Source: Terfezia claveryi (taxonomy: Eukaryota; Ascomycota; Pezizomycetes; Pezizales; Pezizaceae). Taken from it: 64,000 nt of DNA. Shown in pieces: positions 1 through 64,000 of the stretch (position 1 is its first letter; each line of letters opens with the position of its first letter). The position numbers and the translations under genes were made by a program. Where the stretch lies: assembly GCA_015179025.1 (NCBI GenBank), contig WHUX01000035.1, positions 124,001 to 188,000 on the forward strand, given 5' to 3'. A model generated the notes under the pieces. It made no database searches. It was given only the letters and a program-made list of their open reading frames with translations, and was not told the origin of the DNA.

Positions 1-327
1 CTTGTGCCAACAAGATATATATATATAGGTATATTCATTATTAATTTCAGTACGGTTGTAGCTCGAGGACGTTGAAGTTGGGTCATGATCGATCATGCCT
101 CTAGCACCAACAACATGTTAATCTTGCCTAAAGTCGAGTCAACTTCGTAGCCTATCGTATATGATAGGCTTCACTAGTTCAAGGGCTCACACACTTAGGA
201 AGTAGTACCCCAGATCTAGCTCTATATCTAATCTCTAAGAACAAAAAGAAATGCCATATTATGGACAAAGGAACCCATCTCGTCTTGAGAAATTACGTGC
301 AAAATCTTCATAACCAGCCAGATCCTT

Positions 328-1453
328 TTAGAGCGCATAGTCGTAACATAATAATTCGCTCTGAATATCCATCAATTCCGAGATCTTTAGGTCTCCCACA
401 AGACCATGGAGTGTCAGTGTGTCGTTTAATGTTGCTAGCACCCAGCCAGTTTCTGGTTTCCGTGATGTGGTCATACCAGCAATCTGCGTGAGCCTGCTAT
501 TCAAATCTTGGCTCTGCCACTCCCACCATAACTTATCAATGTATGTGTGATGCAAGTAGAACAGTGGGTCACCGGGACTTGAAACAGCGTTTGACATCTC
601 CCCCATAACACCATTATGTCCGCCCCGGTGGGGCAAGTTTTCGATACATGGCCATGTTTCACCAAATGTGGGTAGTTGAAGGCAAGCATCAACATTAACC
701 TTTTCGGACATCAGGGAAGCGGTCTCATTGACTTCTCGTGAGAGGCAGTGAAGTTGATTTGAGTACCCCGGGCCCACGGAGAGCATCATTCCCGCAAAGG
801 GTCCATCGGAAACACAGCTGTTCTCTCCCGTCCCTGTAGCTGAACCGAATCCTGTCTCGGGCGAGAAAATTGGCGATAAGGCGAACTTTCCTGCGTCCTG
901 TTGCTCTTCCCAGAATGGCTGAGCCCCGGTATATCCGCATGCTTCTCTGAGGAGAGTTTCGTGTGCCCACATATGGTATCGGTGGAAGGGTAGAAAGTGC
1001 CCTGACGAGTGGATATGGTCAGATTGGACTTGGTGCACAGCTTGCATGTCGTCAAACAAGTTCCGGACGGCTGGGTTGATACTGGTGAGGCGTGCTGGGA
1101 GTTTTATCATACACAATTCTGCATCAATGTATCCCTTACGTTCGGTAGCCGTGAGGGTATGCCTGTTCATCGGAATTTAGAAAAAATCAGTTATTAGAGG
1201 TATTCATCGTGGCATACCATGCTTTTCGATATAGTTTTGGTCTTCCAGAGCACGCCCCGGGCCTCGAACCCAGCTCCAATGCCAAAGTGCTGGTCTTGTT
1301 TACGGTATCCGTAATATTCGAGCTCCTGCCTTTGCCCCATCTGCTCCCCACCGCTAGGGTATGTGTATGTTCTCTTCCACCCGCATGCATTGGCAAAGCT
1401 AGTGACAATACTGCAAGTAATAAAAACGAAAGTAATATCTTTGAAATAACCAT
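328..1453 (-). CDS. Secreted short tyrosinase (type-3 copper oxidase), two exons
   Basis: Join of 1453-1218 and 1162-328, 356 aa. The 55-nt intron 1217-1163 has a GTATGC donor and an ACAG acceptor; splicing makes the family-typical R-K-A-W-H-T-L start of the domain. Residues 1-20 are a hydrophobic signal peptide (MVISKILLSFLLLAVLSLAL), so secretion is likely. The CuA region has histidines near 128-146 in the context GHFLPFHRYHMWAHE; the CuB region has HRGGHNGVMGEM near 257-266 and DPLFYLHH near 277-284 followed by W-W-E-W. Tyrosinases hydroxylate monophenols and oxidise diphenols to quinones, in melanin formation or phenol detoxification. The protein ends soon after CuB, so it lacks the long C-terminal cap of classical tyrosinases and fits the short secreted fungal class. 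It could instead be a catechol-oxidase-like enzyme. The frame is intact. Confidence 0.9.
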
Positions 1454-3000
1454 TTTCGATCCAGTATATCGAATTCAAATAACAAGTTCTTCCGTATTAG
1501 ATATTAAATTCCAAAAATAAAAAAATACTTGAAGTAGCTCCCCGCCTAGTTTGGTTCACTGGTATCAATTGCAGGAGGGAAGAAGAGGGCATATAAAGAG
1601 AATGAAAGATGGAGGATCCCTCAGTCTAGCCCAGCAAGATGAATGAAGGATATCCGGTCTACAAAAGAAGTGGGCTATGATAGAAAGAAGGAACAGAGAA
1701 CGTAGCTGAGAGGGTGCATTCTAGGTTGGGGGTAAGCCTGACCTTATATCCAGCTGAGGTATCTACGCATGAGACATCGATGCCTCATGATCATCTCTAC
1801 ATATCATCCTTGTCAGCGAAGGTTCGGCACAGATTCCATGCTAAACGTCGTAGTGGGATATGCTTACCGCAATCTGGATACGGTACGGAGATGGTAGTTG
1901 TTGCACCATCCCAGCCAATTTATCATGTATCAAACCTCGAGTAGGATGGAAATATGTATGCCGGTTGTAAGACCTAAGAGAGAAAGAACATGTCCCTTTG
2001 TTTCGAAAAAAATAATACCGGAGTTCGGCGCTGACATGTTCTTCCACTGGGGGGTCGCAGGAAGGGGAAGAGTGTACCAGTACATCTATATTTCCCTTTA
2101 GTTGATATATTCTCTTAGTCGTAACTGTTATAGTGATTAGTTTTGAGCTCAAATCTCACCAGAGTCCGGTAGTCTGAGGAACTCTTATGTTATATATATT
2201 GGCATTGAAATTCCCTTCCGTCAAGCAAGCTATCCGATCTGTTAATAAGTAAGTTGAAAAGCTGAGTGATTTCATAGTAGTTATTGAATCCCATTGACGC
2301 ACTGGAGAAGCGCCTCTTGGCAAGCGCCAGAAAGTTGTGATAAAAATACCATGTCTTGGCGGGCTGGAAAGAGCTACCTAAGTTAATTCATGACTGACTA
2401 CCTATGTAGGTTAGTGTGCTTATTGCTTATAACTTATGTCAGTTATGTCAGTAATATAAGCTGCTACATAGCGCTTCATGAGAATATAAGATTATAATAC
2501 AGCAGTTAGATAGGTAGTTAGGACGTCCAGAGTACAGTATGAATCATTCATTGATCGCATGTATCCTTTGCCAGATGTTTACTCAGTATTTAAAAAAAAA
2601 AAAAAAAAATTTGCCAGATGTCGGACAAGTGACGACCTTCCCACCTGGCCTGATGGCTACACCTCTCGAATCACGCCTCCTGGAAGGGAGTCATGGGGGT
2701 ACTGTTCATGAAGAACCGAACTACTGGACCTTATGGGTCTGCGGATGCTGACGGCAAACGGAGGAGAGCCAACAGGTAGAGCTTTCCAGAATGAATTGGT
2801 AAAAACTGAGATATTTCTCCGGTAGATATGCGCTGTCGCGGGAAGCGCAAGCGATCCCCGCCAAAGCGGTTAGTTGTATACAGAATAAACGCTGACGGAC
2901 GATCAACACCGGGGGGGGGGTTACGTCAGTATCAACCATCAACATCCTCTGCAGCACCGGAGCAGATGGTATATTCCCAAGTGCTTTCCCCCTCACGGCC
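1454..3000. other. Intergenic region without recognised gene
   Basis: Upstream of the tyrosinase and of OMA1. I found no conserved reading frame here. It contains an A-run near 2590-2608 and a short G-run near 2913-2922. Short ORFs on both strands have no family features. Confidence 0.6.
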
Positions 3001-3045
3001 CCAAACCCTCCCCCCTCCCCCCTCCCCCCTCCCCCCTCCCCGGCA
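3001..3045 (+). repeat. C-rich tract (CCCCCCT repeats) just upstream of OMA1
   Basis: About five runs of five or six C separated by single T, ending some 60 bases before the OMA1 start codon. The complementary strand has regularly spaced G-runs and could form a G-quadruplex. A role as promoter or 5' UTR element is inference only. Confidence 0.7.
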
Positions 3046-3105
3046 GCCTCTCTCCAGCATACGTAGCATAGCTGTCATCTGCTCCGAACGTACCCCGCCA
3101 GCAAC

Positions 3106-4465
3106 ATGTTTGCCCGCACCCTACGCAGCACCGCCCTCCCTCGGCTCTCTCGCCCCATTGCAACATCCTTCCTTCACCGCCCCTACACTTCCCCCCCACT
3201 CATCCACCACCAAACTCGCACCATCAACACCACCCGACCCCCGCGGTACCCCGCTGGCGGCTGGGGCCCGCAACACACCTACCACCGGTTCCAATCACGC
3301 TCCCGGACGCTCCTCCATCTCTGGCGGCACTCCCAACGGTTCCGGATAATCGTACTCCTTTCCGCCAGCGGGCTAGGGATATTTTACGTCAGCAATATCG
3401 AGACGGTGCCCGTCTCCGGTAGAAGGCGGTTTAACGTCTTCAGCCCCGCATACGAGGCGCAGACGGCTAAGGCTCTGTACGCGAGCACGATGAACGAGTT
3501 CAGGGGGAGGATATTACCGGCGAATCATCCGTATACGAAGACGGTAAGGAGGGTCATGAACAGGTTGATTAGGGTTTCTGGTATGTATGTTTACGTACCA
3601 TATATGTGCTCATTGGATGCGTAGAGGAGTGTGTGTGAGAGAATAAAAAAGTGAAATGGCTAATTTGGGTGGTTGGGATGCGCGCGGCACGGGGGAGATA
3701 TATAGGAATGGAGGATTTGAATTGGGAGGTTTATGTGATCAAGGATGATAGCCAGAAGAATGCATTTGTGATTCCGGGGGGCAAGGTTTTCGTATTTAGG
3801 TACCACACATCTTCATCCCCACCCCCACCCATCCACATCAGCTAACCCCCTTCCTCCTCCTCCCCCACACCAATAGCGGCATCCTCCCTATTGCCGCCAA
3901 CGATGACGGCCTAGCAGCTGTCCTCTCCCACGAAATCTCGCACACAATCGCACACCACGCTGCCGAGCGCATGTCACAAATGTTCGTAGTCGTCGCCGCA
4001 ATCTGGGCTGCGTCCCTCATTCTGGGGGTCAGCGGCGGCGACGGCGGCGGCTTCGGCCGGATCCTCATGGACTTAGTCTACCTCCGCCCACAGAGCCGGA
4101 AGCAGGAGGCAGAGGCAGACTATATCGGGTTGATGATGCTTGCCCAGGCTTGCTATAACCCCCAGGAGGCGCCGAGGCTCTGGCAGAGGATGAGTGCCGT
4201 GGAGACGATTAGCCCGCCGCAGTTTTTAAGTACCCATCCAGCGCATGAGAAGAGGGTCGAAAGTTTGGAGAAATGGTGAGCCTGTCCTTCCCCACTACAC
4301 TACCTTCTAAGAGTTGTTGGAGAAAAACAAAAAGAAAAAGCTAATTGGAGTGGCAAGTATAGGATGCCCGAAGCGCTAGATAAGCAAGCACAGAGTGATT
4401 GCTATCAGACTGCTGATGTAGCGGAGCAGTTTCGGAGAAAATTTGGTGAAGGTTTGGTTTGGTGA
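3106..4465 (+). CDS. OMA1: Mitochondrial M48 metalloprotease OMA1, four exons
   Basis: Join of 3106-3580, 3706-3799, 3877-4275 and 4363-4465, 356 aa; all splice phases agree. The N-terminus is rich in Arg, Ser and Thr with almost no acidic residues, as in a mitochondrial presequence. A hydrophobic segment follows near residues 80-97 (RIIVLLSASGLGIFYVSNIE). The second exon carries the family block E-D-L-N-W-E-V-Y-V-I. The zinc site HEISH lies at about 208-212, with the third ligand expected in the downstream EAEADYIGL block. A hydrophobic stretch (VVVAAIWAASLIL) follows the HExxH helix. The last short exon restores the conserved C-terminal W-M-P-E-A segment. OMA1 is an inner-membrane stress protease that processes Mgm1/OPA1-type and other membrane proteins. 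It converges on eIF5 downstream. Confidence 0.93.
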
Positions 4466-4985
4466 ATTGGTTATCTGTGGTATTGAAACAAAAGCTCTAC
4501 TTAATATGTTTTTTTGGGAAATGTTCACAATAATCCCCTCTGCCTTGCCTTTCCCATTCATCTTTTTACATTAACTATATATTTCCCCTGTATGGCATTA
4601 GGAGGAGGCATGGGGCATGGGGCGTGGGGCGTGCGGGGGAATTTTTTAAACAGTCATCAACTTGAACTGTATATTACAGTAATGATGGATTACTTCTTGT
4701 ATATTTATATGAAGAGTCTGAGAAGCAGCAAAAAAGGTACTACTGCTAATGCACACAATACATGGCTTGTGAGAGATGTGACATTACGAGTACGATTGAA
4801 CTAATTCCTAAAAAAAAAGACTGTGAGCCTATCGACAACATCATAAAGCAAGTCATTCCTTAACCCCCAACCTCTTCAAAACCATGGAAGCAAACAACTC
4901 TTGCAAACACAAGCTCCAATCTGCACAAAAAAGTAAGAAAAAGTATCATGTCCAGGAACAAAAATAAACGGACCAGACCAGATTT
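4466..4985. other. Convergent intergenic region between OMA1 and eIF5
   Basis: Holds the 3' flanks of two convergent genes. AT-rich, with an A-run at 4808-4818. No conserved ORF seen. Confidence 0.6.
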
Positions 4986-6393
4986 TTACTCGCCATCCTC
5001 TTCCTCTTCCTCTTCATCTTCAGACTCTGCCTCCGCAAGCCAGGTCAAGAATGGCTCCGCGGCCTTCCGAACCTTCTTGCTAGTTGTCGTGTCAACGTAC
5101 TTTCTCGAAGCCTTAGAACCCCACTTTGTGACTACGTCCTCGGTGATAAGATCCTCATTGTAGTAAGTCATGAGAACAGTTGGCACCGCTTTAATCAGCT
5201 CGGGGTGGTCCTTGCCAATGAAGCGCTCAGTGCCACCAAGGAAGGCTCTCTGGTGTCGCTCGGAAATGATGAGCTGCACGATGTATTAGCTTCAATCCTA
5301 TCAGTATACAATATGGCAAAACACATCACATACCTTCTTCAGGAGTGCCGCTCTGGTTGGAATTTGCTTGACGATCCCTTCATCAAAGAGAGTTTGAGCC
5401 AAGACCTGAAGGGTCTTGTGCTTCTTCTCAATACCCAAATCAACACATTTCTTATAAATCTCAACATCATCGACGCTGCCCTTCGACTTCTTCTCCTCCT
5501 CAATCCAGGCGCCGAGCTTTTCATACGGATTGTCACCGGCCTCCTCTTCTTCTTCCTCATCATCACCACCAGCGACGACAACACGACTGAGACTGTCGGC
5601 CAGTGCCTGAGCACGGCGGTCGATAGCGTCCTGGCTCATGTCAATAGCCCAGCCGTCGTCCTTAGCACCGTGTTGTGACGCCTTGGGGAGCTCCTTAGCC
5701 TCTTGCTGGATACGGCGGGTGAGTTCATCGTCAGATGCATCACCGTCAATCTCGGCATCGGGAGTGGCGCCGTTCTTGTCCTCATCAGAGTTTCCTCCAG
5801 AACCGTTCTCGGCATCCTTCTCAGCCTTGTCTTCGCTCTTCTTGCTCTTGCTCTTACTCTTCTTGCTCCCCTTCTTGGAATCGCTAGACTCCTTTCCAGG
5901 TGGGTTCTTGAGAATATATCCAGAAAGTTTGTGGCGAAGATCGACATTTGTGCGTTGCCCACAAGCCTTGCAATCACGGATAATGTGGCCGTCCTTGGTA
6001 ATCTTCAGGTCGGTCTCTGGATTCTTACACTCCTCGCAAAGAACAAACTTGACGATGAACGTATCCAAATAGTCCTGAAGCTTGGAAGCCTCGTGAGCGC
6101 CATTAATAATGTAGCGGTCGTCCGATGGATTAGCAGTAACTTGTGCACCCAACTCAAACCCGAAGAATTTGACAACATCTATAGTATACCATATCAGCTA
6201 TGAAGACCAACTGTACGTGCACTGGAGGTCTCTTACATTGTGGGGAACGGCTAAGAGACTGTGCCACGCTGGAGAGGTTCACAATGACACTCTTGATACC
6301 ATTGCCCTTTCCTTCAATCTTCGATTGAAGCCTCTCCATTTTATAACGGTAGAAGGGATCCGTAATGTCTCTTCGGATGTTGATGGTCGCCAT
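4986..6393 (-). CDS. TIF5: Translation initiation factor eIF5, three exons
   Basis: Join of 6393-6237, 6178-5334 and 5273-4986, 429 aa, close to the usual 400-430 aa. eIF5 is the GTPase-activating protein for eIF2 in the 43S/48S complex. The N-terminal GAP domain has the invariant arginine in FYRYKM (residue 16 here, Arg15 in yeast and human numbering). Next come the KFFG-ELGAQ block and a zinc ribbon with CEEC and CKAC. The middle is a Lys/Ser-rich then acidic linker. The C-terminal HEAT (W2/eIF5C) domain ends in an acidic tail ([11 protein letters not shown]), with the aromatic/acidic box that contacts eIF2-beta and eIF3. Introns at 6236-6179 and 5333-5274 are phase-consistent. A 21-bp micro-insertion (12-bp core plus one extra 9-bp repeat) lies 50-80 bases upstream of the ATG. 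Confidence 0.96.
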
Positions 6394-6442
6394 GCTTGCC
6401 GTTGAAAAATTCTCATGAAGTTAATAATCGAAAGGGGATCGA

Positions 6443-6472
6443 GGGAAGCAGTAGTCTGGTTGCGGGAAGCAG
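6443..6472 (+). repeat. Micro-insertion A: 12-bp core with 9-bp flanking repeats
   Basis: Core TAGTCTGGTTGC at 6452-6463, flanked by the direct repeat GGGAAGCAG at 6443-6451 and 6464-6472. It lies in the 5' flank of eIF5. Confidence 0.85.
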
Positions 6473-6559
6473 ATGGTTGAGGAATGAAAGACTATTGTGA
6501 GGCTCCAGAAGTCTCCGGACATTCGCATGGCAACAGTCGATATCCCGGCAGCCGCCTTG

Positions 6560-7100
6560 TATTCAAAAATTCACTTTGCAACAAATAATAATTTTTTGAT
6601 TGCGATTATATTAATAAGATTTCAAATGAAAGCTAAGATATGGAAGAATCAACTCCACTTTCTAATACTTCGCTTAGGCATCCCCCTAACAAACCTTCTT
6701 ATAGACACGCTGGATTTCTATAGCCTCCTATAGCCCAGATATTTTAATTTGGATTGAGGTCAGGTGAATAGGCATCCCAGTATACATTGGGATTAAACCT
6801 CCCTGTATACCCTCACTAAAACATCCCAACATCGTTTGAGATACCTTAGCATCGTTTCTATCTCAAACTTCTCACTTCAATCTTCTTACCTAGATATCGA
6901 AAAACCCCAAGTCTCTTGCTTGCCATACCCTCTCTCTACAGTAGTCTCGTCACTCCAAATGACATTTTTCTCCTACATAGAAGGAGTTCAGTGCCGATAC
7001 TTGTGAGCCCTGCAAGGGGGTGAGCCTTTGGAATCTCTTCCGTTAGCGTAATTCGTTCCAGCATCTCGACCACTTTCGAATTCTCTGCTCGCTTAACCTC
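6560..7100 (-). pseudogene. Tc1/mariner (DDE_3) transposase relic
   Basis: On the minus strand, the translation around 6960-6870 reads V-I-W-S-D-E-T-T-V-E-R-G, the first catalytic Asp block of Tc1-like transposases, followed by a GKQETWGF segment. Further downstream, around 6770-6730, A-Y-S-P-D-L-N-P and N-I-W match the SPDLNPIE-VW block that carries the last catalytic residue; here the Glu codon is replaced by a stop. Several stops and frame changes interrupt it, and the region between the two blocks is shortened. I could not define its ends or inverted repeats. Not functional. Confidence 0.8.
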
Positions 7101-7470
7101 CTCCTATTGGCCGAGGGGGACACATGAGGGGCAACACTGTTACAGTTATCTCGGCGCCACCCTTCTGCCTTCTGGAGTGGAAATCACAGCTTTGACTATT
7201 CGTTTTATCATCTGCAGGAGTTGTTTTGCGAGGTGCGCTGCGTGGCTCAAATTTGATTTCTGGTGGGGTCTTCCTTGGCGATCTGCCTGGATTGTATCCT
7301 GGACAGTTGAAGTTCATCCTGGCCCGCCCTCTGGTGCTGGAAATAGCTCCCTCTGATCGTCATATTTTTTCTTTTTCGGACGGCATTGTGTTGTGGTTAA
7401 TAATGCTGTCGGGGCGTGATCTTGTGCGGGGTTGTGTTGCATGCCAAGTGTCTGAACACTGATTGTGCTG

Positions 7471-7503
7471 TATCATTACGTGCCAACCAGACTATATCAT
7501 TAC
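7471..7503 (-). repeat. Micro-insertion B: 15-bp core (minus orientation) with 9-bp repeats
   Basis: Core GTGCCAACCAGACTA at 7480-7494, the reverse complement of TAGTCTGGTTGGCAC. It is flanked by TATCATTAC at 7471-7479 and 7495-7503. It is the only perfect-repeat copy in minus orientation. Confidence 0.88.
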
Positions 7504-9785
7504 CGTATGAATTGTATCTCGTCGGTGGAACTAGAAGCTTTTTGTTGGTGTTCAACTGATGTGTCGATAACTTATTGGTCTGAGAATTCTTTCTTATGGA
7601 CTGTATCTTGACTAGAACGAGCAACATAAACTCAATTGAAGTTCAGAACCTAAGTATTGGGTTTTGTTTGCTGATTTGATTATCTGCTCCCGAAGGGGTT
7701 TGTTGGAGAAAATTTTTTCGGATTCCCAGCTTCACGCTATATTGTATACTTTGGGATTAGACTAAAGCATTTGAAGACTTTTTGGCGGACACTGGGGTAT
7801 CCTATGAAACATTGGAACGTTACAAAGTAACCACAAAAGTTCAGCGTACACAGCAGGAATGTGGCGATTGCATTACCGGATACTCTGTGCGGTTGCGTAT
7901 GTTCGATTTGTCTGGTCCCAAGGAGGGGAGCACTCCCTATGCATCGACCAATGGTTTGACCACCCAGATACGAGTTGTTCAGTTATTCAAGTTGATTGGT
8001 TGGCAGGCTGTAGAGCTGTAAGAGTCAGGAAAGATGGTAAGGTGATTGGGATAGGGAAGGTGTGGCGTGATCTTCATTGCACTGACTACCAATCAGATCC
8101 TATTGAGATTCCATTAGAAAATATTAATAAACATATGGCTTATTAAGCTTCGCAGCCTTTGTTAATGTCCTCAAGTTAAGTTTTTCTTATTTCCAACCCT
8201 ATATTATTTACCCATACAACTCCATTGCCTCCAAATATCTTCAGAACACATATTCCAATGGCCTCCACCAACGTTACAGGTATATATCCTCTCATGTTTG
8301 ACTAACATGTGTTTATAGTACTTGCACTTCCACCTCCTCTACACAAAAAGCCCAAGCTCACGAATGGCTAGCCAACCTCTATGAAAATACCTAAATCCCA
8401 CACATCAACTGTTTTCAATAGCAACTGTTATGTATTGGGACTGCTCCCACAGAAATAATTGGCTTGCCACTCCTCAATGTTCTGATTTGCACACGGGTGC
8501 AAACTTTTCAGAGTGGCTGCACATGCCGTTGCAGCCTCTGGTCATACGATTGGGGCTGCAAAAATCCTTGGATTGGAAATCAAAATCAAGATCACAAATA
8601 TCCACAACATGTTTGGGCGGCTGCAGCACTACGGAATACACCTGGACAATTGTATGGAAAAGAGTCAATTTTCTGGGACAATGATTGAAGCAGGACCACA
8701 CAATTCGGATGTTTAAACCAGGTCAATTTCAACTCGGAATAAGTGAGAAGAGTCTAGTAACGCATCGAATTATGGCAGTGAAGGCCTCACAGACGGAAGA
8801 ATCTAGTTGGTCGAAAGATATCCAAGAGGCTGGCATCAAGGATGAGAAGTGGTTAGATATTCGCATTGGTGGATCGCAACAGGAGGATTGATGTTGTATA
8901 TGGGTTACTTGGGTGCCAAAGGCAGTTATATAACTACCTTTGAGCAAGCATTCAAGCAAACGGTGCAATTGTCATTGACAACATTGAACAGCGAGAGAAG
9001 CTTAGGGCAACACATCCTGGACCCACAGTAGGCCCAGTGTGCAGGTTTTGTGAGGTAGATCCTGAGCCAGGTAAGCACGTCGCCTTACCTGTCCCGCTGG
9101 AGAATGGATGGGTAGGAGGTGGAACTCATGGGGGCAAGCGGATGATAGGGAAAGGTGGTTGCGGAAGAGAAAGGACAGGGACAAAGAAGTCTTCGAGGAC
9201 CTGGTTGAGACTTTCTTTTCCAACCTCAACCTCAGATAAGGGGACGGGAGCTGGCGGCGGAGGTCATTACGTAGCTACTTTGTTGCGGTTTCTTTTGTTA
9301 TTGCCTATGCTTCTGGTACCGAAAGCATAGGTCGAAACTTTAAAGGGGAGGCTTCGGGACCTCTTCATGACCGTAGGTCGATTGCGAGTATAGTCTATTA
9401 AAAAAAAAAGTAAAAAAAAGGTTAGGCCAACACTCTCACTCCGAATAAGCTTTAACCTTGATTCTCCTCCTTGATCAAATTGGACGATGGAATGGAAAAT
9501 TTCTTATCCCACGATGAATACTCAAGAGATCTCTGTAGACCGAAAATAATAGCGCTGAGGGGACACCATTAGAGAGTGTTGACCATATCCTACAGAGACA
9601 AATCCGGGTTCTAAAGAACTTAATGTCCTCCTTTATACAATATTGATGCGGTGCGGTGATTAGTGGTGGTCAATAAGTTTCTGTAGAATCCTGTATCATG
9701 TTATGGGGTTTTTAGTGCAAGCCACACCTGTGGAGGGCAGCTACCTAACGCCACACACTAGCCAAAATAACTGAAACATATAATT
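7504..9785. other. Long region without a recognised gene
   Basis: Several ORFs of 60-97 codons occur on the plus strand (for example 7859-8146 and 9037-9330), but none shows a domain I recognise. Their frames change often, as in decayed mobile DNA. The last part adjoins a gypsy relic and might be its gag/pol 5' portion. Confidence 0.4.
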
Positions 9786-9818
9786 GACCAGCTTTAGTCT
9801 GGTTGGCACGACCAGCTT
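9786..9818 (+). repeat. Micro-insertion C: 15-bp core with 9-bp repeats
   Basis: Core TAGTCTGGTTGGCAC at 9795-9809, flanked by GACCAGCTT at 9786-9794 and 9810-9818. Confidence 0.9.
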
Positions 9819-10539
9819 AAATAGATTTTCTGTAAGTGACATGACGTATGTACACTGTAGTTATCATCACCACCTACAAGATGCCTCTATCAAGCTCTAT
9901 ATCAAATTGAAACTGAAGCTGAAAATACCGTATGTGCCTATACATTGGCATCTTCACCAGAAGAGGAGAATGAATATGAGGAAGATTTTGAGGACTTAGT
10001 TAACGATGCGAGAGGTTATTGCTTCTGACCGGTGCCTACTAGATCCGCACTATGTGTCCAGGAAGCTTTTGACATTGCATTTTAGGCAGTGTGTATTGAG
10101 GGGAGCCGGAGGGTCTATTTTCGAGCATGATTTTACAGGAGAGGGGTGATAAGTAAGTTGGAATGGAAATTCCGAGCTCGGTCAGGGAATTCTGTGTACT
10201 GACAATGGAAAATCTCAAAGATGTGGGAATCGTAATGTACAGTACATATCTCAACGATTGTCAGAGATATTTGAATACAGAACAGGAAGGGCTGGCAGTA
10301 CTGAGCTTGGGATACACGGACCACTCAGCGTTATTGAGTATATTGAGCAAAGGGGAGAAAAATGGGGCTCCCAAGAAGTGCCGGAGAGCGGAATGAGCGA
10401 CCGGGCAACAGGTTTGGAAAATTGGGAGGATGTCGCAATGGTAGAAAAGATGACTGAAGGGATAGATTTAAAGTGGAGCAAGGGGAAGGACGACGAAGAA
10501 GAGGGGGATCATTTAGGAAAGCAAGAAATGTTGAGAAAA

Positions 10540-11830
10540 CAAGAAAGTGAAGATTTGTGGAGAAAGTGGCGAAAGGACAAGTGGTACAGACTTGTTGTGG
10601 AATACAAGACATCGGGATGAGTAGGAGCAGTAGAAGGAAAGCAGGGAAGAAAAGTGAACGCGGAGGAGGACAGTGGAATGTTACTGTACAGGAGTCAGGG
10701 CAGGTTGTGAGGTGCGTTACAAGGAGAGATGTCCCAAGGATTATGCGGGGGATAACGATGAGCACCCTTGAAGGGAATTAATTCTGGCCAACGAGAGCAC
10801 GAGACAACTTCAGGTACACGGCAGAATGTGACTCGTGTCAAAGGTTCGGCCCATTGAGATCTCAAACCTATCTTTAATCTACAACCAATGGACATGATTG
10901 GAATGGACTCTATTGGACCAATTAATCCATGGGAAAAATCCACCAACAGCGAGTATGTCCTCATTTGTTGATTATTTCTCAAGGTTTTGTTCGCAGAAGC
11001 AGTGGAATCGGCAGATGGGGGAGTCAGTGCTGAGTATTCTCACAAAAATCGCGACAACAATCGCGACAATTGTGGGATGGCCGAGAGAGGTCTATTGCGA
11101 CAATGCAAGCTACATTACCAAAGGGGCCGTTCCATGAGAATTTTAGCAGAAAGGAGTAATTCTATTACCCCGTACCCATAACAAACCCATCGTCAATGGA
11201 TTTGGCAGAAAGATATGTGCAGATGATACTCATGGGCCTGAGAATAATTCTACAGGGAGAAAAACAACATTTATAGGAATGGGGCAAGTATGGTATTTTC
11301 AATCACGGCTATACACCAGCACAACTGTTCATGGGATGTAATCCAAAGGCCAAGGTGGAGGATCTGACAGTCAGGGAATATATATTGAGGAACATATGAC
11401 AGACTGGAAGGATGAGGAGGGGGTAGAAACGTGGATACAGGGAGAAGGCAAGTCAAGGATGGCACTGGTAGGTGAGCTTGGCTCGAGTGGAGGAAATGAG
11501 AGGACATGCGAGGGAGCAGGTGCTGCAGGAACAAGGAAAGATATTAGATAGGGATAACAGATGGAAAAAATAGGATGAACCGGAGCGAGAGGAATTGGTG
11601 TTGCTGAGACAATTTGCAGTGGATAAGGTCAAAGGGCCGATATTTTAAAGTGGGATTTTCGGGAGTCTGGGGGATATTATGACAGAGAAGGTCAAGGGGA
11701 GATATTCCTTGATGCAGTCAAGTTGTATTTTGTGAAGGAGGAGATGGTGCCAATTGGGAAGACAGAGTGGCTGAAAAAACAGATACGGGGAACAACGGGT
11801 GAGGATTGTCTGGAACCAAAAAGTAAATTA
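10540..11830 (+). pseudogene. Ty3/gypsy-type integrase relic
   Basis: Plus-strand pieces resemble the end of a retroelement pol. At about 10790-10850 there is a Y-T-A-E-C-D-S-C-Q zinc-binding remnant. At about 10888-10920 comes P-M-D-M-I-G-M-D-S-I-G-P, the first Asp block of an rve integrase core. At about 11070-11130 comes W-P-R-E-V-Y-C-D-N-A-S-Y, the second Asp block. Near 11590-11640 an E-E-L-V-L-L-R segment recalls the integrase C-terminal domain. Many stops and frame changes make it a relic. The repeat at 11846-11965 directly downstream may be its LTR. Confidence 0.72.
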
Positions 11831-11845
11831 ACCAAAGTTTACCCG

Positions 11846-11965
11846 ATGAGGTCATACGAACATACGCCCTAGCGTCAGGATTACAGAGATAGATCGAGAG
11901 CAGCAGGTCTGCGAGTGTAACCTTTATCTCACGCTCATAGAATTAAAAGATTTGACTTCACTAGC
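11846..11965 (+). repeat. LTR-like repeat E, copy 1
   Basis: Shares a long, slightly diverged stretch (beginning GATGAGGTCATACGA and including CTAGCGTCAGGATTACAGAG) with 44484-44580 in the same orientation. Its place after an integrase relic suggests a partial LTR. Confidence 0.65.
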
Positions 11966-12157
11966 TATATCATATATATTGCCAACTTCTCAGCTGCGAG
12001 CTAGTCAATTGCTGATCACCGGTACCCTGATCGGCATTTGTTTTCAGCCTTCAGCTCACCAAGTGGCAGCTGAGTAGAACAAAACAAAAATCAATCCTTT
12101 TTTTTGTCCTATCCGTCAAATTCAGTTCTCAGTGCTCCGGTGGAGATATCGAACGTC

Positions 12158-13364
12158 ATGCCTTCGGCCAAGCGTCAACCACAACCCAGCTTTGAAGCAC
12201 CAAATCTTTCCCTCTCACTGGCATCCCTTCTCCCCCCGCCCGTCCCACGAATTTTATTCGTTCTATCCTCACAAGGTCACGATCCAACAGAAGTGGTAGC
12301 TGTCTGGGGTTACCTCACCAAGGAAGAAGGATGGACGGTCCACTTTGCTACCGAAGCCGGTGAGCCGGCGAAGGCAGATTCGAAGTTGATGGAGAGAGGA
12401 CTATTCCGGACGGTCCTAGGTGCAAAAAACTCCATTGTTGAGGGTTGGTACGAGATGGCTGGATCAAGAGAGTTTATCGATATGAAGAGATTTGGCGGTG
12501 AACAAGGGAGGGTGGATTTTGCAGATTATGGTAATACACCACTGGCATCTCACTCCGCAGCCAGCTTGTCATGCAGAGAAGCTAATTTGTGAATTGTGTG
12601 AAGATGCTATTTACCTTCCAGGTGGTCACGACAAGTCAATGATCCCATATTTCTTCTCTAAACCCCTCCACGTAGGACTTGTCAACTATATCCCCTCCTG
12701 TGTCCGCAGAACATCCCCGATAACTAGGGATGGGGAAAATCCGACTGGTCCTATCGCCAAACCACAGCATGTCATCGCAGCAATCGGCCAAGGTGTTCTT
12801 CCCCTTGCGTTCTCACAATACCCAGCCGATTATCCCGACCCTACACATGCCGGGAAGAGTGTCCTACACAATCTGGAAACCTCGACTTTGCCCATGTGGA
12901 TGGAAAGCATAGCGTGGGGAGTGAGTCAGGTATGGCGAATGGGAGAGTACTACAGAACGTTTTCCGAGGGCGTAGCAGCACATACTGGAGAACAGCCACA
13001 AAGTAAGGTTGACAATAAGGGTGAAGTTGAGTATACAGCAGATATAGTAAGAAATGACAAGCAAGATATGAGTTCATCACTGACATCGGATGACAGGTCA
13101 AGAAGGTTCTCGATGATCCAGAAAAACAATACAAGGGGGGACCGTTGGGTCCTGGGTTAGTTTTCTTCCCAGGTACCTGCACAAAGAAAAAAACTGCTGA
13201 CTATACATAGTTCATTTACCCACACCGATCCTATTTACCACTATATTTCTGCTCGCTTCCCTGGTGATGCTAAGGATTTGGCTATCGGAATTGCCAAGGA
13301 AATCCGTGCTGCAAGACAAAGATTTGTAGACGAGATTGCAGCAGGGCTGTATGGATTCATATAG
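12158..13364 (+). CDS. DJ-1/PfpI (class I amidotransferase-like) protein, four exons
   Basis: Join of 12158-12530, 12604-13046, 13097-13155 and 13211-13364, 342 aa. The start is the first in-frame ATG (12158). Introns have good donors (GTAATA, GTAAGA, GTTAGT) and branch sites, and all phases close. Domain features: PRILFVLSSQG first strand, the Y-L-P-G-G-H-D loop, the elbow V-I-A-A-I-G-Q-G-V-L, then S-V-L-H-N-L-E-T-S-T-L-P-M-W-M-E, G-E-Y-Y-R-T-F and a C-terminal Y-I-S-A-R-F-P-G-D-A block typical of this fungal subgroup. Members often act as glyoxalase III, hydrolase or deglycase-like enzymes. Here the elbow that normally reads C-H-G reads G-Q-G, so the usual nucleophile Cys and next His are missing and catalysis by the standard mechanism is doubtful. 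Function unknown. Confidence 0.85.
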
Positions 13365-14033
13365 TAGTGGTTCAGGGAAAGAGCAGATGGTAGGAGTTAT
13401 AGTTTAGGGAAATTCATTAATCTAGTGGCATGAAATCCATTTCAGAAGGCGAGTCTAGTTGTGTATTGCCATATGTGGAGGTCTCAGCTTTAGAACCTTT
13501 AACTTGACCTCAGGTCATATGTACCTGGCTATCCGTCTCATACCTTAGGCTCCGCAGACGTATAGACTCTTAAAAATAAAAAATAAAAATAAAAAAATAA
13601 AAAATAAAAAATAAAATAAAATTCTGTTCACTAGACTACTTTGGGATCTGGAATAGCAAGAGGGCCACTACATAGCCTGCCTCCCCCTGATAAGCTTCGC
13701 GAGCACTGATGCAAGGAAACTTTGGGGGTATCGTAGGCTCCACAATCTGGTATGTACAGCAGAAAATTTTGTATGGGGATACCCCCTGTCAAGCACGCCT
13801 CGGTCTGATTTTCTATACTGTCAATTGGTTTGGAAAATCAAAAACATTAGCAAGGTCGTCCGACAGCAAGGCTTCCGCTACAAAGCGTTCCATAACAGCA
13901 TTGAAGCTTAGCATTGCACAGTAGCTACTACTCATCACACCGTTGCCAAGACTCGCTTGTCTATCACACGTGAACATGCCTCCCATGGAAACTCACGAAA
14001 GCTCAAACACCCTTGTATCTCCCAATAATAATA
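13365..14033. other. Short intergenic region with A/T-rich simple repeat
   Basis: Contains an (AAAAT)n-like tract at about 13573-13621. No gene seen; 3' and 5' flanks of the neighbouring plus-strand genes. Confidence 0.6.
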
Positions 14034-15184
14034 ATGTTTCCCCCCGTCTCTGCAGAAGTTCTTGCCAAAAACCCACAATTCAGAGAGCTTTACACTCAGC
14101 TTACAACACAGATACTAAATCCTCATGATGGATCTACTCGGGAAACAAGGGAGCCCGAAGCTGCAGCTACAGCTTCGCTTGAGCAGGTACGGTGGGCCGT
14201 CCTTAGATACCAATATCTTTGCTGATTGACTATGCATTGTAGGAATTGAGAACATATCGTGCCGAACTAGCGCGCATGGAGATTTTGAAGGACTCACTGC
14301 TGAAGTTGACTGGGCAGAATAATGGATTCACAGATGAGGTGGGTCGACTCCCGGAGATTGAACTAATAGGTTGCCTACTCAGACCAGAGGGGGACAGATA
14401 AACGATATCATCGACATAGTTGCAACACATACGATTAAGCCCACCTCTCTTTCCGCTGCTCATTCAGGCTTCCTACTCGAAGAACTCGAGGATTTCCAGA
14501 CTTGCCTTCCCTTGATCGCGCAAGCGCTCTCTCATCACCTTACCCAACTTGCTATCTCCCTGTCAACTATCGCGTTTCCTACCGAGCCACCACCAGCGAC
14601 AGCAGCCGCAAGACAGCAAAGAATTGAGCTTCTGCCTGCGCATGCGGCACATCGATGTGCACTGCTGGTAGACAAGAGGGCTGAGGTAGAGAGGTTGAGG
14701 TTAGAACTTTCTGGGCTAGCGCAGGAGGTTGGAGAAGAGTGGAAGAAGGTTGGGGAAAGGGGAGTGAGGTCGCTAGAGGAGGTGAAGTTTGGGACTGTAG
14801 AGAGCGCGGTGAGGGGGCAGGCTGAGGTGTTGGGGGGGTGGTGGAGGGGATGGAGGGAAAGTTGAATGTTATGAAGTTGGAAGCGTTGGCTGCTATCTAT
14901 AACCCGGAGTCACTGAATGCGTTGGAGAATTATCAGTTAGTCGCTTCCTGTCTCCCTAACGAAATGCATGCAGATTAGATATTAACCACGGCTCTTATTA
15001 TAGCCACCACCTTGTGGATACAAGATCCCGTCTAGAAGCTCGCCAGCGCACTGTCGAGCAAGAGCTTAAACGGTATGACCGTGCGGGAAGTGATATGAAG
15101 GCATTAGTCGCAAGGTATAGTACTGCCGTGAGGGGCATTGAAACCGTCATAAAGGAGATCAGAAGACTGGGTGGAAATGTCTAG
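14034..15184 (+). CDS. Coiled-coil protein, possibly augmin subunit HAUS4; apparent frameshift
   Basis: Exons 14034-14186, 14243-14338, 14383-14935 and 15004-15184; introns have consistent phases and branch sites. The N-terminus reads F-P-P-V-S-A-E-V-L-A-K-N-P-Q-F-R-E-L, recalling the HAUS4 start, then long helical, Glu/Arg/Leu-rich segments, ending R-Y-D-R-A-G-S-D-M-K-A-L and I-K-E-I-R-R-L. Augmin recruits gamma-tubulin complexes to spindle microtubules. Identity is tentative: it could be another coiled-coil protein. Within exon 3 the frame breaks at a run of seven G (about 14830-14836): the upstream frame ends at 14865, while the downstream frame continues in register with exon 4. One extra G would join them, so a homopolymer error or a recent mutation is likely. 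The start could lie further upstream. Confidence 0.6.
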
Positions 15185-16029
15185 CGGTGTATAAACCACC
15201 TCTTTGTCTTCTATTACCTTATTCCTAGATTCGCATGATAATCGGCTGAGTACTCTAAATTTACTTCCTCAAGGCACATAACTGTACCACACTGGGACCG
15301 AATAGGAGTACGGTAATGTGTTAAAAATAAAAAAAAAAATAAAAAAAAAATCTGTAATAGCCTGATTAATTACATCACCAATTTGGAATACAGACGGAGA
15401 ACTAACCTTTCAGTAGACAGAAGCCTGGCTTTAATTCTATCAAGATGTCGCTTTAGCATAACGCACAAAGAGAAACCAGTCTCTGTCTGGCATGGATATG
15501 AATAGAAGTGGACCGATCTGAGCAGACCAGCTTACTGCATATTTCCTTTCGTAGAGTACTTTGAACTGATCGTCTCGATATATATTAGGAAACTCAAACA
15601 AGTACTGTTTATTGACGGGATAATGTAGTCTGGTTGGCTCGTAAAGTAATATCTAGGACAGAAATTCGAACAAAGCCTGCGAAAGCACTTCATAAGCCGT
15701 CTGATGTGTTAAATCAACAGACTGAATATCCCGCAGGAGCATAGCCATAAGTACTTACCGGAACAGAAGCTGTTGAAGGTGTTTTTGTGAATGACAATTC
15801 TGTTTTCCTTGGTTGTATGTTTGTACATTCACTTTCCACCCGAAATAAATAAAATCATCATAGGCATATATATTCTAACACAAAAGAAACCAGTCATATA
15901 TTCGGAAGCTACGAAACCTACCCATCTCCACAAATCTGAACTTTTCAACTAATCATCACCTCCCGTCACTCACCCGTGAACGCCAAGAGACTGGGCAGAA
16001 AATTCAGCAGCTATTGACCTTTTAGAATG
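15185..16029. other. Intergenic region without recognised gene
   Basis: A-rich tract at 15323-15350. One copy of the micro-insertion core is at 15626-15640. No conserved ORF seen. Confidence 0.55.
15626..15640 (+). repeat. Micro-insertion core D without flanking repeat
   Basis: TAGTCTGGTTGGCTC, one mismatch to the 15-bp core. The 9 bases on either side do not match each other, so it is either older or the product of a rearrangement. Confidence 0.65.
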
Positions 16030-16038
16030 GGATAAAAG

Positions 16039-16078
16039 TAGTCTGGTTACTCTCTAGTCTGGTTGGCACGTTACTCTC
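16039..16078 (+). repeat. Micro-insertions E1 and E2, overlapping
   Basis: E1 core TAGTCTGGTT at 16039-16048 has no clear repeat. E2 core TAGTCTGGTTGGCAC at 16055-16069 is flanked by GTTACTCTC at 16046-16054 and 16070-16078. The left repeat of E2 includes the last three bases of E1, so E2 entered after E1. Confidence 0.85.
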
Positions 16079-16379
16079 ACAAAACCTCAAACACATCACC
16101 ACTCTAGGTAATCTCAGCCTGTGTGGGTTACCAGTATATCCCTATGGAGAGAAGCTATATCCACACAGGCTGAGATGCCCTTATGGGGAGGAATTATGTC
16201 CACACGGGATGCGATTGCCCCTATGGAGACAAATCATGCCCAAGAGGACTTTGCGTCCATATACCCAAAATTCACCTGTGCTTCCATATTGGAATGGAGT
16301 CCAAGATTTGTCATCCAGTTCCATACGGCACCCAAGGGGCCACAGATAATTGCAACATGCTAGGCCTAAGAAAGCAGTG

Positions 16380-16620
16380 ACAACGCTAGTAGGTTTAGTG
16401 CCAATTTACTGCGGTGGGAGACCCCGCGGGAAGTCTCCCACCGCAGTACGCAATAGGTATTTAGAATCTTTGACTTCTTGTTTTGGTAGCATTGGATAGT
16501 TGCCTTTTTGAGAAATCACATAGGTCCTTTTTTGGCCCATCCCTTTTCCAGTATCTCGTAGTCTCTCTACACCATTTTTAGTCTAGTTATCATTTTTAGA
16601 TCGAGACTCCACCAGTCCCC
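16380..16620 (-). repeat. Dispersed repeat R1, copy 1, with 16-bp hairpin
   Basis: Reverse-oriented copy of a family also seen at 33815-34190, 39376-39719, 41745-41838 and 42822-43850. It holds a perfect inverted repeat, TACTGCGGTGGGAGAC at 16407-16422 and its complement at 16433-16448, with a 10-base loop. Other copies have decayed versions of this hairpin. No coding capacity, so a MITE or other non-autonomous element is likely. Confidence 0.75.
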
Positions 16621-17139
16621 CCGCAATGTGATGCGGTTTACAGGGTCACTGATGTTACCTGAGTCCTTACTAATACTTGCTCCAACCTGGTGTAGGAAGG
16701 GCTGGTATTCAGCTGAGGAAGCTAATGATGGAAGTCATTAGGGAGTCTGTGGTGGCATGTTGAGTCAGTGGGACCGCCCCAGTGGAAGGGGGGTAGCCTG
16801 TTACCTGGTGAGGGACCTACGCAATTCGGTTGCGATAACCAATACCCTACTATGGCTGCCGAGTGTGGCTTGATCAACCGCCTCACCAAGGCAGGTAGTG
16901 CGTCTCGAGTAGGCGTTAAAGGGATTGGCACAAGGAAGTGCGTGGCCTAGGAGAGTTCTCCGTGCATCGTTGTAGTTGCTTGGATTCCAAGCAGCGTAGT
17001 GGCTCATGTGAGTTCAAGCAACGGCTCCAGATGTTGGAGTTAAGCAGGGAAGAATAGATTACACAACCAATCTAAGATTATGGGCCCATACGTTGGCCTG
17101 TTCCGTAAGTGACTCTGCTCACCACTTTGGCAATTCTGT

Positions 17140-17220
17140 TCGCTATGGTGTTGGCGATTTCGTTCGCTATGGTGTTGGTGATTCCGCTGGCAATTCCGCT
17201 GGCAATTCCGCTGGCAATTG
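17140..17220 (+). repeat. Short tandem repeats
   Basis: Two copies of a 20-21 base unit containing TTCGCTATGGTGTTGG are followed by three copies of CCGCTGGCAATT. The surrounding 16620-18080 shows no gene I recognise. Confidence 0.7.
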
Positions 17221-18083
17221 TCTAGTTCTCTCCTATGCAGCAGACGATGGTGAGGTTAGCTGCCTATCTCTAGTTCTTCCTACGGACATAGCTGATGACT
17301 CTCCCAGGTACTCCTGGATCTAACGAGGTTGGTTCTCTCAGCCAACGGCCAGATCAAGTGTAGACACGTGAGGTAACAGTTTCAGGATGGTATGCTAGAG
17401 GGTAAGGGGGGCATGGTGCCGGGGGCGCTGCCTGTTGTGTCTGCTGTGCTGGTGCTTGTGGAGGTGCGGCCTTTGCTGTGCGTCGAAATTTCTTTTCCGA
17501 GGTGATTGGCCCTTGCTGAGGGAGCTCGTGTTTCCTCCGTTGCGGTTGCTGTTGTTCCTGTGACCTTGGTTGCAGCCGGTGCCGCCCCCTTCCCCCTGAC
17601 AGCTTCGTGGGATTCTACAAAGCTGCGGTGGATATCCGCTTGGATGTCTTCCTTCTCCTCCTTTTCGTGGGCATATATGGAGGCTGATGTGCCCTCCGAT
17701 TTGCCTTCCCTGTTGGCGATTTGTCGTTACCTGCTATGCGGGTGTCGGTCTCGACAGAGGGAGAAATCGATCCTGCCGGGGTTACGGGGGCGGCTGGGGT
17801 GTGGTTGTTATATGGGTTGCGAACGCAAAAGAGAAGACACTCAACGTCACTACCGAAACAAGTAACCCAACACTAAGAACTATCGCCATACGTTCCATTA
17901 ATTTCAACCCTATTCATTTGATTAATAAAACCTACTAGTAAAACAGTGGTAATGCTTCAAACACTCCATGGTAAACGCTACCTATCAACTCGAGGAAAAC
18001 ACCACAAAAACCAAATGTCAAAAACCAAACCCATCTATCAGCCCCGAAGAAATACACATAATCGGAAACCCATACCTAGCCTA

Positions 18084-18714
18084 TCACAAAACAGTTAACC
18101 CGAGGTGGAGACGGATCCTGTTCTTCTTGTCATTCACTCTACCACCTGCAGGTAGCCCTAACGCAGTAAGAAGGTTGTTTACGGCTGCATCTATTAACAA
18201 TATTAAGGTTAGCCTTTGTGCTGTACATAAAGCATCCTTTTTTCACTTACTATCCATATCATGAATATCGGCAGTAGTCTGCGGAAACCCTTGAATTTGC
18301 TGACCGTCTAGAGCGAGTAACTCCTCCAATGGTGTGATATTGTTGGTGACTTTTGAATTGATTATCCTGGCGAAGTTGTTTCGATTCCTATTCTAGTGTC
18401 AGTGCAAATGTCTTTCCGTAGGTGTACTGATCTTATGATGTTGTCATACTCTCGAGTGAAGTCTCTGCGTAGGTCTCCCACCTCGGTGCGTAGGTTTCTC
18501 ACCTCGGTGCATAGGTTTCCCACCTCGGTGCGTAGGTTTCCCACCTCGGTGCGTAGACCTCTCATCTCGAGTAGGATCTCGTTCAGTTGGGCAGCCACAT
18601 TCACTACCGAGAGGTTTGGCATTCTCTCCATTTGCGTAGCTGCATTTAAAGCCCGTTGGCTGAGGCTCTCATGGCCTCTGCCAGAATATTGAAATTAGGA
18701 GGTTCTGCAGCCAT
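18084..18714 (-). pseudogene. Broken fungal coiled-coil protein gene with heptad tandem repeats
   Basis: Read on the minus strand from the ATG at 18714: M-A-A-E-P-P-N-F-N-I-L-A-E-A-M, then M-E-R-M-P-N-L-S-V-V-N-V-A-A-Q-L, then repeats of the seven-residue unit L-R-T-E-V-G-N, then a region ending D-I-H-D-M-D. An intron with GTAAGT donor and CTAAC branch site lies at about 18255-18197, and the last exon ends G-L-P-A-G-G-R-V-N-D-K-K-N-R at the stop 18086-18084. This order matches a family of uncharacterised fungal coiled-coil proteins I recall. Two frame changes, near 18675 and near 18385, without usable splice sites, break it. Function unknown. Confidence 0.6.
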
Positions 18715-19080
18715 CGTACTGGAATTTCAGAGCTGTCAAACGATTAACAACCCGGTAACGTACCCTGACGGAGACTCGATAGAGAGATGGCTGACGTTAT
18801 CTGATTGAAAACGTACCTGAAGTGAAGTAGTATTAACGTGATAAAAGGGAGCGGAGTGTAGGAGACTGGGAGAGAAATGTATCTGGAGGAGGGACCGCAT
18901 TAAGTACCTATGTGCTGACACGACCGGACGGGCCAAGGCCGATGTTTAATTATTTCAACTCTACGCTCTGCTGCTCGTTCTATTTCCTCGAATTGGCGCA
19001 ATGTTTTTGCTTTGTCCTTTTCAGCCTTCGCTTTCTCTCTGCCATACTTCCTGATTTCCTTGCACAATGCCTTCCGTAAC

Positions 19081-20642
19081 CTAAGCATACAATACACCAC
19101 CTTTTTGCAATGAACGCTTGCTAGCTGTCTGCCGTGCCTGTCTTGCTTTCTCCGCAGCGGTGGTTTTATTAAGATCTCCAACTGCCTGCGCACCATCATG
19201 AGCTTGTGCAATGCTTCCCTTAGTAAAGGCTCGCATGTGTCTTTGGAGGGTCGGTGAAAGGTTGTTCTCTTCCATATAATGTAGCAGTTGATCGCTTTTG
19301 TGCTTAAGGCTTCTGACAGTTTCTGGAGTTACAGGCGAGCCGCTTAGAATCGGTGGAGGAGTTGATGGTGGAGGAGTTGATGGTTCAAACTCATCGCTGA
19401 AGTTGCTATCTATTTCAGCATTACTTCGAGAAGCTTGTTGGGCTTGTTGGATTTCTGGTAAACGATCGAGGACTATCTTCGGATTATAGGGGATCATGCC
19501 AGTCTTGCGGAATGCTGTACGGATAGTGGATTGCTTGAAGGCTTGTGTTCGGAAAGAATTAATAGTGGAAAGGAACTCTATCTTATTAAAGTCAGAACAA
19601 CCTTTGCGAGTAGCAGCATCAACAGCTTCTGCATGGAAGTGTTTATATGGTTGGAATACCACAACATCAAGAGGCTGTAGAAGATGTGTGGTATGAGGAG
19701 GAAGACAGAGTGGAACAATCTTATGCTCATTACAGTAATCAATAAATTCCGCTGTACAGTGTGAACCATACCTATCCAAGATTAATAGGCGATAAGCACC
19801 TAGTCGTCTTTGTGCAGAGAATTTATCGAAATGTTGCAACCACAGAAGTGTTAAGTGGCCATTAGAATATCCAGATTCCGAAACAGCTGAGAAAATCATC
19901 TGGAAGATCTGTATGTGTAAACCAACGTTCTTGATAGATAACTCCTGGAACAATGATTATTGGTGGAAGTGTAGAACCGTCAGCTGAAATTGTTTCACAG
20001 ACAGTAATAAGATCTCGATTAGTTGAACATAGGTTTTGCACGATCAAGCTCTCTTGTAACAATCCATTGATGCTTGCCAATACCAATTCGGAATCCTGTT
20101 TCATCATAGTTGTATTGATCTTGTGGTTCAATACCCTTTTCCATACATATTCTTTGATAGTCTTCAAGAAATTCTGTAATAGTCTCTGGTATTTGTGCAT
20201 TTTTCCGTGCAGCCTCAAGAGATACTTACTTACGAGTACAGTACTCTGGATATCGCTTTAAAAATCGCCGGACCCAATGTTCTCCTACTACCGGTGGTGG
20301 ATCATTGTCGCTGATATGATTCCGTCTTAAAACAGAATTTGCGCACTCAGCAATCATAGGAAGGCGAGCAGAAAGTCCCATTTTATCAAGGCGATCAATA
20401 TACTTGGAAACTGCAAGCTCTTCTGCTTCAGTAAGCTTTCTGTTGTGTGGTGGTCGTTCATTTAGTGATGGAATTCCGTTATAGCGGTCACGAAGCCTTC
20501 TCTCTGGTACAAAAAATTCTCGCGCCACAGCAGCAATATTTGGTCTTTCTAAGGTGGAGAGATGCTCAATAGCCTGCTGTATCCGAGCCTCAACATTTTT
20601 GTATGGCTCTATAACCTTACGAGGTGTGGGAGTTGTCGACAT
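19081..20642 (-). pseudogene. pogo/Fot1-type (DDE_1) transposase, broken
   Basis: Minus strand from the ATG at 20642. The N-terminal helix-turn-helix and CENP-B-like DNA-binding part (E-H-W-V-R-R-F-L-K-R-Y-P) is followed by the DDE domain: N-Y-D-E-T-G-F (first Asp), L-L-I-L-D-R-Y-G-S-H (second) and L-L-Q-P-L-D-V-V-V-F (third). The C-terminus has the usual K-G-S-I-A-Q-A-H and a basic tail. Lesions: an in-frame TAA near 20228 (inside a donor-like AAGTAAGTAT), one frameshift near 20035 and one near 19880. The catalytic residues are still visible, so decay is fairly recent. Inverted repeats were not identified. Confidence 0.85.
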
Positions 20643-20740
20643 TGTGAATCTCAGGTGTGAACGTTGAAAATTCTGTGGTTTGGTGGTTTGGCTGTGCTGG
20701 CGGGGGAGGCGCTAAGGAGAACCCCTGTTAGGCACGAGTA

Positions 20741-20789
20741 CAGTATAGGTAGTCTGGTTGCAGTTAGTCTGGTTGGGTTGCAGTATAGG
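20741..20789 (+). repeat. Nested micro-insertions F1 and F2
   Basis: F1: CAGTATAGG at 20741-20749, core TAGTCTGGTTG at 20750-20760, and its right repeat at 20781-20789. F2 sits inside: GGTTGCAGT at 20756-20764, core TAGTCTGGTTG at 20765-20775, GGTTGCAGT at 20776-20784. Removing F2 with one repeat restores a perfect F1. Confidence 0.92.
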
Positions 20790-20859
20790 GTGTTGAAAAG
20801 TACGTGCACCACATGACCTAGCGCTCTCACGAGCCTGCTTGATAAGCACGCTCTCACTA

Positions 20860-21585
20860 GCCTATTGCTAGTGAGATCTCATGATCTCTCTCACGAGCTC
20901 ACTCGTTAGGTTCCACTCACGTAACTACAGCAAAATACCAGCTTTAATGGTACCTCCAGATACCTGCTTCACGGTGTCTCTCAATACCTGCTTTATAGCA
21001 TCTTACAATGCCACTCACGTAATTACCTATTACCTGCTTTTCCTTAGGCATTTACTGCGATATCTCCTTCATGCATATTCATATATTTATAGAGTGTTGG
21101 GGAACACCTTTCGTTAGGGATCGAGGTCTTTAAGGCACATACATACATTCGCACACGTGCATGCGCTCACATACATACATACATACATACATACTTATTT
21201 AGGTGAAGTGTATCTTTATTGACCACTATTTATCTATCTACCGCTCCCCTAGTGTTGCTATCACATAACCTTATCCCAATATGGGGACCGTCCCATTGGA
21301 CAAGACCCAATCATAGGGATGGATTCTTGTTCGGGTACGTGAGTTTATGGTCCACTTTTTTTTTCGTGTGAGGAAAGTAAGAATTTAATTGCGAAGTCGT
21401 TTTGGACAAAGCCTGGCACGTCGGTATATAAGTTTCACGAACAAGTGTTTAAACCCATATTTATTCAGGCCATAATTCAGATCATTCAACTCAAGACGTC
21501 ATCTAGGTGTAGTTATCGCAGCTGGTCGACGTTGCAACCATCCTCTGCAAGCATATGGAACCATACACCACCACCCCAATCCAAC
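20860..21585. other. Intergenic region without recognised gene
   Basis: Contains an (ACAT)n microsatellite near 21137-21196. It lies at the 3' end of the ferric reductase gene. No conserved ORF. Confidence 0.6.
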
Positions 21586-23472
21586 TTAATACTGTCTCGC
21601 GTCCCAATGACACCCAACAGCCCCTCTTTCATCACCTCTCTTCACCATCTCAGGGACATTACATCCCGCTATGGCACCTCTTAGCTCACTCGCCATTGAT
21701 GGAGGCCCACATGCCAACACCTGTGCTCTCCCCCTAATACACTCTCCTCCTATAATTCCCTCGCAATCTCTCCAACTTGAGGGTGGCGGTCTTGTAGCCA
21801 ATCTGTTTCCTCTTCCGCTCCAGTCGATGACACTGAAGATGTCGTTGCCATAGCCCCCTTCTCGGCAGATAGTGTCTGTATCCCAATTTCCTTCTCTATG
21901 TTAATACCTACCAGACATCCCGGTTATGTTCTCCACGGGCCTTGTAGGTGTTGATTCAACCTCTTTTTCCAGCTTACTGCTTGCCCTAGTAATAACTATC
22001 TTGATATGTAAGTGCACCCTGCCAATATTCGCATCCTGTTTCAGTTTATTCAACTCCTCCCTTATCCAATCTACATTCCTTTCCCTCCTCACGATCCACA
22101 CAAAGTCGACGCGCTTTGCAGCGGTCTTCGGCCTGTCTTGCCTCACCTCTATGACGATATTGATTGCAATCGGTAAAGTAAAGCTCACACCAGTACCGCC
22201 CGCAATCAACTGCACATTCTCGGCCCCCTGATCGAGTACATTCGACCTCCCGTACGGGCCGGAGCATACATTGGACATAGGATACTCCACTCCTGCATCC
22301 TTGCAGTACTTTGCCAAACGCTTCGTCTGTCCATCACGGACACGAATTATGTATAGTTGTTCATAGAATATCCCAGTCTCCTCACGGCCTCGGGCGCTGG
22401 CAGGCATGAATGGGTGTGACTCAAAGAGAGACATGGTGGGAAATGTGAGGAAGAAATGCTGACCCGCATCGTACTTGACAGTGGCTTTTGGTAGTCGAAG
22501 GACTAGCGTGTCGATGTTGTCTTCTACATCGTAGTGACGAGAGATGGTGCCCTCAAAGGAGTGAAGCCCGAAGGCCTCACACTCAGAAGAAGCCCAGTTC
22601 ATGTGGATGAAGAAAACTCGGGCATAATGGACGGCCCTGTCGAGGAAGAAGATCACGATACCAGCAATCTTCCCTGGATATCTATGTTAGACCTACGACA
22701 TTTGGAGTAGGAACCGTGAACGTAAACCTATATTCACTCATTTTTGGCCAGTGCCCCCAGCAAGCGCCTAAGAAAAGTATAGCTACTACCTTATGTGTCC
22801 TCCTGAAAAACTCATAGCCCATCTTCTTTCTCACAAGAGATAAGCTGTGTAGGAATAGGTAAGTCACAAGCACTGCCGCACCGATACCCCACTCCAAGGA
22901 GCGCTTCTGCCAGGTGTTCTTATACAGTACTGGTTGAGGCTGATATGTAAACCCAAGCTCCACGGACCATAGAAGAGCGTGAGTAAAGGTAAAGATGAAA
23001 ATACATCTTCCAACCCATCTGTGGAGGGGGTTGAAGTTTTGATACGAGATGCCCGTTATGAGGGAGAAGACATTGTCTCAAGACCCAAGTACGAAAACTA
23101 GTGGTAGTAGGGCAAATGCCAAACAACCTGTATTGGAAGTAATTTGTGTCAGTGAAGAACTCATGATGAGGGAATGTTTCAATTTTCTGGCGATGCAAAC
23201 ATACCAGTTCGATTTCCTACGAACTCATTGAACCCAATTCTGTGCCTAGGTGGCTTAGTCGGGTTAACCCACTCCTTATATGCAATTCCAATGAAACTAA
23301 ACAGAATAGCATAAATAACAAGGAGTAAGACCAATAACACCTGCAGCCTTGTTATGGAAGTATGGATGCCCATAAGTGACTGAGGCAGGAGATGACGCCT
23401 ACAGGAAGCTGACCACACCTGAAATGTTGAGCCTGTGGTTGCGGTAGTTGACTCCTTCTCCTCATCCTTCAT
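21586..23472 (-). pseudogene. FRE-type ferric/cupric reductase, one in-frame stop
   Basis: Exons on the minus strand: 23472-23205, 23127-22728, 22681-21912 and a last exon ending at 21586. The last intron starts at 21911; its acceptor gives an exon start at 21875 or 21860, both in phase. FRE proteins move electrons from NADPH through FAD and haems to reduce extracellular metal. Visible parts: several membrane helices, H-R-W-V-G-R and H-A-L-L-W and later H-K-V-V-A haem-region histidines, an FAD motif H-P-F-M-P-A-S, an NADPH motif G-G-T-G-V-S-F and a C-terminal C-G-P-P. In exon 2 the second transmembrane block reads L-G-S then TGA then D-N-V-F-S (near 23064); family members have Arg there, so CGA has become TGA. 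No splice site avoids it. Otherwise intact: pseudogene, or an error. Confidence 0.85.
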
Positions 23473-23515
23473 TGCCTGTCTTTGTACTTTATTACCTATT
23501 CATCAGGAACGATTT

Positions 23516-23745
23516 ATATGGCGTCCGGACGCCACTATGGGTGCGTCCAGATGACACCGTTCTGTCAATGTCTCCCGTGGCATCCGCTGTCATCCTGTGC
23601 GAAGTCACCCCACCTCTGGCACCTCATGGCGTCCGGATGGCCTTCGTTTCCCTGATGGCGTCTGGATGACCTCCCTTCAGCACAGGGCGTCCGCTTATTG
23701 TCGCCCACACTGTCATGTAGCCTGTCAGGCACATGGGGGAGTAAC
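23516..23745 (+). repeat. Dispersed repeat C, copy 1
   Basis: Rich in the unit TGGCGTCCGGA and related forms. It matches 33560-33800 in inverted orientation, for example GGCGTCCGGACGCCACTATG against the complement near 33770-33795. Not coding as far as I can see. Confidence 0.7.
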
Positions 23746-24173
23746 ATTCAGGAAATACATTGCAACGGCTAGTTGGACATAGTTACAAAGAGTCCCACTC
23801 CCGAAGTGGACACTTCCAAAAATGGACACTTCCAAAATGGACACTTCCTAAAATGGACAACTAGTATCAATAAATCAGAGCGGACTCCTCCAGCCTCGCA
23901 ACAGACATCACTAAGCCCCCAGACCCACCAACCCATACATTAAGTGAACCCCAGCCTGGGTGTGCTACCGTCAACTACCATCAACTATGGAGTTCTCTCT
24001 CCGTATCCTGCAGTGGCCCCGATTTTATGATAGAACATTAAGCTAACAATTGACCCACAGTTCTTGGTCCTTGTCCTCGCACACCCTCCCTAACAGGAAG
24101 CAGCCACTGACATTAACGATTTGCTATAATACTAAACCTCTCTCCCCAGTCAACAAGTAACGTCAAAACCACC

Positions 24174-24793
24174 ATGTCCTCCTCTTCCATCCTTGGGTAT
24201 TTAACAGGCACTGGGATAGATGCACTCCAAGTCCCTGAGATTAGAAAACATCTCAAAACCCCGGTCACGTATAAGCGTACCAAAGGGATAATGGTGGAAG
24301 CTCGTCGTGCGAATAAGCAAGACAATGAAGTGTGCCATCCAACCTACATTACCGACCGAACTGGGCGGCTCCTTTCACCGCGGTATTGATTAACACTGGC
24401 ATCATTGTGATGAGATAACCCCACCCTCTCTATGTTGTTGGTAGAATCAATAGCAAAAACTATATCTACACTGAATGGTATATGACGGAGAAAGATTGGT
24501 ATCAAGTATACAGTGGACATCCGACTGATGAGTTTATAGGTTATCCGTCCATAAGTGAGGTGGTCAAGTCTGGGTTGCTTATTACTGCCGAAGTGATAGG
24601 GTTGTTAGATGGTCAGGACGGTAGGGCAGAGATTAAAACACCATCGGGTCTGAAGAAGACAATGTGGGCACTTGAGGACAGGTTGTTAACAGAGGAGGGG
24701 CCAGCAATCGGACCACAAATTTTGGCTATCTATTGCAGCACTGAGTTATTTAGTATTATTGCCACATGGATTTTCATTTGCGCCTTGGTTTAG
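24174..24793 (+). CDS. Hypothetical protein, two exons
   Basis: Join of 24174-24382 and 24445-24793, 185 aa if spliced through the 62-nt intron (donor GTATTG, acceptor GGTAG). Both exon frames end exactly at those sites and the phases match. No domain recognised. Residues such as W-Y-Q-V-Y-S-G-H-P-T-D-E-F-I-G give an ordinary soluble composition, and the last 20 residues are hydrophobic (F-S-I-I-A-T-W-I-F-I). It could be a real small gene or a chance pair of ORFs. The start at 24174 is the first ATG of the frame. Confidence 0.4.
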
Positions 24794-26140
24794 TTATTTA
24801 ATTAATAAAAAGATAAATAAAAACGTGGTTAAGAACGCTCCCCTCGCCACCCTAATGGCCTTGCTGCCGCCCCACTGCTCCCTCCGCCGCTGCATGCTCC
24901 CTCTACCACCTATAATATATGGGTTGGTCATCACATATAGCAAGTGAGGAAGTGAGGCACTTACTTTTATCAGTTATATGAGCAAGAAATCAAAAAAGGA
25001 AGAAGTATGTAAATCAGAGTTATCTGGATCATCCTCCAGAGGCTTCTCTTAGTCAACCTATCTAGCTCATTTATGAATCGATGTTGCAAAGCCCTAGGTG
25101 CAGCACCCTGCTCGTCGTGCTGCTGCTGCTGCTGCCTCTTGTTGTGATTTTTGTACTTGATTTTCTCTATAAGTCATGGATTGGTCAATGCAATATTGGA
25201 TGACCCTTTCGGCTTAACCCCTACTAGTACCTGGCTCAATAGATCTCTGCAATGCTGCATTAAGATCAATATCTCTATTCAGGGTTTTCTTTGTGTTCAC
25301 GTGTGCTGTATGGTACAGTATAGCCGATATGGCAAAAATGATGCAGATAAGGTAAATGTAGATAGGATGTCAGAAAGGAGCTATAGAGGATGTTGAGCAT
25401 GATTATTGTGCTATGAGTTGTACATATCGGCTATCAATGGATAGGTACGACAGGGTGTTCACAGCTTTTCTTTTTCAGCTTTTAAATTAGTCACTGCAAC
25501 ATTGTCTAAATGAGGGAACGTACCGAATTCAGTGAATCCGCTGAACACTTACTTGCGTGAACGTTTGTTTCTTTACTCCTAGAGGAGAGTGTAGAGAGCA
25601 ACTGTATGAATAAATGGTATGGATGGCATAACACTTAGGCCAAAGATTGGAATTTCTTCTTTCTGACATGAGATTTCACTTTTCTATTTTCTTATTCATC
25701 TTGCATCCTTCCTATATGGTCCTCAAATGCTTTCTCAATGCTGGATCCAAAATTGGACCCTGCTGTCACATGTTCTATGAATGTCCAAATTTGGAATTGT
25801 TCCATTTTCGGCTCAGTTCTTATTCTATATAACTCTACTGTATCTGATGCTAAATACTCTGCCTCCACCGGAAACTCTGTACCATAACTAGATCAAAATA
25901 AGATGACTATGAGCACTATTATATTCCTCTCTGCATTTATTATCGCCTTCCTATTCTATGGAGTTTACAGCACCAATCCTGCGCCTCGGTCCGACACAAT
26001 CGATGCTGGGAGACCATGGTACAGATGACGCTCGATACAAGCATGTCATTCGGATGGAGGGGAATATGCTTATAACCAATATATTCTTATATCACAAGAA
26101 ATTGAGCAAATATGGAATAAAGTCGGAAAAGTTGCAGAAT
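24794..26140. other. Intergenic region without recognised gene
   Basis: Holds a short (GCT)n tract near 25120-25135. ORFs here are short and featureless. Confidence 0.55.
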
Positions 26141-26211
26141 AGCATCATGAATATAACAGGAGCAGATAAGAGACAAATAAAAAGATATACAGAAGTACAG
26201 GGGCGAAAATC

Positions 26212-26568
26212 TCAAGAGGAGGAAGAGATAGGAGTTCCGAGAGGACCCAAAAAGTCAGTGATCCTCCGCTGAACATGTTGAGACCGGCGCTGAATTTCAA
26301 GAGTCTCGATCCGTTTTTTCTCACGCTTGAGCACATCCTGCAGCTCGTTGATGTTGGCTGTTGGTGCAGCTTGAAGTGAGAAGAGGAGCAAGCCTTCAAT
26401 ATATGCTAACGCTTCATGCGGAGTAACAGGAGGACGTATTGCTAGCGAAACCTCAGCATCTGGCTCATCAGCTTCATTAGGAATATAGGCTGCCAAAATT
26501 CCGTTCTCAATATCACTAATTGGATCTTCCACGGTTTCATTTGGTGGATCGATAAATTGGCTTTTCAC
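26212..26568 (-). pseudogene. C-terminal fragment of a pogo-type transposase, copy 1
   Basis: The minus-strand ORF contains A-L-A-Y-I-E-G-L-L-L-F-S-L-Q, then L-Q-D-V-L-K-R-E and Q-H-V-Q-R-R-I-T-D-F-L. This Glu/Arg-rich tail is typical of one fungal DDE_1 transposase group. A related fragment lies at 43950-44288. No catalytic domain is attached. Confidence 0.6.
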
Positions 26569-26674
26569 TTTCTGACCATGGCTGCCGAGTATGAGAAGCC
26601 ATAACGTATAAATTGGCTGGAACGGTCGGGGTCGAGACTACAAATTGGCGATTGAGCAGTTCTCTATATTATTG

Positions 26675-26689
26675 TAGTCTGGTTGGCAC
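26675..26689 (+). repeat. Micro-insertion core G without flanking repeat
   Basis: Perfect 15-bp core TAGTCTGGTTGGCAC, but flanks ATATTATTG and GGGTTATTT do not match. It lies at the edge of a gypsy fragment, so a rearrangement may have separated the repeats. Confidence 0.75.
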
Positions 26690-26719
26690 GGGTTATTTGT
26701 TATCGATAAGCGTCTCCTT

Positions 26720-27480
26720 GTAGCTTAGTGTATCTCTAGATATAAGCATATGTATGGTGACTAAGCGAAAAACATAATAATATTGTTCAAGTAGAGGGTA
26801 CCTAGCCAGCTCAGGGGCTGAACAGCTGTCCCGGCAGGGCACTACATGCCTCATTTTCGTCAGGCGGTCCACTATTATTAGAATGGCGTTGAATCCCGAG
26901 TCTTCAGGCAGTCCAGTCACGAAGTCCATGGTTAGGTGCTGCCAGGGCTTGTCAGGGATCTCCAAGGGTTTCAGGGTGCCATAAGGGGCATGTCGCGTTG
27001 GTTTGGCCCTTCTCAGACATGGCAATTCCTTATGTAACGCTCCACGTCCTTTCGCTAGTCGATCCATGTGCATTGCCTGCTTAAGAGTTCTAACGTCTTA
27101 GCTACTCCCGGGTGGCCCGCAGCCAAGGTGTCATGGTGCTCTTTGATCAGCAGCAGTCTCAGTTCATCATTTGCTGGTATGTAGAGGCGGTCGAGGTGGT
27201 AGAGCAGGCCATTCTGGATGGTACACTCTGCCAGGGAGATCTTAGCATGTCGTCGTTGGTTGGACTCCAGGGCTACAATCATGTCTTTGACTAGGGCGTC
27301 TGTTTCATAGGCCTCTCGAAGGCCTTCAACCTCGGCAAGATCCTCAGCGAGGCTGTTATGAACCTTAACTAAAGGAGTTACCAATAGTAGTGAGGGCGAG
27401 ACTTCTACGGGTGTTGGGTACGTTGGGAGTAATTGGGGATATGTGATGTTCAAGTGGCGGACAAGGGCGGAGCCTCTGAG
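26720..27480 (-). pseudogene. Ty3/gypsy integrase fragment
   Basis: Minus strand. An H-H-D-T-L-A-A-G-H-P-G-V-A-K-T zinc-finger start lies near 27120, then L-R-R-A-K-P-T-R-H-A-P-Y-G, then H-L-T-M-D-F-V-T-G-L-P-E-D with the first core Asp, then D-R-L-T-K-M-R-H. A frame change separates the two halves near 27060, and the second core Asp and the Glu are missing beyond 26760. The upstream part recalls the RNase H/integrase linker. Confidence 0.85.
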
Positions 27481-27489
27481 TATCTGATG

Positions 27490-27718
27490 GCTGTAAAGGG
27501 TGTACAGGGTCTAAAATAGGCCAGCATACGACCATAGTCAAAGCGACCACTGGAGCCCAAAATGGGAGGTAATAGAGCTCCAGAGCGATTAGCGACCTCT
27601 CCGGGGGGTGCTGTGGATGCTCTAGAGGAGAGTTCAACTCGGGGAGATTGTGGAGAGCATAGATGGGGTGGATTTTGCTGATTGAGAGCTCCCGGAATTG
27701 CTTATTTAGGGCGGCTAG
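27490..27718 (+). repeat. Dispersed repeat B, copy 1
   Basis: Related to 30110-30376 in the same orientation (blocks such as GAGCTCCAGAGCGATT against GAGCTTCTAGAGCTATT). It abuts the intact pogo element inserted at its right edge. Confidence 0.55.
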
Positions 27719-27720
27719 TA

Positions 27721-29580
27721 CCGGGAAAACTGGTGAATAAGAGACCATGTCGGTTTTTGAGACATCTGCAAGCCACCATGCAACTGGGCGAGATCTCAAC
27801 ATGACAAGTTGGCAACACGGTCAACACAGTAGTTAGGAGGAAAAGGAAAAATGTAAGTACGTATTATCGACATTATCGGATTAAAGTTCAATATTCCAAT
27901 ACCCAATAATGTCTACAATTCTAAGCTCAGCTACTAAGTCCACCCGACCAGGGCCTAAGGGCAAATCTACTTCTCTACAACCTAGGAGTGTCAATTCTCT
28001 GAACCGGAGGTTACGGAGTAGCAGAAGAAAGTCATATACAAGAGAGTTTAAACTCAAGGCATTAAGCATGCTCCAAAAGTCCCGTATAGATCCGAAAACA
28101 GGAGCAAAGATACCAGCAAGCATAGGATGTAGGTGCCAAATGGACTCAGTTAATATAGGCATTGGCTGATATAATTGGAAGGGGTCTCTCGAGAGCTTAA
28201 TATTACAAAGCCAATGCTACTGCGCTGGAAGGAGCAGGAAGCTAAAATAGTAGCAGCACGGAAAGGTTCGAGGCAGGTAGAAAGGCCGCCTAAAGGTGTT
28301 TGGCATGAGATGGAGGCAGTGCTACATACTCGCTTTATAGCTATTCGGAAGCAAGGAAAGCCTGTAGGACAGCGTTGGTTTATACGAGAAGGAAAGAAGA
28401 TATTTGAAGAGCGAGAGGAAGTTAGAGTGGATGCTGCAAATAAGAAGCGTTATCCATGTACATTCTCTAATGGGTGGTTTGAAGGGTTTTGTGAGCGATG
28501 GAGCATTTCATGGCGGGTAAAAACCAAAGTTGGACAAGATGCTCCGGATGATAAGGCAAAGGCAATACAAACCTTTCTACAAGAAATACGACGAAAATCT
28601 CAACCACCAGCAAGATCTCAACAACACAATCGATTCCCACCTCAATATATCTATAACATGGACCAGACACCATTACCTTTTGAGTTCCTACAAAATCGTA
28701 CATTTGATACTAAAGGCACAACTACTGTCTTCATTCACACTGAGCATACCTCTTGGACAAAACGACAAGCAACTCTCATGATCACTGCCTGTGCTGATGG
28801 AGAACTCCGATGTAAGCCAATCTTGGTATTCCATGGCAGTTCTACTGTTGAGCAGCAGCCTCGGAAAGAAGAACGAAAGAAATACCATCCTGGTGTTACG
28901 GTCTTCTTCAATTCTACAGCATATAGTAATGAAGAGATTACTATGAAATGGATTCAGCATGATATTTGCGGAACTACCTCTTCTACATTAGAGCTACCGC
29001 AACCTGAACGCTTAGTAGTATTGGATGTTTTTAGTGGTCAAAAAACTAAGAAGGTCCTGAATGCTATGAAAGAGCGACATATCATTCCAGTATATATTCC
29101 AGATGGCTGTACAGGATATGTTCAGCCTATGGATACAATTCTTAACAAGCTAGTTAAGGATAAAATTGCGGATATTTTAGAGGAAAAGTTGGAAGCAGTT
29201 GGGGAAACAGATGAGAGTGTTGGTTGTCGATGCATTCTCATAACTGAAGCAGTTGGACAAGCATGGCTTTGGTTACATACAGAGAAAAAAGAGAGTATCA
29301 TTAAGTCTTTTAAACAGGCAGGTATTTCTTTATCTCCTGATGGGACTGAAGATACAAAGCTTTATGTGCGTGGCCTCCCAGATATTACGGTAGGGCCATG
29401 GCAGATAGATGATGCGTTGGGGTCTGATGAAGAGGTTGAGTATATAGTGGAGGCTACAGACGGTGTTCATGTAGAGCCCCCTGTCTAAGCAACAGATTCA
29501 GGTAGAATTAGTATTAGTGCGCTTTGTAATTAGAAATGTCTCAAAAACCGACATGGTCTCTTATTCACCAGTTTTCCCGG
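27721..29580 (+). mobile_element. Apparently intact pogo/Fot1-type transposon
   Basis: 1860 bp between TA dinucleotides (27719-27720 and 29581-29582), the target duplication expected of Tc1/mariner/pogo elements. Terminal inverted repeats are perfect over 45 bp and begin CCGGGAAAACTGGTGAATAA. It contains one spliced transposase gene without lesions. It lies in a patchwork of older repeats. A 138-bp MITE with nearly the same ends lies at 49595-49732. Confidence 0.92.
27909..29488 (+). CDS. pogo/Fot1-type DDE transposase, two exons
   Basis: Join of 27909-28128 and 28182-29488, 508 aa. The 53-nt intron has a GTAGGT donor, a GCTGAT branch site and a GGAAG acceptor; phases close. The N-terminal part has a helix-turn-helix with R-R-K-S-Y-T-R-E-F-K-L-K-A, then V-S-R-E-L-N-I-T-K-P. 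A CENP-B-like second DNA-binding part has F-S-N-G-W-F-E-G-F-C-E-R-W. The catalytic domain shows Y-N-M-D-Q-T-P-L (first Asp), L-V-V-L-D-V-F-S-G (second) and G-Y-V-Q-P-M-D-T-I (third), the DDD triad of this superfamily. There are no internal stops, and the flanking inverted repeats are perfect, so this copy may be active. Confidence 0.88.
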
Positions 29581-30109
29581 TACGCCGAGTTGAGATCCTG
29601 CTATTTTGTAATTTTGCACGCTTTACCTTCACCAATGATTTGCCATGGATAGAGGCAGCAGTTATGGGCCTCCCCCTGCAGAAGCGTCTCCAGTCACATT
29701 TCATGATATCCCTGATTCCTACTATATTCACAACTATGGAAATAGCTACGCTCTACAACATGGTTACCCTTACTTACCGTCAAAATAACCTAATACCTAA
29801 TACCCAATATCCATCCCTTCTAGTACGACCTCTCTGAAGAACCCCCCCTCTCCTTCTCATCCTGCTCCCACTCCCTTCTAGGCTAGATGTTGCGTGGATG
29901 AGCCTAAAACTACTAGGAAGTCTTAATTTAGTATCTATCTATTTTGATGTTCAAAAAGCTTCTAGGGTAGCAATCTATGATACAGCAAAACTGTATGTTA
30001 TCGAATCAAGCCACTTATTGCAGCAAAATGAATATTTTTGAGTATTTACTACATTTCCTTAATTTATGCTACTGTAAACCCCTCACCCTCAACCCTCCCT
30101 TACCACAGC

Positions 30110-30376
30110 ATTTTCAGCCACTACGGCGAGACTCCCAATCCCTCTGGGAGCCCCAATACTTCCCCCTTTGGACTTCAAGAATGGTGTGGCGTAGGTACTG
30201 TATTCGTACAATATAATAGAGGTGGGGGAGTAGTTAATGGGAGGGGAGATATTCTTGAAGCGGGGGGGTATTAGAGCTTCTAGAGCTATTGGAGACCTTT
30301 CAGTGGTGGCTGAGGATGCTTGGGAGAGAGTATTACAGCAGATTGGGGTATGGGGGTTTAAAATAGCATAGATCAA
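30110..30376 (+). repeat. Dispersed repeat B, copy 2
   Basis: Diverged copy of the 27490-27718 repeat. No coding evidence. Confidence 0.5.
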
Positions 30377-30726
30377 GGAAATTTACTTAAATTCTGAAAA
30401 TGGTTCATTTTTCAGTGGTGAGCGCCTTGTTTTGATAGACGACGGTTTCCTGTATTGTAGGTTTCTGCCCTGAAAGCTGTTTTATCATGAATATAGATGC
30501 TAGGTAATGGCCCTCTCGTGGTCACGGGTTCACCCGCGTGATACTCACCCTAGAGGGGGTTTCGGGTATAACGGGGTTCATATTGGGGGAAGGCGGGTAT
30601 AGGGGTATTGAATTGAATATGGGGTGTGTGAGGGTAACCATGTTGTACAGCGTAGTTGTTTTCATAGCATTCAGGCAGCATAAAGCTCTCGCGGTCTAAC
30701 GTTCCATATATCACGTGCTACACTGC

Positions 30727-30746
30727 AGGGGGGGGGGGGGGGGGGC
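30727..30746 (+). repeat. Poly-G run
   Basis: About 18-19 consecutive G. Strong quadruplex potential and also a place where sequence length may be wrong. Confidence 0.8.
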
Positions 30747-30876
30747 AAGGCTGGACACTAAACGTTGATTGGATACTTTTGGTCGAGCAAGGGTAATTAT
30801 TCTAGCACCTAACGTTAAAGCAAATATAAAACTACATAACCCCACCGTAAAACAAAAAAGCTATTCTTAATGTCCT

Positions 30877-31060
30877 TGAAAGGACATGTGACAACACTAC
30901 CAAGTTACCCGATCTGGTCATTAGATAGTTGACAGGATCCTAGTCTGGTTACAGGATCCGTAAGGTTAAAACGTTCGGATCCACCATGATCTGTTCTCCC
31001 TTCTCTACACACATCACGAATACATCGTAGGATCATCATACTTCAGACCTTCTAGTCCTT
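30877..31060 (+). repeat. LTR-like repeat F, copy 1, carrying micro-insertion H
   Basis: 30877-30934 (TGAAAGGACATGTGACAACA onward) and 31029-31055 match 42966-43024 and 43052-43077. Micro-insertion H: repeat ACAGGATCC at 30932-30940 and 30951-30959 around core TAGTCTGGTT at 30941-30950. Confidence 0.75.
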
Positions 31061-31129
31061 CTCAATCAGCCCCACGCTTCAATCCATGCCGTTCATCGCT
31101 ATGTATTCCTAATGCTATCAGCCAGGTTT

Positions 31130-31711
31130 TTAACTTAAAATCGGACAGAACAACCTTCGAATCTGACCTGACATCTCCTTCACGTGACGTACAACCTCCC
31201 TCAGCCGTTGTTCACCCTCAGCCGTCATCAGCTCGAGGTTCCAGCGCGCTGCGGGAGCTGTGTCACTAGTGACATTTTGGTCGATTGGGATCGCATTAGG
31301 TGTAATGCGCCGGGTCTCTTTGTTCCATGAATAAATACAGAGCCTCGTGCCTATGGCACTGACTCCGTACATTATGGGTATTTGGACATCATCAAACAAA
31401 ATTCGGAACCGTTCACGCATTTGCAGATCCGCCGCTTCCCGAGAAGAATTGTGCTGAAGATATCCTGCAGGCTTGATCTCCAAAAAAAAAACAGGGTGAT
31501 CGTTGTGCCTAACAATGAAAACTGTAGTAAAGTCGACGGCAGTTTTAGAGAGTTCCGAACACTTGTATAGGGGAACCACCATGAAATCTTCTGCTTTCGA
31601 AAACAGGTCGTTCAGGAGTCCATTGTAGGGACCATAGAACTTTGACTCATCGAATTCCCCTTGTGGTAAAGCAGTTGCAAATTGTTTGCGGGTGTGAGCA
31701 TCCCACGCCAT
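31130..31711 (-). CDS. Intact ORF with PD-(D/E)XK nuclease-like motif
   Basis: 193 aa, single exon, starting M-A-W-D-A-H-T-R-K-Q-F. The central part reads D-F-T-T-V-F-I-V-R-H-N-D then H-P-V-F-F-L-E-I-K-P: an Asp on one strand and E-x-K on the next, separated by about 15 residues, as in PD-(D/E)XK restriction-endonuclease-like folds. Then Q-M-R-E-R-F, G-V-S-A-I-G-T-R-L-C and D-T-A-P-A-A-R-W. I recall similar stand-alone proteins of unknown role in repeat-rich fungi. It has no nearby host-gene partner and lies among transposons, so it may belong to a mobile element, but the frame is undamaged. Function not established. Confidence 0.65.
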   Translation of the reverse strand: MAWDAHTRKQFATALPQGEFDESKFYGPYNGLLNDLFSKAEDFMVVPLYKCSELSKTAVDFTTVFIVRHNDHPVFFLEIKPAGYLQHNSSREAADLQMRERFRILFDDVQIPIMYGVSAIGTRLCIYSWNKETRRITPNAIPIDQNVTSDTAPAARWNLELMTAEGEQRLREVVRHVKEMSGQIRRLFCPILS

Positions 31712-31831
31712 GACTAGCTATTGAATCATCCGTTAGTGAACAGCATTTTATTTGGGTAATCACCAGACACCGTAAATGTGGATAATACTCCTACGTTCGT
31801 TTCCTCCTATCGTGCGGGAGTAGTGAGCGAG

Positions 31832-32020
31832 ATGAAACGGTTAGATGAGAAACGGGAGATCAAATGGTCAATCTTCAGTCGAGAAAAGAGTCTCGAGACT
31901 GATAGAGCAAGAGTCGCGAGACTGGTAGAGAACCCAAGTACTGGTAGAAAACCCAAGCCGAGGTGAAACGGTAGATGAGAAACGGGAGATGAAATGGCCA
32001 ATCTTCAGTCGAGAAAAGAG
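31832..32020 (+). repeat. Direct repeat of about 60 bp
   Basis: 31832-31891 and 31962-32020 are nearly identical (both contain CAATCTTCAGTCGAGAAAAG). They lie upstream of the nuclease-like ORF on its 5' side. Confidence 0.8.
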
Positions 32021-32944
32021 ACTCTTATATAGAGAAAAACCAACCATCCGCCAAGCCCGACAAATTTCCATTTCAAGCAATTCTAACTTCAGTAAGTAGC
32101 CATCAGGACCATTACTACCTACATATCAACCAAAACCTACTTCCTTGGCGAAAGTGGGCGATTGCACGTACATGTGCCGAACATCTGAGGCATACCGGTC
32201 TATGGAACGTCATATATGTGATGCGTATGTGGGCCTGTCATGTGGGTCATTTAAGGTTTGGGGCATACATGAAGTTCCTTGGCGAATATTGAATCGAACC
32301 TGTGAATTACAAATTAGAGTACAGAGTACTGATATGCAATAACGAGATGTTGTCGCTCGCTACGCTCGCGAACTGCACTCTAACACCCGCAATGCATATA
32401 ATTCAAACTCGCTGCCACAATCCCGCCTGCCTATATTCATGTTCACAATGTTCAATCTCAATCTCGCTAAGTTAAATTGGCCTGGAAATGAGGAGTTTAT
32501 TGATTTATAGAACATTATCAACTTTGTATGTTAAAACAAATCTTGCCATGCTCAATCGCACCATATTAAATGTTCACCACGCTCCCCGACTGGCTAAATT
32601 ACCGCCAGACTGAATGTTGACAAATCACCGTCCATATAAGCTCAAAGCCACTGTCCAAACCACTTTAGATGTCAAGATCCAAATTGTTCTACAGTAGATA
32701 CCAATGTCTTTTTTTTTCTTTTTTCTTGAAGTCTATACCTAAGGCTATTAGACGGCCCCGTTCCCTGCTCTTCAAGACTGGTATACTGACGGCACCCCAC
32801 ACGTACCCTCACAACATATGCCCTGTGTGTCATGTGCCACCAAATTCTTGCTGCCCCCCATGTCTCGTGTGCGTCTCATGCACGACCTCAAAATATATGC
32901 ACTGCCTCCACACTATTGGGAAAACAAATCTCCGGAACAGCATA

Positions 32945-33170
32945 TCGGCCGCCTAGATATCCGCGTCCATGTGAGCCTAGAATTCACTGTCAAAATGAGC
33001 CTAGTATCCGCGAGCAAAACAGCCTGGATATTCGCATCCATATTAGCCTCGAATTCACTATCTCCATGAGCCCAGTATCTTCGTGCAAACAGCCTGGATA
33101 TTCGCATCCATATTACCTCAAATTCATCGTCCAAATGAGCCTAGTATCCGCGAGCGAAACAGCCTGAATA
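32945..33170 (+). repeat. Minisatellite, about 70-75 bp period
   Basis: About three diverged units, each with ATTCGCATCCATATTAGCCT-like and GAGCCTAGTATCCGCGAGC-like parts. Not a CRISPR: units are contiguous and diverged. Confidence 0.75.
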
Positions 33171-33559
33171 TTCGCATCATATGATCGACCAGCTGTTCCA
33201 GCTCTAGCTACACTACCGACACGCTCCCAGCGATGTCATGGGCTCTCCCAGCTCATATTAGAACGTACCACTAGCTATTATTTCACGCTCCTCCAATTCC
33301 ACTGCTAATCCAGTGCTTCCAGCTCTAAGCATCACGACCTAGGCTCTGCCAGCTCAGTTTTATGTACATAAACATTTCGAAAAACTATTGACATTTATTA
33401 TTCTTGTTTTTAGGTGCGCTCTCAACCGTGAGTGCGCATCATTATACGTAGCAGGCATCCGAGCAGGGCTGAATAACTAAGGCATCCAGGCGACTCGGAA
33501 CGGCTAGGGTTGAACTCCTCGGCGTTACGGAAAGGCACGAGATGACGTTTGGGAGACAG

Positions 33560-33800
33560 CAGGGACAACAACTAGAATCCGCATGCCATAACCTGAAGGG
33601 AGGTCATCCGGCTGCCATAAGCTGAAGGGAGGTTATCCGGACGCCATAAGCTGCCAGAGGACATGGGACGCCAGAGGCACAGGTGCCAGAGGGTCATGAC
33701 GGCAGGATCTGGGCGACCTCAGATCGCCACGGGAGACATTGGCAGGACGGTGTCATCAGGACGCACCCATAGTGGCGTCCAGACGCCATAAAAATCCTTT
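33560..33800 (-). repeat. Dispersed repeat C, copy 2
   Basis: Inverted counterpart of 23516-23745. It begins with two local tandem units containing GCCATAAGCTGAAGGGAGG. It directly precedes an R1 repeat. Confidence 0.7.
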
Positions 33801-33814
33801 CTGATGTACCCTGA

Positions 33815-34190
33815 AATTTTGTTTGCAGCACTGCATGTCAAGGGCTTGGTGAAGTCTCGATCTAAAAGACTAAAAATGGTGTGGTTGGGAGACTACCAAG
33901 ATAGGACTAGCTTAATGACAAAAAGGGTAGACTGGGAGATACCGGAAAAGGTATGGGCCAAAAAAGGACTACCTGTGTGATTTCTCAAAAAGGCTAGTCT
34001 GGCAAAAAGGCAACCATCCAATGATACCGAAAGAAGAAGTCAAAAATTCTAAATACCCCAATTCGTGCTACGGAGGGAGACTTTCCCGCGGGATCTCCTA
34101 CTGTAGTTAATAATTGGCACTACCTAGACCTGCTAGCGTAGTCACTACCATATTCAACTCGGATGATCTCAAATGGCACTAAGTCCTTCA
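33815..34190 (+). repeat. Dispersed repeat R1, copy 2, carrying micro-insertion L
   Basis: Full-looking copy, from GCAGCACTGCATGTCAAGGG to CTCAAATGGCACTAAG. Micro-insertion L at 33987-34012: CAAAAAGGC, core TAGTCTGG (8 bp), CAAAAAGGC. R1 copies near 16500 (minus strand), 39583 and 43730 lack the insertion. Confidence 0.85.
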
Positions 34191-34499
34191 CATGCTTCAA
34201 GAATGATGCTGTATTTCCACTATTAATTGTTGGTTTCGACGCCAATCTGTGGCACAGAATAATGCCACATTTCTATGTGACATACTAGGATTACTCGGAC
34301 ATTATTACCAAAGTCCTACGTAAGTGTAGCCCACCTCAGAACCTAGTCACTTGCTGGCTGGCCTTGCCAACAACAATAACGCACTCATGAGGTGTTCGTG
34401 ATGAGCGAGATTATTCATGTCCACTATGCCGTAGGAGGAAAGCGCACGTCATATGTCCACATGAGAACATACCTAGACTACAAGAGGTGGCTACCTACG

Positions 34500-34525
34500 C
34501 CAATCCCTAGTCTGGTTCCAATCCC
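34500..34525 (+). repeat. Micro-insertion I: 10-bp core with 8-bp repeats
   Basis: CCAATCCC at 34500-34507, core TAGTCTGGTT at 34508-34517, CCAATCCC at 34518-34525. The bases before the repeats differ (G and T), so it is 8 bp here, or 9 bp with one mutation. Confidence 0.75.
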
Positions 34526-35430
34526 TAGGTTCAGGATGAGAACAGATATTGACTACGGTAACAGGTGCCTTGAGCCTTATAGCGATAGCTCCGATAGTAG
34601 CCTTTATTCAAGCAAGCTTCTTCCACTTATAGCCTAATCTTATAGATCCTCCAACGGGGACTCTAGCCTCTCTTGCCTGGTAATCTTTCATCTAGTGTCT
34701 TGTATGGGCTGCTGCCCTCCGGTAACAGTAAATTCAAAATAAAATAATTCAATCATATGATAGATTCATTCGCTAGAATCATATTAGTCATACTACAGTC
34801 ACCAGTCAGTAGCCTTATGTAATCCGGCATTATGTAATACTAATGGATGTTCCTTCTGCACTCAGCCAGTCTCATGCCAATATCTAAGTAGCTGTATACG
34901 TGCATTACTTAGATAGGAAGCTTAGCTAGATATGTCGGGCTTGGCTCGAGGCTTAGCAGAGCCTATAAGGTTACATGCCGGACTTAGGTATCATCACGGA
35001 ATAGACATACTCGAGCTTCACAAGGTAGAACTTCTTTGGATCCCCATCCCCAATACCTATTGATTTTTAGCGCACGCCCCGCATTAGCTGAAATAGCCTC
35101 GTACCCTCTGTACAGTACGGACAGTCTTGCTTACACCTGAATTAGTAGTCTAGCTGGCACCACCAAAGAATTAAGTACTTCCTTGATATCAAGTTGCTAT
35201 GACTTTCAAAACTGGCAATTCCCTCACTCCTATCTTTTTGACCGTGATGTCCAAATTCTCTACCCTCCCCATTCTTCTCCAAAAGCATTTGCTGAAGCAT
35301 ATGGATGCTAACACAATGCCGAAACATAAGAAGAAAGGGTATGTATGGTATATCCTATAATATTAAGATGGGCGTGCTGAGTTTATACAGAGAGTCACAT
35401 ATCGTCAGCGTCTAACAATTCACTTCACCA

Positions 35431-37209
35431 ATGAATATTCTCCAACCGACTCAGAATAATACACCACTGCCCTTTGTCAGAATGGATCTACCTTCAGAGA
35501 GGTGGCTAGCTTTTCGAAAGTACATATTAAAGACGTTGCAACTTATAAATCAGAATGGTTCTTATAGTGTTATATCTTGTACAACAAACCATGCCTTGAT
35601 AGTCCTATTTGGATTCCCCGACTTGAAAGATATCATACCCTTTGAGCCTGCCCCCTACAATATACCGATCCTGTTACATTGTGATAAGATCGAAAGCGGA
35701 GCCCACCTCACACCCACAACCCCAATGCTCTCCAATGGATAGCTGTCCCATCCAGTGGTTCCAGTGGAAAAGCTTTACTTAAAGATGTTCTCTATTGGTC
35801 AGAAAGGCACATCAATATAAAGCAAGATCATATCTGAGAGCACTACTAATTCTCTTTATCTTATAGATTCTCTACAGGAAGGGGGCTCATTTGGAGGATT
35901 ATTTAGGGAGAATGGAGGAAGTGATCAGCCTTTCGGAATCACTGCCACTCATTGTTTGGAGAATCCTATACCGGAAGTGACAGTAGTCACTATGCCCTCT
36001 ACTTTGGAAATCAACGCGAGATTTCAATATATCCTTAGGTATACAATACTATCGACAGAGAAAGTCCACCAGAAGGCATCGAAAGAGAGAGAAGCACATT
36101 GGTTGTTTGAACAGTACACTTATTCACCATCTTCACTCAGGCCACTATCATTCAAAGCTCCAGATATAGGTATCGAGACAGTTGGGGTCTTGTATGGAAT
36201 GGAGGTTGGGACGGTCTATAAGTCTATAGACTTAATGAAGACAGGAATCCTAAAGAGACACGATGAAGCTTTAGTCTATGCGGGGTATCCCTCCTTTGGT
36301 CTGAATGAAGAATGTTTGACAAGATTAGACTTCTGTATATTTCGGTGTAATAAAAACTTGTGAGTACAAAAGACCATATTAATTATTCACCTTCATCACT
36401 AAGATTCTTCTTACAGGGTTGAAGGAAACATCTTTTATGAGGAGCATGACTACGGTACTGAAGGGGAAGCTGTGAGAGAAGATGGTCTGTTATATCCTAG
36501 AGCAAAGGTTGTGAAGACTGGAAGGAGTACTGGTACCACGAACGATATCATCGTCTCGACCGATCTAGTTTTATGGGAGGGAGGGCTTGGGGACAGCGGG
36601 GCGTTCTAGAGAAAACTACATTGACTTGGCAAAACCGAACACTATTGTGGAGTTCAACGGGTGGCAACAACCCACAAAAGGAATGGATGTCTTGAAGAGC
36701 GGCAGATCCACCAATATAACGTATGGCAAGGTTCTAGGGAAACTACATTTAAATGCAAGGATCTCAATTGGAGAGCGGATATTAGTAACGAGCGAATGGG
36801 TAATTATTTCAGGAAGGAATAGGCCGTTTATGCGTGCCGGGGATTCTGGTTCGGCGGTATGTCGCTGTCCTGAGGATGGGCAAACCGCAGTTGGAGTGGT
36901 CGGAATCATGTTTGGGGGGAGCGTTGGAAGCCAGGCGAATGTTACTTTTTTCATGCCTGCAACTACAGTAGCAAACGGCCTATTGCAGCTAACTGGGGAA
37001 TACCTGCAACCGCATCATACATCCCGAACGTCCCGAACAATACACTGCCCCGCCTACTATTTACACCACATCCGCTCAATCATCTCGATCCACCAATTAC
37101 ATTCAGTCCCAGACCACCAACGCATGAACCGGAGAGGTTGGTGCCGCCAATTGAACCACCAAATATAGATTGGGAGATCCCCATGTTGGAGATGTATAAA
37201 GACTGCTAG
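35431..37209 (+). pseudogene. Decayed trypsin-like serine protease domain gene
   Basis: Pieces in changing plus frames: 35431-35742 (N-terminal part), about 35870-36362 with G-S-F-G-G-L-F and G-I-T-A-T-H-C-L-E-N (catalytic His block), an intron at 36361-36417 (GTGAGT, TTACAG), then V-V-K-T-G-R-S-T-G-T-T, and later 36600-37010 with a second G-R-S-T and R-A-G-D-S-G-S-A-V (catalytic Ser block). A Pro-rich tail ends about 37209. Frame changes near 35715, 36597 and 37005 have no splice sites to explain them. The pattern recalls uncharacterised fungal trypsin-like (S64-like) domain proteins. Substrate unknown. Confidence 0.6.
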
Positions 37210-37280
37210 GGGGGTGCGGAATGATGATAATCTTGTATTGTTTAATTTTGTTTTTATATGCTACCTATGGGCTCTATGGA

Positions 37281-37720
37281 TGTCACAACCGTGCTCTGGT
37301 TCTTGACACTCGCGTGAGTCAAGTTACGCGGGTGTGGTATGTTTGCAGTTTTCTTTGTATTCCTGTTTTGAGAGTCGGACAGTTTCTGTCCGACTCTCGA
37401 TGTTGCCCATTGTTGTTATTGTCATTTGTTATCCCGTTGCCGGGCACTGGGTGTCGGCCTTGGTATCGGCCTTGGCTCTCGGTGCCATCATGTATATACT
37501 TATATATCTCCTGGTGCCCGCACTCTTGTTGGATCCCTATCCAACGTCTTGCATGTCAATACAAGACCTTGCGCTCACAAGTCTAGAGGACCTTTTCCTA
37601 GTGACCCTCGCCGCTCGTGAACCCATCGCGTCTCTTGCCTCTTGCCCCTCTGGTCCTTTGCCCCCTATCTTTAGCCTCTTGCCCCTACCGACTGTGTCTC
37701 TTGGTCGCCTTGTCCCCTAG
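37281..37720 (+). repeat. LTR D, partial copy
   Basis: Starts TGTCACAACCG and shares with 39720-40156 the hairpin near 37370-37400, a GGCCTTGGCTCTC block, a TATA-like stretch and TTGTTGGATCC-CATCCAACGT. The hairpin arms GAGAGTCGGACAG and CTGTCCGACTCTC are perfect. Two further hairpin-like GAGAGTCG units lie at 37831-37865 and 37911-37945. Confidence 0.7.
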
Positions 37721-38796
37721 TGCCCTGAGACAATGGAAAGGTATGAAGCTATTCTACATAATCTCAAGCTTTTGTAACAAATACTCACCAAGATCGGGAT
37801 TGTGCAAGCAGGGAGTACTGCAATCAAATGGTTCGAGAGTCGGGCGGGTTCCGGTTCGAGTCTCGAACTGGAAGTGCGGAAGTGCGGATGCAGGTTCATA
37901 GACTTCCTATTTGAGAGTCGGGCCAGTTTTGGTTCGACTCTTAGATCGGAAGCGGTACAAGTAAGGTTCCAGGGTTTCAAGGTTAATCCACCTAGTGGAT
38001 TTAAGCGAGTGACTAGGACTTCCGGATGCGGTCGGTTGTCGACTAGTCAGATCAAGGCATGTGTATCAAGTGCATGTAGTACCAGCGATACCGCTGGCAC
38101 CAGTGGTACAAGGACAAGGTCTAGATGTATCCATACTGGCAACTGCGTGGGTTGTCAGCGATACGGAGTTAATAGGACCGGCCAGGTCACAGGGTCATCA
38201 CCGATGTCTCGAAGGTGAAAGCAAGCTTCTTCTTTCCATCTCCGATTTTTTCGCTTGTGGAAGTACACAGCTAACACCCACTCGAGCTTGTTTGTAGCCT
38301 CATCCCGCAACACTAACAGTTTCGTTTCACCATAGAGCAGTGATTCATTACTGCTTCGATGGTTGCTGCCTTCGACGATTGCTCCTAGTCACGATGTGGT
38401 AAAACTGGCTACCAATAGAAATAGTGCTAGTTGAAGACAGTATCAATGGGCGGTATAAAAGGTGGGATCTTCCGTCCAGAGGAATTGGAGTATACCTAGA
38501 TCTGAGATCACCCTCGTTGGCTACTGATTTTGTTTTGTATGTGTTGTTCTCAATTGGCTGTGCCTTGAGGTGATCAAGAAACTTGTTGACTTTAGTAGCA
38601 TTTGGGGTTCCACTGAGATCATTGTGTAGGGTCTTTGAGATCATTCGCAGTAGGGTCCATTCCATCTGAATTGTTGAATGAAGCTTTCGCTCGTCGAACA
38701 GCGACTGTAGGTATAGAATGATAGTATCAGAGGTATATTTTACCTGTATCATGTTTAACTGTATTATTAATAATTTATTATTATTATTTAAAATTT

Positions 38797-39001
38797 CAGT
38801 GTTCTCAACAGGCCAGGCCGGGGCCGGGCCTTCCTATTCAGGCCGCCTGAATAGCCTGAATAGCCTGGACCATGGCCTGAATAACCTGGACCACGGCCTG
38901 AATAGCCTGGACTACGGCCTGAATAGCCTGGACCATGGCCTGAATAGCCTGGACCACGGCCTGAATAGCCTGGACTACGACCTGGTCGGTTGAGAACACT
39001 G
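38797..39001 (+). mobile_element. MITE with 13-bp inverted ends and an internal 21-bp minisatellite
   Basis: Ends CAGTGTTCTCAAC (38797-38809) and its exact complement (38989-39001), like hAT element ends. The inside, about 38845-38985, is about six and a half copies of a 21-bp unit (CCTGAATAGCCTGGACCATGG type) that leaves one frame open as a seven-residue repeat. No exact target duplication was found. Confidence 0.65.
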
Positions 39002-39375
39002 GTTTAACATTTCACGGTAGAATTTATTGAACCGTTTCTCAATGCCATCTAGCTTTCTCATTGTGCCCTTCTGGTAAACTTCCTTGGAGATGGAGACATC
39101 TTCGGTTGTCAGGAGGGCTTGGAGGTGCTAATAATGGGCTGCACTCCTGCCAGGGCGAGCTTGATTGAAGGTATAGCAGGGGTCAGTAGTCATGCGCCCA
39201 AGGCGGCTGTAGGAAGGGTCTGGGTTAGTGTTGGCATTGTAGACATGATGGCGATGTTGTGAATTTCTGTTCAGCAAGGAGGAAAATAACCGTACATATA
39301 TATATTTGACGACCTAGCACAGCTAGCATTTAGCTGGCATTTAGGGTCGAAGCCAGACTGTAAACATAGACTTCG

Positions 39376-39719
39376 AAAATTTTGTCTGCAGCACTGCATG
39401 TCAAGGGCTCACCTTAGCTGCCTGTTGTCGTAGTGGGACTGGCGAAACTCGATCTAAAAATAATAACTAGACTAAAAATGGTGTGGTAGAGAGAATACTA
39501 AGATAGTACTAGCTTACTGACAAAAAGGGTAGTTGGGGAATACTGGAAAAGGTATGGGCCAAAAGAGGACTACCTGTGTGATTTCTCAAAAAGGCAACTA
39601 TTTAATAATATCAAAAAAAGAAGTCAAAAATTCTAAATACCCAATATATACTATAGTAGGAGACTTTCTCATAAAATCTTCTACTGTAGTTAATTGGTAC
39701 TATCTAGACCTACTAATAT
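39376..39719 (+). repeat. Dispersed repeat R1, copy 3, interrupted by LTR D
   Basis: Matches the 33815-34190 copy until about 39715, where the TGTAACA end of LTR D begins. Many C-to-T and G-to-A differences. Confidence 0.75.
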
Positions 39720-40156
39720 TGTAACAACCGTCTCTCCTTGGGTCCTGTTTTGAGAGTCGTGCCAGTTTCCGGCACGACTGTCAAAAGTTCCCTATCTCGG
39801 GAAGCTTAACCTGTTATCGGCCTTGGCTCTCAAGGCCACTATGTATATATACCTCTTCGCTCTCGCACTCTTGTTGGATCCCCATCCAACGTCTTGTATG
39901 CTCAATACAGACCTTGCCTCTCCCTACATCGGTACACCCTCCTTGTGTACCTCCTTGCCTTGTCTAGCCACTAGCCTCTGCAGCCCCGCTGCCCTCCTCG
40001 TGAACACCCTGCTTTCCGTGACATCCGTGACAGGTGTCCGTGACAACTTCCCCTTGCCCCCTCCCCACACAAGTAGCCTCTCCTACGTGTGCGACCCCCT
40101 TGCCCCTTGCCCAGGTATACCCCTTGGTCGCCTTGCCCCCCAGAGCCCCTGTTACA
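39720..40156 (+). repeat. LTR D, 437 bp, complete 5' LTR
   Basis: Starts TGTAACA and ends TGTTACA, so its termini are short inverted repeats with TG...CA. Contains a hairpin (39753-39784) and a TATA-like TATGTATATATA. A gag start codon follows 37 bases downstream. Confidence 0.8.
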
Positions 40157-40192
40157 CTACGTTGGATTATTCTGACCAACTGGTACACTATC

Positions 40193-40576
40193 ATGGATCC
40201 ACAAGCCGTCCTACCGCCAGCTGTCAGGTTCCAGACCTGGAGGAACTCCCCTATCCCCTCAGGTCTGAATGAGTTGAACGCGTATCGTCGAGAAATAATC
40301 GACATCTTTAAAGCCATGGACACCATCGGAGCAGGACTTGGCAACCACCTGGCCGTAATTGAACGCCAGCTGAAGTCGGCCGATGAGGAGATCTAGTCTG
40401 GTTGGCACGAGGAGATCATGGTCCTACAGAAGGACCTTGATGAGACGAGCACAGCACTCACGGATGAATGGACTACAGCTTCTATGTACTTGGTAGAAGT
40501 CCACGCTTGTCGTGGCATACTTCCGCCTCGCAATAGGCAAGGTGGCGTCATCATATCCCTCAGGCGATGCATATGA
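40193..40576 (+). pseudogene. Retroelement gag N-terminal ORF, stopped by micro-insertion J
   Basis: From the ATG at 40193 (M-D-P-Q-A-V-L-P-P-A-V) an open frame runs to K-S-A-D-E-E-I, where TAG at 40394 ends it. The TAG is the first codon of micro-insertion J: repeat GAGGAGATC at 40385-40393 and 40409-40417 around core TAGTCTGGTTGGCAC at 40394-40408. The addition is 24 bp, so the frame resumes as M-V-L-Q-K-D-L-D-E-T and stays open to 40576. Predicted helical, as in gag-like proteins of gypsy elements. The rest of the element is missing after a (TAA)n tract. Confidence 0.75.
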
Positions 40577-40589
40577 TGTTAAACAAGAA

Positions 40590-40590
40590 G

Positions 40591-40626
<36 letters not shown>
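40590..40626 (+). repeat. (TAA)n microsatellite
   Basis: About twelve TAA/AAT units just after the gag relic. Confidence 0.9.
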
Positions 40627-40628
<2 letters not shown>

Positions 40629-41009
40629 GTTTTTTTTTTATTCGCCAGAAATCGGAGCAGTTCCTCGAACTGTTCGATAGTTCTTCCTTCGTGAGGTCGT
40701 ATGCGTTGGTAGTCATTATTAGAGATATTCATATTGTTGGGTTTGGACTATCTATTGATTTGGACTGAAGGGAAAGAGGGAAATCCAGTTGGTATATATA
40801 GAATCATTTCGTTAGATAATTGTGAGTGAATATCTAGGTCAGTGGGATCCGGGAGTCCAAAAATGCGGCCAATTATGCAGGGTCCCTTTTGGGGTGCCAA
40901 GACTACACTTATGGTAATATTGTCTCATTCCCGATTTGGACTTTTCAGTTCCAGAAATGGACTTCAAATTTTCAATTTCCACGTTGAGACTACAGTAAGG
41001 GTTGTCACC

Positions 41010-41747
41010 AATTTAAAAAACTGCTTAACCACCCTTGTTGCTTAACCTAGGTGTTTAACCAAATAGAGATGAGAATGTGATTTAATTGCTGATACCTCTT
41101 GCGACACAACCATTTGCATTTTATTTAACTGCTGACTCATGGGGCAAATCAACACAGCCATTCCAGCATTGCATACTCTAGCATGCTGCATATGTACCTA
41201 TTCCGCATACCTATTCTGCATACCCCAAACGAAGCCAGCATGCCCCCCCCCAGAGGTCTATGAGCAGATTGCTTCCCTCGTACCTAACTTCTCTTGATTA
41301 TCCTCCATCCATCCAACAAGCCTTCCTATGTCTGATTTATCCCATGCTTTGTAACCTCTGTCGCCGACGCCGACGCCGACGTCTTACCGATCGGTCGTTT
41401 GGATGAGGGGCGTGTACTTGGCTCTTCCGATGGGGATGGTGGGCTGGATTGAGCTGGTTGGCCAGATGGAGGGTGGGAGCTCAGAGAGAACACCGTGAAG
41501 TCGTTGGTGATTGCGGTTGTGGAGCTTGATTCGCCTTCGTTGAGTTCATGGAGTTGCGTTCACTGCCTTATGACTCAGCAACTTAAGCAGGTTTAAGCAG
41601 GTTTAAAGCACTCTGGAGTGCTTTAACTTGCTTAAAGTTGCTTAACCATGATATGATTGCTGATTGGCTGGTTGCCGTTGTCGATTTGCACGGGTACCCC
41701 ACACTAAGGTTAAGCAACAAGGGTGGTTAAGCAGTTTTTTAAAACGG
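41010..41747 (+). mobile_element. MITE-like element with 36-bp inverted repeats
   Basis: TTTAAAAAACTGCTTAACCA onward at 41010 is matched by its complement ending at about 41747; the repeats run about 36 bp with no mismatch until the last bases. Internal sequence (about 735 bp total) has no transposase. The right edge adjoins R1 sequence. Internally there is a GCC/GAC tract near 41364-41382 and a small palindrome near 41605-41628. Confidence 0.8.
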
Positions 41748-41838
41748 GATCTCCTACTGTAGTTAATTGGCACTACTTAGACCTGCTAGCGTAGTCACTA
41801 CCATATTCAACTCGGATGATCTCAAATGGCACTAAGCC
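41745..41838 (+). repeat. Dispersed repeat R1, 3' part only
   Basis: Matches 34085-34190 (CTGTAGTTAATTGGCACTAC to AAATGGCACTAAG). Confidence 0.8.
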
Positions 41839-42821
41839 TATCAGTGTCATGTTGGAAATATCTAGCGTGCACCAGCAATATAATCTAATGCACCTGACGT
41901 AGACTAAGTATTTGCTGATGGTCTATGATATAGTCTTCCTCCCACAAACTTTCCCGATCTCGTTTTTTGTCCTGAAGTGGCGTTCTCAAGAACATTTACC
42001 TACTCGTGATGGTGTTCTTCGTGACCTTAGCTACGGGTGTCCTCTGGGAATTTTATTAGTTGGAGGTCAGATAGATCTGAGCCCTGGATAATATGTGGGA
42101 AGTACTTGCCTCAAGTCAGTCTACAGGCTTTACAGGCAAATAACCCTTTGTGGAGTAGAAATAGAAATATAGATAAAGTAAGTATAGATGTAAGGTTTGG
42201 AAGAACAGAAAAACTTTGATGTGGCAAAGTCTTCAGAACTTGTACATGAAGGGTTGAGGGCTCGTAGAAAGGGTGAGGTCTGTAACTAGGATAGAAGGAG
42301 GGGCGCTCTCATAGATCAGAGATGAGCTTCTGAGGAATAGAAAGGATGAGGCCAAAATATAGCCAGAAGAGGTATGAGATCATTTATAAATAAGCCACTA
42401 CCTAGTGTGCATAAAGGTATGAGCTCTCAAGCTTTTCTAGCAACAAGGTCGTGGAAGTAAGGGTTGAGGAGATTGACGCAGGTATGACCAAGTCTAAAAT
42501 TTTCTTTCCTATAATCTAGAATCACAAGGGAGACGTTGTATGGCTGTATCGTACCCCCCGCCAGACTCTGCCATACTTACTATTGGTAGTCTGAGTTCGG
42601 TTCATAACAGATCTAGAGCAGCCAGTTAGATGCTAAGTTAGCTGATAAAGGCCTTGTAGAAGTTTAGTTGGGTTATAGGTCTATTATTTATTCAATATTC
42701 GGCCTGGTCGAGTGGGGGTCATTGAGGGTCCTCTTGAAGGGTCGTTGGGGAGAGTAGTCTTTAATGCAGGTACATATTAGTGTTATTTGAAAATACTGTA
42801 AATGCGTACTAGTACCCCGAA

Positions 42822-43850
42822 AACTTGTCTGCAGCACTGCATGTCAAGGGCTCGCCTCAGGTGCCTGTTGGCGTCATGGAACTGGTGGAGTCTCAATCTA
42901 AAAGACAAAAAACTGATGTGGTAGGGAGACTACTAAGATAGAACTAGCTTAATTACACAAAGGGTATGAAAGGACATGTGACAACACTACCAACTTACCC
43001 GATCTGGTCATTAGATAGTTGACATCTTCTATATTATGAATATATCGATAGGATCATCACACTTCAGACCTTCTAGATTATGACCCGGTTTTGCTTTTTC
43101 GCTACGCTCTCTACTTAAATCTTATTGTTGTGCTTGCCTCTGATCGTCGTTTACCGCTTCTCTCTTCTCTACCTGACTTCTTGTACCATTAAACCTGATC
43201 TTTTTGCACTACTTCAAAAATGTCGAACTCTAACAGAGTAGATGTGACAAAGTTCATCAAGCTAAATAGCACCATGCCCGCTTCTTCCTTCCTTTATCTT
43301 ATGAACAAGACCAAGCTCGTATATGTGCTAATGCGAGAACAGGAACAGTGAACACCACAATTTATTAAGTAGCTCCGAGACAAATCACCTCCAGATCGAT
43401 GTACGGACGGATGGATACAGCTATGTCAAATACTACTACATCGTCTTACTGTTCTCAACGCACTGGCAACACTCAAAATCTCAAACCAAGATGGATGTTG
43501 GAGAAAGAAGAATGGAGAAGAAAAAGAGCACCTTCAAATAGAAACCAAATTTCATACAAGTCCCTTCTACTCTTTCTTCAGCTGCTGCTCAGTTGACTCA
43601 GTCAGATGGTTATTAAAGAACTGCTAACCTTTCTACTTACCAGATGGCCTACCAAGACCCGAGCTTTCTTTTAGAGCCCCGAGATACCAGAAAAGGTATG
43701 GGCTAAAAAGGACTACCTGTGTGATTTCTGAAAAAGGCAATCATCCAACGTTACCGATACAAGATGTCAAAAATTCTAAATACCTGTTGCGTGTTGCGGT
43801 GGGAGACTTTATCGCGTGGTCACCCACTGCAGTACTAGCCTGGCGATCTG
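42822..43850 (+). repeat. Dispersed repeat R1, copy 5, split by an insertion
   Basis: 42822-42966 is the 5' half and 43684-43850 the 3' half. Between them lie LTR-like repeat F (42966-43077) and a short gag-like or unknown segment. The 3' half keeps a decayed hairpin. Confidence 0.75.
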
Positions 43851-43949
43851 AAGCTTAGATATGGCAGAGCGGACAGGATGCCTCGTTTTCTTCAGTCTAT
43901 GGTCATAGATGTTTGGACCAAGTGATCCGATGATGTATACATACTGACT

Positions 43950-44288
43950 GTGAAAACAATGGCCTCTTCTTCCAAATCTTCAGTTGTCCAACAGCATCAG
44001 GCATGGTCGGAGCTTGACCGGTTATGCCTCAGGGTAGCGCCTCCGCATATTGAAGGATTACTCCCCTTTTCTCTTCAAGCTGAACCTACAGCCAATATCA
44101 GGGACCTACAAGATGTTCTACAGCGTGAGGAGAAAAGTATTGAGACTCTAGAAATTCAATGCAGGCGTCTGCATGTTCAGCGCAGGATCACTGACTTTCT
44201 GGTGCCTCCTCTCCTTGACATTCCCGCCTCCACACCTACTACTCTCGTTTGGATATTTCTTGTTTATATGCTCTGCTTGGATTCATAA
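43950..44288 (+). pseudogene. C-terminal fragment of a pogo-type transposase, copy 2
   Basis: Contains H-I-E-G-L-L-P-F-S-L-Q, L-Q-D-V-L-Q-R-E-E and V-Q-R-R-I-T-D-F-L, clearly related to 26212-26568. It begins with a short unrelated N-terminus (M-K-T-M-A-S-S-S). Not a complete transposase. Confidence 0.6.
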
Positions 44289-44483
44289 GCCTATTCCACA
44301 ACATTTCCTAGCGCTATTTAAATTCATTTTATAGTTACCTATTTTCTCTTGCTATAAGCATATATTGGTTACAAGCATACTTCTCCCGGTCCGAACGATA
44401 TGCTTGTATCGAGAGTCCTCTGTAGATCGCATTTCAGAAATGAGAATACCAAGCGCTCCGCAAGATTACAGGAACCCATCGCA

Positions 44484-44580
44484 CCGATGAGGTCATACGA
44501 CCTAGCGTCAGGATTACAGAGATAGAGTAACGTTCATCTCACGGTTATAGAATAAAAGATCTGGTTTTCATCTCCCACAG
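44484..44580 (+). repeat. LTR-like repeat E, copy 2
   Basis: Matches 11846-11965 with a few differences and a short internal deletion. Confidence 0.65.
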
Positions 44581-45374
44581 TTGTTGACCACACCAGGAGA
44601 ATTCTGGCATCTTGACCTTGAAGGATAACACTGTCTACTCTGCTACTCTGTCAAGTTTCCCTTGTTTGACCGCCGAGGTTGAACTTGTCGGGGACTCAGA
44701 TACGTGGTCTGAGTTTGAGTGAAGGCTGTGTCGAGCCGTGATTAATTGCTTAAGCTCCTATCTAGTCAGGAGTAAATGTGGATACGCCGAAGGAATCCAA
44801 CCTGTCAGGCCGGAGGAGACGGGAAGGCGAGTGCCAAACGAACGGGTAAAGTCTTGAGCACTGGCTCGGATCACACTGTTATCCACGAGGTCACAGTGTC
44901 TCAATCATCGCTACAAAAGAGCGGCAGAGCTGCAGCAGAGGGCCCGAGAGAGACAAGACAGAGAAAAGAAGAGATGACAGAAAGGGAAAGAGAGTAAACT
45001 GCACCCTTGAAAACCCTGTCTGTATGCTATCTCCTTTGTTTTTCAACTATCAGGGGAGGGAGCGATGGGGCTTATTCAAGCCGGTTTTTCTAGTATTTCG
45101 CTTCAATATATTTTTGGCGAGGTGTTCCATGGGATATTTTGGTCTATGCCTTGGGGGGTTGTTTTGATATCGAGCAGCATTATCATTGTTGCAGATTATA
45201 GCAATTTTCTTTGTAATTTTTATGATTCTACTTGACTGTGTGCTGTGTAGTGAAGATGCACACACATGGTCCTGGGATACTCTTAATTTTTAAGGGTGGG
45301 TGGGTCACTTCCACGAAACTTGGAGGGCACATAAAAACGCTAATGTCAGTGTCGACCAAGGGAATCAATGAGTA

Positions 45375-46066
45375 CAGTCTAACCTTGCTATACCGGACGA
45401 CCAAAATCCAGCCATTTCTGTCCGGTATAGCAAGGTTCCGGTATGAAATAATACAAGGGTACGTGGGACAAGACAAAAGTTACCAAAGAAGGAAAATTCT
45501 TCAACTTCCGTATATTTGAACATTAAGCTCATCAGTCAACATGTTGCGTGCAACAAAAGCGTTCAGCGCTCACCATATTAGAGAAGCACCAGATCTGTAA
45601 AAAGCGACAAGATCCTAAGCATGCGAAGGAGAAATTGAGTGAATTTGGAAATCATTTCTTAGACTCTGAGGTATGAAGAATGGTAAATCTATGTTGGTAG
45701 AGATCCTAATATAAAGCAAGGTCGAGCTGTACCAACATCCACATTGTCGGACATCTTACGTGATACATAGTAAGAAATGGCTTGAGGTTGATGTTACAGC
45801 AGTCGATTCATGGAAGTAAAAGGAGCGAACATCTCAATACCCAGTTCTGGAGCAGTGTCTACTTAAGGATTCCGTTATAGCAAGGGCAAAATATATGTAG
45901 ATAGTAGTAACTTCTCTGTATTCGCTGTCCAGTCCGGTATAAGCAAAAATCCGTTATAGCAAGGTGATTTAGGTGAAAAGTAACTAGTTTGGTGGCGGGG
46001 CTTAGGGGTATTCCGGTATAGCAAGGTTTCCGGTACAACAAGGTCCGGTATAGCGAGGTTAGACTG
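45375..46066 (+). mobile_element. pogo/Tigger-like non-autonomous element
   Basis: Ends CAGTCTAACCTTGCTATACC and the complement of CAGTCTAACCTCGCTATACC, with TA on both outer sides (45373-45374, 46067-46068). Subterminal repeats of CCGGTATAGCAAGG occur several times. The middle (about 45570-45840) still carries eroded stretches that recall the N-terminal DNA-binding part of a Tigger-type transposase (K-K-W-L-E-V-D-V-T-A-V). The catalytic part is missing. Confidence 0.75.
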
Positions 46067-46130
46067 TATGTGGGAATTGAAACCCAGATATACCCACCTC
46101 TGCACCGCAGGTCTCTCTACATGGCAGGAG

Positions 46131-46730
46131 TCATACAGTTAGGTGGCAATGAATTTGGTACCCCGCATAACAGGGGGCGAGTATGTAGCATGCTTTAAAC
46201 CTATAATATAAACAGTGCGGCAGAAATCCAGGGCTTTCTGTCCGGTATAGCAAGGGTTCCGGTATAGAAAATGGCGCTAGCCCTCAGACAGGGGCTGACC
46301 AGTCACGTGGGTTCTGAGAACTCCCATTTTGTCCTCCAATAAGGGTATTTCGAGTCACATTAAGCCTAACAGAGTAGGTTATTCAGCAACCAGACCTGCC
46401 TCGTCCGGTATAGCGAGGGAGAAATGTATGGGGACAGGGATAAGAAGACCCCTGCACTCCTCTACCACTCTGTCCGGTCCGGTATTGTATGGCCGTCCGG
46501 TATAGCGAGAGGCAATTTGCTGGTAAGAAATCCGGAAGCCTCTGGTATCAAGGGTAGACTGTATGCTAAATATGTGCTAATGCAGGACTTTGATATAAGG
46601 GAGGTACCTATAACAGAGGGCGAGGATGCAGCACGCTTTAAACCTATAATATGTGTGCTAAATGTATGCTAATGCAGGACTCTAATGCAAGGGGGGTACC
46701 AAATTCATTGCCACCTAACTGTATCATTAG
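46131..46730 (+). mobile_element. Composite of inverted repeats and a second Tigger-like fragment
   Basis: ACAGTTAGGTGGCAATGAAT at 46135 onward is inverted at 46695-46728 (about 33 bp). Inside, a block ending GCTTTAAACCTATAATAT occurs twice in direct orientation (about 46175-46205 and 46620-46651). CCGGTATAGC motifs and a GGTAGACTGTA end near 46553-46564 suggest a second Tigger-like copy inside. Boundaries uncertain. Confidence 0.5.
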
Positions 46731-49475
46731 ACCACTGTGCCTTTTCGGTTGTATTTCCCTCGTTTACGTATCTGATAAAGGGGTACTTATCCTGCAACCC
46801 GACACTAGTACTAAATCCTCTATGTACCTACTACATTAAGTATGCAAGGTCGATAGGCTGCAGCCTAAAGAAGAATATTGACTAATTCCATTTTGGTAGT
46901 CAATACTGAAATGGGTTAGGGTTCGTCTGAACATCCGGTCCGTATATATCGAGCCTCTGAATATTACTTAGTCAAAGGCCAAAACACTAGAGTGCATTGA
47001 CTTACTAGCCCGCCGATACGGACATGAGTATGGTTCATATCTTCGGGATAAAGGACGATCAAGCTTAAGTACATCATGCCAAGCCCGCTCATCCAGACCA
47101 ACAACTCCCCCTCCGGCTCATAATCAAATGGGTCGTGTATATAAGAGTAACAAAGGTTAAGAAAAAAACTGTTAAAGATGTTCAATGAGGAAAAACAAAA
47201 ACTGCCATCCCTTGGTTGCCCGATTGAACCAATACCGTGATATGGAATGAGTCTAGTGTATTTAGTTTAGTTTGCGTACGTTTGCGGAGTTGGTTTTTTC
47301 TTGTTCTGTACTCACTCTGTTCCTAGATGTTGTAGGTAAAATTTCTACAAGCAGGAGGAACCTCTGCATCGTAGGAATAACGTCTATTAAGATTGTGATT
47401 GATTAGGTCAGGCAGGACCATGGAGAGCCCATACTGATTGATTTAGGTCAGGAGCGCATAACATACCCCATACTGATTTTTTTGTTTTTCTTTATTTTTT
47501 CTCAGTCGCAGAACGTGTTTTGGGAGAGGGTAAGTCTCATCCACGTACAATTCGTTTTGATATGGTTGTATAATTGGTTTCTGGATGTATATATGCCGAA
47601 ACATTGACCACATTAGACATATCGCTTTCGCATGGATGCCCTAGAGCTACACGTTGGTAAGGCTTTTGTTAGTTGCAACTGCAATCATATCTTTTGTCGC
47701 AATACAGTCAATCCACATGCATCATCACCTAGATTGAATTTCGGATTTTCCCCTGATGGCAGCAGAAGCAGATCCTCAGCCACAGCTGCATGGGAGTTAA
47801 CCCTTGCATCGATATCTCTCTTCGCCCAGTCAGACTATTCTTCGCCTACCACTTTCTATGAGAGCCATCCTGGTTGCAAAAGCCAGAGTAGCACCACCCC
47901 TCGTAGACACATCCGCCAATTCCCTTCGGCATTGAGTTAATTGCGCAATGGCGTTTTTGCGTCATCCATAGGCCATCCATGAGCCACCCGTAAGCCATTC
48001 TATCTGCTGGCTTTGACTAGTAGCTGTATATGGAGTTATCAGTTATCACCACCATACACATGTTACCTTGGGAGTATATGATTTGGATGATTGTGATAAC
48101 ATCAAAATTGATGAATAATTGAGTGAAATCCTTCTTTCTTTAGGGCCTTTGGCTGACACTCTCCCCAGGCGGCCCCAGGCATGATCTTCGCTCAGCTCTT
48201 ATGCTCCTGGAGAGCATACATTGAAACGTTAGTTTTATATACCCTCGCATATTCCATGATTCACGCACCATCACACCCATGCCTAATATATATACCATAC
48301 AGCAGAGACGTCCCATGTGCTTAGGCTCCTCCCTCTCCCTCCCCCTCCCCACCAACTTCCATTACTGATGGCTCTGGTAGTGCTATTATTGCTAGTCTCG
48401 ATCAGACCCTCTACGTATATTATTGCATATAGTTATTGATGCTGTTGCTGTTAGTTATTGCATCCTCCATCTATCTACTTATGTTCTAGATAAAATATTT
48501 AATCATTCAATATTCTGGCATGAGACTATCAATATTCACAAAGTCAAAAGAGTGCCGCACTCCTTTGTCACCTTCATTGCAGTACTGTGGTAGGGAGATA
48601 TACAGCGAACTGGAACACTAAAAAATGGATATGCTCGCTCATTCTTCACAGTCATATTAAGGCAAACAACTTTTTGCCTGCACTGGGAGTGGAACTTGGG
48701 ACCTCAATAACTACTTATGCCTTACCTCGAATTGCAATTGCGCCCGGTGTTGGCCAATACAGCCCCCACGCACCCTCGGAACCAAGGGTGTTCATGGCAG
48801 CAGACTCGAGGATGTGGAGATACCTTCTAGTCTCTTCCCAGAACTCCATTCACTACTTCAACCAAAGAGTTGTTGAGTGAATGCAAAGTTTATCATCATA
48901 TATTGTGACTGTTGCTCTAGCGCGATGGAAAGGCTCTCAAAACCCAGCCTCGTACAAACCAGTCTGTTGTCTATTGGGGGAGTTGCGAGGTCACGAACGC
49001 TACAAAACTATTAACATGGGTACGGGCCTACTCAAAATCCTAAAATCTCTAAAATAAAGGAGAAAAGAAAACGTAAGAGTTTCTTCTAAGAAAAACCTTG
49101 CATGTACAAAGTATTGTTCTGGTTGTGACTTGAACAGACTATGCCAAGACAGTGACTCAATTGATATAAATGTGCACTCAATCGGCATAATTAACGATTG
49201 GTTAATTGTAATCTCATGATCAGGTTTGGTACTCGAACACGGCCAAGTAATCGTTGCAGGTACAAGTTGAAATTGCAGACTCCCCAAGAAGAGGGTCCAT
49301 TGAGCAAACCTCTATGCAACAAGGAGTACAATACGTATAGGAGATTAATCACACTACGTAAGTGACCCGCAGCAATGGTCAGAATCTGACTGCGTCTCTC
49401 TTGCAGGTTCAGGGTCATGCGCCAAAATCAATATTGAAGCACATCATACGCTTCCTTCCCTCCAAAATATCGATC
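46731..49475. other. Long region without recognised gene
   Basis: Only short ORFs without family features (for example 47632-47940 on +). Possibly old mobile DNA; I see no RNA gene here. Confidence 0.45.
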
Positions 49476-49485
49476 AACCAGACTA
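49476..49485 (-). repeat. Micro-insertion core K, decayed flanks
   Basis: AACCAGACTA, the complement of TAGTCTGGTT. The flanks AATATCGAT and TAATTCGAT agree at six of nine positions, so this may be an old copy or chance. Confidence 0.4.
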
Positions 49486-49594
49486 TAATTCGATTTCGTG
49501 AACATGTATACGTATTCGTATTCGTATATGGATCTATAGAGTCTTAAGCACAAAACCCATTTTAAAGCGTAAGTGATTTCATATTCGAGGACTA

Positions 49595-49732
49595 CTGGGA
49601 AAACTGGCGAATAAGACTCCTTGTCTGTATGTGAATCATACTCTCAAAATCCGAGTCAAGGACGCTAATCTGCCCACAACTAGTAACGCCCCTACCACAA
49701 AAGGAAAGAGTCTTATTCACCAGTTTTCCCGG
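49595..49732 (+). mobile_element. 138-bp MITE of the intact pogo family
   Basis: Ends CTGGGAAAACTGGCGAATAA and the complement of CCGGGAAAACTGGTGAATAA, flanked by TA. The right end equals the terminal 20 bases of the 27721-29580 element; the left differs at two. Outside the TAs, GGAC and GTCC make a palindromic target. Confidence 0.85.
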
Positions 49733-50778
49733 TAGTCCCTCAGTAATTACTTAAGCGGAAAGACTGACCGGGATTATATTAGGTACGTAAGTAAATCTGT
49801 GTATGCAGTCGTTAAGGTATGCGTCACTGCCCTTGAGCTAGGTTTAGCGAGTCATTTATCTGTGAATAGGCCGGAAGAACCATGCACCGACCTCAGAGCT
49901 CTTCCGCTTTCACCCTATGATGCAATTATCATCAGAAACAGTGACTCATTAGAGCTTCAATGGAATTGGGCAAATTGGCGAGCCCCTTTCATTCAGTACA
50001 CGACTAACTTGATTGTGGTTGCTCTAATCTCAATATGGTTACTGAAAGGCAGCCTCAGGCTCAAGCGGTTAGACGAATTGATGTCGAATTCGAAATACTT
50101 AAGGTCTCTGCGCCAACCAGCTGCCTATGGTATGGCAGACTTATCCCCGCGATCTGAATACTGAATACAAGTGCAGGTCAGCTACTGTACAAACTTAGTA
50201 CTTACTGGTAGCGCTTCACCGCAGCAACCTATGTAGGTACATCTAACGTTAATTGAACGACAGTTCGAAAACTTGTAGGGTGCCAACGAAACTACGTCCC
50301 CTCGCAGCACGCGTACGTGAATTCGACGCTCAGCGACGTGTACCTATTGGGTTACGTTCTGAAACACACTCTAGCACACTGCCTGGAATCTGAAGCTGGA
50401 GTGATTGATCCCTGTGATGTTACACAGCCGATTAGCGGAAAAGTTTCACGCACGGGTATCTAACGAAGATTCACGTAAAAGTGACTCTAAATATGTCAAA
50501 CTAGTCCTATTGATATCCGGTCTTCGGGTTTGGAAACCCTGCCATTTTATCCATGTGCGGGAGAGAACAGGGCATTATGAAGAACGGCGCTCGGCGCGGC
50601 TGTCATCTGCCCTGAAATCAATATCTTCTCGGTGTCTCCTTCCTCCGATTCCTTAAACTTCACTCCTTATCATTCTCACAGAGACTTGGTTTGTATACTT
50701 CATTTCCAAGACCTTTTTGGGGCCCAGTGATCTTCTTCATTGGTCTCTCCTATATTCCTTTACTCACAGCTTCAGGCG

Positions 50779-53700
50779 ATGAGTGCAACTCAGGGTAATG
50801 GGATAGCGCCCGCTGCTGAATATGGGTCTGCTGGCGACATCCACCTGGACGTAGATGGGATACAGAAACAAGAACTTGAAGCAGGAAAAGTCCCACCTGC
50901 GAAGACATCCGACGCAGTGCCAAAGAAAGAGTGGTTTTGGAAGAAATGGCAAGATAAGAAAAATAAACGAACTGCGGAGGAACTCGAGGAGGAGGAAAGA
51001 AAGAAAAAGGAAGCTGAAGGTCAAACATTTGGCAATTATCTAGTACGTCATCCTAACTATTTTGTCGAGAGTGCCACTAAAACTAATCCGTAATTCAGAG
51101 GATTATAGGCCATGGAAGCCCAGTTGATAGGGTCTTTCAGATTGTTGGTGCTCTTGCTGCGATTGGAGCGGGCATTGCCTTGTGAGTGTGATATTCTTTT
51201 CTATTTTCATAACCTCCTTTCAGACTGAGATCACTTTCAGACAATTTTGCCCTGGAATATCATGATATACTAAATTAGAAATATATCATGATAAGGAGGT
51301 ATATGGTGCAGAAAGTTAACCGCAGTTCGGATTCATAGCCCGCTTATGGTCGTACCATTCGGTAAACTCACCTCGGAATTCACATCATTCGTGTCCCCGG
51401 ACTCCAAAGTGACTCCCCACCAATTCAGAAAGACAGTTGACCACCTCTGGTATGTTTATGTCTAAATACATTTCGCGCGGAAGCTCATAACTTAACACGG
51501 GTAAACAGTTTGTACTTCGTATATCTCTTCCTCGGAAAATTTTTTGCGACCTACATTTCATTAACATGCTTCAAAACCTCTGGAATCAACATTTCGGCAA
51601 AAATAAGGCTCCGCTATTTGGCTTGCCTCTTTTCACAACCTATAGCTTACTTTGACGCCCATGGTGGAGCGGCTCCAGCGTCCGCGGAAGACTCGGGAGC
51701 ACCAACCACATTTAATAGTTTCGCCAGCACTGACTCGGGTTCAGGAGGTTCTGTGATTATGGCGATCACCAGCAGTTCCAACACTATTCAGCTTGGAATT
51801 TCCGAGAAATTGGCCCTGTTTATCCAATACACAGCTATGTTGATTTCGGCCTTTGTGATTGGTTTCATTAATAATTGGGAACTCACTTTGATTACTGCAT
51901 TGATCCTCCCAGTCACCACTATTATCTATGGCACAACAGTCCCCATGGACATTGGTATTGAGAAGAAGATAGTGGCGGCATATACTAAAGCGGCTGTGGT
52001 TGCAGAAGATTGCTTGTCCACAATTCGCACCGTCAACGCTTTTAATGCCAAACCAAAGCTCTCCAATAAATACATGGTTTGCCTCAATGATGCAAAAAAA
52101 ATCGGAATGACGAAGGCACCTCTTATGGCTGTACAGTTCAGTGCTGCCTTTTTTGTCATTTACGCTGGGTTTGGGTTATGCTTCTGGTATGGTATCTTAA
52201 TGCTCAAGAGAGAGAAGCTTGATGGCGGTGTTGGAGAAATCTTTATCGTCTTCTTCTCAGTCTTGATCGGAGTGATGTCATTTTCGCAGGTTGCACCACC
52301 TATCGGGAATATGTCGAGGGCAGCGGGGGCAGCTCATGGATTGTTCCAAGTCATTGATAGTTCCGATGCACTTGTTGAAGAGAGGAAATCTGGAAGGAAA
52401 TTCGATGGCCCCGATGGAGAGAGTAAAAGTTGGATCCATCGCCTTCAGTTCAGGGACGTTCATTTTGCGTATCCAAGCAGGAAAGATGTGAAGATCCTTA
52501 ACGGCTTGAATGTTCTCTTTGAAGAAGGCAAAACGACAGCCATCGTTGGTGGCAGTGGGAGTGGCAAAAGTACTATTGTTGGTTTATTGGAAAGGTGGTA
52601 TGAGCCAGACGCCGTCCCCGAAAAGGAAGCCAACGATGATAAAAGCAACGAAGAATTTGCACTACCAAAAGGAAGAATTTACGTGGATGGTGATATCGAT
52701 ATCTCTACTCTTAATAGGGAGTGGTGGAGGACGCAAATTGGTTTGGTACAGCAGGAGCCGGTTCTCTTCAACGACACTATATACAAGAATGTATGTTATG
52801 GGCTGCTAGGAAGCCGCTGGGAGCATGCAGAGGAAGAGGAGAAGAGAAGGATGGTTAAAGAGGCATGCGTTGAAGCTGGAGCCGGAGAGTTCATTGATAC
52901 ACTACCTGAGGTAAGGCTGATATATCAGAGGAGCAGTCGGTGCATAATCAAAACTAATTCCTAATCCTGATAGGGTTATGATACACAAGTTGGAGAACAG
53001 GGAGTCAGACTCTCTGGTGGCCAGAAACAACGGATTGCAATTGCTCGCTCCATTATCAAGAAGCCCCCGATCTTAATTCTTGACGAGGCAACATCGGCAA
53101 TTGACCCTCGTAGTGAACGTATCGTTCAGGCTGCTCTTGACAAAGTCTCAAAATCTCGCACAACCATTATGATCGCTCATCGTCTTTCAACCGTCAGGAA
53201 AGCGGACAAAATTGTAGTCATGGGTAAAGGCAGGATCATTGAGCAAGGAACACATGAAGAGTTGTTGACAATCGAAGATGGCGCATATAGAAGACTTGTT
53301 GAAGGTCAGAGACTGTTGCTGGGAGGGAAAGAGGGCGAACAGGTGGCATTGGAAGACTTGGATGATGGCTTCGAAACTGCAGATCTTGGGAAAGTCGCTA
53401 CCACTAAATCAACAGCTAGCGGTGCCGTTCATGAACAAATAGATGAACCCGAACAAGAGCAACAACATAAAGCAATGGGAATGGGTGTATGGGAAGTCGT
53501 CTTGTTGCTGTTATGGGAACAACGGTCGCATTGGAAGCTTTACGTGGTTGCCATCATCTCATCTATTTGCGGAGGTCTGTTACAGTTCTCTTCTATGGAC
53601 GTCTTCTAATATTGTACTAACCTGACCCAGGTGCCGTATATCCTGCTCAATCAATCATGTTCGCATCGTTCACCGAAGCCTTCAAGTCAAATGACAAAGA

Positions 53701-55601
53701 TGAACTTGCCAAAACCGGAAATTTTTGGGCGCTTATGTTCTTCGTGGTTGCTTGTGGAGTTCTTCTTGCGTACGGTGGTGTCGGCTATTGCTTCACTCGT
53801 CTCCAGCATGTATGGCTTCATAAATCTTTTAATAGTCTGGGTAATGGTCTAACATCGAAACAGCATCTCACTACCAATTACCGCAGGGAATATTTCCAAT
53901 CGGTGCTTCGCCAGCGCATTTCTTATTTTGACAAACAAGGGAATTCTGCCGGCACTCTCACCTCCCGCCTAAACTCTGATCCTAATGCGCTACAAGAACT
54001 TATGGGAATGAATTTGGGGATGCTGTCTATTGCTATGGTGAGCATCGTTGGTTGCGCAGTTCTCGCACTTGCTGTGGGCTGGAAGCTTGGTCTGGCTTGT
54101 CTCTTCTCAGCTTTCCCACTTATCTTTCTTGCTACAGTCTTCCGAGTCCGAATAGAGATTCAGTTCGAGAAGGCAACTGCAGCTGTATTCGCAGAGAGTT
54201 CCCAATTCGCAGCGGAAGCTGTGGGCAACTACAGGACTGTTACGAGCTTGACAATGGAAAAGAGTATTGAGGAGAGATATCGACTTTTGCTTGATAATCA
54301 TGTCAAGCAAGCATGCAGTGACACTAGGATAGCAATGATCTTCTTCTCAGCGAGCGAAAGTATTGTTCTGTTGGCAATGGCACTGGCATTTTGGTAAGTT
54401 CGTCAAAGGCCTATTAAATGCTTAGCTTACTCATTATGGTGCCAGGTACGGTGGGCTGCTGATATCATGGAGAGAGTACTCTGTGAAGCAATTTTTCACT
54501 GTCTATGTTTGCCTGGTTCAAGGAGGGGAGGCCGCTGGTCAATGGTTTTCTTTCACCCCAAGTATTGCCCCCTGCCTGTTGGAATTGCTTTTTGGCAATG
54601 CAGATGGACTTACTTTTTTATTCAGATATGGCACAAGCTGTTCAGGCTGCTCGCCGCATTATAGCTATGAGGGAGCTAGACAGCATCAGGAATGCCCCTC
54701 CGGCACCGCCTGCACCACTAGGAGATAGCACTGGAGGTTGTGAAGTTGAGTTTAGGGATGTCGGATTCAAATATGCCACTAGAGAGACTCCAGTGTTTAG
54801 GAACCTTAGTCTCAAGATTGAAAAGGGACAGTTCGCGGCATTCGTCGGAGCCTCTGGATGTGGAAAGACAACAACTATTAGCTTGCTTGAACGCTTTTAC
54901 GAGGTCGATAAGGGAGCAATTCTTATCAATGGTCAAAATATCCAGGACTTGGACATTGTAGAATATCGAAAGGTTGTTAGCTTGGTGTCTCAAGAGCCAG
55001 TGCTATATCAGGGTAAGTTTGCTGTTGGTCATTCTTCTGGGTGAATTGGGCTGATTGTGATCCATAGGAACACTTGCGGACAACGTTCGCCTTGGAGTGC
55101 CAGATGATACGCCACAAGAGGCCATTGAGGATGCTTGTAAACAGGCTTATATCCATGATTTCATCACTTCACTCCCAGAGGGTTACAATACCATGTGTGG
55201 CAGTAAGGGCATCGGTCTTTCTGGGGGCCAAAAGCAACGTGTGGCAATCGCCCGAGCTCTGATTCGCAACCCAAGGTTGTTACTTTTGGATGAAGCAACA
55301 GCTAGTTTGGACACCACTTCAGAGAAGATTGTTCAGGAGGCATTTGAGAAGGCGAAGGAGGGAAGGACCATGATCGCGGTTGCACATAGATTGTCCACTG
55401 TGCAAAAGGCTGATATTATTTTTGTTTTCGACGAGGGAAAAATCGTGGAGAAGGGCGACCATCAGTCATTGCTCCGCAAGAAGGGAGTATATTATCAGAT
55501 GGTAAGTTCTTATAATGAATTCTAAGTCACTCATTCATGTTCATTTGCAATTGCTAACTTGTTCGGATGCACAGTGTCAAGCCCAGGCACTGGATCAGTA
55601 G
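50779..55601 (+). CDS. Full-size ABC transporter, ABCB/MDR type, eleven exons
   Basis: Exons 50779-51042, 51099-51181, 51339-51449, 51509-52910, 52974-53574, 53631-53809, 53864-54393, 54446-54561, 54626-55012, 55068-55501 and 55575-55601; 1377 aa, all phases consistent. Architecture is TMD-NBD-TMD-NBD, as in P-glycoprotein-like pumps or the a-factor exporter, in plasma or vacuolar membrane. NBD1: Walker [10 protein letters not shown] near 499, Q-loop VQQEP, signature LSGGQKQR near 634, Walker [10 protein letters not shown]-loop IAHRLST. NBD2: GASGCGKTT near 1169, [13 protein letters not shown] near 1275, [15 protein letters not shown]. Both ATP sites look complete. An acidic, Lys-rich cytoplasmic N-terminus precedes TM1. 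The intron 53810-53863 is 54 nt and in frame, so retention would add 18 residues. The last exon of eight codons is inferred from GTAAGT/ACAG; otherwise the frame ends at 55525. Substrate unknown. Confidence 0.93.
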
Positions 55602-57655
55602 TATACTGTTCCGGCTCGTCACATGAAGGCCCTTGGGGACCGGTGTTCTTCTCATTCTTTCACTCATTTCATATTTTCCTTATCTCATCTCATCTCATCC
55701 AATGTGTACGGTGTTTCTATGTGTGGAAAAATGGTTCTGGTCTTGTTAGATCTCCCTAACTACTTGGTAATAAATGAAGGCTTTTTTCCGCCGACTTTCC
55801 ACTTCACTCAACCACCTATGAATATGTAATTCAGGCTATTGCAGAAAAAGTACAAGTAGCTATACTATAAAGACAATCTTTGGAGGAATGTAGATTAGTA
55901 CAAACACGCCGATTCGGACACATCGACAGGGGCCTGTCACCTTTCCTACAGAGGAAAGGTAACGGCAGGGGTTTGGCTTGCTACTTTTGAATACAGACAA
56001 GAGGCTCGTCATGACGAGTTATTATTATCTCGCCATCACCCAACTAACCAACGCAACTACGAGAGTACCATATCAAGTACCTATCAACACGAACCCCACA
56101 TCAACACAAATACCATAGCAGCGCGAATCCCAAGTAATAAAAATATGTCCCATTCGCGAATCAGTAAAATTGTTGAATTACTCTCTCGCTAGCCGAGATA
56201 GGACAGTTTGAATCTGCGGAAACCAGGTAGGATCAAGGATCCAAAGAGCGTCTCAATTAGGAAAGCAGGATATAAGGAGCTGGATATGTCGTAGGAAAAA
56301 TGGATTTTCTGTAGAGCACTGGACCATAGCAATAAGTCTATAGCGATATCTAGATATCTCCTCTTCTGAATATACACGATCAATTATCTCACGATTCCTT
56401 CGCTGCATAACTCGTAATCTACAAATTTCCTGGCAGGACAGAACAAAAATACACTATCAATACAAGTGCCATAGCCAGTAGCCATGCTCCCGAAATTGTT
56501 TGACGGGACCTGATATTATTGATTCGGATTACAGGAGGACCCAGAGCTGCTGCAGGATTGTGGAGCAGATACATCATGAAAGTGCTTCCTGGATTGTTTA
56601 TAGAAGGAGTTCTAGTGTATAGGCATAACTTTCGAAATATCCGTAAAGCTGGTACATCACTTGAAGTGTTTATAAACGAACATGAATGTAACATAGAAAA
56701 ACCGATGAACAAGCGGATATCCCAAACCCGTCCTAAAGCATGTGAAAAGCAATTAAATCCAAACAAGCTTCGCATCGAAACATGATGATACTTGCAGAAT
56801 GTGGTGTTGGGATGTATAAATTAGGCGGGATTGAGCTCGAAAGGGGCAACAGTGCCAATTTCCTTGTACTTCACTTGTGGCTCCAGAAAGTGAATGATGA
56901 TGTGCAATGAGTAGTAATAGATCAGTTCAAGTTATCCGGGGTATACGATCATGCGGAAGAAACCTTTGGGTGGATGCTGGATTCAGGAAGCTTGCAACTT
57001 GAAGATAATAATATTACTCGTCATGACGAGCCCCTTTTGTGTACCCAAAAAGAGCAAGGCAACTATATTTCAGGGTAACACACAGCATATCTATGAGGCT
57101 CCGAGTTGGGTCTGCCATTGGGAGTGCGTACTCTAAATTGCTATCAAATCTGAGGCGGGATTGTAATAGCAAGCTTGACCAGAGGGATATTATATTCCGC
57201 CGGTGGAGCCGGTGCCTGAGTAGGTGGGTAGGTTGTTGCCGGAGCACATTCATGGGGCGCATATGTATTTGGAGGAAAAATGCCAGGCCTGGATGTTGTA
57301 TTGCCGGCCCCCGACATCTATAGGACAAGACACTTGGAATAAGTTGATTTGGGGGCGAGGCCATGGAAATGAAGGAACCTACATAGTTGCTTATTATTAT
57401 ATCTCCAGCTGATACAATTTTGTGACACTTTGCGGTTTATGACGCGTCATAACTGAACGTCACATGTGGGGATCTTTGCCACTTGTCGGTGGGGCGCAAA
57501 AACGTTCCCGCTAAATATCAGAGTGATTCATTGGCAGCTGCAGCAACGTGGAACCTGCAAATCACCTACACAGCGCCCAGGATAGGCTCCAGGACAGTGA
57601 AGAGGCACGAAACGGTTGTACAGTCTCTGTGTTTTGTCGCCTTCCAAAGCTGAAG
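55602..57655. other. Intergenic region with inverted palindromes
   Basis: The palindrome CTCGTCATGACGAG occurs at 56005-56018 and 57017-57030, and flanking bases are inverted copies (56001-56030 against 57003-57034). This could be the ends of an element of about 1 kb. A minus ORF 56419-56775 (118 aa, two hydrophobic stretches) and another at 56189-56383 lie inside it; I do not recognise them. Confidence 0.5.
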
Positions 57656-60474
57656 ATGTCTCGGCCGCCGGCGAGTGCCCCCCCACCCCTTTCTCAGGTC
57701 AATTGATCATGGTTCTAATATCCACATAGTATGCCCCCCTCTGTGCATCATGCCGCAGCTTCATCCTCAGTCGCCTCCCCCAATCACAACAATCCGTCTC
57801 ACGAGCAGCTTCAACTCTCCGGTTCCGCCGCTTCTCCACCACTCACCCCACCCGCGCATACCTCAATGAGTCCCCCTCAACTACCACCACCGACAGCTCC
57901 CATACCCAAGAAACAAACACTGTACTCCGCGAAGCTCTCTACGAATACATGCGGCTTCAGAACCAATCCACGGGAGACCCCTTCATCCCCGGGGGCACCC
58001 CGGGGCCCCTCGGAAAACGAAATCGAGCACTTGGTCAGCCCCCAAAGACAGCACAGATTTTTGTCAATGATGACCCGACTCGTGAGTTCGTCGTGACGAA
58101 ATTGGTGCCGCTGACGGACGCCCTCCAAAAAGGCGATCTCTCGACCGCGTGGACTGAGTACCAAAAGCTAGCAAAAGACCCGGCATTCAATAGCCCAGTC
58201 AATCCGATTATATTAAATCTTTTCCGGGGAGGGATAAATACTGATCTATTCGATCTCGTGATGGAGAACCAAGGGGAAGATCCGGACATCCCAGTGCCAA
58301 TTAAGCTCGCAAATGATTGGGCTGAGATGGGTGTAGCTAGTCCCACTATGTACTCTCGGATTCTTGTCGATGCTCTTCAAAAGGGGGAAATATCTCTTAT
58401 CGAACTGATTCTGAAAAATGCTTGCAAAATGAGCCCGCCGTATCAGCTTGAGCTGGCATATCTCCGAGGGCAAGTCATGGATGTTTATGAAGACAGTCAG
58501 ATGGGCGCAGACGCAGCCACCATTGAGAAATCGCAGATTGAATTATGGTGTTTGATTTACGCAGCATATAATTATGTCCGGTCACTGTCGATCCCAGAGA
58601 TGACTAGTGGAGCTGTTCCTACTGCGGAGGAGTGGCCTAAACAAGGGACCTTTTTCCATGAGCTACATAATACGCTTCCGCAGGTGAAGAACCTGCCGAC
58701 AGACGTGATGTTGAGGGACGTGCTGTCTTCGTATGGGTTCAATGTAGGTTTTATTGATAAAGTTGTACTTTCCGCGGCAAGCGTTGAAACTGCGAACTTC
58801 TTTACACAGTTGAGAGCGTTAAGGGAGGATATCAAATTCGCTGTTTCTAGGCGTGACTATCCTCAACTGAAATCTCTGTACGAAGATGGTCTACGCATGC
58901 GACTCCCATTCAAGGGCCACTACTACAACCTCTTCATCCTTGCTTTCGCAGGGCTGAACCACATCGAAGCGGCCACGGCAGTCTGGAACGACATGCTCGG
59001 CGCCGGCCACCATCCTACGGCACACAGCTGGAACGCACTCCTCATGGGCTGCGGCCGGGCAAGGGATACTAAATTCCTACTTCTGCTCTGGAAGAAGATG
59101 CTTGACACGGGCGTAGTCCCGGATACATTCCTTTGGACGACTCGCACGCACGCGCTCTTTAGCGCAGGGAATGTCCGCGAGGGAGTTGAGAGTCTCCGGG
59201 AAATGGCTAAAACGGACAATACGCGGCCGAACCTCAACACAATTAACGCCGCTCTGGCGGGGTTGATGAGGAATGCGTATTCGAAAGAGGCGAGGAGTAT
59301 TCTAGAGTATGCAGTCAAGGCATTGGGGATTAAGCCGGATTTGGTCACTTATAATACTCTCCTGAAGGGGTATATGGGCATAGGGGATATTCAAGAGGCG
59401 TTGAGGATCCTAGGAACGATGGAGGAGAATGAAATTAGGCCAGATGTAGTCACTTGCACAATCATACTTAACGGGCTCTATAAGCATTCTTTGCAAACTA
59501 TAACTCCCACCGCCGCAAACCCGGCAATGGTGGCGGCGGGGACGACGAGCCTGGGAGGGATGGAAAGTGAAAATGCACCTCAGGTGAATGCGAACCAGAC
59601 CACGCTGTTTTCGATATGTTCCCACCTATTGCAGCAAATGCGCCAAAGCGGGATTACAGCAAACGTCAACTTTTACACCACCGTAATCGACGGACTCCTC
59701 CACCCTAGCTCGGGAAATATCCTCGCAGCAAGGGATATCCTTCGGATAATGCAGAGCCGGGGGGTTGAAGGCACGGCAGCGACGTACACAGTTTTTGTTA
59801 GATACTACGCCTCCGTGGGGGATATCGATGGAATTGAGTCTTGCTGGAGGGAGATGGCTGGGCGGAGGGTGTATCCGGACTGGATTGTTCTCGAGGAAAC
59901 AGTCAAGGGGTACGCGAGGATGAGGCCCCCTGCAGGGCTGGGTGAGGTGAAGGGGATAATGAACCCGAGGCAGGCGAGGGAGAGAGAATGGGAATTGAGA
60001 AATTGGAGGGAGGGTGTGTGTAACAGGATATTGTGGTGGGTGGGAAATGTGGATGCGTTAAACAACGGTGTGCCGTTGCAGGATGTATTGAGGCAAGAGG
60101 AGGGCATGTGGGGGAGGGGCGGTCCACCACAACAACAATTTCAGCAGGAGAGATTTTCACTGAAAATCAACCAAAATATCCCCGAAAATAATGATACGCA
60201 TGACCCCATGGCAGCATCAGATATCCTACCCCAAGCAAACGCTCTCTTTCGCCTAACTATGAAGACGTACAAAGAAGTTCTTGGCCGTTTCCTTTCCGAG
60301 GAGAGGTATGATGCTGTGGAACATGTCCTGATGCTGTTAGAGCAGAAGTGTGTGCGCGAAGGCGTGATGATGAGTGGGGGGGAGAATTGGAAACAGTTGG
60401 ATGCCGTGTTGAAGGTGGCGGGGGCGAGAGGGGTTAGGGTGCCGGAGAAGTTGGTGGAGAGGCTTTTTGCTTAG
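57656..60474 (+). CDS. Mitochondrial pentatricopeptide-repeat (PPR) protein
   Basis: The main frame is open from 57730 to 60474; the first in-frame ATG is 57949 (841 aa). The open frame before it encodes S-F-I-L-S-R-L-P-Q then T-L-R-F-R-R-F-S-T-T-H, a convincing mitochondrial presequence. So the true start is probably upstream, most simply 57656 joined through a 32-nt GT-AG gap (57698-57729) with matching phase, giving 928 aa. PPR helices: N-T-I-N-A-A-L-A-G-L-M, then P-D-L-V-T-Y-N-T-L-L-K-G-Y, P-D-V-V-T-C-T-I-I-L-N-G-L, V-N-F-Y-T-T-V-I-D-G-L and further 35-residue-like units across residues 350-700. Such proteins bind mitochondrial RNA or assist respiratory complex assembly (CIA84-like is one possibility). 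The exact orthologue is unknown. Codon use is uniform and the frame is undamaged. Confidence 0.88.
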
Positions 60475-62500
60475 AAGAAGAAGCGGCTGGGAGGGGGGAT
60501 ATGGAGATGTGTTGGAGATGTAGATTGTATAGTAGCTGTAGTAGGAAGGAGTTGGAGGGAAGGTGATGATGTGGTAGATATAGATATATCATATTGTAGA
60601 GGCGAAGGAATGAACGAAAACTCGACTCTTTAAGCCCTTGGGTCAGATTCTTCGTGCATGACGTGACCCTTGATGTAAACAAGTACTATGCCGGACACGG
60701 CAGTGACTACCATACTAAGTTTAGCGCTCTTTGCTGATGAGCTGCAGCAAAAGTCAGAAAAAATACAGGTTGGTGTTGTGGCTTTCAAAGTGAGCTGCAA
60801 ACTACAGATTAATCCCCCAGAATTTCTAAAGCAATTCTGAGCTCCCGCGCATCGCATTGCTGCTAGACATAAAGGCTAAGTGTTGCAATGGCTTCTAGGA
60901 CCTCATGCGGTATCACCTCAGAATCGTCATCCTCATCTTCTGCTCCACCCTCAGGTGGCCCGATAGGGGATCCAAGGTTATCTTCTTTTGCAAACCCCCC
61001 CCAAATCTCCACCTCTTCGTGTGGACCAACATATTCCATATTCCAGAGCTTCTGCAGATGGGAGATATCAGGCCGAATGCGTGATATATATCCCTTGTAG
61101 ATCCTGATGGCAAATGGATGTAACCAAGCGATCCAGATATTTTACCAGATGCTGCTAGCCATGATGACTCATCTTGTATTCCCTCCCTATTCATGAAGAC
61201 ACGTCTTTTTATCTAGATTCATAGTGAGAAGCCATAACCCTGCCCATTGTTCCTCTCATCCTATCCCTCCCTTTTATCACTCTATAGCACATCCCTACAA
61301 GAGGGATAGGAAGACAGATAAAAGGGATCTCTTATTTTTGCTACAAAATAAGAGAGGATTATGACTCTATTTAAAGGTAGACTCAATCCAGGCTTCTCCT
61401 GTTTATTATTTAGCCTAGATTGAAGTCCTACCGTTAAAACTTCCAACCATTTTAAATTTTAATTTAATTTAATTCAAAAAGAATTTGTATCCTACAAATT
61501 TCTTATAAAGCAAGTTTTAATTTGTAAATTGTAAAATAAGTTTTTATTCTCATCTCCCTCTCTTTTGTTTATTTACCTTTGGAGGGGGTTTTTTGTTGAG
61601 GTTCCCTCCCTACCTTATCGAACGGTAGCTTTCATCGTCCAACGCTAAAGATATTGTGCGACGTTGAGAGACTTTCTAATAATCAATGTCGTCGGTGTTC
61701 AATTACGATACAGCCTATTCAGGTAGGCGTCGTCCAACGAGGCGCCGTTCAGAGCTCTGATGGATAGCCTAAACCTGATCGTGTAGATCACGAGACAAGA
61801 ATGGGTGTATGTACTGATTTCACTGGCAGTAAGTGACACCACACTGCTCCTTACGGGGAAAAATGCAGCTGGGATATTTTATATCAAACGCAAGGGAATA
61901 CTCTGCACCCCAACAGCCTGCACCAACCTTCTCTCTTCTCTTTTTCTTTTTCCTTGTTCCTACTACCCACCCCCCCTTCTCCACCCTCCCTATGGATTTT
62001 GTTTCTTTTTATTATATAAAAAGGAGGGAGGGGGAGAAAGATTACATTGATTTCGATTAGAATAAAAAATATGTTTGAGATGCTGGGGAGTGGGAAGGGC
62101 TCAATGCTATTCGAGGGAAGAAGGGGGATAGTGACGCGCTGAGAATTGTGAATTGCTCGAAAAGAGAATATGTCGGGCTTGGCACCCAGTCGTGTTGGTT
62201 CTATATAATGGTCTCGTCTCGTCTTGTCACAACAGCAATCATCGAGCTTTGTTCATAGAAGACACACTGTGCAAATTGTCCTCACCAGGAGTAGTGAGTT
62301 GAGCTTTACTCTGCGTGTGTCCTTTTTCATAGAGCATCAGTGGCGGTTCTAGAAAGACACGATACTCTATTCCTCTCGGTAGGCTGGAAGATCGCTGCGG
62401 TGATTTCTGGGAGTGGCTGCTGCAGTAGCACTCTCTCCTTCAGATCCTTATATCTCTGTTTTTCTTTTCTCTTTCTTCAGATCTTTCTCTTAGCATATTC
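60475..62500. other. Intergenic region without firm gene
   Basis: On the minus strand about 61130-60868 a frame without ATG is open and ends in an acidic tail (E-D-E-D-D-D-S-E); it may be the last exon of an unrecognised gene or a relic. The rest, including T- and C-rich tracts near 61930-62000, shows nothing definite. Confidence 0.4.
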
Positions 62501-62502
62501 CT

Positions 62503-62949
62503 ATGTTTTCGTCTTTACCTATGATGTCGTTCAGTGGGGAGAAGAACACAGTCAGTGTGGAGGATTTTCTAGAGCTACTGGAGATTTTATTTGAAGGCCT
62601 TGATACTTAGACTAGTGATACAGCCTGGCGTGAACGGGCCAAAGTGCTGGTATTGCAGAGCAATTTGGAAGGCAAGGCAAAACAATTCATAGTTAACTTG
62701 AGGCCGGATAAAAAGACCACCTATGATGCTGCTGCCAGAGCTTTAAGGCAACGATTTTCTACACAATTCAACAAGGTCTATTGGTTTCCGGAGGTTGTTG
62801 ATGCCTATGAGAAGCTTAGGGCCCAGGTACTACAAACTCAACTACCAAACCAAAACCAATCCCGATTCGGAGAGCGAGCTCAGACTCAAAGTGCTAGGGA
62901 TCAGACTCCTTACACCCAAAACTCGGTCACCTATATTGATGTCCGATGA
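62503..62949 (+). pseudogene. Retroelement gag-like relic
   Basis: From the ATG at 62503 the frame reads V-E-D-F-L-E-L-L-E-I-L-F-E-G-L-D-T, then one TAG (near 62608), then T-A-W-R-E-R-A-K-V-L-V-L-Q-S-N-L-E-G-K-A-K and A-R-A-L-R-Q-R-F to 62949. The E-G-x-A ... L-x-x-R-F pattern is that of the gag core of Ty3/gypsy elements. A single stop breaks it. The following repeat region is probably its C-terminal part. Confidence 0.65.
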
Positions 62950-63460
62950 AGACTTGGGATTAGTCCCAGAAGCCAATCCAGTGGGATTGATCACTACCAC
63001 AGTCTCAGAAACCCCTCCGGCGGGAATGGTCAACATTGCAGATGAGTTGGTGGAGTCAGTGGAGAAAGACTTAATAATACATGTTGTGCATTTGCCTGAT
63101 GAAAACTTGGGACTAGTCCCAGAAACTGATCCAGCAGGAACAATCACTATCGCAGATGAGCTAGTGGTGGATGAAACCAATCCGAAGGCAGCTATCTCTA
63201 TGAAGACTTAGGTCTAGTTTCAACAACCAATCCGGTGGAAACAATCACTATTTCAGATGAGTTGGTGGTGGATGAAAAGTAATCCGAAGGCAGCCATCTT
63301 CAGCAAGTTTAAAGTATTATTGATCAGATATCTCACACCCAAACTATCATGGTAGCCTATATTGAGCATCTATCTGGTGAAGACTCAGGACTGGTTTTAA
63401 TGACCAATCCGATGGGAATGATCACTATTGTACCTGAGTTAGCAGAGTCAGTGAAAAAAG
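62945..63460 (+). repeat. Degenerate tandem repeats after the gag relic
   Basis: Four diverged units, each with a GATGAAGACTTGGGACTAGT-like start encoding D-E-x-L-G-L-V-P-E, then N-P-x-G-x-I-T-I and A-D-E-L. Spacing is about 95-170 bp. Frame changes occur between units 3 and 4. The remainder to 64000 shows no recognised gene. Confidence 0.65.
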
Positions 63461-64000
63461 AGGTAGATCCAGAGGATTGGAAACAAGTGTCCACCTTTGT
63501 TGAAGATAAAAGAATGGAAGTAACTGGACATACTCATACCAAATCCCCAACTGATCACAAACCGAAATGTCATGTCAAGATATTGGAGTGGGATCTGGAG
63601 AAGTCATTGAGGCAAATACTGAACATGGGATTAATCACAGGTCAGCTTGCTGTCTATGGGGATATCTATGATCCAGGTGAGGGTAGTATTTACAGTATAG
63701 AATGGATGCGTCATTGTCGAAGGGGATAAAGGTGAAGGAGGTTATAAAATGCTTATGGGGTGAAGAAATGGTCGTTTATTTGAATTTACATTTTGTCTCG
63801 CTGCGCTTTGATTTTTCGTCGCTTTTCCTCGGGGTGTGAATTCCTTTTTCTTTCTGCTAGATAGATAGGGTGTCGATATCTTTTTCTCTGAGTCTTGTAG
63901 CTTTGTTCTGAAAGTGGATGGGTAGTTTGATATTATGCGTTGGTTTATTTTTCCTCTTTTGTTACCTGCACTGGAGCCTTGGAAACATGTCGAGGAAAAA

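Follow-up and report, generated by a model that had tools for sequence, protein, structure and literature searches.

Short TAGTCT-starting insertions with nine-base target duplications in Terfezia claveryi, possibly the scars of a DNA transposon

A constant duplication of nine bases is typical of DDE transposases and not of target-primed reverse transcription; hAT elements duplicate 8 target bases, the P element 8 bp, and Tn5 tagmentation likewise duplicates nine. In one-ended transposition of the Tn3 family, the insert has one fixed and one variable end and is flanked by a target duplication. In the P element, the 5' strand is reported to be cleaved inside the terminal repeats, at a depth of 17 bp (PMC7776569). 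The footprints of Mutator, hAT, Stowaway and Harbinger elements are described as a few bases, as messy deletions or fillers, or as precise (PMC4423477, PMC5225508). Rice excision sites reportedly kept exactly the two target copies in only 8 of 94 cases (PMC4423477), and a Mutator-like element in yeast is reported to have shown ~90% precise excision when flanked by target duplications (PMC5225508).

Here we describe a family of very short insertions in Terfezia claveryi. The window, meaning the whole 64-kb stretch that was analysed, is contig WHUX01000035.1 of assembly GCA_015179025.1, positions 124,001-188,000 of the forward strand, and window positions count from 1. A first-pass annotation had listed 14 copies of a core that starts TAGTCTGG. 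All 14 were found, with slightly corrected positions (33995 instead of 33996; minus-strand copies at 7480-7494 and one ending at 49485). A fifteenth, at 53833, was absent from that list, has no flank repeat and is probably a chance occurrence. The 15 observed copies compare with 2.07 expected. The window also contains sister-family insertions at 48393 and 48516.

6443..6472, + strand: insertion TAGTCTGGTTGC (6452-6463) between GGGAAGCAG repeats; exact 9-base repeat
7471..7503, - strand: full 15-mer (7480-7494) between TATCATTAC repeats; exact 9-base repeat
9786..9818, + strand: full 15-mer (9795-9809) between GACCAGCTT repeats; exact 9-base repeat
15626..15638, + strand: TAGTCTGGTTGGC, core match of 13; flank repeat undetected
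16039..16048, + strand: TAGTCTGGTT without a flank repeat of its own; overlaps the target of the 16055 insertion
16046..16078, + strand: full 15-mer (16055-16069) between GTTACTCTC repeats; exact 9-base repeat, nesting
20741..20789, + strand: outer insertion starting TAGTCTGGTTG at 20750, with CAGTATAGG repeats; exact 9-base repeat at 31 bp
20756..20784, + strand: nested insertion TAGTCTGGTTG (20765-20775) between GGTTGCAGT repeats; exact 9-base repeat
26675..26689, + strand: full 15-mer; exact flank repeat absent
30932..30959, + strand: TAGTCTGGTT (30941-30950) between ACAGGATCC repeats; exact 9-base repeat
33986..34011, + strand: TAGTCTGG (33995-34002) between CAAAAAGGC repeats; exact 9-base repeat, empty paralogous sites
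34500..34525, + strand: TAGTCTGGTT (34508-34517) between 8-base CCAATCCC repeats
40385..40417, + strand: full 15-mer (40394-40408) between GAGGAGATC repeats; exact 9-base repeat
48384..48426, + strand: sister-family long insertion TAGTCTCGATCAGACCCTCTACGTA (48393-48417) with TATTATTGC repeats; exact 9-base repeat
48507..48537, - strand: sister-family insertion TAGTCTCATGCCA (48516-48528) with TCAATATTC repeats; exact 9-base repeat
49475..49485, - strand: TAGTCTGGTTG; exact flank repeat absent

Exact 9-base flank repeats are present at 9 of the 15 copies (6452, 7480 on the minus strand, 9795, 16055, 20750, 20765, 30941, 33995 and 40394), and a tenth, at 34508, has a repeat of 8; both counts agree with the first-pass annotation. 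The remaining five have no flank repeat of 7 or more bases, and at 26675 it has perhaps diverged. The second 9-mer of the 20750 copy lies 31 bp off because the 20765 insertion is nested inside it, and the 16055 insertion sits in the edge of the older copy at 16039. Of 10000 trials at positions drawn randomly from the window and from C1:1-200000, 88 gave an exact 9-base match at a distance of 6-119 bp, so about 0.13 exact repeats are expected among 15 sites and the nine are, as had been claimed, no coincidence.

In a set of 114 sites the repeat is exactly 9 bases long at 15, 10 at three and at least 12 at one. Repeats of 4-6 bases show no excess over shifted controls. Those of 7-8 bases slightly exceed the control (6 vs 1.3), so the duplication is not invariably a perfect 9. 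A mode of 9 bases agrees with the fixed-length duplication expected of cut-and-paste DNA transposon products and with the ~9 bp expected of Mutator-like elements (MULEs). The hallmarks of a non-LTR retroposon are absent, as the duplication is near constant at 9 bp and the listed payloads have no poly-A or simple-repeat tail. Not every copy carries the repeat: it is missing, allowing one mismatch and searching within 119 bp, from 73 of 138 examined TAGTCTGG sites. Any target motif is weak at most, with T avoided at position 1 and A at position 9 (50 sites, uncorrected).

Insertion is demonstrated at five loci, which include short, long and sister classes, by paralogous sites that are empty and hold the nine bases once. 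Five paralogous copies of the repeat lack the 33995 insertion, and one of the five has a further deletion nearby. Together with the 9-base repeats, these payload-free sites bear out the structure first proposed, a target duplication plus a tiny payload inserted into a previously empty site. Because every payload begins TAG, a stop in one frame, the insertions can interrupt reading frames. The one at 40394 breaks an open frame, at most a candidate gene, which has 61 codons with the insertion and 196 across the joined flanks. At 5 of the 11 window sites a longer spanning frame resulted when the flanks were joined, with the largest gain at 40394 and the next at 48516; at the other 6 there was no gain.

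The prediction that copies would number in the thousands genome-wide was correct. The full 15-mer TAGTCTGGTTGGCAC occurs 2885 times against 0 for the reversed-pattern control, and the 11-base end TAGTCTGGTTG 5960 times against 57, an excess of ~5900 in 72.6 Mb. A sister-family 16-mer, TAGTCTCGATCAGACC, has 363 copies (control 2). The 17-mer has zero copies in viral contigs.

The first base of the payload is fixed, the far end is variable, and there are two length classes. In the unselected 264 kb, payloads measure 7-15 bp at 19 sites and 25-36 bp at 7 (two of these with a nested copy inside), and none measures 16-24 bp. The 15-bp limit first proposed for the core holds for the TAGTCTGG copies of the window, but elsewhere payloads reach 36 bp. 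Where the flank repeat can be recognised, the insertion is usually a single element end, cut off after ~8-15 or 25-36 nt, with the 9-base target sequence on either side. The sister families TAGTCTCGATC and TAGTCTCATG show the same behaviour; seven sister-family sites behave alike with TAGTCT as the sole common sequence, and we therefore take TAGTCT to be the shared end. The short class ends at 15, several bases ahead of a hairpin that starts at ~20-22. Among 11 folded long tails, five end at a hairpin or one base past it (two of the five being identical in sequence), and the stem sequence varies by subtype.

Two-ended forms also occur. Genome-wide, 66 loci have two full ends within a span of 30-96 bp: opposed full 15-mers span 30-34 bp at 2 loci, 35-65 bp at 49 and 66-96 bp at 15. 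In 16 of the 49, a rough check of the three following bases indicates that one side stops at 15. Two full 15-mers are fused into a 30-bp unit that is flanked by an exact 9-base repeat. A fusion of 15+10, 25 bp long, is also present, and we found a full 51-bp hairpin palindrome along with palindromes and near-palindromes of 41-50 bp. Most copies, however, are single-ended and do not have terminal inverted repeats on both sides. The first-pass annotation had raised the idea of longer elements with core termini and 9-bp duplications, and no long pair was found: among end pairs up to 25 kb apart in the 264 kb, only one, of 34 bp, has 9-base repeats. With that one pair, the 264 kb holds no high-copy, two-ended elements of tens to hundreds of bases as in MITEs.

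We looked for a parent element in the sequence beyond the payload. No longer common sequence was recognised behind 84 ends, many of them covered for only ~70-150 bp beyond the end. Twenty-two pairs among them passed the length filter; by eye, we put all of these down to copies that are nested, palindromic or adjacent, or to weak matches with gaps. For Mutator-like elements there were 21 matches, of which we read 20 loci with ~1.5 kb per side. None of the 20 shows a TAGTCTGG terminus within that distance, which leaves the suggested Mutator-like link unsupported. One 8-mer is present at L060, L054 and L065 have TAGTCTGGTTGG within long inverted repeats but off the repeats' outer edge, and two loci end in a different terminus, CGGACTGACTC. 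The P-type RNase H transposase profile PF21787 had no match in the genome, but its control was equally silent. KDZ (PF18758) gave 9 matches, which were counted only, and hAT (PF05699) at least 150, counted without reading termini; neither is tied to TAGTCT ends.

We judge it an evenly balanced proposition, and our leading one, that the insertions are scars of a putative TAGTCT-ended DNA transposon family with a staggered cut lying ~15 nt, or else ~31 nt, in from the terminus. Its transposase would duplicate 9 target bases upon insertion and later leave the site, or the insertion would fail to complete. The second strand would be cut ~15 nt inside the element or, alternatively, ~31 nt inside, beyond the small hairpin, so that each flank would keep a 3' overhang of element sequence. 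The two tails would be on opposite strands and non-complementary, which predicts the near absence of 15+15 fusions (the 2 loci of 30-34 bp). One tail would be retained by being ligated to the opposite flank at its recessed 5' end, whereas the other would be lost precisely at the element boundary, and both 9-base copies would stay intact. Trimming of a tail ahead of ligation would give the shorter payloads. We infer the long staggered cut solely from the 15-nt limit. As scars from which both tails were lost we sought payload-free 9-base tandem duplications and found 12 in the 264 kb; next to 13 of period 8, 5 of 10, 1 of 11 and 7 of 12 this is no clear excess, and a small one is still compatible. 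In favour of scars we count the sharp 9-base repeats, the fixed start, the two length classes, the like behaviour of the sister families, the empty sites and the two-ended products. Against them, a single cut position leaves the 25-36 class unexplained, neither the parent element nor an end-linked transposase was found, the duplication is not invariably a perfect 9, about half of the examined TAGTCTGG sites lack the repeat, and known excision sites are usually messier. The first-pass suggestion of footprints from a larger element survives as the leading reading, but no larger element was recognised behind the 84 ends.

It is possible, though we lean against it, that short DNAs themselves insert, as a micro-element family of 15-36 bp with one-ended or aborted integration. 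A transposase would attach one end to a target cut with a 9-base stagger, and the remainder of the element (or of the donor, if that is a palindrome of ~50 bp) would be trimmed before repair. Only micro forms were found, with no clear longer form behind the 84 ends; an opposed full end lies within 65 bp of at most 102 of the 2885 full 15-mers; the 51-bp hairpin and the 41-50 bp palindromes and near-palindromes are present; and the 4-6-base repeats expected of nibbling after excision are at control level. On the other hand, the 7-8 bp minimum and the taper down from 15 resemble trimming of a fixed-length tail, and a lone 15-bp fragment has no evident route of replication and would depend on a donor supplied in trans. 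More tentatively still, the 15-36 bp units may be no relics but what actually moves, which would make them the smallest insertion unit known, and the genome would then contain no full-length element. A transposase working in trans, either on single ends or on the ~50-bp hairpin, would have spread them to thousands of copies, with one-ended integration giving the 9-bp duplication. We think it unlikely that the insertions are RNA-templated, with cDNA synthesis starting at a nick in the target and reading from the 3' end of a small hairpin RNA that ends GUGCCAACCAGACUA. Stops before and after the hairpin would then yield the two length classes, and the fixed start, the variable end, the five long tails that end at or just past a hairpin and the failure to recognise a longer DNA copy all fit. 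However, the constant 9-base duplication fits DDE transposases better, two-ended inverted products are more easily made from DNA ends, and the short class stops well before the hairpin begins.

Ordinary footprints of resident Mutator-like or hAT elements seem to us quite improbable. Both groups are present, Mutator-like elements with exact 9-base duplications at L049 and L050 and hAT by its matches, but the Mutator-like termini, where seen, are CGGACTGACTC and unlike the TAGTCT end, the 9-base scar is at 0 of 4 CGGACTGA sites vs 21 of 55 TAGTCTGG sites in the 264 kb, and the hAT copies, counted only, would be expected to leave 8 bases. A library or assembly artefact from the adapters of a transposase-based library would share the nine-base signature of Tn5, but this and chance are exceedingly improbable: the 15 copies against 2.07, the reversed-pattern controls close to zero and the absence of four adapter 12-mers from the 264 kb speak against them, and the insertions also nest in one another and have many subtypes.

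Excision and failed insertion are usually hard to detect since the scars are tiny or messy, and here they are long enough to count. If they are scars, the genome keeps a ledger of transposition events without a surviving element, and this ledger records where the cut fell, how the break was repaired and which targets were chosen. If the short units are instead mobile, mobile DNA can be smaller than has been known. Such scars were not found described in the literature on footprints and transposases covered by our search, which most subscription papers fell outside, and among the listed matches for papers containing one of three end sequences none was relevant by title or abstract opening.

Like MITEs and foldback elements, the two-ended forms here are short (30-51 bp), non-coding and palindromic, but the bulk of the insertions is single-ended and, to our knowledge, far shorter than any MITE. 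With the footprints of Mutator, hAT, Stowaway and Harbinger elements they share small residues at or near target duplications; they differ in retaining up to 36 bp of one end, in having both duplications intact where recognisable, and in their thousands of copies. Tn3-family one-ended transposition has the same combination of a fixed end, a variable end and a target duplication, but its inserts are bacterial and far longer, whereas these are at most ~36 bp in two discrete classes. The Drosophila P element is likened here by cut geometry, without a claim to P superfamily membership: in both, a long staggered cut (proposed in our case) leaves element sequence on the donor flanks, and the target duplications are near in size, but the insertions in T. 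claveryi have a limit of 15 nt and another length class at around 31, a 9-bp duplication and a TAGTCT terminus.

In the window, which spans C279:124001-188000, we counted 15 copies of the end pattern TAGTCTGG; in 100 shuffles the mean was 2.07 and the maximum 7. The first-pass annotation had reported exact 9-base flank identity at nine copies and 8 bases at a tenth, and our re-measurement of the 15 copies agrees; by chance, 9 bases recur unchanged at a distance of 6-119 bp at 88 of 10000 random positions. We scanned both strands of the assembly (72,558,070 bases in 794 contigs), and the predicted genome-wide abundance was borne out, with 1432+1453 copies of the full 15-mer TAGTCTGGTTGGCAC and 0 of the reversed pattern. 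The pattern TAGTCTGGTTG gave 2935+3025 (reversed control 32+25), and the 16-mer TAGTCTCGATCAGACC, from a sister family with only TAGTCT in common, gave 188+175 (control 1+1). In 264 kb that we did not select (the window and C1:1-200000, C1 being another contig), we found 26 TAGTCT insertions whose payloads measure 7-36 bp between exact 9-base repeats. This density, about 1 per 10 kb, extrapolates to roughly 7000 insertions genome-wide, with diverged repeats left out of the count. The feature is real, and its number and cleanliness are surprising.

For 51 sites we removed the payload, joined the flanks at a single 9-base copy and looked for paralogous copies that match across the junction. Five loci had such paralogs, which shows that the payloads are insertions; at the remaining 46 there was no spanning match except the site itself within the sequence examined.

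Loci with empty paralogs
Window 33995: 8 bp payload; five paralogs empty, one with an extra deletion nearby
C1:152120-152134: 15 bp payload; one empty paralog
C1:141826-141835: 10 bp payload of sister family TAGTCTCATG; one empty paralog, in the window
C1:152579-152612: 34 bp payload; two clean spanning paralogs, two others deleted at the site
C1:65869-65902: 34 bp payload; one empty paralog

The length of the flank repeat is sharp at 9. Among 114 TAGTCTGGTT sites, tried at payload lengths of 8-17 with shifted controls, it was exactly 9 bases at 15, 10 at 3 and at least 12 at 1; repeats of 7 to 8 bases numbered 6 versus 1.3 in the controls, and those of 4 to 6 bases were not above them. Joining the flanks gave a longer open frame at 5 of 11 window sites tried, and the copy at window 40394 splits a frame of 196 codons, against 61 with the insertion. 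An ABC transporter fragment (best named match Trichoglossum hirsutum, 43% identity; the other named matches listed are all fungal) indicates that the DNA probably comes from an ascomycete.

In copies with the flank repeat, TAGTCT begins directly after the 9 bases. This start was our search anchor, but in a scan of 9- and 10-base repeats without it the payload edges were again most often TAGTCT and AGACTA. Payload lengths in the 264 kb fall into a short class of 7, 8, 10 (four), 11, 12 (two), 13 (two), 14 (two) and 15 (six) and a long class of 25 (two), 31 (two), 34 (two) and 36, with none of the 26 at 16-24 bp; a nested copy sits within the 31 at window 20750 and within the 36 on C1. A larger, selected set (138 TAGTCTGG sites in 337,607 bases, palindromic copies counted on both strands) had 27 payloads of 8-15, 33 of 25-38, 5 longer and 0 of 16-24, while 73 sites had no 9-base repeat even allowing one mismatch. 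In long payloads the 15-mer is followed by a tail, for example AAGCCTCTCGTAGAGA, AACACCCTCCTGTTGGAGG or AATCCCCCCGCCAAACGGG. When we folded 11 tails, the hairpins of two were matched in just 0.5% of shuffles; another three, of which two are identical, stop at, or one base beyond, a short hairpin that is weakly supported (6-10% of shuffles), and six were no better than shuffles. AA directly follows 1616 of the 2885 full 15-mers, where base composition predicts about 7%, which suggests that roughly half of them are of the long class.

At three loci, L031 (C2:195850-196350, on a further contig), L032 and L029, insertions of several subtypes are densely clustered and nested over a few hundred bases, with newer ones sitting inside older payloads. 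Two other repeats were seen.

Other repeats
Window 41022-41047, window 41708-41733 and C1:141639-141664: 9-base repeat around ACCCTTGT (tgcttaacc ACCCTTGT tgcttaacc), two in one orientation and one in the other
Window 18466-18570 and 38833-39000: arrays of tandem repeats, period 21 bp

Opposed full 15-mers are few against 2885 full ends: 2 loci span 30-34 bp, 49 span 35-65 bp (some of them nested or adjacent events) and 15 span 66-96 bp. A crude test, which looks only at the next three bases and scores variants like AGCACCC as stops, splits the 49 into 28 where the sequence runs on beyond the 15-mer at both ends, 16 where one end stops at 15 and 5 where both do. Locus L040 is a 30-bp two-end fusion with an exact 9-base repeat, L080 a 25-bp fusion of 15 nt from one end and 10 from the other, and C1:88848-88881 a two-ended 34-bp element whose flanks agree at 8 of 9 bases. 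There was no clear excess of 9-base tandem duplications without payload, so one end is normally kept.

We assign the insertions to scars of a TAGTCT-ended DNA transposon because this covers most of the facts, and we give it an even chance of being right. That the 15-36 bp units are themselves mobile is a good deal less probable. Searching the 264 kb and 20 loci with Mutator-like transposase matches for TAGTC...GACTA pairs separated by up to 25 kb and flanked by 9-base repeats, with one mismatch allowed, we obtained only the 34-bp element described above. Among 84 ends compared, for many of which the comparison reached only about 70-150 bp past the end, 22 pairs were similar beyond position 38; by eye these were copies that are nested, palindromic or close to one another, or weak matches with gaps, and we rejected them as a shared element body. 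The search only rules out that full-length copies make up more than a few per cent, so the genome may hold tens of parent copies.

Mutator-like transposases gave 21 matches in the genome, KDZ (PF18758) 9 and hAT (PF05699) at least 150; the P-type profile PF21787 had none, and its control was equally silent. Two Mutator-like elements of about 2.6 kb (L049 103-2738, L050 541-3158) have exact 9-base duplications and the terminus CGGACTGACTC, which left comparable scars at none of 4 sites in our sample. TAGTCTGGTTGG lies within both long inverted repeats of the Mutator-like L054 (near 611 and 3018; repeats of at least 333 bp) and L065 (near 134 and 2671), neither with a 9-base duplication. By eye only, pogo/Tc1-type transposase-like open frames lie at window 19081-20711 and 28175-29488.

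A long staggered cut would account for the intact duplications, for the survival of one end when the other disappears precisely at the boundary, and for the 15-nt ceiling tapering to 8. We infer each step from the structures. The second strand would be cut 15 nt within the element, leaving each flank a 15-nt 3' tail, the two on opposite strands. One tail would be kept by ligation to the opposite flank's recessed 5' end, and the other would become a flap, trimmed at the duplex edge, sparing both duplications. The 25-36 class would require a second cut position or a tail-protecting hairpin. An insertion begun and then given up could yield the same structures as excision. Rice excisions (PMC4423477) are perfect in 8 of 94 cases and usually messier, which counts against ordinary excision as the source. 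The P element is cut 17 nt inside its own repeats (PMC7776569); the scar model would place a comparable cut at 15 nt.
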